Origin: Phycisphaerae bacterium
Lineage (GTDB): Bacteria > Planctomycetota > Phycisphaerae > SM23-33
Length of the DNA stretch: 64,000 nucleotides
Direction: 5' to 3'
Assembly (NCBI GenBank): GCA_011050235.1
Contig: DRGC01000073.1
Coordinates: 62,001 to 126,000, forward strand
Shown here: one piece after another, positions 1 through 64,000 of the stretch
Numbering within the stretch: the first letter of the stretch is position 1
How the letters are laid out: every line of letters starts with the position of its first letter
Made by a program: the position numbers and the translations under genes
The notes under the pieces: model-generated
The model's input: the letters and a program-made list of their open reading frames with translations, nothing else
Told to the model about the DNA's origin: nothing
Databases searched by the model: none

Positions 1-369
1 CGGCTCGGCCGCCTGGGGATGGTCCTGGCGATAGGTCCGAAGGGTCTGGTCCGGGTCGTCATCGGGCGAGATGAAAAGGATGTCGGTCTCGGCGCCGACG
101 CGGAGCACGTCGCCGGTTTCCAGGAAGGCCTTTCGCCCGGTCTTGTACTTCTTGCCGTTGATACGGACCGGATTGGCCGAGATGTTCTCCACCACCCAGC
201 CGCCCGGGGCCAACACGAACTTCAGTTGCCGGCGGGAGACGGTTTCGTCGCGGATCTGAATGTCGCACTCGGCCGCTCGACCGACGACGGCCTGATCGCT
301 CATGAGAACGGCGCGCTCGCCGTCGTGGGGACCCCTGACGACGATCAACTCCGGCCTGGGGTCCGACAT
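1..369 (-). CDS. FHA-domain protein, 3' part cut by window start
   Basis: About 123 residues are visible from an ATG at 369 and the frame runs off the window. The start overlaps the TadC stop in a TGATG arrangement, so it is translationally coupled to the pilus operon. An FHA fold is indicated by the [11 protein letters not shown] segment (near residue 28), the SRRQ motif and a downstream N-(x)-I-R-I-N-G turn, which are the usual phosphothreonine-pocket elements. FHA domains bind phosphothreonine peptides. A Ser/Thr kinase lies in the same operon (8337-11060) and a second FHA domain is fused to the CpaF ATPase, so a role in phosphorylation-dependent control of the pilus machine is a reasonable inference. 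What follows the FHA domain cannot be seen. Confidence 0.8.
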
Positions 370-1325
370 CAGAACAATCCTCCGCTGGTCGCCTTCAGGA
401 TCGCCGGGGCGAACACCGCCAGGATGACGGCCATCAGAATCAGCAGGCTGGGCACGAGAATCCGTACCGAGGCGACGGCGGCGGCGTTTTCGGCCCGGAC
501 CGACCGATGCAGGCGAAGCAGGTTCGCCTGGGAATGCAGCACATCGGCCAGCGGCGTACCGAGTTCCTCCGCCTGGACAATGCTGGAGATGATGCTCCGC
601 AGTTGATCCAGCGGCACGCGCTTGGCCATGTTCTCCAGGGCCCGGCGACGCGTCGTGCCGAGCTCCATCTCGGCCAACATGGCCTTCAGCTCGACGTTGA
701 AGGGATCGTCGCCTTCTTCGCGGACGACCGTTTGCACGGCCTCGGTGAAGGTCGCCCCCGCCCCCATCGCCAGCGAGATAAGGTCCAAGGCGTAGGGCAC
801 GCGTCTGGAGATCAGCCGCACACGCCGCGAGGCTTTATCGTAAAGCTGATACAGCGACAGGCCCGTGCCGAAGATGACGCCGATCGCGAAGGCAAACAGG
901 CTTACCTGCCCACCGCTCATCAACATGCCCAGCAGCACCAGGCAGGCGCCCAGCACGCAGCCCGTCAGCGTGCTCAGCGCGAGGTATTCCTCGGCGGTGT
1001 AGTACTCGGGGCTGCCGGCGGCGACCAGCGTCCGTCGCAGCCAACCCTTGGTGTGCGGTATGGCCAGGCGATGGCCCAGCGCCAGCAGCGGCCACATGAT
1101 CGGGCGGGTGAGGGGCTTTTCGAAAACCGTCCGGCGGTCCGAATGGCCCGTCGCCAGGGCGGCCTCGCGCTGCGGGGAGACCTGAATCTTGCCGGGCTGG
1201 CCCAACAAGGCCAGCACCAGCATGAAAACGGTCGCGAAGACGGCCACCGACAGGCCGATATGCAGCGCCTGATCGACCGTCACGGCCAACACGCCTACCA
1301 GCACGGCTTGGTCGCCAATCATCAT
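369..1325 (-). CDS. tadC: TadC-like type II secretion F domain protein (pilus platform)
   Basis: 318-residue inner-membrane protein of the GspF/TadC family. Hydrophobic segments lie near residues 15-40 and 120-160 and at the C terminus ([17 protein letters not shown]). The T2SSF domain sits between them, with the [14 protein letters not shown] and [16 protein letters not shown] motifs typical of TadC. TadC pairs with TadB to form the inner-membrane platform on which the TadA ATPase acts to extrude Flp pilin. It starts 3 bases after the TadB stop and overlaps the next FHA gene, which fits a single transcript. Family assignment is firm from order and motifs. Confidence 0.9.
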
Positions 1326-1328
1326 CGG

Positions 1329-2201
1329 TTAGATATCCACATCCACAATCTTCCTGACCCACAGGAAGCCAATTATATTCAGCACCAGCATGGCCAGCAG
1401 CATCAGCTTGCCCATGTCGTTGGTGAACAGGTCCTCCACGCCGGCCGGGTCCACCAGGAAAAACAGGATCACCAGCACGACCACCGGCATGGCCCCCAGC
1501 CAACGCGCCGTCGCGCGTCCCTGGGCCGTCAGCGTCTCGACGCGCCGCTCCAGACGCTGAATCTCGCGGACGCTCTCGGCGATGCGGTCGAGGGTCTCGC
1601 CCAGGTCGCCGCCGCGCTCCCGGTGCGTGTGCAGGGCCGCAAACAGCAACCGGTAGTCGCTCGACCCGATCCGGTCGGCGGCGTTGTTCATGGCGGCTTC
1701 GAAAGTCAGTCCGTACTCATACTCCTGCAGCAGGTGGCGAATTTCCTGGCGCAGCGGCACGGGGCCGTCGCGGCCGACCAATTGCATCGCCTGCACCAGG
1801 TTCAACCCCGCCCGCACGCCCGAGGCGATTGTCTGAATGCCGCTCACCAGTTGATCTTCCAGCCGGCGAAGCCGCCGTCGCAGCATGAGCGTCAACACGC
1901 CCACCGGAATGAACACACCCGCCCCGCCGAGCAGCAGCGAGCCGATGAAGCTGCCGGTGAGAACATGGCCCAACACCGCCAGCAGAAAAATGACGATGAT
2001 GGAGGCCACCGTCGCCGAGCGCGGGCGAACCTTCATGAGCAACTGGCCCCGCAAGACCCGATCATAGCGATCTTCCTGACGGGCAATCAGCTCGCGCAGC
2101 GGCGGCCAGCCGATGAAGATCGCCGCCGACGAGAACGCCAAAACCATCAGGTTCGACACGACCGTCATCACATCGACCGCAGCCTGGAGCGTGGGCGTCA
2201 T
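1329..2201 (-). CDS. tadB: TadB-like type II secretion F domain protein (pilus platform)
   Basis: 290-residue inner-membrane protein. N-terminal hydrophobic segments (about residues 10-35 and 65-105) are followed by the cytoplasmic T2SSF domain with the [14 protein letters not shown] and [20 protein letters not shown] motifs. These are the signature of the TadB/GspF fold, and two C-terminal membrane helices follow. It is the expected partner of TadC and of the ATPase encoded directly upstream. Its start overlaps the FHA-CpaF stop by 4 bases (ATGA), indicating translational coupling. Length and organisation match the family. Confidence 0.9.
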
Positions 2202-4078
2202 CGCGTAAATACCTCGACGCTGAGCATGTCCAGGGCGATCAGCTTCTCCGTGAAGGTGGGGATGTATCCCGTATGTCGCAGGCGGCCCTGGCTGGGGTCT
2301 TCGCCCTCGAGGTGGCGCATCACGAAGATGTCTTCGGTGATAATCTGGCTGGTTTCGGGGTCCAGCCCGCCGACTTCGGTAATGTGGGTGATGCAGCGCC
2401 GGCCATCCGGCACGCGGGAGATCTGCACGATCACGTCGATGGCGGCGATGATCTGCTCGCGAATCGCCCGGATCGGCATCTCCACCGCCATCAGCACCAT
2501 CGTCTCCAGCCGCATCAGCGTGTCGGCGGGCGTATTGGCGTGGATGGTGGACAGCGACCCGTCGTGGCCGGTGTTCATCGCCTGCAGCATGTCCAGGGCC
2601 TCGGGCCCGCGGACCTCGCCGACGATCAGCCGGTCGGGCCTCATCCGCAGGGCGTTACGGACCAGGTCGCGAATGGTGTAGGCGCCCTTGCCCTCGATGT
2701 TGGGCGGGCGGGTCTCCAGGCGGACGAGATGCTCCTGCTGCAACTGCAGCTCGGCCGAATCCTCGATGGTGACGATGCGCTCCTCCGTGCCGATGAAGTT
2801 GCTCAGAACGTTGAGCGTGGTCGTTTTGCCGCTGCCCGTCCCGCCGGAGATCAGCATGTTCTTGCGCCCCAGCACGCACGCCTGGAGGAACTCGGCGGTG
2901 TTTTGGGTCAACGTGCCGCGATCGATCAGATCGTCGATCGTGAAGGGGATTCGGGCGAACTTCCGGATCGTCAGGACCGGGCCGGAGAGGCTCAGCGGAT
3001 TGATGATGGCGTTGACGCGGGACCCGTCGGGCAGGCGGGCGTCGACCAGCGGCGTCGAGCGGTCGATCCGCCGTCCGACCGGCGTGATGATTCGCTCGAT
3101 GATGCTCTGGACGATCTCCTCGGAAAAGAAGCTCCGCCCGGAGTTCTGCAGGACGCCGTCTTTTTCGATGTAGATGCGGTCCTTGCCGACGACCATAATT
3201 TCGCTGACGTTGGGCATCTCCAGGAGATCCTGCAGCGGCCCGTAGCCCAGGACGACGTCCTCGATGTCCTTAGCCAGCATGCGGACCACCAGGTAGTGGC
3301 GCAGCTCGGGGCTGAAGCGTTTGTCCACGCTCTTGCTCTTCTCCGGCCAGTCCGACTCGACGACGGCCAGGTCTTCCTTGAGCGTGTGCGGCACGAGGCG
3401 CAAGGGGTAGTCGCTGATGACATCGCTGACAAGGCGGCTGATGGCCTCTTCGTGCTTGGCATCCAGCGAGTCGGAATCCTCGAACCCGTAGCTGTACATC
3501 AGCTTGCCGGTCGCTCGCCGAGCCATCTCGGTGACCACGCTGCGCCAGACATACTCCAAGCCGAGGTAGGCCGTCATCTCCTTGTCGATCTCGTCGCGGT
3601 GCTGAAGGATGATGTCGGCCAACTGGCGCTTGATCAGTGAGACATGCTGCGAATCGGCCGAGGTGGACTGGCCCGTCACGCGCAGGTTCAGCCGTTCGAG
3701 CAGTTCGGCGTGCATGGTTTCTTCCAGCGCGATAACGCGTTTGCGCGGCGTCGAGACGAGGCGCTCGCCGCCGACGCGGCGCATCGACGGTTCCATCATG
3801 TACAGGCTGAACTCGCCGATGCGGATCTCGTCGCCGTAGTCCAGCTTGGCGCGATCCTTGTGCGGGAGAAGCCTGTTGGCGAGCGTCACACCGTTGAGGC
3901 CCAGCGACTCGATGACGAAGCCTCCCCCCTCCTTGAGAATCCGCGCGTGTTGGCGCGAGACGAACGGACTGTCCAGGACGACGTCGTTGGACTCGTCCCG
4001 GCCGATAGCCACGGCCTTCTCGTTGGCCTTGATGACCTCTCGCTGATCGGTGTATTGGTTGTAGACCCAGATTTCCAC
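2198..4078 (-). CDS. tadA: FHA-CpaF/TadA fusion, pilus assembly ATPase
   Basis: 626 residues. An N-terminal FHA domain covers about residues 1-100 ([21 protein letters not shown], then a [10 protein letters not shown] turn). The rest is a full CpaF/TadA secretion ATPase with Walker [13 protein letters not shown], an Asp-box ([10 protein letters not shown]), Walker B region [12 protein letters not shown] and the His-box ([12 protein letters not shown]). The ATPase hexamer powers pilin extrusion or retraction in the cytoplasm. CpaF proteins usually lack an FHA domain, so the fusion points to direct phosphothreonine control of the motor. A second CpaF without FHA is encoded at 13456-14562, so the locus has two ATPases. 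The ATPase call is secure; the regulatory role is inferred. Confidence 0.92.
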
Positions 4079-4108
4079 GTTCGGCCTCGTCGTGCGTCTA
4101 ACCGGGCT

Positions 4109-4915
4109 CTATCGGGCGGAAAAGCCGCCCCTGCCCGACTCGCGGGGGGGCTTCGCCTCGCTGGCCAGCATCTCCAGTTCCGGATGGACCTGCCCGGGCC
4201 CCGGCGGCGGCCGCTCTTCCGGATGGCGGACCTCGATGGTGAACTCGCCGAGCACGTGCGTTTGAAGGTTCTCGATCTGAAGCGACACGGCCGGGGTTAG
4301 TTCGAGCGTAACCGATTTGAACGACCGCATGCCTTTGCTGGCGCGGGAGGGCTTTGCCGAGGTGCTGTCTTTGGCTGGGCCCATTCCGCCAATACGGTGC
4401 ACGCGAACGTCGGTCAGGATGCGATACGCCTTGGGCTTGCCTTTGTTCACCCGGAATATGCCGATCAGATTGATCCGGTCCCCGACGCTCAGGATCGTGC
4501 CCGGCGACGTCGCCGAATCGATCGGGACCGTCTTGGCGATCATTCCGCGTTTGATGTCGCCCGAAGCCTTCTCGCCGCCCGATGCCAGCACGTGCCCCCA
4601 CATCACGAACTCGCCTTTGCGGGCGGACTTGCGGAGGGACTGCGTGATGAGGTACTCGAGTTCCTTGCTGGGCATGACGTTGCCGAACTCGCCGGGCCTT
4701 TGCGCCTCGATCTCATGCACTTCCACATCCGTCCGCTTGATGTCATCGCCGATCCGCATGTCTCTACGAAACTTCAACAAGCGCATGGTCGTCCCCCGCA
4801 TGCCCTCGCGGATGCGATGGATCTGGACGTTGTAGACGATCACGACCACCACGCCCAATGCGATCGCTATCAGCAGCAGCCCCATGTTCTGAACGCCTTG
4901 TTTTTCCTCGGCCAT
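4109..4915 (-). CDS. cpaB: CpaB/RcpC-like pilus assembly protein (SAF domain)
   Basis: 268 residues with one N-terminal membrane anchor (about residues 11-29). A SAF-like segment follows in which the chain offers a choice of residues (GDDIKRTDVEVHEIE, then KGEFVMWGHV), and then the RcpC/CpaB domain with GTILSVGDRINLIG and a C-terminal beta-rich part. CpaB/RcpC is a periplasmic Tad component thought to contact the secretin and peptidoglycan. No secretin (RcpA/CpaC) or TadZ/CpaE is visible here; they may lie beyond the window start. It lies 30 bases upstream of the FHA-CpaF gene. Confidence 0.8.
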   Translation of the reverse strand: MAEEKQGVQNMGLLLIAIALGVVVVIVYNVQIHRIREGMRGTTMRLLKFRRDMRIGDDIKRTDVEVHEIEAQRPGEFGNVMPSKELEYLITQSLRKSARKGEFVMWGHVLASGGEKASGDIKRGMIAKTVPIDSATSPGTILSVGDRINLIGIFRVNKGKPKAYRILTDVRVHRIGGMGPAKDSTSAKPSRASKGMRSFKSVTLELTPAVSLQIENLQTHVLGEFTIEVRHPEERPPPGPGQVHPELEMLASEAKPPRESGRGGFSAR

Positions 4916-4935
4916 GGTGTGTTCCTTCCGCCGGT

Positions 4936-5529
4936 TCAGTCGCCCTGGCGGGCCGGCCCGATGATCTGTAGGACAATCGAGGCCATTGTGCTGTCCGTGT
5001 TCGGCTTTCGCAAGGACACGTTCGCTTTGAAGGCGCCTGCGACGTAGGTCTGGACGGTCAAGCCGCCCGGTCGGTCATGGTTTCCGATGCGGCGAAAGCC
5101 CCGCGCTTCCAGTTGGCTGCGGTAGTGGGCCAGCGCCTCAGCGGGGGGCGATTCATAATCGTACCTGGCCATCTGCACGGTCTGCCCGCCGGAGCGACAT
5201 GCCACCGCCGCCCGCCGCATCGCTCCCGGCGGCGGCTCGATGCCGCTGGGGTCTTCGTCAACGACGACCACGCCCGTATCGGCTAGGGCCAATGCGAGGA
5301 TATCCGCCGGCCGAGCGATCGGATCGGTCGTCGGTCTTGGCCCCGCCGTCCAGGCATGCAGCCCGATCGGATTGAGCCCCGCCGTCGCTTCCGGCCCGGC
5401 CCACAATTCATATGCCTGCCAGGTGGCGAATGCCCCTGCGACGAAAAACGCGACGCAGACCGCCATGCGGGGCCAGGTGAACATCGTTTTGTTTCCTGCA
5501 GCCGTCATTGCTTGCACCATCGCTACCAT
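4936..5529 (-). CDS. Membrane-anchored protein of unknown function in the Tad operon
   Basis: 197 residues with one predicted N-terminal membrane helix (about residues 20-38, MAVCVAFFVAGAFATWQAY) and a periplasmic domain. The mature part has a region around ALAHYRSQLEARGFRRIGN that resembles the small alpha/beta folds seen in lipoprotein-type scaffolds, but I do not recognise the family. The start overlaps the last codons of the TadE gene, so expression is coupled. Position between TadE and CpaB suggests an accessory part of the envelope-spanning pilus complex. The start could also be one of the internal ATGs at 5508 or 5484. Confidence 0.6.
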   Translation of the reverse strand: MVAMVQAMTAAGNKTMFTWPRMAVCVAFFVAGAFATWQAYELWAGPEATAGLNPIGLHAWTAGPRPTTDPIARPADILALALADTGVVVVDEDPSGIEPPPGAMRRAAVACRSGGQTVQMARYDYESPPAEALAHYRSQLEARGFRRIGNHDRPGGLTVQTYVAGAFKANVSLRKPNTDSTMASIVLQIIGPARQGD

Positions 5530-6224
5530 GGCAGCATGTAGAGTATCCGAAACCGCTCAGCCAGCGTGTCGCCGGGGACGACGACCTCTTCGAGCGTCTC
5601 GTCAATATCGAAAAGGAACTTGTCCGTAATCGAGGCCATCGGGTCGGCTTTCTTGCCGGCCTGGTTTTCATCATTGTGCCGCCACTCCACGCCCTCACGG
5701 ATGTAATGGGCCTCGAAGGGGCTGTTAAGCAACTCCCAGGCGTGAACGTTGGAGGGGAAATAGACCCACATCCTGACAAAGGCCCCGCGCGGAAGGGAAT
5801 GATCGCTCTCTCGGCTGAGCAGATCGCCAGCCACCGGGCCGGCCGACTGGGTGTCCTCATCGACCCGATTGGCCAGATCGAGCATCGTCTGATCGGTGGG
5901 CTCCAACTGGCGCTGGCCGTAGTCACTGGGGTCGCCTCCCATGGGCACCCACTGCATGCCCCGGCCTTTCCTGATGGTGAGCGTGGTCGCCCGGTTCCTC
6001 AACAGGTGCGGGCTGATCTCCTCATCGGCCATCCACCCCCCGTGGCGGACATATCGCCAGGGCAGATACCGCTCGGCCATCCGGAGGCGCTGCTGGTTGC
6101 CCATCGCCCAGGCGAACAGAAACGTCGCGGCGATGACGCCCATCAGCAGCGGGATGACCATGACGAACTCGATCATCACCGATCCGCGTCGCCACCCCGC
6201 GTGTTGTCTGGGCTGTCGTATCAT
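5523..6224 (-). CDS. tadE: TadE-like pseudopilin
   Basis: 233 residues from the ATG at 6224; the frame is open further upstream, but that part overlaps the preceding gene and has no TadE features. The N terminus holds the classic TadE block (RRGSVMIEFVMVIPLLMGV): basic residues, a Gly, and then a hydrophobic helix with Glu at the pilin +5 position. It is probably processed by the prepilin peptidase encoded at 12106-12678. The remainder is an extracytoplasmic domain. It lies 26 bases after the TadG-like gene. Confidence 0.8.
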   Translation of the reverse strand: MIRQPRQHAGWRRGSVMIEFVMVIPLLMGVIAATFLFAWAMGNQQRLRMAERYLPWRYVRHGGWMADEEISPHLLRNRATTLTIRKGRGMQWVPMGGDPSDYGQRQLEPTDQTMLDLANRVDEDTQSAGPVAGDLLSRESDHSLPRGAFVRMWVYFPSNVHAWELLNSPFEAHYIREGVEWRHNDENQAGKKADPMASITDKFLFDIDETLEEVVVPGDTLAERFRILYMLPW

Positions 6225-6249
6225 GTCGTTTCGATTCCGCACAGGCGAG

Positions 6250-8313
6250 TCAATGTTTGAAGTATCGCTCGGCGAACTCGGGCGTGATGCTGTAAAGGTA
6301 TTCGACCAGCCGCCCGTATTCGTCGGGGTCGATCTCCTCATCGGTCATATCCAGCTCGCTCTGGCCCGCCTCGGCCAGATCCACCCAATCGGCCCACTTG
6401 CTGACGGGGGTCAATTGCACCTGCCAGTCCTGCGTCCACAGATCCCAACTCGAGTTGTTGAACACCTTCACCTGCGCCACCGCAGCCATCGCACGCAGCG
6501 GGTTGATGTGATGGAACTGGCTGGGCCAGACCTTTGTCTTGGTCGTGTCCTGGGCGATCCCCAACAGCGTGAAGAACTCGCGGCGGGCGCCTTCGTCGGG
6601 GTCGGGGTTGTCGGGATCGTAGTCGCTGACGCCGTCGTCGCCGGGGTCGTAGAGGACTGGCTGCGGCAGCTCGTCGTAGTCGTCCCAGTTGCAGGGATTC
6701 CGCACTTCCACGTCGCCGCCGACGTCGATGCCGCCCCAGACGAAGTAGGTCACCAGGTAAACGGTCTGAAGCTGCATCGGCCCGTCGGGGTCGTTCGGAT
6801 CGACCGGGCGAAAGTGGATCCCGATGTCCGGATCGGACGCCGTCTGATACTGTTGCTCGAGCTTCCAGACGTAATTGGCGACTCTGACGGCCGCGGGCAT
6901 CTCGATTTCCGGATCCCACCATCGGCCGGGCATGTACATGACGGGTTCGTCCTCGTTGGTGCGATAGGTGCCCGACGTCATCCATTTCGATGAGGACGGG
7001 GCAATCGATGACGCCACTTCCATCACGTAAAACAGCGTCGCCGAAACTTTTCCCGATCCGGCGACACCCTTGGCGGCATCGTAGTCCGTCACATATTTCC
7101 ACGCGGGATAATGCTGTGTGCTCAACTGGTTGACGGGGTCGAACATGTAGGCGAGCTTCTTGTTGCTCAGGCCGGCGAGATGGGTGTAGAAGCGAGTGTA
7201 GTGGAGGGTAGACACCCAGTAGTCGTAGATGCGGTCCTTGGCCCACTGATACGGGCCGTAGGACCTGTGGCCGATCACGTGGTGCAGGTGGATGCCGCCG
7301 AAGCTTGTTCGCGCCGGGGTCCACGGGCCCGACACGTTACCCATATTCCCCCGAATACCGGGCGCAAAACCGTCCGACTCCCAGACATCTCCGTACCACC
7401 GGTACAGTGTGGCCCACGGGCCCAGGCGATGCGGGTCGGCGAAGTCGGGCACGCTGCCGCCATTTCCGGCGCCGTAATGGCAGGTGTAATCAGGCCATAC
7501 GCCCCCCACTTCAGGGAAGACGCTGACAAACTTTCCCTCGACGAACATGCCCTCTTTGAGCACGGGGCGGAAGTCTTGAAACTCGCCGATCTTGGCCGGG
7601 ATCTCCGGCGCCACGGGCAGGACGAACGCCACATCGGCGCGATTGGCCCTGGCGAACCGCCGGGCGTTGGCCTGGGTCAACACGCCGAGCGATCCGAGGG
7701 CGACCTCGGAGAACTCCTGCATCGCCGCCGCCGTTCGCCACATGCTGCCGTGGGGCGGCGATTCGCCGCTGCCGGGGACAGCCCAGTGGGTGGTGAGTCT
7801 CATGTCGAACGACGGGTGGTTCAGCGCCGCGCTGAACGGCGCCAGAATGTCCCGTTGCTGGGCCATCCCCGATCGCACCGTCTCAAGACCGTTGCGAAGG
7901 AAGTCGTTCTTCGTCGTCGGGACCCCTCGGGCGAGTTGGGCCGCCAGCCCCCGCTGCCACTCGGTGATTTCCTCGGCGGACATCTCCGCCGCCAGCGGCG
8001 CGGCGTCGAAAATCGGCACCAGAGCCAGCATCCGCGCCTGGGCGCAGTTGTTCATGGCCACCAGGTTCATCGTTCGGGCCATCCAGTCGCCGGCGCCGAT
8101 GGCGGCTGCATCGGCGGCGTTCTGCAGCGACAGGCGCCGGTTGGCGTGATCGCCCACGTTGTAGACGTAGAAGATCATCCCGATCATCAGCGTCATCGCC
8201 AGCAGCGCCATGATCAGGATCTGTCCGCCCCGTCGGCTGCGACCATAAGCGCCCCGCCCCCTCGCGCTCGGGGCGGCCCCGACGGCAACCGGCTTGTTGG
8301 GTCCAGTCGTCAT
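6250..8313 (-). CDS. TadG-like pilus assembly protein
   Basis: 687 residues from ATG 8313, chosen because the longer open frame runs into the kinase coding sequence. The N terminus has a basic stretch and a membrane helix (about residues 30-52, GGQILIMALLAMTLMIGMIF) followed by NRRLSLQNAADAAAIGAGDW, which is the TadE/TadG-like Flp N-terminal region. The long remainder is rich in Trp, Tyr and Asp and should be periplasmic. I see no von Willebrand A MIDAS motif, which some TadG proteins carry. Its job is probably as a minor pseudopilin or anchoring component. It starts 23 bases after the kinase stop. Confidence 0.75.
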   Translation of the reverse strand: MTTGPNKPVAVGAAPSARGRGAYGRSRRGGQILIMALLAMTLMIGMIFYVYNVGDHANRRLSLQNAADAAAIGAGDWMARTMNLVAMNNCAQARMLALVPIFDAAPLAAEMSAEEITEWQRGLAAQLARGVPTTKNDFLRNGLETVRSGMAQQRDILAPFSAALNHPSFDMRLTTHWAVPGSGESPPHGSMWRTAAAMQEFSEVALGSLGVLTQANARRFARANRADVAFVLPVAPEIPAKIGEFQDFRPVLKEGMFVEGKFVSVFPEVGGVWPDYTCHYGAGNGGSVPDFADPHRLGPWATLYRWYGDVWESDGFAPGIRGNMGNVSGPWTPARTSFGGIHLHHVIGHRSYGPYQWAKDRIYDYWVSTLHYTRFYTHLAGLSNKKLAYMFDPVNQLSTQHYPAWKYVTDYDAAKGVAGSGKVSATLFYVMEVASSIAPSSSKWMTSGTYRTNEDEPVMYMPGRWWDPEIEMPAAVRVANYVWKLEQQYQTASDPDIGIHFRPVDPNDPDGPMQLQTVYLVTYFVWGGIDVGGDVEVRNPCNWDDYDELPQPVLYDPGDDGVSDYDPDNPDPDEGARREFFTLLGIAQDTTKTKVWPSQFHHINPLRAMAAVAQVKVFNNSSWDLWTQDWQVQLTPVSKWADWVDLAEAGQSELDMTDEEIDPDEYGRLVEYLYSITPEFAERYFKH

Positions 8314-8336
8314 AGATCCACACTGCGCTGGGGCGC

Positions 8337-11060
<2,724 letters not shown>

Positions 11061-11152
11061 CGGCCGCTATCCGGTTCCCTAATCTCGCCTACTTGGTTTC
11101 CTTACCTGCCGTCCGGCCGCCATCGCGGCGGGGCCGAACGGATCGTTACATA

Positions 11153-12109
11153 TCACTTCACCGGGTATTCTTCCGGAATGATCTCGTCGCGAACGCCCTC
11201 ATTGGTCAGGCGGCACGAGGCGATCAGTTCCATCCCGTACTCGGAGGCGCCGAAGTCCAACTTGGTGACGTCGTCACGGCCCATCAGCGCGTAGAATCTG
11301 TACCAGAAGGAATTCGCGTACGGGATGGACAGGTGGAACGTGTGCCGGACAAACACCCGCAGCTCTTCGTTCTCGCCGAAGTCGTAATCGTTGGCCGGCC
11401 GCCGCATCCACACGTCGGTCTGCTCGTCGGCGTAACGCAGCTTGCGGGCCAATACGCGATCCACCCACGCCGGCGTGTCCTTGGCATAGTGGTCGAACAT
11501 CTCCCGCAATCCGGTGGTCAGCTCGAAGGCGTCGCCATCGGCCAGGTCTCGACTGCTCGACGAAATCGGCAGCACCGCCCAGATCGCCGCATCCCGTATG
11601 ATCTGGATCTTCTCCGAGCTCGCCGAATCGTCGATCACCTCGTTGCGGGGCTCGCCGTAGTAGTCTTCCAAATCCAGAGGCACGGTCACCACCGCGCTGC
11701 GGGCTGCGCAGAATGCGGCGTAGTGCACCGATAGATGCCCGATCATTAGCATCGTCGATTGCGCCATCAGCAGCACCAGAAACAGCGCGATCGGCAGGAC
11801 CATCGCAAACTCCAGAATCGCCGTACCGGCCTGGTCGCTCGGACGGTTGGCCCGGCCCCGGCGGGCGGGCGCCCCGGCCTGGGCCAACACCGTCAGCGCC
11901 CCCGCCAGCAGCGCGCCTGCGACCACGACCACCGCTGCATGCGTCAGAAAGCCTCGGCTCCCCGCGGCGGCGGCCACCCAGTCGGCCGGCCGCCATGTCG
12001 CCGCAGCCGCCAGCGCCCCCGCGCCCACAGCCGCGATCAGACCGGCCGCCAGGACCCATCGTCGCCTGCCTGGTTGTCGGTGCCGTTTGTCAGACATTGT
12101 TCGATTCAC
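11153..12109 (-). CDS. TadE-like pseudopilin with extra N-terminal membrane segments
   Basis: 318 residues. Two hydrophobic segments (about 18-37 and 55-78) precede a canonical TadE block (SDQAGTAILEFAMVLPIALF, about 91-110) in which the Gly and Glu+5 positions are conserved. An N-terminal pair of helices before the pilin-like segment is unusual for TadE. The GTG start at 12109 overlaps the peptidase stop (GTGA). An ATG 12 bases further in is an alternative start. Probably a minor pilin or assembly factor; the role is inferred from motif and context. Confidence 0.75.
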   Translation of the reverse strand: MNRTMSDKRHRQPGRRRWVLAAGLIAAVGAGALAAAATWRPADWVAAAAGSRGFLTHAAVVVVAGALLAGALTVLAQAGAPARRGRANRPSDQAGTAILEFAMVLPIALFLVLLMAQSTMLMIGHLSVHYAAFCAARSAVVTVPLDLEDYYGEPRNEVIDDSASSEKIQIIRDAAIWAVLPISSSSRDLADGDAFELTTGLREMFDHYAKDTPAWVDRVLARKLRYADEQTDVWMRRPANDYDFGENEELRVFVRHTFHLSIPYANSFWYRFYALMGRDDVTKLDFGASEYGMELIASCRLTNEGVRDEIIPEEYPVK

Positions 12110-12678
12110 GCTTCAAACATCACTCGGCCCCGCACGAACAGTTCGACCATCGCCCCGGCCGATCCGATGCACAGCGCCAATCCGAACGCGATTTTCGGGC
12201 TCTCCGCCGTAGCCGGGTCGGCGGGCTTGCCCCGTAGCATGCCGATGTACAGAAACCGCCCGATCCGCCCGAACGTCTGGCGAACAACGCGCCGCTGGAT
12301 CATCACGCCGACGGCCATCAGCGCCGCGACGACCAGCCCATAGGCCAGCGCCGTCACCGCGAAGTTGACACCCGTCAGCGCCCCGACGGCCGCCATCAGC
12401 TTGGCGTCGCCGCCACCGATCCCCCCCGCCCGCCAAGCGACAAACAGCGGCAGAAAGCCCACCGCCAGCCCACCCAACGCCCCGGCCGGGCCCAGCACGC
12501 CTTCGTAGCCGTCGCCGGCAAACACTGCAACCAGCGTATGGCCGACCAGGCCGACCACCACGGCCGGGTACGTCACCGCGTTGTAGATCTTTCCGGTGCG
12601 CACGTCGGTGACGGCCGCGACGATCAGCGTCACCGCCAGCACCGCATACGCCCACGTATGGATAACCGTTTGCCACAT
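12106..12678 (-). CDS. tadV: TadV/CpaA-like prepilin peptidase (A24 family)
   Basis: 190-residue polytopic protein. Both catalytic aspartates of A24 peptidases are visible: D25 in VTDVRTGKIYN and the second in GGIGGGDAKLMAAVG. It lacks the N-terminal methylase domain of PilD, as usual for TadV/CpaA. It would cleave the leader of the three Flp-like pilins and the TadE-type proteins at the Gly before the hydrophobic helix. It lies between the pilin genes and the TadE-like gene in the same transcript. Confidence 0.9.
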   Translation of the reverse strand: MWQTVIHTWAYAVLAVTLIVAAVTDVRTGKIYNAVTYPAVVVGLVGHTLVAVFAGDGYEGVLGPAGALGGLAVGFLPLFVAWRAGGIGGGDAKLMAAVGALTGVNFAVTALAYGLVVAALMAVGVMIQRRVVRQTFGRIGRFLYIGMLRGKPADPATAESPKIAFGLALCIGSAGAMVELFVRGRVMFEA

Positions 12679-12707
12679 CGTTCCATCGGGCCCCGAAGGG
12701 CCCGGCC

Positions 12708-12914
12708 TCAGGACACCTCGCCCGCTTGGTCGGCCTGATCCTTGACGTCATCGAGTCCGCCGACGACCCATTTCCAAATATCGCCCCAGAACCAGATAAT
12801 CACGGCCAACAGCGGCAAGGCGATGCCCGCAATAATCAGGACATACTCGACCATGCCTGCCCCCCGCTGGTCGTTGTGCAGGGCGTTCGACATTTTCTTC
12901 AACGTCGTCGACAT
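12708..12914 (-). CDS. flp: Flp/Fap-type pilin 1
   Basis: 68 residues from ATG 12914, selected because an AAAGGG ribosome site lies 6 bases upstream, the same layout as its neighbour. Flp hallmarks are the basic leader ending DQRGAG, then MVEYVLIIAGIALPLL, with Glu-Tyr at +5/+6 after the processing Gly and a single hydrophobic helix. The tail is acidic. It is 68 residues, like pilin 2, and the two are clear tandem duplicates. It should be processed by the adjacent A24 peptidase and polymerised by the Tad machine. Confidence 0.88.
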   Translation of the reverse strand: MSTTLKKMSNALHNDQRGAGMVEYVLIIAGIALPLLAVIIWFWGDIWKWVVGGLDDVKDQADQAGEVS

Positions 12915-13022
12915 CGTGCGCCCTTTCATACTTTCCCCCCGTCGACCCGGGGCCGGCTCGACGGGTGCCGAGGCGACGTCTCAGGTCGCGGGGCGATTGG
13001 CCCGCTGTCATGCAACCGCACG

Positions 13023-13229
13023 TCACGGAGTCGAACTGGCGTCCTCGACGTCGGTCTTGATCTCTTCGGTCTGCTCGAGAATCCACTGCTTGATGTCGTC
13101 GTAGAACCAGATGATCACACCCAGCAGCGGCAGCGCAATCGCCGCAACGATGAGGATGTATTCCACCATGTCCGCTCCCCGCTCGTCGCGGTGCAGGGCC
13201 CCGAAGGTCTTCTTGATCGCTTTCAACAT
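13023..13229 (-). CDS. flp: Flp/Fap-type pilin 2
   Basis: 68 residues with leader ...RDERGAD, then MVEYILIVAAIALPLLGVII, Glu-Tyr at the Flp positions, and an acidic C-terminal tail (EQTEEIKTDVEDASS). A GAAAGGA ribosome site is 7-8 bases upstream. It is closely similar to pilin 1 over the leader and helix and differs mainly in the tail, suggesting a recent duplication with divergent surface-exposed ends. Confidence 0.88.
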   Translation of the reverse strand: MLKAIKKTFGALHRDERGADMVEYILIVAAIALPLLGVIIWFYDDIKQWILEQTEEIKTDVEDASSTP

Positions 13230-13276
13230 CGTCGTGTCCTTTCACGTTGGTACACGTCAGCTATTCAACGGGTTGT

Positions 13277-13459
13277 CTACGGAAACGGCAGCGACAGCAT
13301 GAGCGTCACCAGCCCAAACATGTTCGCCAGCGCCTCCAGCAGCATTCGATAGATATAGACCATCGGCAGGACGATGGCCGCCAGCATCAGCGCGTATTCC
13401 ACCGTCGCCTGTCCAGCGGCGTTTTTGGAAAACTCTCGAAGCGATCTCGGCGGCGTCAT
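13277..13459 (-). CDS. Flp-like small pilin 3 (divergent)
   Basis: 60 residues. It has the pilin processing context (NAAGQATVEYALMLAAIVLP) with Gly, Glu-Tyr and a hydrophobic helix, but the C-terminal part is neutral and hydrophobic (LANMFGLVTLMLSLPFP) instead of acidic. It may be a minor pilin or a TadE-like short pseudopilin. Its start overlaps the CpaF stop (ATGA), so it is coupled to the ATPase gene and not to pilins 1 and 2. Confidence 0.72.
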   Translation of the reverse strand: MTPPRSLREFSKNAAGQATVEYALMLAAIVLPMVYIYRMLLEALANMFGLVTLMLSLPFP

Positions 13460-14562
13460 GACTCATCCTCCGAGAAAATATCCTTCGTCAGGCGCCAGAA
13501 CTTCCGCATCGCGCGGATTTTCGGCTCGTGGACGTAGATCGATTTCTCCCCGGCGAACGCCAGCGTGCCAACACCCGCATCGTCGAACTCCAGGCGGAAG
13601 ACGTCGTGGGCCTGGTAGCGCCCGGCGTCGTTGAGGGGCAGGACCTCCGAGATCTGCGTCAGCCCGCGCCGCCCGTCATTGAACCGCGAGACCTGCACGA
13701 CCACGTCGATGGCCGAGACGACCTGCGCCCGCAGGGCATAGAGCGGCATCTCCACGGCGTTCATCATCGCCAGCGTTTCCAGGCGATTCAGCGCGTCGAT
13801 CGGCATCGTCGCGTGCAAGGTCGACATGCTGCCCGCGTGGCCGGACGTCATCGCCTGGATGATGTCCAACGCCTCCCCGCCGCGGGTCTCGCCGATGATG
13901 ATGCGGTCCGGCCGAAGACGTAGCGACGACTTGAACAGGTCGCTGATCGTGACCTCGCCCCGGCCCCACCGGTCGGGGGTGCGGCTTTCCAGCGAGACGA
14001 CGTGACTTTGCTGGAGCTGCAACTCGGCTGAATCCTCGATCACCACGATCCGCTGATGCTCGGGAATGAAGCTCGACAGAACGTTCAGCAGCGATGTCTT
14101 GCCGCTGGACGTGCCGCCGGAGACGAGGATGTTCTTCTCGGCCAGGACGCAGCACTGCAGGTACTCGCACGCCTGGGCCGTCCACGAACCCAGCTTGATC
14201 AGGTGGTCGGCGTCGAACATCACCTTGGCGAACTTGCGAATCGACATCAACGTTCCGCCGCGGGACAGCGGCGCCAGCACGACGTGCACCCGGCTGCCGT
14301 CGGGCAGGCGGGCGTCGACCAGCGGATTGAGCGGGTCGATGCGTTTGCCCGTATATTGCAGCACGTTGTTGACCGCGGACATGAACGCCTCGTTGTCGGC
14401 AAAGGCCGCGTCGGTCTTGATGACCTGGCCCTTCTGCTCGACATAGATCTCGTCGAAGCGGTTGATCATGATCTCCGAGACTTCCGGGTCGTGGAGGTAG
14501 GCCTTCACCGGGCCCAGAAAGTGCTCGACGGTCGCTTCAAAGATGTTGGCTTGCTGGTTCAT
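13456..14562 (-). CDS. cpaF: TadA/CpaF pilus assembly ATPase (second copy, no FHA)
   Basis: 368 residues from ATG 14562 (an in-frame GTG at 14631 would add 23 low-complexity residues; neither start has a clear ribosome site). CpaF motifs: NRFDEIYVEQKG N-terminal domain, [12 protein letters not shown], Walker A SGGTSSGKTSLLN, Asp-box [25 protein letters not shown] and His-box GHAGSMSTLHA. It is first in the Tad transcript and a paralogue of the FHA-CpaF at 2198-4078. Two ATPases may divide extension and retraction, or one may serve the pilins under a different signal; this is inference. Confidence 0.92.
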   Translation of the reverse strand: MNQQANIFEATVEHFLGPVKAYLHDPEVSEIMINRFDEIYVEQKGQVIKTDAAFADNEAFMSAVNNVLQYTGKRIDPLNPLVDARLPDGSRVHVVLAPLSRGGTLMSIRKFAKVMFDADHLIKLGSWTAQACEYLQCCVLAEKNILVSGGTSSGKTSLLNVLSSFIPEHQRIVVIEDSAELQLQQSHVVSLESRTPDRWGRGEVTISDLFKSSLRLRPDRIIIGETRGGEALDIIQAMTSGHAGSMSTLHATMPIDALNRLETLAMMNAVEMPLYALRAQVVSAIDVVVQVSRFNDGRRGLTQISEVLPLNDAGRYQAHDVFRLEFDDAGVGTLAFAGEKSIYVHEPKIRAMRKFWRLTKDIFSEDES

Positions 14563-14810
14563 GGGTTGGCTCTGCTTGGTTTGGCCGCCAGAGGAAGTCC
14601 TGGGGCGGGCCTCTGTGGCCGAAGCATCCACAACTTATCCCGCCAAAGGGAATAACGCACACAACGCAGGTTTGTGGCAGTCCGTGCCATAAATTCTTCC
14701 TTGCCTCTAAGCTTATTGTTCCCCTCAGCCGATCACAAGACAAGAGTTATTCGCCCCGGAGACGCGCTTTACCGCCCGGGCGCCGACCCGATGGCCCCGC
14801 CAAGGCCGGG

Positions 14811-14839
14811 TTGCGGAAGCTCTTGCAGACCGCTATCAT
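14811..14839 (+). promoter_or_regulatory. Sigma-70-type promoter for tRNA-Ser
   Basis: TTGCGG (14811-14816), a 17-base spacer and TATCAT (14834-14839) form a good housekeeping promoter ending 35 bases before the tRNA. The rest of the 14563-14874 gap, between the Tad ATPase and the tRNA, holds no gene that I can support. Confidence 0.6.
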
Positions 14840-14874
14840 GCGCCATTGCTCGCCGCCGGTGGCCGCGAACAGCC

Positions 14875-14959
14875 GGAGAGGTGCCGGAGTGGTCGATCGG
14901 GCTGGTTTCGAAAACCAGTGAGCCTTAGGGTTCCGTGGGTTCGAATCCCACCCTCTCCG
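14875..14959 (+). tRNA. tRNA-Ser (anticodon CGA)
   Basis: The acceptor stem GGAGAGG (14875-14881) pairs with CCTCTCC (14952-14958), followed by discriminator G. The anticodon stem CTGGT/ACCAG encloses TTCGAAA with anticodon CGA at 14909-14911. A long variable arm and the GTTCGAATC T-loop make it class II, serine. CCA is not encoded. An integrase gene starts 125 bases downstream, so the 3' end is a candidate attachment site. Confidence 0.96.
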
Positions 14960-14980
14960 CTTTCGCTGTTTCGAGCGCGG

Positions 14981-15009
14981 CGCAACATGCTGAGCGCATG
15001 CATGTTGCG
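14981..15009 (+). repeat. Inverted repeat just after tRNA-Ser
   Basis: CGCAACATG (14981-14989) and CATGTTGCG (15001-15009) form a perfect 9-bp stem around an 11-base loop. It is followed by a T-containing but not T-run sequence. It could be the tRNA terminator or an integrase arm/core site in the element's left end. Confidence 0.5.
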
Positions 15010-15040
15010 TCGCGTTTCGCATTTCTCGACTCACTTCCCG

Positions 15041-15068
15041 GTGCACAGATGGTGCACGCACAGTGCAC
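15041..15068 (+). promoter_or_regulatory. Three GTGCAC palindromes at 11-bp spacing
   Basis: The hexamer GTGCAC occurs at 15041, 15052 and 15063, exactly 11 bases apart, so all three face the same side of the helix. The array ends 3 bases before the GAAGGAG ribosome site of the integrase. Such phased sites suit a repressor or an integrase/excisionase arm site. No known operator is recognised. Confidence 0.5.
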
Positions 15069-15084
15069 GGGAAGGAGTCGCCAC

Positions 15085-16473
15085 ATGGCTACTCGAAAGC
15101 ATTCCAAAGAAAAGAAGAGATTTCGCATCGGCAGTGTCTCCGTGTACAAGCACCGACGTTCGTGGTGGCTTTACTACCGAGAAAATGGTGCTGCAAGGCG
15201 TCGACGAGCCAGCCAGAGCCTCGAAGAAGCAAGAGTGATTGCCGCTGAGGTCAATGCCCAGCTTGCCGGAAATCGCCCGACGATCTTTTCGTTCCAGCCA
15301 ATTTCTGTTGAGGATCTGACTCATCGCTGGCTGGATTATCACGAACACGTTCGACGGTCCTCTGTCGCAACATGCCAACGATACCGCACGGCCGTTGAGT
15401 ACCTCGTGCGTTTCGTTGGGAACGAACCGTCGTGCCGCTGTGCCCATAAGGTGAATGCGGAAGCGTTTCTCCGCTATGTCCGGGCCGTCCAGGTCGCCCC
15501 CAACGGCCACAGGAACGCCCGAAAACGTGGGCTCCGAGATAAGGGCATCAAGTTCATTCTGGGCGCATGCCGGTCAATGTACGGATTCGCCCATTCTCAT
15601 CGGTTCCTCCCGCCCTACGCCGATAATCCTTTCGCAGCCTTAGCGGTCGATCGAATGCCGGTCGAAGACGCCAAGCGAATCCATGTCTTCGCCGCAGCAG
15701 AGGAGTTCAGTTTTCTGTCGGCATGCGATGACTGGCAATTCCCGGTGTTCTACATTCTGGCCAAGACCGGCCTGCGCAGCGGGGAACTTGCTCACCTGTT
15801 GATTGAGGATATTGATCTGGTCAACGAGACGCTGCACGTTCGCAGCAAGTCGGAACTTGGATGGCAGGTCAAGACCAGAAACGCTCGAAGTATCCCCCTG
15901 CCGCCCGAACCGATAGCTGTGCTGCAGCATGTGATCGGACAGCGCCGGGAAGGGGTCCTCTTCTTGCGGCGATCCGTCCAGGACCAACCAGCAGATCACG
16001 TTATGACGCTTTCGCGTGACGCGTCGGCCGCCGAACTGGCCCAGCGGGCCGACTGCCTATCCGACACACTGGGACGACAACTGACCCGCGTCGAGTCGTT
16101 TCGTTTGGCCAAGCGGCTTTGGCGCGACGCCGGCGCGGCCAAGACAGACACCATACGGACCGAGTTCATGCGCATCACGCGCAGCATCGGTTTGGGCCAC
16201 GTAACTGCCCCGAAGTGCTGGCGGCACACGTTTGCCACACTCCTGCAAGAAGCAGGCGTCGATCCTTTGATCCGTCAGCAGACAATGGGACATGCCCCAG
16301 CGGGGCCGCGAGCTGGGGCTTTGGGAATGACCGCTCACTATACCCATACACAAGCCAAAGTCCATCGACGCCAGTTGGCCTCCGCACTCTCCCTACGTCC
16401 TAGGACATCAGATATCGTCGCCGATCAGATTGGCAACGGCGCAAAGACTGAACAGAAAGGGGAACAGCAATGA
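15085..16473 (+). CDS. Tyrosine recombinase/integrase
   Basis: 462 residues from ATG 15085, chosen for the GAAGGAG ribosome site 7 bases upstream; the frame is open earlier but runs into the tRNA. The N-terminal arm-type region (about 1-75) is basic. The SAM-like core-binding domain covers about 80-185 (HRWLDYHEHVRRSSVATCQR). The catalytic domain has Arg in TGLRSGELAHLL, KCWRHTFATLLQ, the MGHA histidine and the Tyr in MTAHYTH. The usual HxxR box reads KxxR. The gene is directly downstream of tRNA-Ser, the common integration target, and its stop overlaps the serine recombinase start (ATGA). Probably the integrase of a tRNA-targeted element. Confidence 0.92.
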   Translation: MATRKHSKEKKRFRIGSVSVYKHRRSWWLYYRENGAARRRRASQSLEEARVIAAEVNAQLAGNRPTIFSFQPISVEDLTHRWLDYHEHVRRSSVATCQRYRTAVEYLVRFVGNEPSCRCAHKVNAEAFLRYVRAVQVAPNGHRNARKRGLRDKGIKFILGACRSMYGFAHSHRFLPPYADNPFAALAVDRMPVEDAKRIHVFAAAEEFSFLSACDDWQFPVFYILAKTGLRSGELAHLLIEDIDLVNETLHVRSKSELGWQVKTRNARSIPLPPEPIAVLQHVIGQRREGVLFLRRSVQDQPADHVMTLSRDASAAELAQRADCLSDTLGRQLTRVESFRLAKRLWRDAGAAKTDTIRTEFMRITRSIGLGHVTAPKCWRHTFATLLQEAGVDPLIRQQTMGHAPAGPRAGALGMTAHYTHTQAKVHRRQLASALSLRPRTSDIVADQIGNGAKTEQKGEQQ

Positions 16474-18629
16474 ATACCAGAGACAATTTGCACGATGCTG
16501 TGATTGCCTACGCCCGCTATTCCTGTGACCGACAGAACCAGCTGTCGGCGAAGGATCAGATCGCCGAGCTTCGCAACTGGGCTGAGACAGAAGTCGGCCG
16601 ACAGGCACCGTTCTTCGAGTTCATAGATGAGGCTGTGTCGGGCGCTGTGGCCGATCGCGACGGACTGCAAGAGGCAATCAAGTGCGCAGAAAGGTACGAA
16701 CGGCCGCTTGTGATCGTCGAATGCATGTCACGATTCGCCAGAAGCGTCTCGGTTTGCTTCACCTACATCAATCGTATCGTCGATATGGGTGGCCGGTTCG
16801 TGTGCATTAAGGAGGGCCTTGACACGAAGCTGAACATGTGGCCGGCAATGGCGGCCATGATGGCTACCTGCGCAGAAATGGAGAACGCTTCGCGTTCCGT
16901 CATGGTGCGTCGTGGCCGTCGGGCTGCCTTCCGCCGCGGACATTCCGTCGGTCGTGTGGGCTATCATTACAGGACGGTGCCTAAGGACCCCGATGACCCT
17001 GACGGCCCCAAGATCAACATCGCCAACGAAGAATTTGGCGAGCAGATCGTCGAGTACTTCGAACGCGTGGCTTCGGGCCAATCGATCGCAGAAGTCAATC
17101 ACTGGGCTAGCTCACTGCCCGGACGGGTCGGCCGCCTGGAGAAGTGGGATTCCGAGGCCGGCCTCCGAATGATCAGAAACCCCAGATACAAGGGCATAGT
17201 CTTGGAGGGCAAGACGGCCTCGGTACTGGAAAGAAGCACCGGAAAACACCGCTGTCGGCCCAATCACGACGGCGATACCGAATGGCGAGAGGATCCAAAG
17301 CAGCGCTTCGTTTCTCCGGATCTCTGGCAACGGGCCAACGACGCCCTTGACAAGACTAAGCATCAGCGGCGTCCGGTCGATTGCTACCCAAGAGACAAGG
17401 AAAACAGAAGATCGGGTGTCTGGCCTTCAGGAGCCCTGTTCTGTGGCTGGTGTGGGGCCAAGATGCATCGGCGCGGGGTTCGCGGCTACAGTTGCTCCGA
17501 TTCGCGGGGCCCATCAGCGTCATGCCGCAACTACCTGCAGGTCAAGACAGATGTTGTTCTGCAGGAAATCCCCCGAACGATTCTCGATCACCTCTTGGAG
17601 ATCCCAGACACATTCGAGGCGTTGTACAAGGAGGTCCGGGAACAAGCCAGAAAAACCGCCACTGGGCAATCACAGGCCCAAGTGAAGCAAGCCCGTAAAC
17701 GCCTAAACACTCTCAAACAGGGGCTCGGCAGGCTTTTCGATCTTGTCGAAAAAGGCCAGGATAGCGCCAATCTGCAAGCTCGAATAGCAAAGAGGCAGAA
17801 GGAGATTGAGGAGTTGGAGGAAAGCATCGCCGCCGCGACCTCCTTGTCGCCGAAGCTGCGCATACCAACGCCATCTGATATCCAAAATGAACTGGAGAGG
17901 CTTGTATCAATAATCGAAGCCGCAGGTGAAGAGCTCTTACCACACTTGCGGGCGCTGGCTCCTAGAATCGATGTGTACCCAGTCAGGATCAAGGGAGCGC
18001 GTAGGCCTGCACTTCTCGCAAAGTTCGACGTGAGCCTTCTGACACTTCTTCCTGCAGAATGGACGGCATTCATGAGGCAACGGCTTGAGGCACCCAAGGA
18101 AGGAGAACTCCCGCCGCTCCTTATGCAGCCCATCGAACTGATTCTGACGAAGCTGCCGGAATACGTGCAAATCGCCCAAGAAGCCAAACGCCTCTTTGAT
18201 GGCGGGATGCCAAACAACGCCATAGCTAGGAAGCTCCGTTGCTGGCCCCAGACGATCCGTAAGGCGATTGCCTTGATGGAACAGCAGAGCGGAGACAGAC
18301 TGGACATCGAAGAGCTGACAGAACTGCCTGATCGCCGACGTCAGAGCAAATTCAGTCCTCCGACTGAAGAGGATGAGGTTATCCCCGGGACCACTGGTCT
18401 CACAAAGAGAATCGTTCAAACCGTCGACGAATTGAGAGAGAAAGGCTACACACCGAATGGTATTGCGGCGAGCGCCGGCTGCCGAGTGTCCACGGTCAAA
18501 AGAGCAATAAAGTGGACCGAGCAACGGAAGCGACTGGACAGTCACTTTAGGAACAGTCCCAAAGTCAAGCGAGGTCCCGTTTCGATGAAGCGGCCACGCG
18601 AACACAGGAAGAAGTCTGAGGATCGATGA
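16470..18629 (+). CDS. Large serine recombinase
   Basis: 719 residues. The resolvase catalytic domain covers about 1-150 with the nucleophile Ser in AYARYSCDRQ and the helix AEMENASRSVMVRRG. The recombinase domain follows with RNPRYKGIVLEGK. A zinc ribbon (FCGWCGAKM ... YSCSDSRG) lies around 325-345 and a coiled coil around 410-455 (ARIAKRQKEIEELEESI). The C-terminal 200 residues contain two helix-turn-helix-like segments (NNAIARKLRCWPQTIRKAI and PNGIAASAGCRVSTVKRAI), longer than in typical phage integrases. It is translationally coupled to the tyrosine integrase by an ATGA overlap. Having both recombinase families in one transcript is uncommon; one may act in DNA inversion or target choice. 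Confidence 0.92.
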   Translation: MNTRDNLHDAVIAYARYSCDRQNQLSAKDQIAELRNWAETEVGRQAPFFEFIDEAVSGAVADRDGLQEAIKCAERYERPLVIVECMSRFARSVSVCFTYINRIVDMGGRFVCIKEGLDTKLNMWPAMAAMMATCAEMENASRSVMVRRGRRAAFRRGHSVGRVGYHYRTVPKDPDDPDGPKINIANEEFGEQIVEYFERVASGQSIAEVNHWASSLPGRVGRLEKWDSEAGLRMIRNPRYKGIVLEGKTASVLERSTGKHRCRPNHDGDTEWREDPKQRFVSPDLWQRANDALDKTKHQRRPVDCYPRDKENRRSGVWPSGALFCGWCGAKMHRRGVRGYSCSDSRGPSASCRNYLQVKTDVVLQEIPRTILDHLLEIPDTFEALYKEVREQARKTATGQSQAQVKQARKRLNTLKQGLGRLFDLVEKGQDSANLQARIAKRQKEIEELEESIAAATSLSPKLRIPTPSDIQNELERLVSIIEAAGEELLPHLRALAPRIDVYPVRIKGARRPALLAKFDVSLLTLLPAEWTAFMRQRLEAPKEGELPPLLMQPIELILTKLPEYVQIAQEAKRLFDGGMPNNAIARKLRCWPQTIRKAIALMEQQSGDRLDIEELTELPDRRRQSKFSPPTEEDEVIPGTTGLTKRIVQTVDELREKGYTPNGIAASAGCRVSTVKRAIKWTEQRKRLDSHFRNSPKVKRGPVSMKRPREHRKKSEDR

Positions 18630-18729
18630 TTACAGCGCACAAAAGTGTGTTGGCAACGAAACGAAGGCCCTGCTAAGCATCAGGGGCACGTTTTTCCACC
18701 TACGCTGCGGCATGAAAGGCTGGTGACCA

Positions 18730-19797
18730 ATGACTAACATTGAGCAACTTAGACTGCTTCTGTCCGGACTGGCGGCCGGAGATTCGCTGGGGGCCACGTC
18801 GGAGTTCGTGACCCCGGCGGCTGTCCCGGAGGTCTATGCCAGGCACAAGGACAAGGGCTGGCCGTTCGCACAGGTCGGCGGTGGGCACTTCGGATGGCGA
18901 CCTGGTGAGCCTACGGACGACACCGATATGGCAATGTGCATGGTGCGATCATATATCGAGCTCGGCCGATTCGATCCCGAAGATCTCGCCGGTCGGTTCG
19001 TCGAGTGGAAGCAGTCCGGCCCGAGGGACATCGGCGCCACCACTGCCCGCACTCTCGGCCAGATCGCTGCGGGCAAGTCGTGGTGCGAGGCGGCTCGAAA
19101 TGCTTATTGCTCATCTCCGGTCAACGCCCCTAATGGATCGCTGATGCGAAACGGCGTGGTCCCTGCGATGGCCGACGATGTTTTCGAAGCTCTGACGATC
19201 AGCGCCCAACAGTCGATCATCACTCACTACAGTCCCCTGGCTGTCTTGACCTGCATGGTTCAGACATGGGCAATCTGGTCCTTGATGGAGGACGAGACTT
19301 GGCCGTTCACCGACGATTGGACCGACAGGTTCGGCGACGTTTGGAAACAATGGCAGGAGCGCTACGACTGCGAGCACGTCGAGCAATGGCTGGTTGAAAC
19401 GGATGAACGCGACGGCCCAGGCGGCCTGCAGCATGCCATCGACATAATTGAGGAAGCCGTGTGGTTGCCGACAGCGTTCAATCCCTTTGAAGTCCGATCC
19501 GGGATTGGCTATTGCCTGACGACGCTGCAAACGGCCGTCTGGGCGCTATGCTGGTCGATCATGGGCGACGAACCGTTCCCGATCGAGACGCTGCCCGACG
19601 GCATTCCACACGAAGTCTTCTTCCGACGCGGCCCCGACACGCTGGCGTGGGTGGCACTGGCTGGCAACGACGCCGATACCACCGGCGCAACGACAGGCCC
19701 GTTGCTAGCCGCAGCCCATGGACAGCTGCCGGACTACTACACCAAGGGCCTGGAAGCTCTGCCCGAATTCGACACCTTGGCTCATGCCAATGCGTGA
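18730..19797 (+). CDS. ADP-ribosylglycohydrolase (DraG/ARH family)
   Basis: 355 residues. Family motifs: SGLAAGDSLGA at the N terminus, GEPTDDTDMAM with the metal-binding TDD, NAPNGSLMRNG and the C-terminal ALAGNDADTTGATTG, which supplies the second metal site. All dinuclear-metal ligands appear present, so the enzyme should remove ADP-ribose from protein, DNA or small molecules. No ADP-ribosyltransferase is encoded beside it. It lies 100 bases downstream of the recombinase pair, probably as element cargo. It could be a stand-alone antitoxin or host-modifying factor. Confidence 0.88.
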   Translation: MTNIEQLRLLLSGLAAGDSLGATSEFVTPAAVPEVYARHKDKGWPFAQVGGGHFGWRPGEPTDDTDMAMCMVRSYIELGRFDPEDLAGRFVEWKQSGPRDIGATTARTLGQIAAGKSWCEAARNAYCSSPVNAPNGSLMRNGVVPAMADDVFEALTISAQQSIITHYSPLAVLTCMVQTWAIWSLMEDETWPFTDDWTDRFGDVWKQWQERYDCEHVEQWLVETDERDGPGGLQHAIDIIEEAVWLPTAFNPFEVRSGIGYCLTTLQTAVWALCWSIMGDEPFPIETLPDGIPHEVFFRRGPDTLAWVALAGNDADTTGATTGPLLAAAHGQLPDYYTKGLEALPEFDTLAHANA

Positions 19798-20808
19798 TGA
19801 TCAATCGGAGAGAGAGCCTTGGCGTCCTCAGAAGAGGATGCTCAACACAAAGACCGGACCTTGCCGGCCACAACTGCCCAGCCGCAGCGTGGGCCGGGCT
19901 TATGCCCAATGCTGTTATCCGCCAGGAACTCCCTTCTGCGCATCGGCGATTGTGCAAAACACCTCCAGCGTTTCCGGTTCAGCTGCCAGCCAGTCACTCA
20001 CAGGGCCGCCGACCTGGGCGCGCTCCTTAGCAACAATCCGCGATTCCCGAGCAACGTCACCGAAAGCGTTCGCCCCACATTGCAAGCGGACTGATTTGTT
20101 CTCGTAACTATGACGCCAACGAGGTCCGCAAGATCCTCCATGTTTTCAGAGCGCCGGACTGATCCCGCTGCTTCCGACAACACTGGGCAGGACCTGCACC
20201 AACCGAATCCAATTGCCTTTCGTTCCCGAATCACTGCAGCACATCCGGCGGGGGAGCATTGACTGATCCGAGCCAGATCACAAGGCTTCGAAGATCGGTT
20301 GGTGTCAGAAGGTCCATCATCTTCAGCGAGGTCCTCTTCGTCATTAGCGTCCTTCTCGGGGAAGCGCCGGCTCCGACGAAACACGCGTCGTCATGCCCGA
20401 GCCGAGCCCGACTAGTGGCCCTACGGATGATTTGACAGGGCGTTTGACGCGAGGTCGCGGGTTCATAACGGGGGCATCATATGGGGTCCTGGAGAGGAAG
20501 TGTGTGTCGGATTTGTCGGGGTTCTGAGGCGGTGAATCGACGCAGCTCCATCCACACACGACCGTAATCGCATGTCAGGCAGACCCCGACACGGTCATTT
20601 CGGACTCGGCAGAGCTTCGAAGGCTACACCTCCGAAGACTTGCGGACGAACTTGCAGGCGAACGCCTGCGAGATCCCTGCCGGACCCGTCGAAACCCATC
20701 CCCCGGTATCTCACATCTGTCTACGCATCCACTCCCCTGCCGGATAGAGTTTTCGGGAGGGACAACGACCGTGCGACGACAAGCTGCTTACTCTCGATGG
20801 CTGCTGGC
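19798..20808. other. Gene-poor gap, possibly element end
   Basis: About 1 kb with no coding region I can support. Short open stretches exist (for example 20572-20760) but show no family motif, and different frames look equally plausible. No copy of the tRNA-Ser 3' end was found here by eye. It may contain decayed gene remnants at the right end of the integrated element. Confidence 0.5.
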
Positions 20809-23451
20809 CTACTGACCGACGCTCGAAGACCGTTGGTTTCCCTCTGGCGACCCGGACGCGCTTGCGTCGGCGTCGGATGCCTTGTCGGGATCACTCCTTT
20901 TCTTGGCGTCATCGGCGTCGGCAGCATCCTCGCCGGCAAGGGCTTTGAGGGCCATTTCGAGGATCTGTTCGTGGAGTTCCGGGGCAAGCGCTTTGCCCTC
21001 TTTGGCTGCCTTCATGTAAAGCGTCGGGTCCAGGCCCTGATGTTTGTTGTCTTTCAGCGCGATCTTGACCTTCTCGCGAATCCGGTCCCACATCGCGGTG
21101 TTGTAATGTTGGTGGCAGGCTACACAGAGACCTTCGCGCTCCATCTTGCTTCGTTCCTCGAAGTTCAGCGGCCGGTCTTCAAGGTGCGGCATATTCTGCA
21201 CCTGTTTGCCGGTCCGCGTGATGAGCTGATCGAGTGAGTAGGGGAATTCGAGAATCCTGGGCACCTGCCATCGGGCCGTCTTGGAACCGGGAATGTCGCC
21301 GTAGTATCCGTCCGCCATGTTGGTGAACAGAGGCCTGTCCGCATTGGCAGGTTCGTCCTTGTTGAGGGCGATCTGACTTCGCGAGTTCCCCAAGCCGTAT
21401 CCCATCGTCTTTGGATTTGTGTGGCAGTTTTCGCAGGTCCGTGCGGGGATAGTGTTGCTGTGGGGCTGAATCGGCGCCATTGTCTGTGCATTGTGGCCGG
21501 TGGAGGTCTTTAGGACCTTGTTCAGGGTCAGGACTTCGCCCTTCTCGTTAATGTAGGTCCAGAAGACCTGGCAGCCGGGAGCGACTGGCGTGACTTTGCC
21601 CCTGAAGTTGATCCCCAGGATGGGGTCTTCCCACCGAAGATAGCTTCGGTTCTCGACAGACACCTCACCATACGTTTTCGTGATCGTCTGCTTTCCCGTC
21701 TTCGGGTGGCGGTTCATCGCTGTGGCGATCCAGTCCGTCCCAACCTTGCGGCGGTCGTACACCGTGTGGCAGCCGTAACACTGCGGCGCCCAATTTGAGT
21801 GACACGCGTAACACTCCAGTTTTGTCAGGTGCTGGGACACCTCCGACATGGCGACCCGCCCCTGCTCGGTCTTCCAATGTTCGTTCAGCTTGATCTCTTT
21901 CAGGAGCGGGACATCATGTTTTTTCTCGTCGAAGGCCCCTTTCAGGATCACCTTGTTTCCCACCCGCGTGATGTGTGTGTTGGGATTGCCCCGCGAGGTC
22001 AAAAGATGATCTTTCCGGTTGGCGTGGTATGTCCCTCGCTCGCCTTCGAGGACGACAGGCGTTCCGTACCCGATAGGAAGCTCCCACGGATACTTCTCCG
22101 GCGTGCCGTGGCAGTCGGCGCAGGAGATCTCCACCTGATGAAGCGTGGTGGGGTAGATATTTCCGTCGCCGTGAACGTCAATGGAGGTGTGACAGTCAAT
22201 GCACTGGAGGCCCTTCTGCAAGTGAATATCGGCGTGGATCGGGATGTAGTCCTTCGTGTAGAGATCCGCCTGCGGATTGCCTTCCCGGTCAAAGGGAGGC
22301 GCCTTCTTGTCGCTTACATAGTCGAACTCGATAACTCCGGCGTAGGTTGTCCCGATGCGTTTGCCCCTCGTGTGGCAGTGGTTGCACTGGGTTGCGGGTA
22401 TTTTGAGGGTGATCTCATGCTTCATCATATGGCCGCGCCGGTCCTTGGGGATCGTGGGATCGTTTCCCTCGTACAGGGCGTCATTCGTGTACAGGACATG
22501 ACAGGCGGCGCACCCGCCCGCTCGGATGTCTCCCCGCTTGCGCCGCCCTTCTTCCCATACGTGGCACCGGGCGCACTGCTTGCGGTAATAGTCGGCGAAA
22601 GAGGCTTTGACCGGATCGTTCCATATCTTCAGGCCTTCCTCGAATGAAGGAATCTGCTTGGACTGCTCGATGCGTTGGATGTGTCCGGTCTCGATCGCTT
22701 TGGCGATCCACTTCTTGTACGTCTCGCTTCCTGAGGTGGGGATGGGGCCGTCGGGATCCGCCATATTGAAGTCGGCGTAGACATATTCGCCCTTGGGGAC
22801 GACGCCGTTGGACATCAACGTGTGCGAAGCCTTGCCGAACTCCAGGGCCATCAGCGCCCGCTGCATGCGGTAGACGTGGTTCGACTGTCCGCTTGGATCG
22901 GTCGCCTTGGAGACAACCGATTTCACCGTTCCTCCGGCCTGGATGCCGAGCACCTTGCCCATGATCGTCGTCAGCGCGCCGCTCTCGCTGTGGCATTTCG
23001 CGCAGCCAAAGCCCTCGCTGACGACCCACATGCTTCCCGGGTTCGGATACAGATTCTTGTGGGCCTCATCCTTTGTGGTGGCTTGGGCGTCGCCCTCGTG
23101 GCAAAGAACGCAACCATAGCCCTGATTGGGGTTCCCGAATGCTGTGGCAATGGCGTCGATCGCCTTCTGCATCTTTGGATTGATTTTCATAATCCCCTCG
23201 TGGCATGAGAGGCAGCCTTTCTCTTCGGCTGCGTCACGGCTCACGATCGCATACTTCCTGGAGAGTTCCGGATCCCACCGGTTGATCTCGAAGTCGGCGT
23301 TCGTGGCTATGGGCGTCACATCGATCTCGGGCTCTTCCGGATCACGCTGCGGTGTGACGGGTCCACACAGGGTGACAACAGTAAAGATCATGACCCCGAC
23401 CGCCGCAATCAACGTGATGACGCCCACGATCAGTCGCCGTTTCGCTTGCAT
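20809..23451 (-). CDS. Dodecahaem c-type cytochrome, membrane anchored
   Basis: About 880 residues with one N-terminal hydrophobic anchor (RRLIVGVITLIAAVGVMIFTVV) and a large periplasmic part. Twelve CXXCH haem motifs are visible: CLSCH, CVLCH, CAKCH, CARCH, CAACH, CNHCH, CIDCH, CADCH, CYACH, CYGCH, CENCH and CVACH. Two haem-free stretches of over 100 residues follow the third and tenth motifs and may form non-haem folds. The C-terminal 60 residues are Asp/Ala/Ser-rich and probably disordered. It is the last gene of a four-gene operon with a polyferredoxin and two CuA proteins, so it likely accepts or passes electrons in the periplasm. I do not recognise a characterised family. The ATG at 23451 is preferred; a GTG at 23460 has GGGAG close by. 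Confidence 0.93.
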   Translation of the reverse strand: MQAKRRLIVGVITLIAAVGVMIFTVVTLCGPVTPQRDPEEPEIDVTPIATNADFEINRWDPELSRKYAIVSRDAAEEKGCLSCHEGIMKINPKMQKAIDAIATAFGNPNQGYGCVLCHEGDAQATTKDEAHKNLYPNPGSMWVVSEGFGCAKCHSESGALTTIMGKVLGIQAGGTVKSVVSKATDPSGQSNHVYRMQRALMALEFGKASHTLMSNGVVPKGEYVYADFNMADPDGPIPTSGSETYKKWIAKAIETGHIQRIEQSKQIPSFEEGLKIWNDPVKASFADYYRKQCARCHVWEEGRRKRGDIRAGGCAACHVLYTNDALYEGNDPTIPKDRRGHMMKHEITLKIPATQCNHCHTRGKRIGTTYAGVIEFDYVSDKKAPPFDREGNPQADLYTKDYIPIHADIHLQKGLQCIDCHTSIDVHGDGNIYPTTLHQVEISCADCHGTPEKYPWELPIGYGTPVVLEGERGTYHANRKDHLLTSRGNPNTHITRVGNKVILKGAFDEKKHDVPLLKEIKLNEHWKTEQGRVAMSEVSQHLTKLECYACHSNWAPQCYGCHTVYDRRKVGTDWIATAMNRHPKTGKQTITKTYGEVSVENRSYLRWEDPILGINFRGKVTPVAPGCQVFWTYINEKGEVLTLNKVLKTSTGHNAQTMAPIQPHSNTIPARTCENCHTNPKTMGYGLGNSRSQIALNKDEPANADRPLFTNMADGYYGDIPGSKTARWQVPRILEFPYSLDQLITRTGKQVQNMPHLEDRPLNFEERSKMEREGLCVACHQHYNTAMWDRIREKVKIALKDNKHQGLDPTLYMKAAKEGKALAPELHEQILEMALKALAGEDAADADDAKKRSDPDKASDADASASGSPEGNQRSSSVGQ

Positions 23452-23540
23452 AATGATCACAATCTCCCGTCTATGTCACTGCCTCTCTGGCAGGAGTGTT
23501 CTTGTGCCGTTGACCGGCTAAGAGCCGACCAACGGGCTTC

Positions 23541-24065
23541 TCATTCGGTTTTCCGTGGACCTGACGCGTCCGACCCGCTGGCCGACCCGCCTGGGCGCTG
23601 CGGGTCACGAACGACGATCTTGAAGAACATGCCGTGGTGTGCACAGCCACAGAAGGCTTTGCACTCGACCAAGTAACTGCCCGGCCGGTCGGCCACAAAC
23701 TGGGCTACCGCCGTGTGCCCGCCCTCCATCTCGATCGGGTCCTTGACAGGGAAGCCCGGCGGGAAAACAAAACTGTGCGTGACGTCCGCACTCGTGATGA
23801 CCAACGCGACCTTCTCGCCCTTGTCGACGATTATCTCCTGGACGCGGTCGAACTTGCCGGACCAGTAGTTGTGCCCGCCGACGTGTTCCTCGGTGACCCG
23901 GCCCTGGCCGGCACTGGCGGTGAGCGTGATGATTCTCACGTCATCCCCGAACTTGGCGCGGAAGGAATAATCATCGTACCACCAGATTCCCACGGGAACA
24001 CCGGCCAGGGCGGCCACAACCAGACCACCGGCCAGAATCTCCAGTATCAGTATCCTCGGGATCAT
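23541..24065 (-). CDS. COX2-like cupredoxin with complete CuA motif (copy 1)
   Basis: 174 residues, one N-terminal membrane helix (about 6-28) and a periplasmic cupredoxin domain. The CuA ligands are all visible: H97 in DVTHSF, then C135, C139, H143 and M146 in CKAFCGCAHHGM (C-x3-C-x3-H-x2-M). Only one helix is present, not the two of classical subunit II. CuA is a binuclear one-electron carrier in oxidases and NosZ, but no COX1 or NosZ is encoded nearby. The start overlaps the upstream cupredoxin stop (ATGA). Acts presumably as an electron carrier to or from the 12-haem cytochrome. Confidence 0.87.
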   Translation of the reverse strand: MIPRILILEILAGGLVVAALAGVPVGIWWYDDYSFRAKFGDDVRIITLTASAGQGRVTEEHVGGHNYWSGKFDRVQEIIVDKGEKVALVITSADVTHSFVFPPGFPVKDPIEMEGGHTAVAQFVADRPGSYLVECKAFCGCAHHGMFFKIVVRDPQRPGGSASGSDASGPRKTE

Positions 24066-24667
24066 TTCTCAGGGCCTTTGGCCTCTCGCTGAGGCTCGTT
24101 CGGCAGCGGAGATCGTTCGGCAACGAGCTTTGCGCCCCCGCGTGAACCGGGTGTGCCCATAAAGACAAAGAAAGCCATTGCCGAAACCGCCACGCCTGTC
24201 ACAAGTCCTATCCCGCCCCACAGCTCGTAATTCGGACTGACGATCATCTCGCCCTGCATGAACGGGTGCATGTACCCGCACGTCTGAGAGCACCGGAAGC
24301 GGAACTTGCCCGTTCTTTCGGCCGTGAAGATGATGCGATCCACCTCCTGGAAATCGTCGTGTTTCGACGGGTGGCGAATCAGCAGTACGCTGTCATCGGA
24401 CGAATCGCCCGGTCTGATCTTCGCGTCGATGTCGTAGCCCTCGAGAAAGAATCCGTGGGTCACGTCGCGGGTGACCAGGTTGATCGACACCCGGTCTCCT
24501 TTGTTCAGCCTGATGATGGGCGGGTCGAAGCTATATCGCTGAGCGTAGATCATCAGATCCACGTCGCCGGCGGGGGCCCCGGTAAGGGATCCGGCCAAGA
24601 CGCCCAGGGCGGTAAAGATTCCCAGAAGCGCCAAGCACCCCAGCAAACAGATCACTTTTCGTTTCAT
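24062..24667 (-). CDS. COX2-like cupredoxin with complete CuA motif (copy 2)
   Basis: 201 residues. An N-terminal helix (about 4-28), a periplasmic cupredoxin domain and a second C-terminal helix (about 147-168) give an unusual topology with the CuA domain between the helices. CuA ligands: H71 in DVTHGFF, then C126, C130, H134 and M137 (CSQTCGYMHPFM). It differs strongly in sequence from copy 1, so the pair is not a recent duplication. The two may form a CuA-CuA relay or heterodimer. Gap to the polyferredoxin gene is 12 bases. Confidence 0.87.
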   Translation of the reverse strand: MKRKVICLLGCLALLGIFTALGVLAGSLTGAPAGDVDLMIYAQRYSFDPPIIRLNKGDRVSINLVTRDVTHGFFLEGYDIDAKIRPGDSSDDSVLLIRHPSKHDDFQEVDRIIFTAERTGKFRFRCSQTCGYMHPFMQGEMIVSPNYELWGGIGLVTGVAVSAMAFFVFMGTPGSRGGAKLVAERSPLPNEPQREAKGPEK

Positions 24668-24679
24668 GGCCGCCGACCT

Positions 24680-26167
24680 CTATCCGACAAAGAGCACGAT
24701 GAGTACCGTCGTCACCAGCAAGAGCAGCACGCAGAGGGGCAGGATGCTCCTGCCGGCCTGGCGCACCTCGCCGTGCATTCGCACCGCAATCTCGAAGCCC
24801 TTCTTCAGCGCCCAGTACAGGCCTAGGGCAAGAACCGGAATCTGGAACCAACCCGTATACTCGGGCAGGACAGGCGTCCAATGAACGTCAGCCGTCCCAA
24901 AGATGTTCCAGCCCCATCCCAACGGATCCGAGATGACCGAAACAATATACGACCCGTTTATCATGACCAGCGGGATGCTGAACGCAATCCAGGCGAACAG
25001 GCCCAAGGGCACCAGTGTGTAGCCGTACTGGATAAACATGTCCTTCACCGTCACGGTTTCCGACCCGGCCAGCCATCGCCCCGCCCGGATGGCCGCATAG
25101 TAAATCAGAGGCAGTCCCACCAACGCCACGAACCACAGTGAGCCCGCATACGTGAGGAAGCCGACCCAGTCGCCGACCTCGCTGATGTTGGCCCAATTCT
25201 TGAGGATGCCCCACGGACCCAACAGCACCACAGAGTAGGTCATGGCCAGCGTAAGCATGATGAACGCCTTCCACACTTCGTCATACCCTTTCAGAAGCGT
25301 GTCGCTGGCGAAAGGCCGGGCGTAAAGCGTGATGTTGTCATGAGGGCAACTCTTGACGCACTCCATGCACAAGCCGCAATAGTTGTTGCGATCCATCTTT
25401 TGCATGTGCTGGAACCAGGGGCACCCCCAGCCCTTCTCGTTTCCGGCCAGGCAGGCCTTTTGCTTGCAGTTGCCGCACACCTCCTTGTTCTTGGAGCGCA
25501 GCGCCAGCATCGAGGTCATCGAGTAGAGGCTCAGGAAGCCGCTGACGGGACAGAGGTACATGCAGAAGGTGCGTTGGCGGAAGATGATGTGAACGATCGT
25601 CGCCATCACGAACAGGCCGCCGAGCACGATGACGCTTACGATGGGCCTGGTAACCAGCAAGGCGCTGAACGTGCACAGCGCAAGAAACCCGAAATTCTGC
25701 AGCCAGATGTTGCTGAGGACTTTTGGCCAACGCCTTCGCAGGCCCGCCATGCGGTTGCGGCCCACGCCGGGTTTGCCCGTTGCCACGCCGATCAACCTGC
25801 GGCGCTGGAACCACTCGCCAAAAAATGGGAACGGACAGACCGTGCACCAGACCCGAGACGCAAACGGAACCATGATGGCGATCAGCGCGAACCACCAGAG
25901 GATCCAGACGAAAACGACGATGATGTTCCGGCTGCCCACCGGCGAGCCGAACACACCGGCGAGTAAGAAGAAATAGAACACCGCCAAGTTGGGAAAGATG
26001 ACGGCGAACTGGAACCATCGGCGCTTAACCAGCCACCGTAGGCCGGGCACCCGCTCCAAAAGGTCTATCCGCCAGGACGCCTTGGGCGCAGCCGCCCCCA
26101 CGACGGCTTCCGTTGGGCCGCCACTGTTCATCTCGTCGGCTGCATCGAACACAGTAGATTCCGCCAT
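24680..26167 (-). CDS. NosR/NapH/CcoG-like membrane polyferredoxin
   Basis: 495 residues, about nine membrane helices with cysteine clusters facing one side. C108 and C111 (WCTVCPFPFFGEW), C202 and C206 (FCMYLCPVSG) match the NapH/NosR type. They are followed by C231, C234, C239 (CGNCKQKAC), C249 and a ferredoxin motif C264-C267-C270-C274 (CGLCMECVKSCP). Proteins of this family move electrons from quinol to periplasmic acceptors, or support maturation as CcoG does. It lacks the N-terminal FMN domain of NosR. First gene of the operon, about 155 bases downstream of the predicted sigma-54 start site. Probably the quinol-side entry to the CuA/multihaem chain. Confidence 0.87.
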   Translation of the reverse strand: MAESTVFDAADEMNSGGPTEAVVGAAAPKASWRIDLLERVPGLRWLVKRRWFQFAVIFPNLAVFYFFLLAGVFGSPVGSRNIIVVFVWILWWFALIAIMVPFASRVWCTVCPFPFFGEWFQRRRLIGVATGKPGVGRNRMAGLRRRWPKVLSNIWLQNFGFLALCTFSALLVTRPIVSVIVLGGLFVMATIVHIIFRQRTFCMYLCPVSGFLSLYSMTSMLALRSKNKEVCGNCKQKACLAGNEKGWGCPWFQHMQKMDRNNYCGLCMECVKSCPHDNITLYARPFASDTLLKGYDEVWKAFIMLTLAMTYSVVLLGPWGILKNWANISEVGDWVGFLTYAGSLWFVALVGLPLIYYAAIRAGRWLAGSETVTVKDMFIQYGYTLVPLGLFAWIAFSIPLVMINGSYIVSVISDPLGWGWNIFGTADVHWTPVLPEYTGWFQIPVLALGLYWALKKGFEIAVRMHGEVRQAGRSILPLCVLLLLVTTVLIVLFVG

Positions 26168-26332
26168 CGTTTGACTTCGCTAGCCTGGGCATCCTCGTGA
26201 CCGAACTGCTTGCTCTGCCGGCACGCCTGCTCGGTTCCTACGTCGGCCCGCCGATGACACGACGCTGCTTCCTGCCGAAACAGGTGTTGCGGGTCTCCGT
26301 ACGGGGACCCCTAGTTGTCTTCCCAGAGATGA

Positions 26333-26348
26333 TGCAAGAAGCGCGCCA
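26333..26348 (-). promoter_or_regulatory. Sigma-54 (-24/-12) promoter of the FeS-CuA-cytochrome operon
   Basis: On the minus strand the sequence reads TGGCGCG-CTTC-TTGCA. This fits the -24/-12 consensus TGGCACG-N4-TTGCA at all but one position, with the invariant GG and GC 10 bases apart. Transcription would start near 26322 and run into the polyferredoxin gene at 26167. The gene on the other side encodes a sigma-54 activator. The 26168-26604 gap holds no gene that I can support. Confidence 0.75.
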
Positions 26349-26473
26349 AATGAAAGAGTAACGTTGCCTCCATTGCGACCGACAACTATAGCCATCTGTT
26401 ACTACGAGAGTTATAGGACGGTCGAACTGGCACGGGATCAGCTTTCGGCCAGATGCGATCCCCTTCCTCCCTT

Positions 26474-26594
26474 GGTCAAAATGGCCGAGCCGAAACGCGA
26501 GTGCTCGCAGATTGTTCGTATAACATGCGATTTACAATTCGGTTAGGATGGGCGGTCAAAGTTTGACCAGAGGACTAAGACTGACCATCTGGTC
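26474..26594. promoter_or_regulatory. Palindromes, candidate activator (UAS) sites
   Basis: GGTCAAAGTTTGACC (26554-26568) is a perfect 7+1+7 palindrome. A half-site with a near-match partner, GGTCAAAATGGCC, lies at 26474-26486, and GACCATCTGGTC is at 26583-26594. They lie 125-250 bases upstream of the -24 element, the usual distance for enhancer sites of NtrC-type activators. Binding is inferred only. Confidence 0.45.
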
Positions 26595-26604
26595 TGCGAG
26601 TGGC

Positions 26605-27975
26605 TCAGGGGGCTCCTGGCAGCAGATCCTCTGGCCCCCGGAGTTTGACCTTGAGCGTGTTCCTGGTGATCCCAAGGATGCGCGCGGCCTCCGAGAGATT
26701 GCCCCCAACACTACCGACGACGTGTGCGACATAGCGCAGCTCGATTTCTCGCAAGGGGGGCATGGCCCCAGATCCCCCTCCTGCCTGTTTGCTGACAAAC
26801 GCCGATGCTTGAACATCTCCCGGGAGTTGCGCAGCCGTCACTTCGCCCGTCTCGCATAGAATCGCGGCGCGTTCCATCATGTTGCGAAGTTCACGAACGT
26901 TGCCCGGCCATGCATAGGCGACCAGGATCTCTTCGACCTCCGGCATTAGATGCATTGGCCCTTTTCGCAACGCCATGGCGGAGCGCTTGAGGAAAGATCG
27001 TGCGAGCAGCACGACGTCGCCGCCACGATCACGAAGAGGGGGGACGCTGATCTGAAACGTGTTTAGCCTGTAAAAAAGGTCTTCGCGGAAAGCCCCCGAC
27101 TGGACACGCGACAAAAGGTCGCGGTTAGTGGCGACGACCAAACGGGCATTCGTCCGGATCTCCCGCTGTCCGCCGACGCGTCGAAACGGCTGTCCTTCCA
27201 CCACGCGGAGCAGTTTTGTTTGAAGATCGGCTTTCATCTCCGAGATTTCGTCAAGAAAGAGGGTGCCGCCGTCGGCCATTTCGAACAGCCCGGCCCGGGC
27301 CTCCTTGGCGTCAGTGAAAGCGCCCTTCTCGTGGCCGAACAGGTCACTTTCCAGCAACTGCTCGGATAAAACGCTGCAGTTCACCTTGATCATTGGCGCC
27401 CCAAAGCGTGAAGAGAGGCGATGCAGCGCGTCCGCCACGAGCTCCTTGCCCGTTCCCGTTTCGCCCGCCACGAGAACGGGTGCATCGGTATCGGCCACCT
27501 TCTGAATCAAGTGGCGAACTCTCTCGATAGCGGCGCTCTCGCCGAGCATCTTTGTGATCTCACCTCTTGCCTGCCGTTCGCGTTCCAAAAGCCAGACGTT
27601 GCGGCGCAAGGTACGCGTCTCGATAGCCCGCTCGACGGTAAATTGCAGCTGCTGGAGATCAAAAGGCTTCGTGACAAAATCGCTGGCCCCCCCCTTCATC
27701 GCTCGAACGGCTGTCTTTATGTCCGGAAAAGCCGTCAAGACGACCACAACCGTCTCCTTGTCCAGGCCCTGCGCCGTCGTCAAGACATCGATCCCCGAGC
27801 CGTCGGGAAGTCGAAGGTCGAGCAGAACAAGGTCTATATTGCGATGTTTCAGGAGGCGCGTCGCCGCCGACACGGTCGACGCGCTGACCACCTCGTACCC
27901 CTTCAACGTAAAGGAGCGTTCCAGAGAGCCCCGCAGGCTCTCGTCGTCTTCAACGATGAGCATCCTGGATTTCAT
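26605..27975 (-). CDS. NtrC-family sigma-54-dependent response regulator
   Basis: 456 residues from ATG 27975, which overlaps the kinase stop (ATGA). A receiver domain covers about 1-120 with acidic pocket VEDDE and phospho-acceptor Asp in LVLLDLRLPDGSG. The AAA+ activator domain has Walker A GETGTGKELVADAL, the sigma-54 loop GAFTDA (a common variant of GAFTGA), Walker B GGTLFLDEISEM and the sensor region. A FIS-type helix-turn-helix is at the C terminus (LSEAARILGITRNTLKVKL). It should activate the adjacent sigma-54 promoter in response to the cognate kinase. Confidence 0.94.
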   Translation of the reverse strand: MKSRMLIVEDDESLRGSLERSFTLKGYEVVSASTVSAATRLLKHRNIDLVLLDLRLPDGSGIDVLTTAQGLDKETVVVVLTAFPDIKTAVRAMKGGASDFVTKPFDLQQLQFTVERAIETRTLRRNVWLLERERQARGEITKMLGESAAIERVRHLIQKVADTDAPVLVAGETGTGKELVADALHRLSSRFGAPMIKVNCSVLSEQLLESDLFGHEKGAFTDAKEARAGLFEMADGGTLFLDEISEMKADLQTKLLRVVEGQPFRRVGGQREIRTNARLVVATNRDLLSRVQSGAFREDLFYRLNTFQISVPPLRDRGGDVVLLARSFLKRSAMALRKGPMHLMPEVEEILVAYAWPGNVRELRNMMERAAILCETGEVTAAQLPGDVQASAFVSKQAGGGSGAMPPLREIELRYVAHVVGSVGGNLSEAARILGITRNTLKVKLRGPEDLLPGAP

Positions 27976-30311
27976 GGTTGGTGCTCCTGTTGGGGTCCGT
28001 CCAATGCGGCGCGCTGGGCGGCCTGTGTGGATGTCGATCCCTGGAGCGCGCACTCCGGAAAGGTCACCGCGACAACCGTTCCCTTGCCTGGTTCACTGTC
28101 GATGTGAATCGTCCCTGCGTGATCCTGAACGATCTGCCGACAGATGGCCAGTCCCAGACCCGTTCCTTCATGTTTCGTTGTGAAAAACGGATCCCATATC
28201 TTGTCAAAGGCCTCTGCGGGGATGCCTTCCCCCTCGTCTACCACCTGCAGGATCACACTGTTGGACGAGCCGCTGACACTCGGCGTCAACACCCCTCGCT
28301 GGATCGTTACGACGATCTCCCCGCCCTCTCGGGACGCATCCGACGCATTCAAAATCAGATTCATGAGCAGCTGCCGAAGTTGGTCCGCAACGCCTGAGAC
28401 CTTCGGTAGATCCTTGGCGATCTCACACCGCAAGGCCACGCCTTTTTCCCGCAGGTTTGCCGAGACAAGCGCGAGCACGCCGTGAGCCACTTCGGCCAAG
28501 GCGACCTCCTGCTTGGCCTGGCTACCGCCAAGTCTGGCCAGTCGGGCGAAGGAACGCAAGAACGCTGCCAGACGGTCCACCTCCGCAAGGACTTCGGTCA
28601 GCAGCCCTTGGCATTCGCCGCATAGGTCGCCGGCCTCCTCAGCCACCTGGATTCTCGTCTTGATGGCAGCCAGAGGGTTACCCACCTCATGCATTACGCC
28701 GGCTGTGATCTGGCCGATCGACGACAATTTGTCCGCACGGGCCATTCCGCTTTGGAGGCGATGACGCATTTCGATCTGACGCTCGACCTCCCGCTTGAGT
28801 TCGACGTTCCACCCAGACAGCCGCGATTGGGCCGCTTGAAGTCGCTCCGTCATCGCATTGAAGTCGTTGGCCAGCCTCTCGATCTCGTCTCCCGTAGTGA
28901 CGTGAACGCGCTTGTCCAGGTCGCCGGCCGCGATATCACGCGTCGCCTGTTGAAGGCGCATGATCGGCCGAGCAAGATAGTCGCCTATCAACACGCCAAG
29001 GACGGCAGCGATGAGGACCACGAAGATCAGAACAACCGAAAGGAATCTCGTCAGACGGCGAATCGGGCCTTCGACAGTGGCTTGTGGCTGGCCGATCAAA
29101 AGAGTCCAATGGCGCTTCGGATCTCCCTGGTCAAAGGCAATGGAGGCGCTGGAAAGGAAAATCCCTCCTGTCTTGGCTGACGGCCCGCCTGGCGAGCGCT
29201 CCAGGATGGCTCTGGCCTCCTCAGGCGCATAGTCATCGGACAAGTGCCGCCCCTTCCCAAGATTGAAAAGGTCTCGCCTCGCCTCCGATTCGCCCACATA
29301 GCCCATGTAGGCGCCGCGTTGATCCACCAACCAGGCTTCCGTCCCGGGGCTCGGAGGTCCAAGAAGAGACATGATGTAGTCCCCGTGGATATTGATTACC
29401 AGCAGACCGCGGCCTATTCCTTTGTCTCCAGAAACAAGGGTCGCATAGCGAACAACTGCCCGGGGAGGTAGTTCTGCCCTGCCGTGTTCGACATTGAGGT
29501 CCATTGGTGAAGCATAGATCTGACCGGATCCAAGAGCGAGGGCGGCTTTCACATAGTATCGATTGCTCTTGTCCTGAAGCTCGGCGGAGTGAACAACTGC
29601 GGCCAGGCCTCCTTCGACGTTCAGCCGTACGACCTCGTGCCCAGCGCTGTCCAGGTATCGCACCTGATAGTACGCCCGCTTGCCTTGTGAGAAAATGAGA
29701 AGCTCCGACTGAACCTTCAGACGCAAGAGATCAACCTGTTCGGGGGTTGCCGTAGCTTCGGCGGCAGCAAGCTGCCGTATCGCCTGGACCTGGCTTAGAA
29801 AACGCAAGTCCTGTTGCACCCCCTGGAGGAACTGCTGAACTACTCGCGCTTTCGATCCGGTGTCAAATTCCACTCGCTGGATCGCGCTTTGCCAAAGAGA
29901 CTCTTGCATGCGTGACATCACAAAGATGCCGACTGTTATCGTTGGGATTACTGCCAGGGCGACCATGGGAATGGCGATCTTCGTGCGCAGACGAACGCTC
30001 TGCAAGCGACGCTTCCATGCCTTCTTCGAGGGCGACAGGATCCTGTCCGCCGCGGCGCCGGGAGTCTGGCGCAAGAGGATGAGGGTTGCAAGGACCGAGG
30101 CGATGGCCGCTGCCGAGAACCCGCGAATGATGTGAAGGGCGTGCATTACTTCAGGACCGGCCCCCCTGAGCCAGGTCCGTTCAACGATCTCATAGCCGAA
30201 GAAGAGCGTGCCAACTGCAAGGAAGCAAATGATGAATACCCGAACCAGATTCGGCTGTTGAACTCGATTGGGCTCCCTCTGGCGGTCCCTTCTAGGCATC
30301 ATCTCCCCCAT
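27972..30311 (-). CDS. Membrane sensor histidine kinase (NtrB-like) partner of the activator
   Basis: About 779 residues; the start is one of several ATGs between 30299 and 30311. Two N-terminal hydrophobic segments are followed by a helix near 112. A large extracytoplasmic dCache-like sensor region spans about 130-420 (QVRYLDSAGHEVVRLNVEGG, YYVKAALALGSGQIYASPMDL). Then come a second flanking helix, a HAMP domain (about 450-480), HisKA with the phospho-acceptor in VMHEVGNPLAAIKTR (about 540), and HATPase with NLILNASDAS, DEGEGIP and GTGLGLAICRQIV. It presumably senses a periplasmic small molecule, possibly the electron acceptor of the downstream operon. Confidence 0.93.
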   Translation of the reverse strand: MGEMMPRRDRQREPNRVQQPNLVRVFIICFLAVGTLFFGYEIVERTWLRGAGPEVMHALHIIRGFSAAAIASVLATLILLRQTPGAAADRILSPSKKAWKRRLQSVRLRTKIAIPMVALAVIPTITVGIFVMSRMQESLWQSAIQRVEFDTGSKARVVQQFLQGVQQDLRFLSQVQAIRQLAAAEATATPEQVDLLRLKVQSELLIFSQGKRAYYQVRYLDSAGHEVVRLNVEGGLAAVVHSAELQDKSNRYYVKAALALGSGQIYASPMDLNVEHGRAELPPRAVVRYATLVSGDKGIGRGLLVINIHGDYIMSLLGPPSPGTEAWLVDQRGAYMGYVGESEARRDLFNLGKGRHLSDDYAPEEARAILERSPGGPSAKTGGIFLSSASIAFDQGDPKRHWTLLIGQPQATVEGPIRRLTRFLSVVLIFVVLIAAVLGVLIGDYLARPIMRLQQATRDIAAGDLDKRVHVTTGDEIERLANDFNAMTERLQAAQSRLSGWNVELKREVERQIEMRHRLQSGMARADKLSSIGQITAGVMHEVGNPLAAIKTRIQVAEEAGDLCGECQGLLTEVLAEVDRLAAFLRSFARLARLGGSQAKQEVALAEVAHGVLALVSANLREKGVALRCEIAKDLPKVSGVADQLRQLLMNLILNASDASREGGEIVVTIQRGVLTPSVSGSSNSVILQVVDEGEGIPAEAFDKIWDPFFTTKHEGTGLGLAICRQIVQDHAGTIHIDSEPGKGTVVAVTFPECALQGSTSTQAAQRAALDGPQQEHQP

Positions 30312-30742
30312 CCGCGCCTTCTTGCTCTGGAACGCCCAAGCCATGACCAAGCGCCTCATGGCAAGGTCCACAGATGATACTCATCTCAGACATCTTCTCT
30401 TCCGCTTCCACTGGACCGTGAGGCGGCAGCCACTTTTCGCACCTCCGCGAGAGCCGCAACGTGAGCAGCCGTTTCGTGCGCCGCCAGTCTACATAGACCA
30501 TCTTAGAGAGCTGCCGGCAGGAATCAATCTTGTGCAGCCCGTGGACAATTCTCCGGCCGTCCTGCGCGGGGGACGGTGAAGTCGGCGTCGGCGGCAAGGT
30601 CGCGCTCGTGGATCGGTATCTCTTCGCGGCCGTCATGGCGCGTGTTCGTCGCCTTCCCGGCCAGACCCCAATATACCTGTTTCGGGCCCGGCCGAGCCTT
30701 GGAACCTTGTGGAATCAGATGGAACTTGTAGGGGAACGCCAC
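30292..30742 (-). pseudogene. Small Cys-containing protein gene split by a 1-base frameshift
   Basis: Two overlapping frames look like halves of one gene. The first runs from GTG 30742 (MAFPYKFHLIPQGSKARPG...) to a stop at 30524. The second frame, entered near a CCCCC run around 30584, continues to 30292 and contains CRQLSKMVYVDWRRTKRLL and IICGPCHEALG. Deleting one C would give a single protein of about 150 residues ending at the kinase start. The Cys pairs may bind zinc, or CGPCH could be a haem motif, but no signal peptide is visible. It lies 17 bases after the YyaL-DsbD gene and overlaps the kinase start. It may be a real mutation or a sequencing error. Confidence 0.5.
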
Positions 30743-30759
30743 GCGAGGTGTCGCATCGC

Positions 30760-33700
30760 TCAGTTCGCTGGCCGCCTCGGGGCGCTTGGGGCCATGGCTT
30801 CATCCAGCGCCCGCGCCACCTGCTCGACCGTGTAGAAATCGCTTTTGAACAGCGCGTTCCCGTCAGGTCCGAAAATCACCAACAGCGGAATGGTCAGCCG
30901 TTCCATCCGTTCAAGCATGCGGCGGCCCACTCTATTGCGACCAGTGGTCAGGTCTACCTTCATGGGCATCACGGAATCCTTCTTGAGCCGGTCCACGATT
31001 GTCGGGTTTCGCAGGACGCTCTCCTCCAAGGCCTTGCAGTTGAGACACCACTCCGCCGTGAAGTCCAGCACCACGACCTTGCCCTCTCGGACAGCCCCCT
31101 CGAATCGCTCCGGAGTATAGTGGACCCAGTTCACGGGCCCTTGAGCGGTCAGGCGCACCGCCAGAGCGACCGCCCCGAAGGCCATCACGCCGCCCAGGCC
31201 GATGACTAGGGCGCGGGCGATAGCGGATCGGCTGAAGCGGACCGTGCGCCAGGCCATCCATACCCCCCCGGAGGCCACCAACAGCATGACGGGCCACCAG
31301 TAGAACCGGCCGGCCGACCCCTGCGGGGAGGCGGTCAGGGCCGTCACGCCGACGCCGACGAAATAGGCGGCCGCAGCCAGCATGAGCAGGCCCATGACCT
31401 GCTTGACCAAGACGCTCGCGGGGCCGGTGTGCGGCACCTTGGCCACCAGACGGGGCCAGGCCGCCAGCACGAGGTACGGCAGCGCCATGCCCACGCCAAC
31501 GGCTGCGAACGTCGCCAACGAGACCGCCGGCAACTGGCGCACGGACCAGCCCAGAGCCGCCCCCATGAACGGCGCTGTGCACGGGGTCGAAAGCACGGCG
31601 ATCATGATCCCGAAGAGGAACGAGCCGCTATAGGTGTCCTGCTGCGGGGTAATGTGATACACGAACTGAGGTAGACGAACGGTGAACAACCCGCACATGC
31701 CGAACGCCATGACCGCAATGAACACGCCGACGCCAATGGTGAACAAAGGCAACTGGAACATCTGGTTGACCGCCGTGAAACTGGTGATCGTCGCCATGAC
31801 GACTGCCAGGGCCGTCCAGAAGGCCACCACTCCCAATGAAACAAAGACGCCCAGCACAAAGCAGCGACGGGGATGACCGGCTACCTGTGACAGCCCCATC
31901 ACCTTGATGGGGATTATCGGCAGCACGCACGGCGTGAGGTTCAGCAGGAAACCTCCCAGCGCCGCCACTGCCAGCAGCAGCCCCATTCCAATTGCAGAGC
32001 CTGTATCCACCACGAACTCGCGGCCGAAGGCGCCAAGAGACACCTCCTCAGACCGTTCCCCTTTGCTCGCCTGGTCGCTCGGCGACCGCGAGCCGTGTTG
32101 CGGCCCGTCGGAGGAACGGAAGATGGCGGAGCGCCGGCTGTTGCCGTCACCGACGGCCTCCGGGTCCACCAGCACGGTCAGGCCCAGTGTCGTCGTCTCC
32201 GGCAGCAGACACCGCTTATCGTCGCACGCCTGGGTCTTGACGGTCACGGTAACTGCGCGCGGGCCGGGCGAGGCGTCTTTGGCAACCATCAGAGGCACAC
32301 GGAACCAGATACGGCCCACATAGGCGTTCAGCGGCTCCTTGAGGATCGGGTCCTCCAACCTGCGCGGCTGCGGCGCCTGGACCCGGCCGGCCGCTATGCC
32401 TTCGGCAGTTTCCACCGACACCGTGCTGGCAATCAGAAACCCCATCTGAGGGTTCTCCCCATAGAGATGCCAGCCTTCATCAATGTCCACGGACACCGCC
32501 AAGTCCACCGTCTCGCCCGGCCGGACTGTGAGGCGCGAAGCGTATACGGAGATCGTCACCGGATCGGTTCGCTTCTGTGCATCAGGCCGGAGTTCGTCCG
32601 CCGCGCCGCCCACGTGGAGCGGCCGCTCGGATGAAGCGGCCTCGGGCAACCCACGAGACGGCTTCGCCGCAATCTCCTTCACATCCTGATCGCCCAGCCG
32701 CTTGGCCGCCACGAGGACCGCCTCGCCGCCGAAGGGGCTCTGTTGCATCACGCCAATCAGGGACTCCAGCGTTCGTCTCGCTGCGGCCACGTAGCGCATG
32801 TCGCCGGTCAACACACCGATGTCCAGCAGCGCCACTGCGGCCACACCGTTGGCGTTGGGGGTGTTTCCGCCTCCGCTGATGCTCTTGGACCGCACAAGAA
32901 GGTCTTCGTGGTCGGGCGTTGTGAAGTAAAATCCGCCGTTGGTCTTGTCCTGGAAGTCATCCAGCAGTTTCTCAACGAGCTGTCCGGCCCGCGCCAACCA
33001 CCGCGGATCGCCCGTCGCCTGATGAAGCTCGATAAGGGCCTCGGCGAGGTAGGCGTAGTCGTCCAGGTAACCTAGCTGTTTTGCCTGGTCCGCACGATAG
33101 GTGCGAAGAAGCGTATCTCCCCGCATCATGTGGCTGACGATGAAGTCGGCCGCCTTCATGGCCGCCTCGGTGTAGCGAGGCTCGTCGAGTTGTCGGCCGG
33201 CATAGGCGAGTGAGGCGATCATCAACCCATTCCAACTCGTGAGGACCTTGTCGTCCTTATGCGGCTGGGCCCACGTCTGGCGGCGTGCCAGGAGCTTCTG
33301 ACGCATGCCGGCCAGCCGCCCGGCGAAGGCCCTCGGGGTCTGGCCTCGGGCCTCTGCTATCTCCCCGATCGGCTCGTCCAGATGCGGGATATTCAAGCCG
33401 CGCCGGTCGCCGGTCGCCTCTTCAACGAAATTGCCCCCCTCCTCGAAGCCATACACTTGCCCGAATAACTTGGCGTCCTGGGCCCCCAGCACGTCCGCCA
33501 CTTCCCTGGGGTGCCAGAGATAGATTTGGCCCTCCTTGCCCACCTCCCCGGCATCGATCGCCGAGTAGAACGCGCCGTCAGGCGAGGTCATGTCCCGTTG
33601 GAGCCACCCGAAAATGTCCTCGACGGCCGTGCGATATCGCTCGCTGCCGGTGACGAGGTAGCCATCAACGTAAACCCGCATGAGTTGGGCGTTGTCATAG

Positions 33701-34668
33701 AGCATCTTCTCGAAGTGCGGCACCAGCCATTCGTCGTCCGTCGCGTAGCGGTGGAACCCGCCGCCCACATGGTCGTGGATGCCGCCCGACCACATCGCAT
33801 CGAGGGTCCTGGTAATCTGCCCAAGCAGCTCCTCGTTGCCCGTGTCGCGGTACTGACGGATAAGTAGTCGCAACGTTCCGTGTGGAGGGAACTTCGGCGC
33901 GCCGCTAAAGCCGCCGTGTCGCGAGTCGAAATTGCGAGTCAGTAGCCCGACCGCCTGATCCACTGCCTGCGACGTCGGCTCACCTTTGCGAGCCAATGCC
34001 TCCCCGCTGCCGATTCGAGCGATGGCTGAGGCCAGTTGGTCGGCCTGATTCTCGACGTCCAGCCGTCTGGTCTTCCATACATTGATCAATCTGGTGAGAA
34101 TCAGCATGAACTGCGGTTTGGGGAAGTACGTGCCCGCCATCCACGGTTTGCCCTCGGGGGTCAGCCACACAGAGTTCGGCCAGCCGCCGCGCTGAGTGAG
34201 TAACTGGGTGGCAAGCATGTACTGCTCGTCGATGTCCGGCCGTTCTTCCCGGTCTACTTTGATCGCAACAAAGTTCTCATTGAGGAGCCTGGCCACCTCG
34301 GCGTCCTCGAAGGACTCCTTCTCCATCACGTGGCACCAATAGCACGTCGAGTAGCCGATGGACACGAAGACGGGTTTATCCTCGCGCCTGGCTTTGTCAA
34401 ACGCCTCCTGGCCCCAGGGATACCAGTCCACCGGGTTGTGCGCATGCTGAAGCAGGTAGGGACTGGTCTCGTTGGCCAAGCGGTTGGTGTGCTGATGGCC
34501 GGTGTTGCCCGCCGAGGCCGCCTGCGCGGCCAGCCCTCTGTCAGGCGGTTCAGTGGCTTCGTACCGGCGCCACATCCACGCGGCCAACACACATGCCGCT
34601 ACGATGGCCAAGACCCTCAACGAGCGCCACCATGCCCGCCTCGGCAAGACTGGGCGACATTCAGTCAT
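30760..34668 (-). CDS. YyaL (DUF255)-DsbD fusion: thiol-disulfide transmembrane reductase
   Basis: 1302 residues. An N-terminal membrane anchor (about 14-31) is followed by a DUF255/YyaL thioredoxin-like domain with redox pair C109-x-x-C112 ([14 protein letters not shown]) and a six-hairpin-glycosidase-like region to about 680. A DsbD alpha-like immunoglobulin domain (about 705-840) follows with [10 protein letters not shown] and the C-x4-C pair in [12 protein letters not shown]. The DsbD membrane domain (about 885-1170) has both key cysteines, [14 protein letters not shown] and [12 protein letters not shown]-terminal thioredoxin domain carries EWCLNC. All DsbD active cysteines are kept. It should import reducing power to the periplasm for cytochrome c and CuA maturation. 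The YyaL module on the same chain is unusual. Confidence 0.92.
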
Positions 34669-34887
34669 ACACGCTCCTTTGTGCGGAGGGCTTGTTCCCT
34701 CCCTGACGCGGGGACACAGCTACGACGAAACTTTCTCCACGGCGCCAACCAACTTGACGCCCATGTCCTTCAACGACGGGTCGCGCGTGAGCCGATCGAG
34801 CAGCCGGCGGCATCTCCTCGAATACGCTGCCCATCGGTGGGTGTCTTCGTATCATCGCCCGCGTGCATCCTCAGAACGGCCCGTTGC

Positions 34888-35703
34888 TCAGTGGGCCCGG
34901 CTGTCAGCCCTGGCCAACAAAGCCAGATACCGTTCCGGTGGCATGTAACCGGGTTGGCTGAACACCACCTCTCCTTCCGCATTCAGGACCAGCGTGGTCG
35001 GCAGGCCGGTCACGCCGAAGCGCCTGGCCAGATCAGGTTGCTCGTCGGTGTTGATTTTCAGGAGGGTGAACCCCTTCATTCGCTCCTGCACTCGGGGATC
35101 CGAGAGGGTGTCCGTCTCAAGCTTCTTGCACCAACCGCACCACTCGGCATAGGCATCAACCAGGATGACCGTGTTCCTCTGCTTGGCTTCCGCGATCGCC
35201 TCCGACAGCGAACGGTGCCACGAGATCTCCGCCTTCTCCTCCGGAGTCGAGGCCTCTTCAAGGGAGAACACTTCCAGCACCCGCTCCATGGGGTAGACCT
35301 TACCCGTCACGTGCAGACTTTCGCCATGGCGATTGTGAACAAGGTCTTGACTCTTGTCCGTTTCGAGGTAATGCAGGATCCCGCCTTGCATCTCCGTCCG
35401 TTCCTCCCCGCCGACGATGACCTCCGTCACCCTCAGTGAATGCCTATGCCCAAACCGGCTGCACTGGGCGCCGGCGCCTTGTTCCTTTTTCAGCGCGCAG
35501 CCCAGGCAAATGTTTACGCCTGTCACCCTCGCCTCAAAGGCGTCCTGTGCGGACCAGGAGGCGGCGGATTCTTCGAGGTTGAGCGCCGCACCGCGTCCCG
35601 CATCAGCTTCCGGCCACATGCGGCTCCACTGAACAAGGGCCAGGACGGCAACAACGACCGAAACCACGGTGACAACAATTGAACCTTTCGTGAAGGCAAC
35701 CAT
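34888..35703 (-). CDS. Membrane-anchored thioredoxin-like protein with N-terminal Cys/His domain
   Basis: 271 residues from ATG 35703, which has AAGGAG about 7 bases upstream. One membrane helix (about 6-26) is followed by a domain of about 100 residues with CLGCALKKEQGAGAQC and FGHRHSL, a likely metal site on a beta-rich fold. The C terminus is a thioredoxin fold with the active site AEWCGWCKKLE and the cis-Pro loop GVTGLPTTLVL. It should act in the periplasm as partner of the DsbD-like protein encoded next. The gap to that gene (34669-34887) contains short open stretches, for example 34715-34868, that may be a decayed gene. Confidence 0.82.
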   Translation of the reverse strand: MVAFTKGSIVVTVVSVVVAVLALVQWSRMWPEADAGRGAALNLEESAASWSAQDAFEARVTGVNICLGCALKKEQGAGAQCSRFGHRHSLRVTEVIVGGEERTEMQGGILHYLETDKSQDLVHNRHGESLHVTGKVYPMERVLEVFSLEEASTPEEKAEISWHRSLSEAIAEAKQRNTVILVDAYAEWCGWCKKLETDTLSDPRVQERMKGFTLLKINTDEQPDLARRFGVTGLPTTLVLNAEGEVVFSQPGYMPPERYLALLARADSRAH

Positions 35704-35855
35704 TCTGATTCTCCTTGGCACTTGATCGGACTTATGGTCCCGATCGCATTCGCGCACCGGAAAAGGGCGCAACCACTCCGGCTTCGCAGAGCAGTCTGCC
35801 TCTCGTTAGAGGAGTGCCCGCGACGTCCCCCGGTATTCCCGGCCGAAAGGAAAAC

Positions 35856-36905
35856 CTACCCAGGTTGCTTCTGCGCCACAGGGGCCGCGTTAGCCGGCGG
35901 CATTCGGAAGGCCAAAACGTTGTTGCCGAGAGCCCACGCCGCCTGGGCAATCTCGGATCGGCTGGCCCCAGAGCGGGAGGGTGCGAGGGCAAGACCGCGA
36001 ATGGCCGACAAGCCGCCCTGCCCTTGCGCCAGCATCGCAGCCGCAAGGACCACGAGATCATCATCACGGTCAAGCCCCACGTCCTGAAAGGCTCGTTCAA
36101 ACGCCCGGATAGCACGAGGGTCCCCGAGACCAACCAATTTCTTTACCGCCCAGTCATCCAGGGGGCCGAATTTTGCCGAACGGCGGACGCGGTCAATCAG
36201 AAACGGCACGGGATCATCCTGCTGCACGAGGGCAATCCTCTCGATGGCTTCTTCAGCCGCCCTTCGCTCGATCTTGTTGCGGGGCGCTTGGACCACGGAA
36301 TGCAGGTAGGGCAAGGCGGAGGGGTCGGCAATGTTGCTCAGCGCCGTCAGGGCAAGGCTGCCGACCGTTCCCTGGCGGTGAGCGCCTATCAGGACATCGA
36401 CCGCCTTGGCCGAGCCGAGCTCGCCCAGGGCAATCGTCGCGCACACCCGCAAGTCGGCGTTCCTCGGGTCCTGGATCGCGTCAGCAAGGGGCGCCACCCA
36501 GCGGTCATCCCCAAGGAAACCCAGGCTGTGGGCCAGTTGGCAGGGCCGGTAAGTCCCCTCATCCTTCATGGATGCGGCGATAGCAGGCCCGGCCTCTTGT
36601 ACCCCTCGCGAGGCCAGCCACGCCGCCGCCTCGACCCGATGCTCGCCGTCGTCGCTCCACAACAGAGCGATATGTCGGTCAATGTCCTCCCGGCTGACGG
36701 GCAATACCACTCCATCGATCGACACACCCCATGAAACCAAAGCGGCGTAAATCTTCTGCCTGTAGTCAGGCAACTGCCGCTCTTGCGCCACATACTGGTA
36801 AACCACCACCACGCCGACGGCGACGCATAGCGCGACAAAGAAGCGCCGCAGCCGCACTGGCCCACCCGTCGGGGCCTTTGTCTTGTCCTGAGCATTTAAC
36901 ATCAT
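35856..36905 (-). CDS. Membrane-anchored HEAT-repeat protein
   Basis: About 349 residues. There is one N-terminal membrane helix (RRFFVALCVAVGVVVVYQYV). The rest is built of helical hairpins of HEAT/PBS-lyase type (HRVEAAAWLASRGVQEAGPA, LRVCATIALGELGSAKAVD, TALSNIADPSALPYL), probably a protein-binding scaffold in the periplasm. It follows the putative anti-sigma gene by a few bases. The start is ATG 36905 or 36902; a GTG at 36908 is also in frame. Role unknown; a signalling adaptor for the sigma/anti-sigma pair is possible. Confidence 0.75.
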   Translation of the reverse strand: MMLNAQDKTKAPTGGPVRLRRFFVALCVAVGVVVVYQYVAQERQLPDYRQKIYAALVSWGVSIDGVVLPVSREDIDRHIALLWSDDGEHRVEAAAWLASRGVQEAGPAIAASMKDEGTYRPCQLAHSLGFLGDDRWVAPLADAIQDPRNADLRVCATIALGELGSAKAVDVLIGAHRQGTVGSLALTALSNIADPSALPYLHSVVQAPRNKIERRAAEEAIERIALVQQDDPVPFLIDRVRRSAKFGPLDDWAVKKLVGLGDPRAIRAFERAFQDVGLDRDDDLVVLAAAMLAQGQGGLSAIRGLALAPSRSGASRSEIAQAAWALGNNVLAFRMPPANAAPVAQKQPG

Positions 36906-36910
36906 CACTC

Positions 36911-37780
36911 TTAGAACTCCAGCGCCCTCATATCATGGCGGGGTGACGCCTCGGCGCGATCATGCGGGGCGGCGGACGCGTGAGCCGCCCCCCAAGTGCT
37001 CGCGTCCTTGTCCGATTCAGAGGCCCGCACCGTCAGATTCGGCACGAACGCATCGCGCTTAGCAACCAGGACGTAGGCACAGTCGTTTTCCGTCCAGATC
37101 AGCGCGTCGCATTCTCCGTCGGTCCCGCCGTCATCAGAAACCACCGTGCGACGAGAGAACTCGCGGGGCAAACCGAAGTCCTTGGGGCAGAATTGATAGA
37201 GCGAGTACTCGTATCCGTCTCTCTCCCATCGCGTGTAGACCGCCGTGTGCCGCCCGAAGGAGCACTTGCGGCCGCCAAGGAGATGGAACCCCTGTCCCAA
37301 CTGCGGGAGCTTGATGTCGAAATGCACCTGGGGCTTGAGGGCGGCGATGAGGGCCGGCTCGTCGGATGTCTCAATGGTAAGCTGCTGCCCGAACATGTGA
37401 TCGCCAATGGCTGTGAGGCCGATCTGGTGAATCCGCTGTGTCGGACCCCGCCCCGACAGGAACAGTACCGCAAGCCCGCCGCAGACAAGCACGAGGCCCG
37501 CTGCCGCAGTTATGCTCCAACGCCGCAGGCTACGCCGCGACAGGGAAAATTCCTCCGGAATGGCTAACAGTCGCTCCTCCAAGCCGACCGACACCGAAAC
37601 GCGAGGCAACTCCACCCGCAGTCGCTCGTCCACATCCAGCAGTGCGACCCACTTGTCCTCGGCCCACGCGCCGGCTTCCTGCACGCGATGAATCACTTCC
37701 TGCCGGCGCGGGTCGCCGGCGGGCAGCGCGGCGGCCTCGGCCATGTCCCTCTGCAATTGGTCTCGTTCTTGAGTGCTCAT
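36911..37780 (-). CDS. Putative membrane anti-sigma factor
   Basis: 289 residues. A cytoplasmic N-terminal part (about 1-85), one membrane helix (about 90-111, ITAAAGLVLVCGGLAVLFL) and a periplasmic domain with four Cys (RKCSFG, QFCPKD, GECDAL, NDCAYV) give the topology of anti-sigma factors. There is no zinc HxxxCxxC motif in the N-terminal part. The gene overlaps the ECF sigma stop (ATGA), which is the usual pairing. The periplasmic Cys pairs could sense redox state, which would suit the downstream thiol-redox genes. The call rests mainly on context and topology. Confidence 0.65.
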   Translation of the reverse strand: MSTQERDQLQRDMAEAAALPAGDPRRQEVIHRVQEAGAWAEDKWVALLDVDERLRVELPRVSVSVGLEERLLAIPEEFSLSRRSLRRWSITAAAGLVLVCGGLAVLFLSGRGPTQRIHQIGLTAIGDHMFGQQLTIETSDEPALIAALKPQVHFDIKLPQLGQGFHLLGGRKCSFGRHTAVYTRWERDGYEYSLYQFCPKDFGLPREFSRRTVVSDDGGTDGECDALIWTENDCAYVLVAKRDAFVPNLTVRASESDKDASTWGAAHASAAPHDRAEASPRHDMRALEF

Positions 37781-38400
37781 GCTCCACCTCCCAGGCGAAA
37801 TCGCCCGGATTGATTGCCGTTCATTCCGCGGTCAGCCGTCTCCGACTCAGAACGACGTCCATTCTCAAACACGGACCGCAGCTTCTGGCGAGCGCGGTGA
37901 ATGCGAGAAAGAACCGTGCCCAGCGGGATGCTCAGCGCCTCTGCCGTTTCCCGGCACGTCAGGCCTTGCAGCAACACCATCAGCAAAGGCGTTTTGAGGT
38001 CTTCGTCAAGCTTGTCCAGGGCGACCTGAAGAGCTTCCCGGTCGACCAGCCTTATCACCGGGGACGGACGGGGGTCCGCAATCTGTTCCACCAGGTCGCT
38101 AGTCGATACGGAAGCCCTGATCCGCCTCGATCGATGCCGCACGAAGTGCGCGTACCGAAACCGCAAGATCTGGAACAGCCAAGCCCTTGCCAGACGGCGG
38201 TCACGAAGTTGGCTCGCGCCTTTCCAAGCATGGTAAAATGTCTCCTGCACCAAGTCTTCGGCGTCAGCAGCATCGCCACACAGTCTGTAGGACAAAGCAT
38301 ATAACTCGCGCGAGTAGTCACGCACCCACGCGGTGTAAAGCTCTCGTTTTTTTCGCTCGCGCATTGTCTGAGTCTTTGGGCCGTTCAGTTTCTCCACCAC
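37777..38400 (-). CDS. ECF-family RNA polymerase sigma factor
   Basis: 207 residues. Region 2 is seen in LYALSYRLCGDAADAEDLVQ and ETFYHAWKGASQLRDRRLAR with AWLFQILRFRYA; region 4 in LLMVLLQGLTCRETAEALSI and PLGTVLSRIHRARQKLR. Two starts are possible, GTG 38400 and ATG 38364; the second gives a typical N terminus. It is the first gene of the minus-strand redox cluster and is divergent from a second ECF gene at 38935. Confidence 0.9.
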   Translation of the reverse strand: MVEKLNGPKTQTMRERKKRELYTAWVRDYSRELYALSYRLCGDAADAEDLVQETFYHAWKGASQLRDRRLARAWLFQILRFRYAHFVRHRSRRIRASVSTSDLVEQIADPRPSPVIRLVDREALQVALDKLDEDLKTPLLMVLLQGLTCRETAEALSIPLGTVLSRIHRARQKLRSVFENGRRSESETADRGMNGNQSGRFRLGGGA

Positions 38401-38934
38401 AAATGGAGTGCCCTCATGAGTATCTTATATTCCTGCCAATCCCAGGACCAGCAGGCATGAACATGGCCGGCCTCGTCAACGCCGAGTTGGACCTGCCTGA
38501 CCTGCCGGCGATTCCTGTACCCATGTGAATGAGAGTCAGCTTAACGCTTCCACCGTGCGTTCCGGAGTTAGCCTACTCGATCGGTTGTGCGGCCGATGAT
38601 GACTGTAATGCAGTCGCCATCGATCCACAACGTATCTCACCTCCAGCAAGGCTCAGGAATAATTTGCCACAGATCGGGCACACTGGGTTAGGAACAAGTT
38701 GGACGCATGACAACCCTCCGGCGCACCGCGGCAAGGCGTGGGGTGTCAATAACGTTGCGAGGACCCGTGGAAAGTGTTACCGTGACAAGTGATTAAAGGC
38801 AAATCCCCAACAGGTGATGACGGAAGCGCCGAACAAGGATATCCGTGCATGTCTCGCCCGCTTTCGTATCAGACAGTGCTCCCACACACTGGGGCCAGGA
38901 TCATGCACTCACATGAGCTAGGGACTGTTGGCGC
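38401..38934. other. Divergent promoter region between two ECF sigma genes
   Basis: 534 bases with no supported gene. It must carry promoters for both divergent ECF operons. I found no convincing GGAAC/-10 ECF pair on either strand by eye and name no promoter. Confidence 0.5.
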
Positions 38935-39582
38935 ATGAGCAAGCACAGTTCAGATCAAGCCGATTCGAAGGACACGACCCGGGCTCGACCGGGCGAGCGA
39001 GGCTCCAGACAGGATTCAACTGATCCCGAGGCTTGGGTTGACGCACACGCTGATGCCCTGTTCCGATATGCCCTGCTGAAGGTACGTAACTCGGAGGCGG
39101 CCGAAGACCTGGTGCAGGAGACGTTCCTGGCAGCGATGCAGTCGCGAGAGTCGTTCCGAGGCGCCTCGGCCTTGAGAACTTGGCTCATTGGGATACTGCG
39201 ACACAAGATTGTGGATCGCCTACGCCGATCCGCTCGGCAGCGGACCATGAATGGGGATGTGGATGACAACCTTGTTGACGGTTGGTTCGACCGCAAGGGG
39301 AGATGGATCACCCGGCCCGAAAGGTGGCAGATGGACCCGCCGCGTCTCCTGGAGAACCGGGAATTCTGGCAGATCTTCCAGACCTGTCTGGAGGCGCTTC
39401 CGGAACGCATCGGGGAAGTGTTCTCCCTGCGGGTGATGACCGAAATCGATTCGGAAGAAGTGTGTAAGCTCCTGGACGTCTCCTCGACCAACCTATGCGT
39501 GATGCTGCATCGCGCGCGTGCGCGACTGCGCGCCTGCCTCGAAGCCAATTGGTTCGGGAGCAGGCCGAAGGAATCGGGCTGA
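38935..39582 (+). CDS. ECF-family RNA polymerase sigma factor
   Basis: 215 residues. Region 2: FRYALLKVRNSEAAEDLVQE with TFLAAMQSRESFRG and LRTWLIGILRHKIVDRLRR. Region 4: LPERIGEVFSLRVMTEIDSE and EVCKLLDVSSTNLCVMLHRA. The 25-residue linker is Trp-rich (DGWFDRKGRWITRPERWQ). This matches the small planctomycete/proteobacterial ECF group that is followed by a short zinc-finger anti-sigma, and such a gene overlaps here. It heads the plus-strand arsenosugar-type operon and may control it. Confidence 0.92.
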   Translation: MSKHSSDQADSKDTTRARPGERGSRQDSTDPEAWVDAHADALFRYALLKVRNSEAAEDLVQETFLAAMQSRESFRGASALRTWLIGILRHKIVDRLRRSARQRTMNGDVDDNLVDGWFDRKGRWITRPERWQMDPPRLLENREFWQIFQTCLEALPERIGEVFSLRVMTEIDSEEVCKLLDVSSTNLCVMLHRARARLRACLEANWFGSRPKESG

Positions 39583-39833
39583 TGCTCAGTTGCAGGGACA
39601 TAACTCGGCTGATCTCAGAAGGGCTCGACCGACGGTTGGGCCTCCGGCAGCGGGTAGCCTTGCGCCTTCATCTTATGATGTGCGGGGCATGTAAAGCATA
39701 CAGACGGCAGGTGATGGCCCTCAATAGGCTCATTGTCGCCCACTTCAGAAGGTTGGGACCCGCTGAGCCACATTCACTATCCGACGAGGTCCGCCGACGG
39801 ATCAAGGCGGCTCTTCGCGATTCCGCCCATTGA
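39582..39833 (+). CDS. Short zinc-finger anti-sigma factor
   Basis: 83 residues from ATG 39582, which overlaps the sigma stop in a TGATG arrangement. N-terminal LSCRDITRLISEGLDRRL and RLHLMMCGACKAYRRQV give the C...HxxxCxxC-type zinc-binding anti-sigma domain. There is no membrane helix, so it is a soluble factor of the putative zf-HC2 type. It should sequester the ECF factor in the cytosol, possibly with the zinc site as a redox or metalloid sensor. Confidence 0.82.
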   Translation: MLSCRDITRLISEGLDRRLGLRQRVALRLHLMMCGACKAYRRQVMALNRLIVAHFRRLGPAEPHSLSDEVRRRIKAALRDSAH

Positions 39834-40049
39834 TACGCTCTTGACGGACAGCAGGTCTCTGCGGCTGTCCCGCCAGAAAGACACAATTCAGTTGTAAGAT
39901 TCCGCACGTCGGTTCGACTCACCTATCGAATGTGGCCACAGGAATGAGACTGTGTGACATCACCCGAGAGCTCATCGGATTCAGACGTTTCTGGACGCCT
40001 TCCAGGTCGACGTGAAGATCAAGGACTGAACCCTTACGAGGAACAAGAA

Positions 40050-40286
40050 ATGGCGCAGACTTCTTCCCCAACCCAATGCGGCCTGGAAAGGGTCGAGACT
40101 GCGGGACCTCAACGATACGTCGAGATTGTCCGTGAGGTGTTTGCCGCATGGAGAGCCCTGATCGGGGAGGTCATTGCCGAGGCCCAGAGCCGCGGCCCGC
40201 TCCGCGATTGCCTGGACGCACAACGATGTCTGCTTCAGTCGCGGACCGGACCTGACAGACAACGGGAGAGCGAATCATGCAGATGA
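40050..40286 (+). CDS. Small protein of unknown function
   Basis: 78 residues from ATG 40050 with GAGGAA upstream. A helical middle segment (YVEIVREVFAAWRALIGEVI) looks structured. Its end overlaps the start of the peroxiredoxin gene by 10 bases. I do not recognise a family. Confidence 0.5.
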   Translation: MAQTSSPTQCGLERVETAGPQRYVEIVREVFAAWRALIGEVIAEAQSRGPLRDCLDAQRCLLQSRTGPDRQRESESCR

Positions 40287-41005
40287 TACTTTCAGCGACG
40301 CTTGGTGTAGCCGTGCTGGCAATGCTGGCCGGCTGTCCGTCGAACGAATCGCGCCAAGGCGGCGGCTTGGCGACGCAAGAGGCGGCGTCCACCCGAAACG
40401 ACACAGAGACCCAGCCGTCGGCAACCACCGATGCCCGAAAGGTGCAGCCCTTGGGCAAAGGTGACCAGGCCCCCGTGGCGATCCTTCGTCTCCCCGACGG
40501 TCAAGAGGTCGATCTGGCCACGTTGTACAATCAGAAGCCCTCTGTGCTGATCTTCTACCGTGGTGGGTGGTGCCCATACTGCAACACGCACTTGGCGCAA
40601 ATCGCCACGGCCGAGCCGGAACTGCTGGCCATGGGCTACCAGGTGTTGGCTATCAGTCCCGACCGGCCCGAGGAGCTATCCAAGACGCTCGACAAGCACC
40701 ACCTGACTTACCAGCTCCTGTCCGACAGCGACGTGGTCCTTGCTCGGGCATTCGGCCTGGTCTTTCGCGTCGATGATCCGACGCTGGAGAAGTACCGGGG
40801 CTTCGGCATCGATCTGGAGCAGGCTTCCGGCCGGGCCCATCACCTGCTGCCGGTGCCGGCGGTTTACATCGTGGACACGCAAGGCATCATTCAGTTTGCC
40901 CATTGGGACCCGGACTACAAGAAACGATTGGAGCCCGAAGCGTTGCTCAAGGCCGCCAGGGACACACAGTCGGCGGGCCAACCTTCAACCGAATCAAGAG
41001 ACTGA
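40277..41005 (+). CDS. Peroxiredoxin-like lipoprotein (AhpC/TSA family)
   Basis: 242 residues. A lipobox LAGC puts the lipid Cys at 20, so the mature protein is periplasmic or membrane attached. The thioredoxin fold has FYRGGWCPYCNTHL with C99 and C102, followed by LAISPDRPEELSKTL. This is the peroxiredoxin-like subgroup with a CxxC active site. Start ATG 40277 has GGGAG 8 bases upstream. It may protect against thiol-reactive arsenicals or peroxides. It precedes ArsM by 96 bases in the same direction. Confidence 0.85.
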   Translation: MQMILSATLGVAVLAMLAGCPSNESRQGGGLATQEAASTRNDTETQPSATTDARKVQPLGKGDQAPVAILRLPDGQEVDLATLYNQKPSVLIFYRGGWCPYCNTHLAQIATAEPELLAMGYQVLAISPDRPEELSKTLDKHHLTYQLLSDSDVVLARAFGLVFRVDDPTLEKYRGFGIDLEQASGRAHHLLPVPAVYIVDTQGIIQFAHWDPDYKKRLEPEALLKAARDTQSAGQPSTESRD

Positions 41006-41101
41006 GACTGTGAGCGAGCCAAGATGCGGCCGAAGCGAACGCTGCAACGGAGCTACGGTCTTGGATTGACAGGGCTCACGGACACTGCGTGGAGACGAAA
41101 C

Positions 41102-42301
41102 ATGGCAGAGACGAGAACTACAGAGGCCGTGCTGGCCGGTGGGAATGTCGAGGGCGAGGTGCTTCGTCGCTACAAGGCGGGAGCCACACAAGCGGAGAAG
41201 GGACTGTGTTGTCCTACCGACTATGACAGGGCGTCCCTTGACATCCTGCCGCCGGAGATCGTCGAGAAGGACTACGGTTGCGGGGACCCGTCCAAGTACG
41301 TCCGCCCCGGCGAGACGGTGGTCGATCTGGGCAGCGGGGCCGGGAAGATATGTTACATTCTGGCTCACAAGGTTGGTTCCCAGGGCCACGTCATCGGCGT
41401 GGACTTCAACGACGACATGCTATCCCTGTCTCGCAAGTACGTCGACGAGATGGGCGACAAGCTCGGCTACCGAAATGTCCGCTTCGCCAAAGGTAAGATT
41501 CAGGACCTGGCGCTAGACCTGGACAAGGCCCAGGACTGGCTGGACAGGCGCCCCATCGCCGCTGTCGAAGATCTCTACGACTTCCAGGCCGAATGCGAAC
41601 GGCTTCGCCGCGAGGATCCCTTGATCGCCGATGCCGGCGTGGACGTGATCGTCTCCAACTGTGTGCTGAACCTGGCCCGGCCAGAGGACAAGGGCACGCT
41701 GTTCGCCGAGATGCACCGCGTTCTGCGCAAGGGCGGCCGGGCTGTTATCTCGGACATCGTTTGCGACGAAGGCCCGACGCCGGAGATCAAGGCCGACCCG
41801 GAACTATGGAGCGGCTGTATCGCCGGTGCGATGCGCGAGGACGAGTTCCTGGAGATGTTCGAGCGGGCGGGCTTCTACGGCACCGAGATCATGGTCCGGC
41901 AGGACGAGCCGTGGCAGGTGATTGACGGAATCGAGTTCCGCTCGATCACCGTGCAGGCCTTCAAGGGGAAGGAAGGCCCGTGCATCGAGCGTAATCAAGC
42001 AGTCATCTACAAGGGGCCATGGAAGTGCGTCTGCGACGATGATGGCCACATGCTCCATCGCGGTCAGCGGATGGCTGTCTGCGACAAGACCTTCGGCATC
42101 ATGACCAGCCCTGCCGGTCCCTACGCCGGCCAGATCGTCGCTGTGCCCCCGCAGGACGAGGTGCCCCCTGAGCAGGCCACGCCCTTCGACTGCAAGCGGA
42201 GCGATACTCGCCATCCCCGGGAAACCAAGGGACAGGACTACGACATAACCCGGACCGCAAGCAGTGACTGCTGCAGCCTGGACAGCGAGTGCTGTGGATA
42301 A
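41102..42301 (+). CDS. arsM: ArsM-type arsenite S-adenosylmethionine methyltransferase
   Basis: 399 residues from ATG 41102, which has GGAG 7 bases upstream. The SAM-binding motif is VVDLGSGAGKICYILA (about 73-88). The arsenic-binding cysteines of ArsM are in place: C60 in DYGCGDP, C187 in SNCVLNLA and C239 in SGCIAGAM. There is also a C36-C37 pair. A C-terminal extension (about 325-399) with several more Cys, ending CCSLDSECCG, may be a metal- or arsenite-binding tail. The enzyme methylates As(III). Beside ArsS it should supply the dimethylarsenic precursor of arsenosugars. Confidence 0.92.
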   Translation: MAETRTTEAVLAGGNVEGEVLRRYKAGATQAEKGLCCPTDYDRASLDILPPEIVEKDYGCGDPSKYVRPGETVVDLGSGAGKICYILAHKVGSQGHVIGVDFNDDMLSLSRKYVDEMGDKLGYRNVRFAKGKIQDLALDLDKAQDWLDRRPIAAVEDLYDFQAECERLRREDPLIADAGVDVIVSNCVLNLARPEDKGTLFAEMHRVLRKGGRAVISDIVCDEGPTPEIKADPELWSGCIAGAMREDEFLEMFERAGFYGTEIMVRQDEPWQVIDGIEFRSITVQAFKGKEGPCIERNQAVIYKGPWKCVCDDDGHMLHRGQRMAVCDKTFGIMTSPAGPYAGQIVAVPPQDEVPPEQATPFDCKRSDTRHPRETKGQDYDITRTASSDCCSLDSECCG

Positions 42302-42311
42302 GGAGCCCCTG

Positions 42312-43460
42312 GTGGTCGGCATCACGATCGTATTGGTTGTGGCCGTGTTCTGGCTGGCCTGGAGCAACGGCGCGAACGACAACTTCAAAGGCGTTGCGAC
42401 ACTCTACGGCAGCAACACGATGGGGTTTCGGCGCGCCCTTGTGTGGGCGACAGGGGCCACGCTGCTGGGCAGCGCTTGCTCGGTGTTCTTGGCCGAGAGG
42501 CTCGTCAAGCAGTTCAGCGGGTCGGGCATTGTCCCGATCGGACAGATCGACGCGACGTGGCTGATCGCCGTCGGCGGCGCCGGGGCAATCACCATCTTTC
42601 TGGCGACGGTGCTGGGCATGCCCACCTCCACGACGCACGCCCTGACAGGCGCGCTGCTGGGCGCGGGCATCATGGCCGGGACGGGAACGGTCAACTGGAT
42701 CGCGGCGGCAAGCACGTTCGCCAAGCCGCTATTGTTGAGCCCGGTGGTGGCCGTGGTCGCCGCCGTGGTCCTGCAACTTCTCTTCCGCAGAGCGCGGCTG
42801 GCGCTGGGTGTGGACCGACAAACCTGTGTGTGCATTGGGCGCGGCGAGCCCCAGCCAGTTACCTGCCAGGCCGATGGATCGCTGGTGCTGGCGTCATCCG
42901 TGCAATCGGCCCCGCTACGGATCGACGTGGATCAGCACATCCGCTGCGTGGAGCGGTATGGCGGGCGGATCGCGGGCGTGAAGGTCCAAAGCGGGGTCGA
43001 CGCCGTCCACTATCTCAGCGGCGGCGCGGTGTGCTTCGCGCGCGCCGTTAACGACACCCCCAAGATCGCCGCGCTGCTGCTGGCCGCCGGGTGGATCACC
43101 GGCTCCCTGCCGCCGGCGGGCTGGCTGGCGCTACTGGCCGGCGCAATGGCCCTGGGAGGATGGGTCCAGTCCCGAAAGGTTGCAGAGACCATGAGCCGGA
43201 AGATCACCGCGCTGAACCCCGGGCAGGGCCTGACGGCCAACTTGGTCACCTCGGGCCTGGTGCTGGTGGCCTCGCATCTGGGCATGCCGGTCTCTACCAC
43301 GCACGTGTCCTGCGGGTCCATTTTCGGCATCGGACTGGTCAGCCGCCAGACGCGGTGGAAGACCGTCTCGCAGATCGCCGTGACCTGGCTGACCACGCTG
43401 CCACTCGGCGCCGTGCTGGGCGCCGGGTTGTATTGGGCCATCCGCACGGCCGCGAACTGA
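42312..43460 (+). CDS. Pit-family inorganic phosphate permease
   Basis: 382 residues from GTG 42312, chosen for AAGGAG 6 bases upstream; an earlier in-frame GTG at 42264 lies inside ArsM. Duplicated Pit signatures are present: LAWSNGANDNFKGVATLYG at the N terminus, the repeated MPTSTTHALTGALLGAG and MPVSTTHVSCGSIFGIG, and FARAVNDTPKIAALLL. About ten membrane helices with a soluble central loop. Pit carries metal-phosphate and also arsenate. Between ArsM and ArsS it may import arsenate or maintain phosphate balance. Confidence 0.9.
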   Translation: MVGITIVLVVAVFWLAWSNGANDNFKGVATLYGSNTMGFRRALVWATGATLLGSACSVFLAERLVKQFSGSGIVPIGQIDATWLIAVGGAGAITIFLATVLGMPTSTTHALTGALLGAGIMAGTGTVNWIAAASTFAKPLLLSPVVAVVAAVVLQLLFRRARLALGVDRQTCVCIGRGEPQPVTCQADGSLVLASSVQSAPLRIDVDQHIRCVERYGGRIAGVKVQSGVDAVHYLSGGAVCFARAVNDTPKIAALLLAAGWITGSLPPAGWLALLAGAMALGGWVQSRKVAETMSRKITALNPGQGLTANLVTSGLVLVASHLGMPVSTTHVSCGSIFGIGLVSRQTRWKTVSQIAVTWLTTLPLGAVLGAGLYWAIRTAAN

Positions 43461-43488
43461 AGCGAAAACATGGTGAGGAGAGAACCTA

Positions 43489-44433
43489 ATGAACGCGCTT
43501 GAGAAACAACTCGGCCAAGAGGGACTGCACGCCCGCGGAATCGAGACCCTCCAGGTCAGTGTCGGCCTGCGATGCAATCAGACATGCGCACATTGCCACT
43601 TGGAATGTTCACCCGCTCGCCCGGAGACAATGGACTGGGACACGATGTCTGCTGTGAAGTCGGCCGCGGTGCAAGCCGAGGCGTCGCTGGTGGATATTAC
43701 CGGCGGGTCCCCAGAACTGAACCCGCATCTGCGGCGCTTCATCGGCGAGCTGCGCGACACCGGCCTGGACGTTCAGGTGCGGACCAATCTCACGGTGCTT
43801 CGGGAGCGCGGCCAGGAAGGGATGATCGACTTCCTGCGCGATCATGCGGTGGGGCTGGTGGCTTCCATGCCCTGCTACCTGGAAGAGAACGTGAACGCCC
43901 AGCGGGGGCCGGCGGTCTACCAGCGCAGCATCGAGGTGATCCGCCGCCTCAACGAGGCCGGTTATGGCATTAAGGGCGGACTGCAACTCAACCTGGTCTA
44001 CAACCCCGCCGGAGCGTTTCTTCCTCCGGAACAGGAGGCGTTGGAGCAAGACTACCGACGCGAGTTACAAATGTGCTTCGGGATCAGTTTCAGCCGGTTG
44101 TTGACGATCGCCAACATGCCGCTGGGTCGATTCGCAAGCCAGTTGAAGGCCGAGGATCGCCAGGCTCAATACATGCGGCTGCTGGAGGAGTCATTCAATC
44201 CGGCGACCGTACCGGGCCTGATGTGCCGCCACCAGGTCAGCATCGGCTGGGACGGCACGCTGTACGACTGCGACTTCAACCTGGCCTTGAAGCTTCCGGT
44301 GAATCACAGCGCCCCCGACCATATCAGCCGGTTCGACCCGGCCCTGCTGGCCTGCCGGCGCATCGTCACCGGCCAGCACTGCCTGGGCTGCACGGCCGGA
44401 CACGGGTCGTCCTGCGGGGGCTCACTGGCGTGA
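43489..44433 (+). CDS. arsS: ArsS-type radical SAM enzyme (arsenosugar synthesis)
   Basis: 314 residues. The radical SAM cluster is C29-x3-C33-x2-C36 (RCNQTCAHCHLEC). The C-terminal Cys motif CLGCTAGHGSSCGGSL is typical of the radical SAM/Cys-rich (TIGR04167) family, whose members include ArsS. ArsS adds a 5'-deoxyadenosyl group to dimethylarsenite, the first committed step to arsenosugars. In some relatives a selenocysteine occurs in this family; here Cys codons are used. Start ATG 43489 is preceded by GAGGAGA. Confidence 0.92.
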   Translation: MNALEKQLGQEGLHARGIETLQVSVGLRCNQTCAHCHLECSPARPETMDWDTMSAVKSAAVQAEASLVDITGGSPELNPHLRRFIGELRDTGLDVQVRTNLTVLRERGQEGMIDFLRDHAVGLVASMPCYLEENVNAQRGPAVYQRSIEVIRRLNEAGYGIKGGLQLNLVYNPAGAFLPPEQEALEQDYRRELQMCFGISFSRLLTIANMPLGRFASQLKAEDRQAQYMRLLEESFNPATVPGLMCRHQVSIGWDGTLYDCDFNLALKLPVNHSAPDHISRFDPALLACRRIVTGQHCLGCTAGHGSSCGGSLA

Positions 44434-44443
44434 ACACAATCCA

Positions 44444-44470
44444 CATCCCATCGCCGAAGGCGATGGGATG
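44444..44470 (+). repeat. 12-bp perfect hairpin with GAA loop between arsS and DUF547 gene
   Basis: CATCCCATCGCC (44444-44455), loop GAA (44456-44458) and GGCGATGGGATG (44459-44470). It starts 10 bases after the arsS stop. No T-run follows, so it is not a standard terminator. It may act as an mRNA stabiliser or processing barrier. I saw no other copy in the window. Confidence 0.7.
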
Positions 44471-44487
44471 GAGAAAGGCGGTGCGAC

Positions 44488-45393
44488 ATGAAACGCCGAA
44501 TCAAGATTACGCTGGGTGTCGGACTGGCCCTGCTGGTCGTGATGATCGCGGTGGCCTACGTAGCATACCGCGAGTTCGTCGGGGCCGAGGCGTTCGACGA
44601 GGGTTTCTATGCGGCCGGGGCAATTCACAACTCCGAGTTCTCCTACGATAGCTACGCGGCGGCGCTTCGCAAGCACGTGGATGACAAGGGCATGGTGTCC
44701 TACGCAGCCCTCAAGGAGACCACGGCCGAGCTGCATCGGTTCGTGCGGGCGCTGGCCGCCGTTGATACCGAAATGTATGAGGCATGGGATGAGCAGGCGA
44801 AGATCGCCTTTTGGATCAATGCCTACAACGCCCTGACGCTGAAGGTCATCATCGACCATTATCCGATCAAGGCGGGGCTTATATCGGGCCTGGCGTACCC
44901 GACGAGCAGCATCCGCCAGATCCCGGGCGTCTGGGACAAGAGTCTGTTCCTGGTGATGGGCCAGCGAATGACGCTCGATCAGATCGAGCACGAGACGCTG
45001 CGGGCCAGGTTCAACGAGCCCCGCATCCATGTCGCCCTGGTCTGCGCAGCGATGGGCTGTCCGCCGCTGCGAAATGAACCGTTCATCGGCGAGAAGCTTG
45101 ACGACCAATTGGACGACCAGGTCAAACGGTTTCTGACCGACCCGGCCAAGTTCCGGATCGACCGCGACGCCGGCAAGGTGCATCTGTCCAGTATCTTTAC
45201 GTGGTTTGGCGGGGATTTCGTCAAGACATACAAGCCGGCCGAGGGCTTCGCCTCCGGCGGCAGTGACGCCGCCAAGGCGGTGCTGCACCTTATCTCCAAC
45301 TATCTGCCGGCCGAAGATGCCGAATATCTGAAGACCGGAAACTACAAGGTCGAGTACCTGGATTACGACTGGTCGCTGAACGAGCAGAACTGA
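44488..45393 (+). CDS. DUF547 membrane-anchored protein
   Basis: 301 residues with one N-terminal helix (about 8-28, VGLALLVVMIAVAYVAY). The DUF547 domain is seen in IAFWINAYNALTLKVIIDHY and VALVCAAMGCPPLRNEPFIG (with a conserved Cys). The family is found next to arsenosugar-type genes in many bacteria but its function is not established; the AMGCPPL Cys suggests thiol or papain-like chemistry. It is separated from arsS by the hairpin. Confidence 0.87.
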   Translation: MKRRIKITLGVGLALLVVMIAVAYVAYREFVGAEAFDEGFYAAGAIHNSEFSYDSYAAALRKHVDDKGMVSYAALKETTAELHRFVRALAAVDTEMYEAWDEQAKIAFWINAYNALTLKVIIDHYPIKAGLISGLAYPTSSIRQIPGVWDKSLFLVMGQRMTLDQIEHETLRARFNEPRIHVALVCAAMGCPPLRNEPFIGEKLDDQLDDQVKRFLTDPAKFRIDRDAGKVHLSSIFTWFGGDFVKTYKPAEGFASGGSDAAKAVLHLISNYLPAEDAEYLKTGNYKVEYLDYDWSLNEQN

Positions 45394-45450
45394 CGAAGCC
45401 GGCCACAACAATACAGTCGTTGGTGAGCCGACACAAAGGCAGAGGCACGA

Positions 45451-46371
45451 ATGGTGAGTCGTTTCCAAGAGGATATGACTTTACAAGACGCCGTGAGACA
45501 ATGTCCGCGCGGAGCGTCTGTGCTGCGACGGTTGGGCATAGCGCCCGAGGGCACATCTACGCTAGTCGAGGCTGCTTCGAAAGAAGGCGTACCAATGGGA
45601 CTCTTGCTGGCGATGTTGAACGAGGCCGCCTCCGCGATGGCGGCCACCGATCAGTTTGACGACGATCAGTTCCAGGCCGCGTTGCAGGGGGCGATCATCG
45701 AATACATTGTGGAGCGTTACCATGGTCCGTTAAGAAGTGAATTAGATCGATTGGACGATCTGTTCAGCGGGGTGAGTGAGACCTGCCATGAAGACGAGGG
45801 CAACGTTCTGCTGGCTTTGAGGATGGTCTTCATGACGTTCACGAGGCAAATCGAAGAACACTTGGCCATCGAAGAAGAGATCCTCTTTCCGCGGCTTCAC
45901 CGCAGTAGGAGGTGCCCTGGGAGTCGAGGACCATCCACGAAAGCTTGCTGCGGGGGGGGAACACCCGTCATCGCAATTAAGGAGATGGAGCGCGAGCACG
46001 AACTGCTCGAAAGGAATTTCAATGAGATGCGTGAATTGACGTGCGATTTCACCCCATCACACAAAGCATCGGAGATAGTAACAACGCTTTATGAGAGAAT
46101 CCTCAGGCTTGAAACCGAGCTTTACGAGCACGCCAGCCTCGAAAATGACCTATTGTGGCCTGTGCATTTGGCAGATGAGGGGACGTCGTACGGTGTTTCG
46201 CCCGCAGGTACGATGACGTCATCTGCCGACGAAGAAGACAGTTTATGTCCGCGGACCAACCGGCCCTGCCAGGCGGGCCCGGCTGCGGTATGCAGCAGGT
46301 TCTGGGACTGTCTGCGAGAATCAATGGAACAACGATGGGGCAAAATGGAGGATGGGAACAGGATTGGCTGA
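45451..46371 (+). CDS. DUF542/hemerythrin-domain protein (ScdA/RIC-like)
   Basis: 306 residues. The N terminus is a ScdA-N-like (DUF542) domain (TLQDAVRQCPRGASVLRRLG). A hemerythrin HHE domain follows with histidines in YIVERYHGPL, EEHLAIEEEILFPRLH, EMEREHELLERNF and ELYEHASLENDLL. These fit a di-iron site. RIC/ScdA proteins repair FeS clusters damaged by NO or ROS. A Cys-rich insertion (RRCPGSRG...KACCGGG) sits between helices and the Cys-rich C terminus is atypical. It may protect or load the FeS cluster of ArsS. The start has AGAGG 6 bases upstream. Confidence 0.82.
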   Translation: MVSRFQEDMTLQDAVRQCPRGASVLRRLGIAPEGTSTLVEAASKEGVPMGLLLAMLNEAASAMAATDQFDDDQFQAALQGAIIEYIVERYHGPLRSELDRLDDLFSGVSETCHEDEGNVLLALRMVFMTFTRQIEEHLAIEEEILFPRLHRSRRCPGSRGPSTKACCGGGTPVIAIKEMEREHELLERNFNEMRELTCDFTPSHKASEIVTTLYERILRLETELYEHASLENDLLWPVHLADEGTSYGVSPAGTMTSSADEEDSLCPRTNRPCQAGPAAVCSRFWDCLRESMEQRWGKMEDGNRIG

Positions 46372-46422
46372 CGGAATGTACTTGTGAAGAAGGATGCACT
46401 GAACAAGTCTAGGTAGACGGAC

Positions 46423-46965
46423 ATGAATAAGGGCGGTCTTAAGTGGATAACCGTGGCGGGGCTTGTCGCCACGGCCGTGGCGGCCACGCTAATCATCCTG
46501 CCGGCTGTCCGGTCGTCGAAGCTGACGGACGAACAGAGGCGCCAGCGGATCGAAGACTTGTACGCCGAATATCGAGCCTCGTTTCCGGACGTGCCGGAAA
46601 TGACCGTAGATCAATTGTTGGCGGCACAGAAGACGGGCCAGGTGGTGCTGGTCGACGTGAGGGGGGCCGACGAACAGGACGTGTCGATGATCCCTGGCGC
46701 CATCCCGGCCAGGCGGTTTGAGGAAGAAGGCGAGCGTTATGAGGAAAAGCAGATCGTGGTCTACTGCACCATCGGCTACCGCAGCGGCCTGTATGCCAAG
46801 AAGCTCGATGAGCAAGGCTATCGCGCCGTCAACCTCGAGGGCGGCATCCTCGCCTGGGTGCATGCAGGGCAGATGATAGTCAACCATAATGGGCAGACGA
46901 ACCGGGTGTGCGTATACGGCCGGAAGCGGAATCTCCTGCCGCACGAGTATCAGGCGGCCTGGTAA
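46423..46965 (+). CDS. Membrane-anchored rhodanese-like sulfurtransferase
   Basis: 180 residues. One N-terminal helix (about 9-28) is followed by a rhodanese domain with VVLVDVRGADE and the active loop YCTIGYRSG, with catalytic C115. It ends with a beta-rich extension. It probably handles sulfane sulfur in the periplasm. Between hemerythrin and C_GCAxxG genes it fits a sulfur/metalloid theme. Confidence 0.87.
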   Translation: MNKGGLKWITVAGLVATAVAATLIILPAVRSSKLTDEQRRQRIEDLYAEYRASFPDVPEMTVDQLLAAQKTGQVVLVDVRGADEQDVSMIPGAIPARRFEEEGERYEEKQIVVYCTIGYRSGLYAKKLDEQGYRAVNLEGGILAWVHAGQMIVNHNGQTNRVCVYGRKRNLLPHEYQAAW

Positions 46966-46989
46966 CCACCGGCCAGAGAGAGCACGGGA

Positions 46990-47442
46990 ATGACATTGGC
47001 AGAAGACGCAGTTGAACTCCTGGAAGATGGGATGAACTGCTCCCAAGCGGTATTGATTGCCCTCGGAGAGCCGCTGGGGATCGACCGCCGCACTGCCGCG
47101 GGTGTCGCCTCGGCCTTTGGCGGCGGCATGGCGTGCACCGGTCGGACCTGCGGAGTCGTGACCGGCGGGCTGATGGTCATCGGCCTGCACTGCAACAAGG
47201 CACGGTGGTTCGCTTCCCGAAAGAGAAGCCTTGCCTATGCGTTGGGCCGCGAGTTTCTTCGACGATTCGAGGCTCAGGAAGGTTTCACCCAGTGCAGGCA
47301 GTTGCTGAAGGCTGCGGGTATCGTCGTCGACCCACAGCAGGCCATGGCCAGCAAAGTATACCGCACCCACTGTCAGAAGCTGGTGAACGATGCTGCACAG
47401 ATCCTCGGCATCCTTCTTGGAAAAATGAACGTGGGCGCCTAG
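46990..47442 (+). CDS. C_GCAxxG_C_C family protein
   Basis: 150 residues. Family pattern: NCSQAVL (C17), FGGGMACTGRTCGVVTGG (C49, C54), HCNKA, a Cys near 101 (QCRQLL) and HCQKLV near the end. These are redox-type small proteins of unknown function, often next to radical SAM or selenium/arsenic genes. It has no signal sequence. The Cys set could bind a metal or FeS centre. Confidence 0.88.
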   Translation: MTLAEDAVELLEDGMNCSQAVLIALGEPLGIDRRTAAGVASAFGGGMACTGRTCGVVTGGLMVIGLHCNKARWFASRKRSLAYALGREFLRRFEAQEGFTQCRQLLKAAGIVVDPQQAMASKVYRTHCQKLVNDAAQILGILLGKMNVGA

Positions 47443-47470
47443 CTCGCCAGCGAAATCATGGAGATACCAA

Positions 47471-48229
47471 ATGATTGAACCGCCTGATGATAGCGTCAAG
47501 AAGATCAACCGCCACTGGGGCAAGCTCATCGTGCTCGGCATCATCCTGGCGGGCCTGACGGTGGCGTCGCTGCTTCTGCCCATCAAGGACTACGTGATCG
47601 CCATGCTGGAATGGACACAGGGCCTCGGCTTCTGGGGGCCCTTCTTTATGGCCGCCTTCTACATTGTGGCCTGCGTGCTCTTGCTGCCGGGGGGAATCCT
47701 CACCCTGGCGGCGGGGTTCCTATTCGGTGCAGTGACGGGAACCATCACCGTGTCGGTGGGCAGCACGCTAGGGGCCAGTGCGGCTTTCCTCGTTGGCAGA
47801 ACGTTCGCCCGCGATTGGATTCGAAGAAAGGTAGCCGGCCGGCCGAAGTTCGACGCCATCGACCGGGCCGTCGGTGAGCAGGGCTTCAAGATTGTGCTGC
47901 TGACGCGCCTGAGCCCGATCTTTCCGTTCAACATGCTGAACTACGCCTACGGCCTGACTGGCGTGAAACTGTGGACGTATGTCCTGGCCTCGTGGATCGG
48001 CATGCTGCCAGGGACGTTGGCTTACTGCTACATCGGTTCGGGCCTTCGGTCGCTGACGGAAGTTGCCGCCGGCAAGACTGAGGGTGGCTGGATGCAGCGG
48101 GTGTTCTTCTGGGGCGGGCTCGCAGCTACCATCGTCGTTGTGATCGTCGTCACCCGAATCGCCCAGAAGGCCATGAGGCAGACTATTCAGGAAACGGACC
48201 CCTCGGATATGGAGGAGGCAAGGCCATGA
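47471..48229 (+). CDS. TVP38/TMEM64 (SNARE-associated, DedA-like) membrane protein
   Basis: 252 residues, about six helices. The family signature is LLLPGGILTLAAGFLFGAVTGT and RLSPIFPFNMLNYAYGLTGV. Members of this family are often fused to a pyridine-nucleotide disulfide oxidoreductase; here that enzyme is encoded two genes on. The function of TVP38 proteins is uncertain, with lipid or small-molecule transport proposed. The GH130-like start overlaps its stop. Confidence 0.9.
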   Translation: MIEPPDDSVKKINRHWGKLIVLGIILAGLTVASLLLPIKDYVIAMLEWTQGLGFWGPFFMAAFYIVACVLLLPGGILTLAAGFLFGAVTGTITVSVGSTLGASAAFLVGRTFARDWIRRKVAGRPKFDAIDRAVGEQGFKIVLLTRLSPIFPFNMLNYAYGLTGVKLWTYVLASWIGMLPGTLAYCYIGSGLRSLTEVAAGKTEGGWMQRVFFWGGLAATIVVVIVVTRIAQKAMRQTIQETDPSDMEEARP

Positions 48230-49167
48230 GTAAGCGTGTTACCCAGGATGTCGTGACAAGGTGGCAAGAGAACCCCATCCTCACCAGGGAGGACATTCCC
48301 TTTCCCTGCAACACCGTGTTCAACGCGGGCGCTGCAAAAGTGGGTGATGAGTACATCCTCCTGCTTCGTGTGGAGGATCTGCGCGGACACTCCGTGCTGG
48401 CCCTTGCGTGCAGCGAGGACGGCTACCATTTCACCGTGCACGATGAGCCGGTCATGGTTCCCAGTCGAGAGGGGGAATTCGGCGTCTACGAACGCAAAGG
48501 CATCGAAGATCCCAGGATCACGAGGATTGGGGACACGTACTACATCATCTACACGGCCGTCTCGGATTTCGGGGCGCGCCTGGCGTTGGCCAAGACAGAG
48601 GACTTTCGGAGCTTCGAACGGATCGCCCTGATTTCCGAACCGGAGAACAAGGACGGGGCCCTGTTTCCCCGGAAGATCGACGGCTGCTATGTTCGCCTGG
48701 ACCGGCCGATGGTCGGCAGCACCGGAAACATCTGGATCAGCTACTCGGATGACCTTGTAAGCTGGCGCGATTCCCGCGTGCTCATGACAGTGCGCGGGGA
48801 TTGCTGGGATTCATGGCGAATCGGCGCCTCCGCGCCGCCCATCGAGACCGAATACGGCTGGCTGGAAATCTACCACGGCGTCAAAGAGACATCGCACGGG
48901 CCAATCTATCGCCTTGGCGCCGCCATGCTGGACAGAGACGACCCCACAAAGATCCTCTGCCGATCGTCGATCCCGATCCTTGCCCCGCGGGAGGACTACG
49001 AGCGGACCGGCGATATCCCCAATGTCGTGTACTCCACCGGGGCGATCATGGAAGAAGACGGGGCTTTGAAAATCTACTACAGCGGCGCTGACACGTGCAT
49101 TTGCGTCGGGACGGTCCGCCTGGAAGAGCTGATGCAGTTCTGTGCAATCGGGGAGGAAGGCAAATGA
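48226..49167 (+). CDS. GH130-like glycoside phosphorylase/hydrolase
   Basis: 313 residues, a five-bladed beta-propeller type. Pattern: WQENPILTREDIPF, VFNAGAAKVGDEYILLLRVE, KGIEDPRITRIGDTYYIIYT, RPMVGSTGNIWISYSDDLV, GWLEIYHGVKE. These match GH130 (mannoside phosphorylases and hydrolases). It may release or recycle sugar-1-phosphate for arsenosugar glycan formation; the substrate is not known. The stop overlaps the next start (ATGA), so it is coupled to the flavoprotein. Confidence 0.85.
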   Translation: MSKRVTQDVVTRWQENPILTREDIPFPCNTVFNAGAAKVGDEYILLLRVEDLRGHSVLALACSEDGYHFTVHDEPVMVPSREGEFGVYERKGIEDPRITRIGDTYYIIYTAVSDFGARLALAKTEDFRSFERIALISEPENKDGALFPRKIDGCYVRLDRPMVGSTGNIWISYSDDLVSWRDSRVLMTVRGDCWDSWRIGASAPPIETEYGWLEIYHGVKETSHGPIYRLGAAMLDRDDPTKILCRSSIPILAPREDYERTGDIPNVVYSTGAIMEEDGALKIYYSGADTCICVGTVRLEELMQFCAIGEEGK

Positions 49168-50696
49168 GCAATGTGTCGCAGATATCCTTCACCGAACTCG
49201 GGCCGATGGATGAGCATAACAGGGAACTCTTGACCAACGCCCATCCCTTGGACTGGAAGAACCCCACACCCGCAGACCGTTACAACATGGTGGTCGTCGG
49301 CGCGGGCCCCGCCGGCCTGGTGACAGCCGCCGGCGTGGCGGGTCTTGGCGGCACGGTCGCTCTCGTGGAACGGTATCTCTTCGGAGGCGACTGCCTGAAC
49401 TTCGGCTGCGTGCCCAGCAAGACGTTGATTGCTGCTGCCCGTGCCGCGGCCGACGTGCGCAGGGCCGATCGATACGGCATAGAGTTAGCATTCAGCAAGG
49501 TTGACTTCGCAGCCGTCATGGAGCGTGTCCGTCGCATTCGGGGTCAGATCAGCCACCACGATGCAGTTCAGAAGTTCCAGGACATGGGCATCGATGTTTT
49601 CCTGGGCGATGCCGCATTCACCGGGCAGGACACCGTCGAGGTCGAAGGCCAAGCTCTGCGGTTTGCCCGTGCGTGCATTGCCACCGGCGCCCGCGCCGTC
49701 CGGCCGGACATCGAAGGGCTCGCCGAGGCGGGCTTTCACACCAACGAGTCGATCTTCTCGCTGACGGAATTGCCCCCTCGCCTGGCGGTACTCGGCTCAG
49801 GCCCGCTGGGCTGTGAGTTGGCCCAGGCGTTCGCCCGTTTGGGCAGCGAGGTCACGATCATCGAACGGTCCGGGCAGTTCCTGAAAAGAGAGGATCGGGA
49901 CGCCGCTGACATCGTCGGGCGGTCGTTTATGCGCGACGGCATCCACTGTGTCTTCAACAGCCAGGTCAAGCGGGTGACGGGCGGGACGGGCGGCAAGCAA
50001 CTGCTGCTCGTTTCCGATGGCAAGGAATCGTCAGTCGAAGTCGATGCCATCCTCGTTGGCTATGGCCGAGCCCCGAACGTCGATGGCCTCGGGCTGGAGG
50101 CGGCCGGCGTGGCATACGATGCCCGCCACGGCGTGAATGTTGATGACCGTCTGCGCACGACGAACAAGCGAATCTATGCGGCCGGCGACGTCTGCCTGAA
50201 GCACAAATTCACCCACACCGCTGACGCCACTGCGCGAATCGTCATCCAGAACGCCTTGTTCTGGGGGCGTAAGAAGCTCAGCGCTCTAACGATCCCCTGG
50301 TGCACCTACACCGACCCGGAGGTCGCGCACGTGGGGCTTTACGAGCACGAGGCGAAAGAGCGAGGCCTCGAGGTGGACACCTTCACCAAACCATTCAAGG
50401 ACAACGACCGAGCCGTGACCGAGGGCGAAGATGAAGGCTTTGTCCGCATCCATGTGAAGAAAGGCTCGGACCGGATCGTCGGGGCGACCATCGTGGGGCG
50501 CCACGCCGGCGAGATGATCAGTGAGTTGTCCGTCGCCATGGCCGGAAAAGTCGGGCTCAGCATGTTGGCGAACGTGATTCACCCCTACCCGACACTTAGC
50601 GAGGCGATCAAGGGCGTCGGCGACATGTACAGCCACACTCGCCTGACACCGTTGCTGAAGAAGCTGTTCGTGCGAATCCTGGCATGGCGGAGATGA
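49164..50696 (+). CDS. FAD-dependent disulfide oxidoreductase (MerA/Lpd-like)
   Basis: 510 residues from ATG 49164. The FAD fold (VVVGAGPAGLVTAAGVAGLG) is followed by redox pair C77-x4-C82 (GGDCLNFGCVPSKTL), the NAD(P) fold LAVLGSGPLGCELAQAF and the C-terminal dimer domain. It lacks the N-terminal NmerA domain and the C-terminal Cys pair of mercuric reductase, so mercury reduction is not supported. The first 40 residues are a family-specific extension. It probably uses NAD(P)H to reduce a disulfide or arsenic/thiol substrate together with TVP38. Confidence 0.88.
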   Translation: MSNVSQISFTELGPMDEHNRELLTNAHPLDWKNPTPADRYNMVVVGAGPAGLVTAAGVAGLGGTVALVERYLFGGDCLNFGCVPSKTLIAAARAAADVRRADRYGIELAFSKVDFAAVMERVRRIRGQISHHDAVQKFQDMGIDVFLGDAAFTGQDTVEVEGQALRFARACIATGARAVRPDIEGLAEAGFHTNESIFSLTELPPRLAVLGSGPLGCELAQAFARLGSEVTIIERSGQFLKREDRDAADIVGRSFMRDGIHCVFNSQVKRVTGGTGGKQLLLVSDGKESSVEVDAILVGYGRAPNVDGLGLEAAGVAYDARHGVNVDDRLRTTNKRIYAAGDVCLKHKFTHTADATARIVIQNALFWGRKKLSALTIPWCTYTDPEVAHVGLYEHEAKERGLEVDTFTKPFKDNDRAVTEGEDEGFVRIHVKKGSDRIVGATIVGRHAGEMISELSVAMAGKVGLSMLANVIHPYPTLSEAIKGVGDMYSHTRLTPLLKKLFVRILAWRR

Positions 50697-50745
50697 CCTG
50701 GGCAGATGTCGTCTTGACCGACAGCCGGGCGCACTCGACACCTGA

Positions 50746-52467
50746 ATGATATCTGCTGCAAGCCTGCGCAAGAAGCCCCGCGGCAGATTTGGCCGCAAGA
50801 AAGATCAGTCAATGACCCGTGCGGAACATATCACTCAAGAAGAGGCCTCCCCACAGGAGACGGACCTCCCCTTTGGCCACTATTGTCGCTACAAGCTTTC
50901 CACGATGCGATGTCGGATCCGCTCGCTTGGCAAGCAATCGCTACGGCTAGGTCGCTGGTTGGAGTCGGAGGTATTCCCGGCTGCAAGCAAGGCTGGGCAC
51001 GAGGTCGTTCACCTGGAGGCCCGGCCGGAAGGCGTGATTCGTCTGGAACCGAAAGAAGGCATGGACACGACGCTGGAGCTGACTGATTGTCACGAGCTCT
51101 GCGCATTTCTGGAACGGATAGCCATCCGCAGCTTGGAACTGGAGACTCGGCTGGAGAGTAACCAGATCGTGGACGTGCTCATGTTCCTGTACACCTATCG
51201 TCGGGCGATATATCCGCGTCACCACGGCAGGAAGCCGGCCACAGGCGTGGGCCAGCAACTACTCAGTGACCCCGGCGTGCATTTCTGTTGTACTCAAATA
51301 CGGTTGCGTAGCCACATGCTGATGGTCGAATACAGCTACTGCGTTACCCGGCTGAGCCTGCTTGTCCGATGGTTTGAGCGGAAGCATCTTCACTTCAGCG
51401 ATCATCGGGCTCTCTTTCACGCGGCGCCACGTTATGGGGCATTGGCGGTGGCCATGTCGCTGGCCGTCCTTCTGGCGTTCGTCCTCACCAACAGCGTGCA
51501 ACTCCTGATCGTCGCCGCGCTGGTCCAAGGGGCGGTCTTGTTTGCAGCCGTATACGTGTTCTTCCGGGGAATGGGCAGTATCGAGTACGACAACGAAGAG
51601 AAGGCCTACCGACTTGGCAGGGCCCATGCAGACCTGACGCGCCATGCGGCGCGAATTCACAATGACCTTGCATCCGCACGCACGGTCCAGCGAAAACTCC
51701 TACCCGACCCGCGGCGGATGCCTCTGGCCGAGACGCTCGAATGGATCAGTAGCTTCGCGCCGGAAACCGAGGTGGGCGGCGACTATTTCGATGCCGCCCG
51801 ATTGAGCGACGACAAGGCGGCGATGGTTTTCGCCGATGTCAGCGGCCACGGCATGGCCGCGGCGCTCATCACCGTGATCGTCAAGATGGCATTCCGGTCA
51901 TGGGTCGAGGCCGAGTGGTCCCTGAGCGATTTTGTCCGCCGTGTTAACCGAGACCTCTGCCAATTCACCCCCGACAGCAGTTTCGTCGTGCTGGTCGCAG
52001 CGATTTATGACCACGCCAATGAACGTCTGGACTTCGTCAACTGCGGACATGCCCCTGAGCCCTTCCATCTGCCGTCCGACCTGTCCCAGCCGGTGGTCGG
52101 CCTTACGCAGACCGGCTCCATGCTCCTGGGGCTGGAAGACTATATTGAGGTCCATGAGACCGCCCTGTCGCTTGCTCCCGGGGATGCCATCTTCTTGGCC
52201 ACCGACGGCCTGACCGAAGCCATGAACGATCAGAGCGAATTGTATGGTGATGATCGCCTTGTGGAATTCCTGACAACCCATCGTTCGAAGCCCGTAGCGG
52301 ACCTCGTAACCTCTCTCGTGGAGGATGTCTCCCGATTTGTGGGAAGCGCAGCACAGAGCGACGACCGCACCGTACTGGCGTTTCGCGTCCGCGGCCGGCA
52401 TGGGCAAGAGGACGTCACGAGGCATCAGACATCTCCCGCATCACCTGCTTCCGGAGACTCCGTATGA
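50746..52467 (+). CDS. SpoIIE/RsbU-type PP2C phosphatase, membrane attached
   Basis: 573 residues from ATG 50746, or 551 from 50812. The N-terminal region (about 30-220) is unrecognised. Two membrane helices lie around 230-280 (GALAVAMSLAVLLAFVL, LLIVAALVQGAVLFAAVYVF). The PP2C domain has ETEVGGDYFDA, VFADVSGHGMAAAL, ATDGLTEAMN and SDDRTVLAF. Such phosphatases act on anti-anti-sigma factors or other phosphoproteins. None of its partners (STAS or RsbW) is encoded here. It may link the pathway to envelope stress. Confidence 0.9.
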   Translation: MISAASLRKKPRGRFGRKKDQSMTRAEHITQEEASPQETDLPFGHYCRYKLSTMRCRIRSLGKQSLRLGRWLESEVFPAASKAGHEVVHLEARPEGVIRLEPKEGMDTTLELTDCHELCAFLERIAIRSLELETRLESNQIVDVLMFLYTYRRAIYPRHHGRKPATGVGQQLLSDPGVHFCCTQIRLRSHMLMVEYSYCVTRLSLLVRWFERKHLHFSDHRALFHAAPRYGALAVAMSLAVLLAFVLTNSVQLLIVAALVQGAVLFAAVYVFFRGMGSIEYDNEEKAYRLGRAHADLTRHAARIHNDLASARTVQRKLLPDPRRMPLAETLEWISSFAPETEVGGDYFDAARLSDDKAAMVFADVSGHGMAAALITVIVKMAFRSWVEAEWSLSDFVRRVNRDLCQFTPDSSFVVLVAAIYDHANERLDFVNCGHAPEPFHLPSDLSQPVVGLTQTGSMLLGLEDYIEVHETALSLAPGDAIFLATDGLTEAMNDQSELYGDDRLVEFLTTHRSKPVADLVTSLVEDVSRFVGSAAQSDDRTVLAFRVRGRHGQEDVTRHQTSPASPASGDSV

Positions 52468-53933
52468 CGCCTGAGGACTATCGTTCTTGCGGGCCCCTTG
52501 CACCGGAGACCCCGCGGGACACGGAGACTGTTCCGGGCAATTGCGTGTCGAACGGTGCGGCTGGCAGACGACTGTGGCCTTGGCTGGTCGTCGGGATGAT
52601 GTTGGTCGCGGGCATGGGGGTGTGCGTCTGGGCCAACGTCAACGACTTCGCATCCGCCAAGGTGTTGGTCTTGGCCGGCGCGGGCATGGGGGGTCTTTTC
52701 TTGTGTCTTCTCGTCCTTCGGCCGACTCATGTGTCGGGGGGCGTTTGGGCGGTAATGATCGTGGTGGCGGTGATGATGCGACTGCCATGGTTTTTCGTGC
52801 CGCCGTCCGTCAGCGGCGACTACCACCGATACCTGTGGGACGGGGCCGTGACCGCACACGGTATCAGTCCCTACGTGCACACACCCAAGGACGTGTTGGA
52901 TAATCACGTCGACGATCCGACTCTCGATAAACTCGCCCGATCAGGGCGCTTTGTATTGGAAGGAATCAATCATCCAAAGTTGCGGACAATCTATCCTCCC
53001 GTCGCTCAGGGCGCCTTTGCGCTGGCATACTGGATCACGCCGTTCAGTCTAAACGCGTGGCGGATCGTTCTGTTGGCCTTCGATATCGCCGCGGCGCTGG
53101 CGGTGCTGGGACTTCTGCGGTCGGCCGGGCTGCCCTTGTTGCTGGTGTTTGTCTACCTGTGGAATCCGCTTCTCGTAACGGAAACCTACAGCGGCGGTCA
53201 TGTAGACCTTCTGGCTGCCGCAATGGTCGTGTTGTTCGCCTGGGCGTTGACCACGAAACGGCCAATCATCGCAGGTTGCGCTCTGGCGCTGGCGATCGGC
53301 GTAAAGCTCTGGCCCGTTCTCTTGCTGCCTTTCCTGCTCCGATCGCTGTGGGGCCATTGGCGGAGGATGACCGTTACGATAGGGATCCTCGCCACGATGC
53401 TCGTTCTGATGGCCGTCCCGTTCGCCAGCGCCTTCGGTGCCGAAGCCGATAGCGGCTTGCTCACCTACGCGCGGACTTGGTCTGCGCAACCCGGCGCGTA
53501 CCTTGCCTTTGACAAGCTGGGCTTGTGGTTGCGGGGCCGCCTCTCCCTCACCATGGACAACCACTATATCGGGCGCAGCCTGATGATGCTCGTCTTGCTG
53601 TCTCTAGCTGCCTGGCTTGGCCTGCGCCGACCATCGGATGCCTCCGTCTTATGCCGACGCATGGGACTCGTGATTATGCTCATGCTTCTGTTGAGCCCGG
53701 CATTGTGGTCATGGTACTACATCGCCGTTATTCCACTCGCGGCCATCGCATCGCCGCGCCTGGGTCTGCTTCTCTGGACGGCCTTGTTGCCCCTGATCTA
53801 CCTGGAGGGCGACGTGCTTTCGGGGGAGCATCTGACCTGGTTTGTGCATCTGCTCGCCTGGCTGGTGCTGGCAGCCGAGTGGGCATGGCCGCACTTGGCC
53901 GAGCGCATGCGCAGGGAGCACACCCATGCTTGA
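52464..53933 (+). CDS. GT87-like (DUF2029) polytopic glycosyltransferase
   Basis: 489 residues, about eleven membrane helices. The luminal motif SGDYHRYLWDGAVTAHGISPY resembles the catalytic loop of polyprenol-phosphate-mannose-dependent enzymes. It has FVYLWNPLLVTETYSGGHVD and IGVKLWPVLLLPFLL, typical of DUF2029. It probably transfers a hexose from a polyprenyl donor. The start overlaps the phosphatase stop and its end overlaps the next gene by 8 bases. It likely works with the glycosyltransferase fusion that follows. Confidence 0.85.
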   Translation: MTPEDYRSCGPLAPETPRDTETVPGNCVSNGAAGRRLWPWLVVGMMLVAGMGVCVWANVNDFASAKVLVLAGAGMGGLFLCLLVLRPTHVSGGVWAVMIVVAVMMRLPWFFVPPSVSGDYHRYLWDGAVTAHGISPYVHTPKDVLDNHVDDPTLDKLARSGRFVLEGINHPKLRTIYPPVAQGAFALAYWITPFSLNAWRIVLLAFDIAAALAVLGLLRSAGLPLLLVFVYLWNPLLVTETYSGGHVDLLAAAMVVLFAWALTTKRPIIAGCALALAIGVKLWPVLLLPFLLRSLWGHWRRMTVTIGILATMLVLMAVPFASAFGAEADSGLLTYARTWSAQPGAYLAFDKLGLWLRGRLSLTMDNHYIGRSLMMLVLLSLAAWLGLRRPSDASVLCRRMGLVIMLMLLLSPALWSWYYIAVIPLAAIASPRLGLLLWTALLPLIYLEGDVLSGEHLTWFVHLLAWLVLAAEWAWPHLAERMRREHTHA

Positions 53934-55908
53934 CGGACTGACGGTCAAGGTCATCATCCCCGCTTTGGATGAGGCCGCCTCTATCGGAAATGTCCTGGCT
54001 GATGTTCCCTCTTGGGTGGACGAGGTCGTTGTCGTGGACAACGGCTCCACCGACGAAACTGCTGCCATCGCTGCGGCCGCCGGAGCTCGCGTGGTTGATG
54101 AACCGCGCCGAGGCTATGGCCAGGCGTGCCTCGCCGGCATGGCCGCCATCGACTGGTGTGACGTGGCGGTCTTCCTTGACGGCGACTACAGCGACTTCCC
54201 CAAGCAAATGGACCGCCTGGTCCGTCCCATCGCCGAAGACCGGGCCGACATGGTGCTGGGTCGGCGCATCGCCATCCACGGAGATGCCCAGGCCTTTACA
54301 CTCCCGCAGCGGTTTGGCACAGGCTTGGCTTGCCTCCTGATGCGCATCTTCTGGCGGGGACAGTACCGGGACATGGGTCCGTTCCGCGCCATCCGCTGGA
54401 ACAGCCTTCGCGCGCTGAGGATGCGGGATACGACCTACGGCTGGACTATCGAAATGCAGATCAAGGCCCTGGTGGCGGAGCTCCGGGTGCTGGAGGCACC
54501 AGTGGACTATCGCCGCCGGATCGGCGCGTCCAAGATATCCGGCACCATTCGCGGCGTCTGGGGAGCAGGTACAAAGATTCTCGGGATGATCGGCAAATGT
54601 TTGCTCTGTCCGCCAAGATTACCCAAGGGCCAATCCGAAAAGCTGATCGTCTTCAGCCGTTGGCCGACGCCCGGCAAGACCAAGACACGACTGATCCCCG
54701 CCCTGGGGCCTCTGGGCGCTGCGGAACTCCAGCGGCGAATGACCGTTCGTACGTTGGGCGCCGCACGCCAATGGGCCAGTGGGAATCAGCGAGAGGTCGA
54801 GGTCCGTCATGAAGGCGGCTCGTGGCGGCAGATGCGCCGCTGGCTGGGACCGGGGCTTGGTTACCAGCGCCAGCTGCCAGGCAGCTTAGGCCATCGCATG
54901 GCCTCGGCCCTGACGGCCGCATTTGACGCTGGCTGCCGTCGGGCTGTGTTGATTGGCACGGACAGCCCCAGCATCACACCGGCACTTCTGGATGAGGCCA
55001 TTCTCGCCTTGGACAATCATGACTTGGTCGTGGGCCCCACGTTCGACGGGGGCTACTGGCTGATCGGCATGACACGCCTGTTGCCGGTGTTTGACGGCAT
55101 TGCATGGAGCACCGAGACCGTCTTATCTGAGACTCTCGATCTGGCCACGAAGAATGGCTGGCGAGTGCACCTGCTCTCGCCAATGGCCGATATCGACCGG
55201 CCGGAGGATCTGGCGCTGACCCGTGAGTTCTTCGACCCCGACAAGCCGGTGCTCTCGGTCGTTATCCCCACGCTCAACGAAGCGAACAACATCGAGGCGA
55301 CGATTCGATCCGCCACGGCCGTCGGGGTCGAGATCATCGTCGCCGACGGGGGCAGCTCCGACAACACGCCGGAACTCGCCAGGAAACTGGGAGCGAGGGT
55401 GATTCACGGCCCTCCTGGAAGGGCGAGGCAGCAGAACGCAGGGGCGGTCGTCGCCAACAGCGAGACGCTCTTGTTCCTGCATGCCGATACGTTGCTTTCG
55501 GCTTATTGGCATCACGATGTATTCGAATCCCTGCTGGACCCTTTGGCTACCGGAGGCGGTTTCCTTTGGCGAACGGATATGGACGGCCTCTACATGCAGG
55601 CCGCACGGTTCTTCGTTCGGCTGCGCACTGTCTATGGGCAGGAACCATGGGGAGATCAGGCGATCTTCGTCCGAAGAGCGGGCTTTCACGCCGTGGGAGG
55701 CTTTCCGGATGTGCCCATCGCTGAAGACTGGAATTTTGTGCGCGCCATGCGGCAGTACGGAACACTCGTCACGATACCCAAGGATGTAATCACCTCGGCT
55801 CGACGTTGGAAGAGCATTGGCGTTACGAGAGGCTTCATCACGAACCGCCTCATCATTATTGGATGCTACATCGGCTTGCCGCGAGAATTGCTAGCCCAGC
55901 TGTACTGA
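53926..55908 (+). CDS. Three-domain glycosyltransferase fusion (GT2 + TIGR04282-like + TIGR04283-like)
   Basis: 660 residues from ATG 53926, which has GGGAG 8 bases upstream. Domain 1 (about 5-225) is a DPM1-type GT2: VIIPALDEAASIGNVL, VDNGSTDETA, LDGDYSDFP. Domain 2 (about 237-430) is DUF2064/TIGR04282-like: FSRWPTPGKTKTRLIPALG, IGTDSPSITPALLD, FDGGYWLIGM. Domain 3 (about 440-660) is TIGR04283-like GT2: LSVVIPTLNEANNIEATIR, ADGGSSDNTPELARKLGARV, LFLHADTLL. TIGR04282 and TIGR04283 are usually separate genes named for arsenosugar clusters; here they are one chain with a polyprenyl-sugar synthase-like domain. The fusion implies that the three steps belong to one pathway. Confidence 0.88.
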   Translation: MLDGLTVKVIIPALDEAASIGNVLADVPSWVDEVVVVDNGSTDETAAIAAAAGARVVDEPRRGYGQACLAGMAAIDWCDVAVFLDGDYSDFPKQMDRLVRPIAEDRADMVLGRRIAIHGDAQAFTLPQRFGTGLACLLMRIFWRGQYRDMGPFRAIRWNSLRALRMRDTTYGWTIEMQIKALVAELRVLEAPVDYRRRIGASKISGTIRGVWGAGTKILGMIGKCLLCPPRLPKGQSEKLIVFSRWPTPGKTKTRLIPALGPLGAAELQRRMTVRTLGAARQWASGNQREVEVRHEGGSWRQMRRWLGPGLGYQRQLPGSLGHRMASALTAAFDAGCRRAVLIGTDSPSITPALLDEAILALDNHDLVVGPTFDGGYWLIGMTRLLPVFDGIAWSTETVLSETLDLATKNGWRVHLLSPMADIDRPEDLALTREFFDPDKPVLSVVIPTLNEANNIEATIRSATAVGVEIIVADGGSSDNTPELARKLGARVIHGPPGRARQQNAGAVVANSETLLFLHADTLLSAYWHHDVFESLLDPLATGGGFLWRTDMDGLYMQAARFFVRLRTVYGQEPWGDQAIFVRRAGFHAVGGFPDVPIAEDWNFVRAMRQYGTLVTIPKDVITSARRWKSIGVTRGFITNRLIIIGCYIGLPRELLAQLY

Positions 55909-56106
55909 CCTCCATCCGTACAAGGCCAGTCCCCGTTCCCCTACAAGTTCCATCCGAACGTCTTCCTTGGCGGAATTGTGGTCTTCCAGAACCCCGAAGA
56001 ACAGGTTGAACATTGACCCCACTTTCCCTCACCAATCCGCTGTTCTTCACCCGCTTAGCAATCCGATGACTTTTCGAACCATACAGGGATATAATCGTCG
56101 TCCGTG

Positions 56107-56448
56107 ATGACCCAGAGACCGACCAAGCCGAAAGCTAGAAGGCGTTCGAAGCCACGCCGAGCGCCCGCTAAGTCGCTGGCGACATCGGGATCCGACGCAC
56201 TGGCCAACTTCATTGCAGAAGCCTCCAGTTGGCTGTGGGGACGCTTCGAAAACGACATCGAAATCTGGAAAGAGAAGCTCGGCGACGACCTGACCATCGG
56301 CCCCGTCGACCGGGGCATGAGCCTGCGGTTCTACCTGAAGGCGGAGGAGGACTTCCGGCGGTTCAAGGAGTTTGCACAAACAGAATTGTCGAGTATCGCC
56401 TTTCTGGACAGGCTTGAGCTAACATCTGAAATGAATGACCAGGAATAG
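56107..56448 (+). CDS. Small basic-N-terminal protein of unknown function
   Basis: 113 residues from ATG 56107 (a GTG one codon earlier is also possible). The first 25 residues are Arg/Lys/Pro-rich; the rest looks folded (ANFIAEASSWLWGRFENDIEI, FRRFKEFAQTELSS). Family not recognised. It converges with the NACHT gene, with 16 bases between stops. Confidence 0.5.
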   Translation: MTQRPTKPKARRRSKPRRAPAKSLATSGSDALANFIAEASSWLWGRFENDIEIWKEKLGDDLTIGPVDRGMSLRFYLKAEEDFRRFKEFAQTELSSIAFLDRLELTSEMNDQE

Positions 56449-56464
56449 TACCACCATCAACGCA

Positions 56465-59400
56465 TCACCGAAGCCCAGTGTTGAGCACAACTGCTCTGAC
56501 GCTGATGCCGCCAGTTGACAACGACTCCGCTTGACGCTCGAAGTATCCACGTGCCTCATCTAGCGACCACTTGGGCGTGCGGGCCTTGCGGTAATCACCA
56601 TCATCCCATTGATCGCAGACATACCAGCCAACCAGATATATCCCATGGGTGCACTGGTTCTCCGCCAGGTAACGATCAACAAGCTGATCTTTCATTGCCG
56701 TTTTCAAGTCGGGATTCCAGCATCCCTTGGCTTCGATTATCACCTTGGCCTGCTGCAGCTCGCCCCCTGTCAGCCCAGGTACGGATGCCGTAACGAGAAT
56801 GTCGGTATCCTCACCAATGCCGGTACCTTCTCCTCGTCGAATCTCCACTTCCCGAGCTACTGCGATGGCACGCGGGCCTAGCTCGGGCTCCAAGTTTCGC
56901 TTTACCCAATCAGCAAGATGGCCTTCATCTTTAGGTTGGTTCCTTTCCTGGCCTTTCGTCCTATCCACTTGGTCCCAGAGGTCTGGCGTCGCCGGAGTCT
57001 CCCCTTGGAACTTGCTCTCCAACTGGCTGAGCGTCCCCACCAGCACTTCCTGAAGCTCCTTCTCAGTCCTCACGAGTCCCTTGTTCGGTTGAGCCACGAC
57101 TTCAAGAAACTCCTCCGCGGAAAGTGGTCTCCACGTCTTCCGCAAGGTGTTCTTTCTAGCCTCAATGAGGACCGTTCGGAGCCAGTCAAGCTCAGGTAGC
57201 TCGCCTGCGATTCGCTCCAGAGCTTGGCAAGACGCGGGTGTTCCCTTGTGTTCCAAAAGCCCAACAACCGCGTCCCGCAGTTCGCGTGCAGCATCTTCTC
57301 TCGTGGGTGAAAAGACACCGTCATGCTCAGGGTCTTGTTCGTACGGGAATTCGCAGGTAAGCCAAATGAAGAGGTGGGCCTGCTGTTCTTCGTTGAGCTT
57401 GCAGGCAATCTCTGCAGCGTGATGGTGCGTATTGTGCGCCGCTTCCATGATGACTTGGCGCCCGAACTCACGTTCGGCTTGGATGATCGGCCAGATTTCC
57501 GACCAAGAGCAGTCATCCGTGCAATTGATGAGCACAACAGCCGCTCGCAGCGCCAGTTGGCGATTCGAGTTCCCATCCGGCAGCGGCAGAGACAGCCTAC
57601 CACTGGCTTCTGCCATACCACGGGGATCTGCGTGCCCGATAAGCGCCGCCAATAGCAGGGACCAGCAAGAAGGGCTCGGCTCTGCGCTCGGGAGAAGACC
57701 AAACGCTGTGTCCGCCACACGGTTGTCCCACAGATGTTCCATTTCCTCCGGAATGGAACGGCAGTCACCGTTAGTGATCTGGCGATGGACAATTCGCTCT
57801 ATCACGGTGATCACGACATCTGGCACACGCTCATAGGCCTGGGTAACGAAAGCCTTCCTTTCGTCTTCCATCTCCCCCACGCCGAATGGCCCGAAGAACA
57901 CGGGCGTCCAGTGAGCCCATACCTCGTCTGGAAATGAATCCAGCCCTTCCGGGCGCAGTTTCTTCAGCAATAGGAAAGCTTTGTAGGAAGCCGCATCGAT
58001 CTGGCTAGCCGACCGATCACAGAGACGGTCTACATCGAACTCAGCGCATGAGGCTAGGTAGCTCTCCGCAGCTTTCAGAATTCGGGCCTGTGTCTCCTCG
58101 TCCGCTTTCCGCCAGCCTGGCAGTGTCGTAATGTCAAGTTCAAACAGATTGTCATAGTGAGTACTTGTGTCCTCCAACGTCATCTGGCGAAGGACATCCG
58201 CCATGGCCATGGTCTCACCTGCCTCGAAAACCGTTAAGAAATGCTGTATCCGATCCTTCGGCAACCACTCAAGCACCTCGGGCTTCTCTTCCTGCTCTGC
58301 TTCCTGGCCAGTCATTTCCTTGAGCCTGTGGGCTCGATCAGAATCAAGCTGCACAGGCGTGAAGAACAGTTCGGACTCGCTCGTCAGTGCAGCCGATTTT
58401 TCCCGGGCATTGCATATCGTGTCTAGCCGGCCTGAACTGGCGTCGCCCCAGCAAGAGAGCGACCAGACCAGCTTCGCCCAGCGGACCTCGCAAGGTCCGG
58501 ACACTGACAACAGCAACTTCTGAGTACACCAATCAAAATCGGAATCACGAACTAAGCGTGGCCATAAGTGCGTAAGGACCACTACATTTTCGTCATTTGT
58601 CAGTCGCTCTATAACCGCTTCCACCAGCTGTCGCCGCTTGCACGGGTCTTCAAACTCGGCCGAATGCTCATCTCTCTTGGCTGGGTCCCAGATTAGGTCC
58701 CGATGGTTGGCAATCCGTTCAACACAGGTAGCTGCCATTGCCTGAAGGACGGAGGAATCATCGAGATGTCTCCAGGACCGGACCATGATGTCATCGGCTA
58801 CACGAGCGAAATGGAAGTCCGTGTCTCTAGTAGTTGCTTGTGATCGCGCCCATTCGAGCGCTGCTGGAAGATCGCCTGTGTCGATGTGAGGAAGTAGCTC
58901 GTACTCGACGAACACGACATACGCACCAGTGAAATTACGTTGACCCCGCGGCGTCAGGTTGCGGAACACCTCTTCGGTTGTAACAAGATCAGGCCACAGT
59001 GCGCGCAGAGCATTGCCTTTCAATTGGTCGCGTGGGTCGTCTCCCGCCTCGCCAAAAGCTAGTGGCCGCAGGCGTCCACGTGTTTCGGCACCCCCTGTCT
59101 TGACAAGTGCTCGAATCGCGCTGTCGCGGAGACGTTCGCGCTCATTCTGATCTAAAGCCACGTCAGCAAGGTCGGATTGAAGTGCATCTAACCCACAACA
59201 TCTTGCGATATCGATGGCTGCCTCTCTAGCAACGACATGCTTGTCTTTATCTCGAATCCACGGCCCAAGCTGCTCGGAAAGGTCCGGATGAGCCAGTTTC
59301 TTGTAGTGGGACTCAAGGCTCCATTCCCGATCGCTCACTCGACGGCTATCCAGCGCTTCCAAGAACACATCCACAATCATCCTGCGATCTTCCCCAGATA

Positions 59401-60691
59401 GAGAACCAGCATCACCACGGAGGAGTACCTGAGGATCAGTCTGCGCGATGCCCCGCAGGATCACCTTGTCGCGCCCTGCAAGCCAAGCGCTGACTTCGTA
59501 GAGCTGCGGTATGATAGCGCGATCAGGATGCCCAGGATGCTGAATAAGAGATAGGATCCCCTCAGGCGGCACCTGATGCAGCACCAAGTACCGTGAAGCT
59601 AGATATTCCGCGTAGGTCTGATGCGAAAAGCCCGTCCGTTGAGGACCACGAGCAGAGAACAGACCGGTTCCCAAGACCTCACGGATATGGCCCTCAGAGA
59701 CTACGAACTCATTCCTGCCAACCTCTTCTGTGCCGCCGGCCAGTAACGACAGATCAACTACTTCGTCCACTAGGCCAGTTGCTTCCGGGTTGGTAGCCAC
59801 CGTGGGCTTGCGGCAGAAGATGCTTATAGCGGCAATTCTGGAGGCCACTGTCAGGCGCTGTTCGGCTGAAAGCTTGCCAGCGCCTCCCACGTCGCGAAGA
59901 TCTTGCCGGAATTGATTCAGTTCTTTACAAAGCCGCTTACATCCTTCTTCGTATAGTTCGAGCCGTGTGTTTGGGAGCTTGCCTCTCTCCTTGAACACCG
60001 AAAGCAGGAACTTCAGTGTCACCGGCTTTATTCCCAACGGCACAGACTCAGAGCGGTCCATTTCTTCAAAGAAGTGATCTGGGTCAACACCTTCCGCTTC
60101 AGCTGCCACTCGAACATCCTGACGACGCAAAGGTGCCAACTCAAGAGCGCCAAAGGCTCCTTCCGCCCAGAAGTGAGGCAGACTGTCTTCCAGAACTACG
60201 GGCCAATCGGCAGTCCGACATGCAATACGAAGGCGAAGGCGAGGTAGCTTATCGGGAATCCGCTCGAAGTGGCTTGCCAGGATCGTAGCTACCTGCGGAA
60301 TGCGAATGCGGCATTCGTCCAGACTGTCGAGGAAGACGTGTAAGACGTGGTTGCCTGCCACCCACCGCACATAGCGGTCACATTCGAATAGGTCGGCAAT
60401 CAGCCTCGATTCATCGCCGTACTCGTTCAGATTGAGCCACTGAATCTCGTCAGATGAAGCCGCAACAAGTCTCTCGGTAGCCTTCCTCTCATCGACCATC
60501 GCCGTAGACTTGCCGATTCCCGGTTCTCCCAGTAGCGCGATGCATGGCAGATCACTGATCTGCTGAAATGACAAGACATCTGATCCATACCATTTAGCGC
60601 TTTCACTCTCGGGATCTACCAGGAATCCACCGTCAGAGAGATTGATGGTTCCCTCCCTTGGACACCAGAATCGTTTCCAGGAGTACCTCAT
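56465..60691 (-). CDS. NACHT-like NTPase with C-terminal PD-(D/E)xK-like nuclease motif (probable defence protein)
   Basis: 1408 residues. An N-terminal NTPase has Walker A LLGEPGIGKST (K61) and Walker B HVFLDSLDE (D122, D125, E126), a STAND/NACHT-type arrangement. A winged-helix-like part follows, then more than 800 residues of helical repeats resembling HEAT/ARM sensor regions. The C terminus (about 1285-1340) has DTDILV, about 19 residues, then VIIEAKG: the D-x(n)-ExK pattern of restriction-like nucleases. Antiphage NLR-like proteins (bNACHT, Avs) combine NTPase, repeats and effector, so single-gene defence is likely; the phage trigger is unknown. Stop converges with a plus-strand gene. 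Neighbours are a recombinase remnant and small zinc-ribbon genes. Confidence 0.82.
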   Translation of the reverse strand: MRYSWKRFWCPREGTINLSDGGFLVDPESESAKWYGSDVLSFQQISDLPCIALLGEPGIGKSTAMVDERKATERLVAASSDEIQWLNLNEYGDESRLIADLFECDRYVRWVAGNHVLHVFLDSLDECRIRIPQVATILASHFERIPDKLPRLRLRIACRTADWPVVLEDSLPHFWAEGAFGALELAPLRRQDVRVAAEAEGVDPDHFFEEMDRSESVPLGIKPVTLKFLLSVFKERGKLPNTRLELYEEGCKRLCKELNQFRQDLRDVGGAGKLSAEQRLTVASRIAAISIFCRKPTVATNPEATGLVDEVVDLSLLAGGTEEVGRNEFVVSEGHIREVLGTGLFSARGPQRTGFSHQTYAEYLASRYLVLHQVPPEGILSLIQHPGHPDRAIIPQLYEVSAWLAGRDKVILRGIAQTDPQVLLRGDAGSLSGEDRRMIVDVFLEALDSRRVSDREWSLESHYKKLAHPDLSEQLGPWIRDKDKHVVAREAAIDIARCCGLDALQSDLADVALDQNERERLRDSAIRALVKTGGAETRGRLRPLAFGEAGDDPRDQLKGNALRALWPDLVTTEEVFRNLTPRGQRNFTGAYVVFVEYELLPHIDTGDLPAALEWARSQATTRDTDFHFARVADDIMVRSWRHLDDSSVLQAMAATCVERIANHRDLIWDPAKRDEHSAEFEDPCKRRQLVEAVIERLTNDENVVVLTHLWPRLVRDSDFDWCTQKLLLSVSGPCEVRWAKLVWSLSCWGDASSGRLDTICNAREKSAALTSESELFFTPVQLDSDRAHRLKEMTGQEAEQEEKPEVLEWLPKDRIQHFLTVFEAGETMAMADVLRQMTLEDTSTHYDNLFELDITTLPGWRKADEETQARILKAAESYLASCAEFDVDRLCDRSASQIDAASYKAFLLLKKLRPEGLDSFPDEVWAHWTPVFFGPFGVGEMEDERKAFVTQAYERVPDVVITVIERIVHRQITNGDCRSIPEEMEHLWDNRVADTAFGLLPSAEPSPSCWSLLLAALIGHADPRGMAEASGRLSLPLPDGNSNRQLALRAAVVLINCTDDCSWSEIWPIIQAEREFGRQVIMEAAHNTHHHAAEIACKLNEEQQAHLFIWLTCEFPYEQDPEHDGVFSPTREDAARELRDAVVGLLEHKGTPASCQALERIAGELPELDWLRTVLIEARKNTLRKTWRPLSAEEFLEVVAQPNKGLVRTEKELQEVLVGTLSQLESKFQGETPATPDLWDQVDRTKGQERNQPKDEGHLADWVKRNLEPELGPRAIAVAREVEIRRGEGTGIGEDTDILVTASVPGLTGGELQQAKVIIEAKGCWNPDLKTAMKDQLVDRYLAENQCTHGIYLVGWYVCDQWDDGDYRKARTPKWSLDEARGYFERQAESLSTGGISVRAVVLNTGLR

Positions 60692-60989
60692 CGTACCTGA
60701 CTACCTCATGTCGTGTGCAAACCAGTGGAAAGGAAAGCCCGGGGACCCAGCCGGTTTCGAAGCTGCCATTGTACTATTGCGGGCGCCCGGCCGATAGCCA
60801 TTTGAAGCCATGCAGCGACCGTCGATTCGCCAACGGCAATCTCTGGGTCCCTCTGCAAGAGTTGAATGCTACGCCACTTGCGTGGGCCCCGACGACTAAC
60901 TTGTTGCACTATTTCCGCCTAATCGCCTTGCTGTGCCTCGAATCATAGGCCTCATATGGGGTGTCACGAGATTGACCCTATAGGAGACC

Positions 60990-61394
60990 ATGATGATCGC
61001 AAAACGCGCGAAATCGCAGGCTGGGACGGTGGCCGTTGGCTATGTGCGGCGGTCGACGGATCGGCAAGAACAGTCCATCGGAGACCAGAAGAAGGCGCTG
61101 CAGGAGTACGCGACGGAGAATGGACTGCGGCTGAAGAAGTTCTACGTCGATGACGCCATCAGTGGCACGAGCACTATCGGACGACGTGCCTTCCAGCAGA
61201 TGATGACCGACGCCCAGAAGACCAGCCGCCCGTTCGATCGTATCGTCGTCTACGACGTCAAACGCTTCGGCCGCGTGGACAACGACGAGGCCGGCTACTA
61301 CCGACACGTTCCTCCCAAGGACAGCGAAGACCACTGCCCGCTTCGCTGCTCACTGACATGTGATTCAACGCCCATTCCGGCCCGGACGACATAA
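60990..61394 (+). pseudogene. Truncated serine recombinase (resolvase catalytic domain only)
   Basis: 134 residues. The resolvase N terminus is intact: VGYVRRSTDRQEQSIGDQ with the nucleophile Ser, DDAISGTSTIGRRAFQQM and VVYDVKRFGRVDNDEAGYY. It breaks off there with an unrelated tail (HVPPKDSEDHCPLRCS) and has no recombinase or zinc-ribbon domain. It is a 3'-truncated or frameshifted remnant with a good ribosome site. It marks past mobile activity beside the NACHT gene. Confidence 0.82.
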
Positions 61395-61415
61395 TGTCAC
61401 CGGGGGCGCTATGCG

Positions 61416-61931
61416 TCAGGTCGTCTGGCGTGTGAACTGGGTTGCTGCGATGTTGGCTCCCACGAGGAACAAGCCGATCAGGATGCCCCCGACAATCCCT
61501 GCGCCGACGCTGTAATCCCACAAGTTATAGACGAGAACGCCGCCAAGCGCTCCTCCAAGAACGCCGAGCGCGATACCGAGCACCATCGCCAGCTTTCGGA
61601 ATGCGAACAGGGACACAAACATCCCGAGCAACGATCCACCGAACACCCACGCCGAGCCTGCCCATATGCCAAGTCCACCTGCGGCGATGACGATCTCGAT
61701 TAGGAGAATGGCCCAGCAGGTCAGCCCGCCCTCATAGTCCAAGCGTGCGGCGGGGTAGCTCTCTCTCACCCCCTGCGCCACTGCCTGTGATGATGCCACT
61801 GCGGGCGAAGTCTGAGGGGCCTGAACGATGGCCTCGCACAGAGGGCACTGCACCTCTTTGCCGACAAGATCGTCGGCGACCGACAACTGCTTCCCGCACG
61901 CCTCGCAAATGAATGTGACCGTCGTCATCAT
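61416..61931 (-). CDS. Zinc-ribbon membrane protein
   Basis: 171 residues. An N-terminal zinc ribbon (CEACGKQL ... VQCPLCEA) of the type common in planctomycete proteins precedes a linker. Three or four membrane helices (ILLIEIVIAAGGLGIWAG, MVLGIALGVLGGALGGVL, IVGGILIGLFLVGANIAA) follow. Unknown function. It follows the other zinc-ribbon gene by 19 bases and probably shares its transcript. Confidence 0.78.
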   Translation of the reverse strand: MMTTVTFICEACGKQLSVADDLVGKEVQCPLCEAIVQAPQTSPAVASSQAVAQGVRESYPAARLDYEGGLTCWAILLIEIVIAAGGLGIWAGSAWVFGGSLLGMFVSLFAFRKLAMVLGIALGVLGGALGGVLVYNLWDYSVGAGIVGGILIGLFLVGANIAATQFTRQTT

Positions 61932-61950
61932 AGGACTCCCGCAATGATCC

Positions 61951-62625
61951 CTATCGTGCCTTCATAGTTGGCCCTTCGATTACCCGCCACATGTCATCTC
62001 CGGCATGTTCGACCTTAACAGAGAAGCTCGTCCGAACGGTTGCTCCAAAGCTGTTCTCGGAATCGACCCAGCCTTCGACGAGGTACTTGTTCTTTCCCAA
62101 GTCAGTCACACAGTTGTCTGCCGTCTGTCGCCAGCCGCCAAAGTCTGCTGTGCTGGGCGATTTGAGATGACGCTTGACCACCATCTGAGCGTAGGTCAAT
62201 GCACCAATCTTCGGGTCGTTCATGGCCTCTGACACTCCCGACCAGCAAGACTTCATTCCGAAAAGAACGGCAACGACGACGACGAGTCCAACGCCAAAGT
62301 AGACGGCCGTCTTTCGGGTCAGTTTGAAACCGTCCGTACCAGCGATGTTGACGGCGGAGGCCACCGGGGTCGCGACCGGAACGACTTGGCCTGTTGCTGG
62401 GTGTCGGGCCGCCGGCCGGCCGGGGGGCTGTCGGTGGGTGTGAGTGCTCGGCGTAGGTGAACTGGGGGCCGGAGCTTGCCCGAAAGGATCATTGACGAAC
62501 ACGCTCTCGCCCGCCGCCGGAATCGTCAACGCGTTCTCACAAGCCGGGCACTTCGTCCGCTTCCCGGCATGTTCCTCTGCCACCTTGAACTTCTTCCCAC
62601 AGTTTTCACACGCAAACTCGATCAT
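61951..62625 (-). CDS. Zinc-ribbon single-helix protein with C-terminal beta domain
   Basis: 224 residues. Zinc ribbon FACENCGKKFKV...TKCPACENAL, Pro-rich linker, one membrane helix (about 102-120), and a C-terminal domain starting VKRHLKSPSTADFGGW, which resembles periplasmic small domains of unknown function. The FxCxxCG ... CPxC ribbon matches the neighbour, so the pair probably came from one family. A CTTAAGGAG ribosome site lies upstream on the minus strand. Confidence 0.78.
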   Translation of the reverse strand: MIEFACENCGKKFKVAEEHAGKRTKCPACENALTIPAAGESVFVNDPFGQAPAPSSPTPSTHTHRQPPGRPAARHPATGQVVPVATPVASAVNIAGTDGFKLTRKTAVYFGVGLVVVVAVLFGMKSCWSGVSEAMNDPKIGALTYAQMVVKRHLKSPSTADFGGWRQTADNCVTDLGKNKYLVEGWVDSENSFGATVRTSFSVKVEHAGDDMWRVIEGPTMKAR

Positions 62626-63327
62626 GTTGATCTCCTTAAGCTTTGTGACTTGCCTGACCCCTCAAAGAAAAGGGCGGCCCGAACGCTCGTCCACCGAAGG
62701 CCCTAGCGAGGCCCACAGACTGACAAGGTCAAAGCCGCCCATGCGGGCGACCCAACTCCTGCAGCCAGTCTGTAATGTGAAAATCGCTAGGTTTTCGGTG
62801 GACTGGAAGTCGAAATCGTTGAGTATTCTTATGTCTGTCCTGCGCTGCCGAGACCGTGCGGCTCGTAGTATTCCTCTGGCAAGTCCCGTGGATGTGCTTC
62901 GGACACCCGAAGTCTATCACACCGGCACTGAGACGGCAAGCGCACACACGTCCCCCCTGCAATTCGTCTTCATTTTCGACTGGCCTGCCCCGACAGTTCG
63001 CCCAGGTCCTGTGTTCGAACTTGGGCTGGTTTGCGCGAGGCCAGTCAGGACCACATGGAACTTGCCGAGCCCCTGACACCTTGGCTTTGCGGGACACAAG
63101 CACCCTAACTGAGCGTTCAGAATTGCGCACATTAAGCCGCAAAAGGTTGCCCTTTTGCGGCTTAATGCACCAAATTTCGAATGTCCGTTATGGCCCCTGT
63201 TTTCAGGCCTTTCCTCAAGCCAGGAGCATGTTCAGGCCTTCTCAAGCCCTTCATCCATCTGGCTACGCACTCCCAATTATAGTCCGTCAACAGGCAGCGA
63301 AGCAGGCCAACTCAAAGGATCAGAACG
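62626..63327. other. Non-coding gap with a long hairpin
   Basis: About 700 bases with no supported gene; open frames on both strands have no family features. The notable structure is the perfect 17-bp inverted repeat at 63130-63167. Confidence 0.55.
63130..63167 (+). repeat. Perfect 17-bp inverted repeat with 4-base loop
   Basis: CATTAAGCCGCAAAAGG (63130-63146), TTGC loop, then the exact reverse complement (63151-63167). It is flanked by GCAC on both sides (63127-63130, 63167-63170). There is no T-run, so it does not look like an intrinsic terminator. It may be a mobile-element end, a recombination site or an RNA hairpin. Confidence 0.7.
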
Positions 63328-63513
63328 ATGAAAGCAAACACCACTGGGACGAACAATCGAGAAACGGCCGCTCAAAGGCCACGCCTCACAAGACAAAGAG
63401 CGTCGGAGTTCCAGCCCGACTGCGTGGATATCGCAAGAGCGCAAGCGGCCATACTGAAGCTCCTGGCTAAGGCCATCCTCGAATCTCATAACAAGTCGAT
63501 CAGGAAAGCATAG
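63328..63513 (+). CDS. Small protein of unknown function
   Basis: 61 residues. The N terminus is basic and low complexity; the last 35 residues (DIARAQAAILKLLAKAILES) form a plausible helix. It precedes a frame open to the window end. No family recognised. Confidence 0.4.
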   Translation: MKANTTGTNNRETAAQRPRLTRQRASEFQPDCVDIARAQAAILKLLAKAILESHNKSIRKA

Positions 63514-63837
63514 AAGAGGGCCCTTGTGAGACTCAGCCAGTTGACGTTGTCGCTCGTCAGAAACGCCCGGTCCCTGGGATGGCCAGACGCTACGCTTGCC
63601 TCCGCAGCACGCCCTCCTTGCCTTCGCGCGGGCCCGGAAAAAGAAATGAAAAACACCCTTGAAGGGAACCAAACGATAAGTATCCTCTTCGACAGTGAGG
63701 CGTTTCTTCACCGGCCCTTCTATCGTGGGGCCTCGAGACGCCCGAAGGAATCTTCAACTGGTCCATCTATCGTTGGACTGACTGGCATCTGGCCCGCGCC
63801 TATTGCAGGCCGCGGTCAAGCAGTGAGATCAACGATC

Positions 63838-64000
63838 ATGGATAATCAGAAAGAAAGCAGCCGTTCTTCCCGACGAATGGTCTGGGCCGAAATCGATGGG
63901 AAGCACACACACGAGACGGCCACCGGAGTAAAGGTCCATATCTGGGAACGGGACGGCAAATGCATCGCCCGGGGCCGGCACAATGGAAGGCAGTTCGGAG
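63838..64000 (+). CDS. Possible integrase N terminus, cut by window end
   Basis: 54 residues are visible from ATG 63838 and the frame continues past the window. MVWAEIDGKHTHETATGVKV and HIWERDGKCIARGRHNGR look like the short beta arm found at the N terminus of planctomycete tyrosine integrases. The same frame is open back to 63514, with an ATG at 63646, so the start is uncertain. The catalytic part lies outside the window. Confidence 0.4.
   Translation, partial: MDNQKESSRSSRRMVWAEIDGKHTHETATGVKVHIWERDGKCIARGRHNGRQFG

Follow-up and report, generated by a model that had tools for sequence, protein, structure and literature searches.

A compact cluster of four genes in the window (the whole 64 kb stretch of DNA that was analysed) encodes, in the order FeS, CuA1, CuA2 and 12-haem cytochrome on the minus strand, a set of proteins that is well supported as a coherent quinol-to-periplasm electron-transfer operon, since the gene order recurs in relatives and the operon-linked copies fall into a single clade in the tree of the FeS protein and again in that of the cytochrome. 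One iron-sulfur protein and a pair of copper proteins probably form a relay from the inner membrane to the unstudied 12-haem cytochrome. The gene set, its cofactor motifs, its synteny, the swapping of partners among related loci and the promoter match can all be read from the sequence itself, and what is new is the 12-haem partner, the membrane module that accompanies it being already known.

The compact operon of the original prediction was recovered in full, with all four genes present on the minus strand and at the coordinates that it implied. The reading frames of CuA1 and CuA2 share 4 nt, and the gap between FeS and CuA1 is 12 nt, which is a spacing as in an operon. A search of the window for a direct repeat of the 3' end of tRNA-Ser found none, and the status of an integrative element is thus unsupported.

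Iron-sulfur and copper proteins of the operon

The first gene (24680..26167, minus strand) encodes a polyferredoxin of 495 aa with a CxxCP and a CxxxCP motif, two 4Fe-4S motifs and about nine transmembrane helices (4+5), the features that define the NapH9 component of a CuA–NapH9–CuA module, and its cysteines are invariant across 53 relatives with the exception of C234. It had been described as NosR/NapH-like, of which the NapH-like part held in the form of weak matches to TIGR02163 and Fer4_5, but the NosR-like part did not, as no FMN-binding domain was found by Pfam, where Fer4_5 alone matched. The TIGR02163 score was 30.5 bits in comparison to a curated cut-off of 213 bits, and no NapG partner is encoded in the operon. 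An AlphaFold model of the protein was obtained at pLDDT 88 and pTM 0.88; the PDB fold search with this model returned zero matches at E < 0.001, the VIA Z values were typical of helical bundles, and a profile search of PDB sequences returned nothing. The null result of the fold search does not show that the predicted fold is novel.

Two adjacent CuA-type cupredoxins follow, CuA1 of 201 aa (24062..24667, minus strand; ligands His71, Cys126, Cys130, His134 and Met137) and CuA2 of 174 aa (23541..24065, minus strand; ligands His97, Cys135, Cys139, His143 and Met146). Their identification as CuA proteins in the original prediction was confirmed, as both carry the complete ligand set, that is, a C-x3-C-x3-H-x2-M loop plus an upstream His, and both match the COX2/NosZ CuA models. 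An N-terminal hydrophobic segment is present in each, and CuA1 apparently has a C-terminal one too; as a pair with intact ligands they supply the copper part of the module. No haem-copper oxidase subunit I (COX1 family) was found in the source genome, which is 95% complete, nor in the two relatives that bear the operon, which indicates that the function of the CuA proteins lies outside an oxidase and led us to reject a cytochrome c oxidase reading of the operon. The COX2 Pfam match would also be expected if the two proteins were stray cytochrome c oxidase subunits II and the operon a damaged oxidase cluster, but with COX1 missing from all three genomes and with the gene order and CuA ligands conserved, we give this explanation hardly any credence.

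Recurrence of the gene set and its regulation

Contigs of GTDB were scanned with an alignment of the FeS protein, and the best 80 of 285 matches were fetched as loci. The search for the four-gene synteny in Planctomycetota, suggested along with the original prediction, found the order intact in one genome and split over two contigs in another. In Planctomycetota bacterium B3T3L8 (G426; L127/L183) the order FeS–CuA1–CuA2–cytochrome is the same, with identities to the source operon at L127 of 76% for FeS, 58% for CuA1, 58% for CuA2 and 74% for the cytochrome; this genome also has an additional CuA1–CuA2 pair, where the cytochrome breaks off behind haem motif five. In MohnsGC08_bin181 (G427) the FeS gene (72%) is on one contig, which ends just inside an apparent CuA1, and CuA2 and the cytochrome (71%) are on another, which starts just before CuA2. 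The gap most likely holds CuA1, because the genome yielded no other close copy of this gene, and the four-gene set thus almost certainly recurs in this third Planctomycetota genome across an assembly gap. The FeS gene of G427 lies directly behind NarG-H-J–CuA–NapH–CuA, 178 nt from the last gene. The three operon-linked FeS proteins formed one clade (support 100/100), and so did the operon-linked cytochromes (96/99). Searches of plasmids gave only weak relatives, and the four-gene set was in none of the five neighbourhoods that were read.

Transcription of the operon probably depends on sigma-54 and on the neighbouring kinase/NtrC pair. The predicted near-consensus -24/-12 promoter (TGGCGCGCTTCTTGCA, 26333..26348, minus strand), read as TGGCGCG-CTTC-TTGCA from 26348 to 26333 at a distance of about 165 nt to the ATG, departs from the consensus at one position and is the sole match with at most one mismatch in the 64 kb, and an equally good score was reached by about 0.3% of random 350-nt stretches drawn from the fetched loci. 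At up to two mismatches, 13 matches were observed in the window in comparison to 11.9 expected by chance, which is no enrichment. The sensor kinase and NtrC-type activator that had been placed just upstream on the same strand were both identified by domain matches, the response regulator (26605..28053, minus strand) by its receiver, sigma-54 AAA+ and Fis-type HTH domains and the histidine kinase (27972..30371, minus strand) by HAMP and a sensor domain of the Cache type, and the source genome has a gene for RpoN. About 205 nt further upstream than the sigma-54 site lies a perfect palindrome, GGTCAAA-G-TTTGACC (26554..26568), a plausible candidate for an upstream activator site, although, when the whole window was shuffled 100 times, 17 of the shuffled sequences also contained at least one match to GGTCAAA-N-TTTGACC with at most two mismatches.

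The regulator is 66% identical to the one ahead of a CuA–FeS–CuA–MauG–AioBA locus (L076), and the layout of kinase, regulator, sigma-54 site and operon recurs at L076/L097 (one planctomycete locus), L099 and L126. No sigma-54 site was found ahead of FeS in the four-gene operon of the two nearest relatives (L127 and L096), so that this control appears to be a trait of the source locus and of some sister modules and not of the four-gene set.

Partners of the membrane module and direction of electron flow

The CuA–FeS–CuA core was found in Planctomycetota, Acidobacteriota, Myxococcota, Chloroflexota, Omnitrophota, Bacteroidota-related groups, Desulfobacterota, Methanoperedens and others. Among the best 80 of 285 matches, a periplasmic NarG/NarH-type partner was present at 16 loci, mostly with an ethylbenzene-dehydrogenase-gamma-like subunit; a single-CxxCH protein with a barrel-like tail at 13, often together with a plastocyanin-like protein; a pentahaem cytochrome at 10, chiefly in Desulfobacterota; and AioB/AioA plus a MauG-type protein at 4, with TIGR02693/02694 above cut-off in L076. 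These numbers are not frequencies, since they derive from the best 80 matches and depend on two peptide patterns. The single-CxxCH proteins, which no Pfam or NCBIfam model matched, look by their sequence like porin-cytochromes, and the pentahaem partner of the Desulfobacterota modules weakly matches ExtKL; together with the ExtM-like protein of the source operon this suggests that two ext-type cytochromes pair with the CuA–NapH9–CuA module. The FeS proteins of the nar-type loci formed a clade of their own with one exception (L120). This clade includes a paralogue from contig C83 of the source genome, where it stands with NarG, NarH, NarJ, a CuA fusion and a second CuA, the NarG being TAT-exported and 44% identical to that of Methanoperedens and the NarH 54%; no NarGH is encoded in the operon of the window. 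The module thus presents itself as a partner-swapping quinol-to-periplasm adaptor, the swapping being visible in the sequences, and with at least five kinds of partner for one membrane module it can be put to the test.

We consider it reasonably probable that the operon encodes a CuA–NapH9–CuA membrane quinol dehydrogenase with its own periplasmic 12-haem acceptor; the direction of flow, the order of the carriers, the acceptor and the inducer are what we infer. The NapH-like protein would oxidise (mena)quinol and conduct the electrons by way of its iron-sulfur centres to the two CuA proteins, which are tethered to the membrane and would accept them singly at its periplasmic face before handing them to the 12-haem cytochrome; the latter would either reduce a fairly high-potential periplasmic acceptor itself or store and relay electrons to one. 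The ExtM-type cytochrome would thereby take the place that NarGH, AioBA or other partners hold in the sister modules. The presence of CuA outside an oxidase, the lack of a haem-copper oxidase and the NapH-like neighbour argue for flow from the quinol pool to the periplasm. CuA potentials are usually high, well above that of menaquinone, which suggests for the acceptor a potential of about +200 mV or more and not a low one. Counted against this explanation as a whole are the unreached NapH-family cut-offs, the lack of NapG, the assembly gap in the third case of synteny, the failed model of the cytochrome, and the sigma-54 site not seen before the operon in two relatives.

A further point against outward flow is that the AioBA and porin-cytochrome-like partners could pass electrons inward. 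The 12-haem cytochrome would then take electrons from a donor in the periplasm or outside the cell, for the CuA–NapH module to return to the quinone pool. Sister modules do adjoin arsenite-oxidase-type AioBA and single-haem, outer-membrane porin-cytochrome-like proteins, both of which are on the donor side in known pathways, and the nearest orphan relatives of the 12-haem protein are held by anammox bacteria, which are lithotrophs. We nevertheless regard reverse flow as unlikely, as the reduction of quinone from CuA would be uphill and as the best-documented relative, the Methanoperedens module, has been assigned to nitrate reduction.

The 12-haem cytochrome and comparison with known systems

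The last gene (20809..23460, minus strand) encodes a c-type cytochrome of 883 aa with an N-terminal hydrophobic anchor and, as had been predicted, exactly 12 CxxCH motifs (residues 83, 117, 153, 296, 317, 359, 420, 447, 550, 561, 676 and 779), the number that characterises ExtM. The ExtM model NF040943 matched it at 1.2e-75 and 255 bits in comparison to a curated cut-off of 800 bits, which marks it as a distant relative. The 12 motifs are conserved in the 19 relatives compared, together with Met538, Cys630 and seven other invariant His; just seven non-motif His for twelve haems make non-His ligation or an open haem possible. An AlphaFold model from the alignment of 19 sequences had a pLDDT of 37 and was unusable, so that a catalytic haem could not be placed, and a profile search of PDB sequences matched only one short stretch of 6lod_A. 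The cytochrome was missing from 34 other genomes searched in the family of the source organism. Relatives at 52-58% identity were found without the CuA–NapH module in anammox genomes, identified as such by hydrazine synthase in those tested, and a strong relative is retained in only some of the anammox-family genomes that were sampled, some copies being broken, which makes the protein accessory there.

These features bear on what the cytochrome might reduce. It could be an N-oxide reductase, most likely of nitrite, acting downstream of a NarGH-type nitrate reductase: the FeS gene follows the nar genes in G427, the source genome has the TAT-exported NarGH-type enzyme and no NrfA, HAO or NirK homologue above cut-off, and the shortage of invariant His would permit an open-site haem. 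Nitrite is a candidate acceptor on the circumstantial grounds of this neighbourhood and of a search that found none of these three reductase types. We hold this role to be a minor possibility, however, because no catalytic motif was identified in the cytochrome, the operon stands apart from nar in the source genome and on the G426 contig, and the patchy anammox relatives point to an accessory protein. The wider proposal, that the cytochrome constitutes a novel terminal reductase fed by CuA–NapH9–CuA, with nitrite or a different N-oxide as its substrate, for example, and that its family also explains an unassigned reductive step in those anammox bacteria with orphan copies, we find very doubtful.

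A search for a 12-haem homologue of known function, named beforehand as a way to refute the proposal, yielded none; the nearest named protein is ExtM, which likewise has 12 haems, belongs to the ext cluster of Geobacter and has no established role (PMC5877670). As that cluster is associated with selenite and tellurite and as the Desulfobacterota pentahaem partner resembles ExtKL, the cytochrome might be part of a conduit that serves the reduction of extracellular acceptors or metalloid oxyanions, a function proposed for ext. We judge this improbable in view of the low ExtM score, the unestablished role of ExtM itself and the composition of the operon, which contains neither an outer-membrane porin nor any further ext gene.

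With the reading of a quinol dehydrogenase with its own 12-haem acceptor, CuA may be used beyond oxidases and nitrous oxide reductase as a general quinol-to-periplasm link in prokaryotes that lack haem-copper oxidases, and the module would offer an entry point to uncharacterised ExtM-like 12-haem cytochromes, those of anammox bacteria included. No description of the four-gene set was found in a literature search whose coverage was short on most subscription journals. The operon had been put forward as possibly a new quinol-to-periplasm chain; its coherence and the lack of a description are in keeping with this, but its core is known from Methanoperedens and a nar-type copy stands in the source genome, so that a precedent exists.

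The operon shares with NosR a membrane polyferredoxin serving a CuA protein, but lacks the FMN-binding domain and NosZ. With NapGH and NapH-MauN (TIGR02163) the FeS protein shares four N-terminal helices, CxxCP motifs and two 4Fe-4S motifs, while it scores far under the family cut-off, has five extra helices and is accompanied by CuA proteins instead of NapG. The cytochrome resembles ExtM (NF040943, PMC5877670) in its 12 haems and in homology over residues 289-691, but its partners are CuA–NapH, in comparison to Rieske/cytochrome b and a porin in ext, and no porin, Rieske protein or cytochrome b is encoded in the operon. The closest known system is the nar operon of Methanoperedens, described by Arshad and co-workers in 2015 as NarG–NarH–NarJ–Orf7–HCOII–NapH–HCOII with a NapH of nine helices, highly transcribed and possibly encoding an unusual nitrate-reducing membrane complex (PMC4683180), and it is because of this description that the CuA–NapH9–CuA module is not new. 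Both operons combine a NapH-like protein with five extra C-terminal helices and two CuA (subunit II-like) proteins in a proposed membrane-bound electron supply for a periplasmic enzyme, whereas the source operon has a 12-haem cytochrome in place of NarGH, follows the order FeS–CuA–CuA–cytochrome and is preceded by a sigma-54 site and an NtrC-type regulator.

Possible genomic island around the operon

The region at 14875-30500 of the window is a candidate island on the basis of its tRNA-Ser(CGA), recombinase genes and lowered G+C, which is 0.58-0.60 from the tRNA to about 30.5 kb in comparison to about 0.62-0.65 on either flank. Directly after the tRNA come two recombination genes, one for a tyrosine integrase and the other for a serine recombinase. 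A repeat matching the end of tRNA-Ser(CGA) was searched for within the window and was not found. Taken together, the tRNA, the integrase and recombinase genes and the lower G+C suggest that the operon and its kinase and regulator genes may be located on a genomic island.

Other genes in the window

Upstream of the kinase and on the same strand, a 1302-aa protein (30760-34668) carries a DUF255/thioredoxin domain fused to a DsbD-like domain and possibly reduces thiols as part of haem or copper maturation. The genes at 41024-44433 encode an ArsM-like methyltransferase (family match under the curated cut-off), a PHO4-type phosphate transporter and an ArsS radical SAM protein (TIGR04167 score above the cut-off), and together they form an arsenosugar-type cluster. 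A hemerythrin protein of the RIC/YtfE type, which belongs to iron-sulfur repair and is frequently associated with NO stress, is encoded at 45451-46371, its family score being under the cut-off.

Related loci in other genomes

The 12-haem gene is interrupted in three loci (L030, L042 and L182), two of the interrupted genes being from the anammox-family genomes G156 and G202, and the third, in Planctomycetota bacterium B3T3L8 (G426), ending early, after five haem motifs. In the sister locus L076 (3639-18238), which comprises kinase, regulator, sigma-54 site, CuA1, FeS, CuA2, two MauG-type dihaem proteins, AioB and AioA, the CuA–FeS–CuA module is apparently wired to an arsenite-oxidase-type enzyme (AioB/AioA). 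In L134 (5754-11401) and similar Desulfobacterota loci, the CuA domain is fused onto the FeS protein, and both this fusion and a plastocyanin-like protein adjoin a pentahaem cytochrome, whose similarity to ExtKL is weak.

Follow-up and report, generated by a model that had tools for sequence, protein, structure and literature searches.

The neighbourhood of arsM and arsS examined here is more than a chance assembly of genes, and it probably represents an extended operon for the biosynthesis and maturation of arsenosugars in a planctomycete of the Phycisphaerae type. A preliminary, sequence-only reading had described an extended arsenosugar-type cluster at this place, a description now well supported by conserved gene order, recurrent gene fusions, genome-wide co-occurrence and a duplicated module in the same genome. 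The window (the whole stretch of 64,000 nucleotides that was analysed) belongs to a host genome of 4.01 Mb and carries 16 genes between positions 38935 and 55908, every one of which lies on the + strand.

Gene content and extent of the predicted operon

All genes that the sequence-only reading had named are present in this orientation, and each scores above a Pfam or NCBIfam cut-off (Table 1), with cautions for the ArsM, RIC-like and rhodanese proteins. The first three genes of the range, which it had left unnamed, encode an ECF sigma factor, a zf-HC2 anti-sigma factor and a SelL-related AhpC/TSA protein. The tight spacing that it had noted is likewise confirmed: intergenic distances from arsM through the fused glycosyltransferase gene range from -8 to +57 bp, and the TVP38/GH130, GH130/MerA-like, SpoIIE/GT87 and GT87/glycosyltransferase-fusion gene pairs overlap. 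Its single operon of about 17 kb, by contrast, has to be shortened. The run of + strand genes is real, but the sigma/anti-sigma pair is separated from the remaining genes downstream by a 443-bp gap. Given this gap, the predicted operon most likely runs from 40277 to 55908, a length of about 15.6 kb with 14 genes, and the SelL-related AhpC/TSA gene is its likely first member.

In GC content the cluster (0.614) agrees with its left flank (0.617). A scan for sigma-70 promoters gave 5 matches with 4.6 expected, and a terminator scan gave 18 with 11.4 expected (SD 3.3), distributed over both strands and nearly all within genes. A tRNA was the sole match in a search against Rfam.

Table 1. Genes of the cluster in window coordinates. 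Starts were corrected for ArsM, the Pit permease, the MerA-like protein and the glycosyltransferase fusion; paired scores are match versus cut-off.
Feature	Position	Strand	Domain and family matches
ECF sigma factor, TIGR02943 family	38935..39582	+	198 vs 162 bits
zf-HC2 anti-sigma factor, overlaps sigma gene (ATG at 39582)	39582..39833	+	PF13490; NF052368 73 vs 50 bits
SelL-related AhpC/TSA thiol-redox protein	40277..41005	+	PF00578; NF040769 below cut-off
ArsM-like arsenite S-adenosylmethionine methyltransferase	41102..42301	+	PF13847 93 bits; NF040538 318 bits
Pit/PHO4-type permease	42312..43460	+	PF01384 199 bits
ArsS radical SAM protein	43489..44433	+	TIGR04167 400 vs 300 bits; C-terminal DUF3641 (PF12345) 174 bits
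DUF547 protein, one N-terminal hydrophobic helix	44488..45393	+	PF04784
RIC/hemerythrin-like di-iron protein	45451..46371	+	PF01814 passes
Rhodanese-domain protein, N-terminal hydrophobic segment	46423..46965	+	PF00581 passes; NF045521 not passed
C_GCAxxG_C_C redox protein	46990..47442	+	TIGR01909 77 vs 47 bits
TVP38/VTT-domain membrane protein	47471..48229	+	PF09335 114 bits
GH130 beta-mannoside phosphorylase-like enzyme, arsS-associated subgroup	48226..49167	+	PF04041 199 vs 26 bits
MerA-like pyridine-nucleotide disulfide oxidoreductase	49164..50696	+	NF004991 (FAD-containing oxidoreductase) 793 vs 620 bits
SpoIIE-type PP2C phosphatase	50746..52467	+	PF07228
GT87-like membrane glycosyltransferase	52464..53933	+	PF09594 45 vs 25 bits
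Fusion of GT2 (AglJ/DPMS/GpgS-like), TIGR04282 (nucleotidyltransferase-like) and TIGR04283 (GT2)	53926..55908	+	TIGR04282 199 vs 134 bits; TIGR04283 250 vs 182 bits

The arsenic core

ArsM enzymes methylate arsenite. The window protein is clearly an arsenite-methyltransferase homolog by sequence, although it falls under the cut-offs of all three NCBIfam equivalog models tested (NF040538, 318 of 500 bits; NF008823, 182 of 263; NF038099, 119 of 400). Inspection revealed cysteines in CCP, GCGD, SNC and SGC motifs, and no second homolog of this protein was found in the host genome. In the translated ArsS, the radical SAM motif CX3CX2C reads CNQTCAHC. The arsM and arsS genes point in the same direction and are separated by one gene, with gaps of 10 and 28 bp, thereby forming an operon-like run within the predicted operon. 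Adenosylation of arsenic by ArsS has been described (Cheng 2021, as cited in PMC12159101).

Recurrence of the gene set around arsS

A synteny survey, which the sequence-only reading had proposed as a check, was made of 138 loci around arsS, mostly from Planctomycetota; they came from 19 named genomes, from the host itself (its second arsS) and from genomes sampled across the phylum and the class. Profiles derived from the window proteins were run against these loci and against a small control set, 20 stretches of 20 kb each taken from the same group. L011 and L175, like L014 and L157, are apparently identical contigs from two collections, such that the 138 loci correspond to about 136 distinct ones, and the ArsS of L109 was lost at the profile threshold.

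Most of the non-core genes recur beside arsS, and none appears in the controls. Homologs were found for ArsM in 38 loci, the Pit permease in 16, DUF547 and TVP38 in 43 each, the MerA-like protein in 42, TIGR04282 in 49, TIGR04283 in 59, GT87 in 24 and GT2 in 30. Counts are lower for the sigma/zf-HC2 pair (close to arsS in 9 other loci), AhpC/SelL (8), GH130 (5) and rhodanese (3). Against the 20 controls, plain Fisher tests give weak results for two genes, with p 0.10 for Pit and 0.50 for GH130. Recurring neighbours mostly share the strand of arsS, and Pit always does so. The order ArsM-Pit-ArsS-(TVP38/DUF547)-MerA-like-GT87-GT2-TIGR04282-TIGR04283 is kept wholly or largely in several loci (e.g. 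L128, L153, L174 and L182). MerR-, MerT- and TlpA-like genes are present in some related loci.

Several of these neighbours also occur as single proteins. TVP38 is fused to DUF547 in 23 arsS loci and to the MerA-like protein in 4; GT2, TIGR04282 and TIGR04283 are joined in 11, and a four-domain protein that adds GT87 to these three is encoded in 4. One locus carries a fusion between TIGR04283 and ArsS itself. In addition, a gene for an MTAP-like phosphorylase adjoins arsS in 7 loci, L130 and 6 from Poribacteria. The host genome also encodes an MTAP homolog, at another place.

Not all genes of the cluster are part of a conserved pathway, as the RIC and C_GCAxxG proteins have no counterpart in the other surveyed arsS loci. 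Being peculiar to the window locus, these two more probably serve as redox accessories than catalyse pathway steps. The RIC-like protein passes only the hemerythrin domain model and reaches 116 of the 205 bits required for the RIC iron-sulfur repair equivalog (TIGR03652). No SpoIIE homolog was recovered with the window-protein profiles, and a more permissive search placed SpoIIE-like ORFs within two clusters, those of L017 and L153.

Genome-wide co-occurrence and a second module in the host

The arsS gene occurs in 132 of 392 sampled Planctomycetota genomes and in 87 of the 397 genomes of the class. Close relatives of the MerA-like protein (E at most 1e-165) are encoded in 41 of these 397 genomes, and 37 of the 41 also carry arsS, against 9 expected (p about 1.5e-23). 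By our own count, 30 of the 43 places where such a relative is encoded are no more than about 15 kb from arsS. The protein itself reaches 393 of the 454 bits required for mercury(II) reductase (TIGR02053), and it is instead assigned to NF004991.

Because the comparison with 20 controls is weak for GH130, its link to arsS is drawn from a genome-wide identity test and from a paralogous module in the host. Among GH130 homologs of at least 60% identity, 5 of 8 full-length places are inside arsS clusters, whereas only one of roughly 100 less similar GH130s is near arsS (46% identity); at the level of genomes, co-occurrence of GH130 and arsS gives a p of about 6e-4. The paralogous module, on contig C40, encodes TVP38 (50% identical), GH130 (73%), MerA-like (58%) and TIGR04282+TIGR04283 (45%) proteins in the same order as in the window. 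It is without paralogs of ArsM and DUF547, the latter being the only DUF547 protein of the host genome, and the contig begins close by. The second arsS of the host resides on another contig (C51), where it stands on its own next to Gfo/Idh and URO-D-like genes.

The window GH130 is 66-68% identical to four GH130s from other arsS clusters, and the ArsS partners of these enzymes occupy three regions of the ArsS tree that lie well apart (the window; L163, L180 and L189; L193). This distribution suggests that GH130 has been recruited repeatedly to arsS clusters. On the same tree, the state in which MerA-like and TVP38 genes lie beside arsS changes at least 11 times on well-supported branches, and the cluster has therefore been assembled or lost many times.

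Glycosyltransferase and membrane proteins

The three-domain fusion protein at the end of the operon yields a confident predicted model (pLDDT 93). Its first GT2 domain is similar to AglJ, GpgS and dolichyl-phosphate hexose transferases, and is of a kind like polyprenyl-phosphate-sugar synthases. Polyprenyl-phosphate sugars are the usual substrates of such GT2 and GT87 enzymes. NCBIfam names both TIGR04282 and TIGR04283 ‘arsenosugar biosynthesis glycosyltransferase’. A solved relative of the TIGR04282 part, 3cgx, is annotated as a nucleotide-diphospho-sugar transferase, and profile comparison relates this part to the guanylyltransferases 6bwg and 7p97, and fold comparison again to 7p97 (TM-score 0.78 by target). 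Invariant positions that likely belong to an NTP site (K15, T16 and R17; D108; D136-G-G) accompany this CofC-like fold. The likeness to guanylyltransferases and the invariant KTR, D and DGG residues suggest that the predicted role of TIGR04282 is an activating rather than a transferring one, and we propose on these grounds that it activates arsenoribose 1-phosphate, which TIGR04283 would transfer.

A role as lipid scramblases has been discussed for TVP38/VTT (COG0398) proteins, which are most often fused to pyridine-nucleotide disulfide oxidoreductases (PMC10127716). The TVP38/MerA-like pair fits this general pattern, yet the pattern also shows that such a pairing is not, in general, specific to arsenic. 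No match to the DUF547 protein was found in a fold search against the PDB, despite a confident predicted model. Alignments of GH130 with 5b0p and 1vkd run through the conserved Asp motif of the family; its score is 241 of the 450 bits required of a beta-1,2-mannobiose phosphorylase (NF052550). Sequence does not fix the substrates of GH130, GT87 and GT2.

Proposed pathway

By homology to characterised enzymes, ArsM would convert arsenite to dimethylarsenic, and ArsS would combine dimethylarsenic with the 5'-deoxyadenosyl group of SAM to give dimethylarsinoyl-adenosine. Loss of the adenine, for which an MTAP-like phosphorylase encoded elsewhere is the probable enzyme, would then yield arsenoribose 1-phosphate. 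The TIGR04282 domain may use a nucleotide to activate this intermediate, and the activated arsenoribose would be passed to an acceptor by the TIGR04283 GT2. At the membrane, a further sugar may be added or transferred by GT87 and by the GT2 that resembles polyprenyl-phosphate-sugar synthases. TVP38 and DUF547 may handle the lipid-linked form, and a mannosyl-type glycoside may be formed or trimmed by GH130. The MerA-like flavoprotein, AhpC, rhodanese, RIC and C_GCAxxG proteins would serve thiol redox and protect ArsS, and the ECF sigma pair, perhaps together with SpoIIE, would act in regulation.

The presence of GT2, GT87 and TVP38/VTT genes fits further sugar transfer at the membrane, and a glycosylated or lipid-linked arsenic product is plausible from these gene kinds. 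A fully specified version, a not yet described arsenic glycolipid of Planctomycetota whose arsenoribose is activated by TIGR04282, transferred by TIGR04283, extended at the membrane by GT2 and GT87 through a polyprenyl-phosphate sugar and translocated by TVP38 and DUF547, with GH130 building or recycling a mannosyl-type arsenoglycoside, is speculative and rather unlikely. We counted the restriction of RIC and C_GCAxxG to the window locus, the ArsM scores below cut-offs, the isolated second arsS, the general occurrence of TVP38-oxidoreductase fusions, the small control set and the unfixed substrates of GH130, GT87 and GT2 against the pathway reading.

Alternative explanations

The genes might instead make only a plain, known arsenosugar such as glycerol arsenoriboside, with TIGR04282 and TIGR04283 performing glycerol or sugar transfer and with GT2, GT87, GH130, TVP38 and DUF547 merely transporting or recycling known products or a lipid carrier, in which case no new compound would arise. 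We view this as possible, though somewhat doubtful. The NCBIfam labels already assign both domains to arsenosugars, and many arsS loci carry TIGR04283 without GT87 or GT2, indicating a minimal pathway that is independent of them, but the single chain in which four loci unite GT87 and the extra GT2 with TIGR04282 and TIGR04283 argues for work on the same substrate. It is less probable, and in our judgement unlikely, that the locus is a stress-response regulon, with genes for arsenic detoxification, unrelated envelope glycosylation and thiol redox placed under one ECF sigma factor but sharing no pathway. A search for a common ECF promoter motif upstream of the sigma genes and operon heads found none, and the fusions, the genome-wide co-occurrence and the duplicated TVP38-GH130-MerA-TIGR04282/04283 module all argue for one pathway, even though a sigma/anti-sigma pair stands at the head of the cluster, stress or redox genes of common types (RIC, rhodanese, C_GCAxxG and AhpC) are present, and some related loci include the MerR-, MerT- and TlpA-like genes.

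ArsS could also adenosylate another element or a thiol, since selenocysteine versions were the original basis of the family and the TIGR04167 model name retains ‘SeCys’; the product would then be no arsenic sugar. About 100 of the 138 arsS loci are without a homolog of the window ArsM within about 10 kb, which favours such a role. However, the window arsM lies two genes upstream of arsS with the Pit permease gene between them, and in the 38 loci where ArsM accompanies ArsS it is on the same strand throughout. We therefore consider a non-arsenic product very improbable, and return to an arsenosugar biosynthesis and maturation operon as the preferred reading.

Significance and comparison with known systems

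The window locus and its relatives offer an ordered, fusion-supported set of candidates for the steps after ArsS, namely TIGR04282, TIGR04283, GT2, GT87, TVP38, DUF547, the MerA-like protein and GH130. The late steps of arsenosugar synthesis become testable through this recurring gene set in a phylum where arsS is frequent, and a concrete context is gained for DUF547 and the TVP38/oxidoreductase pair. Our literature search, which covered few subscription journals, returned no paper that assigns genes to post-ArsS steps of arsenosugar or arsenolipid synthesis, no relevant paper on TIGR04282, TIGR04283 or DUF3641, and no arsenosugar work on Planctomycetota. The earlier statement that known arsenosugar pathways end at simple products was too strong: arsenosugar phospholipids are made by algae (PMC7345539) and arsenolipids by cyanobacteria (Xue 2014, as cited in PMC12159101), and NCBIfam ties TIGR04282 and TIGR04283 to arsenosugars.

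Bacterial clusters for complex organoarsenicals include those for bisenarsan (bsn) and arsinothricin. However, neither bsn, which is without a SAM-dependent enzyme, nor the arsinothricin genes (arsQML) have been described with the glycosyltransferase set of the window (PMC12159101, PMC8552651). The best solved relative of the window GH130 is the beta-1,2-mannobiose phosphorylase Lin0857 (5b0p), with which it aligns at the conserved Asp motif, whereas the window enzyme is below the equivalog cut-off and belongs to an arsS-associated subgroup. Fusions of COG0398 DedA/TVP38 proteins with oxidoreductases (PMC10127716) are paralleled by near neighbours in the window and by fused genes in four arsS loci, but TVP38 of arsS loci is also fused to DUF547 and tied to arsS. 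The window domains exceed the cut-offs of both TIGR04282 and TIGR04283, yet in this protein they share a single chain with an AglJ/DPMS-like GT2, and a GT87 precedes them. Finally, the locus shares both core enzymes, ArsM and ArsS, with the cyanobacterial arsenosugar pathway, but in the window this core is embedded in a 14-gene run with GT2, GT87, TIGR04282/04283, TVP38, DUF547, GH130 and MerA-like genes.

Additional arsS loci and other features of the window

In the surveyed Poribacteria loci L003-L007 and L010, the gene for an MTAP-like nucleoside phosphorylase, a candidate enzyme for the step that removes adenine, lies head to head with arsS. The gene that comes after arsS there is RNase Z-like, of the MBL fold. 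The second arsS of the genome to which the window belongs occurs without arsM, and its neighbours are Gfo/Idh-type oxidoreductase genes and a URO-D-like gene.

Features in the window and the second arsS locus
Feature	Position	Strand	Remark
tRNA	14875-14959
Phage-type integrase	14935-16473		directly after tRNA
Large serine recombinase	16470-18629		next after integrase
Genes for a multihaem cytochrome c-like protein and others	20809-34668	-
110-aa ORF	39954-40286	+	inside 443-bp gap between anti-sigma and AhpC genes
1408-aa protein resembling EruA	56465-60691	-	NCBIfam NF058535
Second arsS (L052)	26606-27508		G000 contig C51

The 110-aa ORF, which had no match in a Pfam search, overlaps the start of the AhpC gene.

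Encoded at 20809-34668 are a multihaem cytochrome c-like protein, a Fer4_5 protein and a sensor histidine kinase, together with an ORF of 1302 aa that carries DUF255, DsbD and thioredoxin domains. The region 14875-18629 is possibly an element integrated at the tRNA gene. Convergent with the arsenosugar cluster is the gene for the 1408-aa protein, whose likeness is to the NACHT antiphage protein EruA, with an NF058535 score (257 bits) below the cut-off of 1000.
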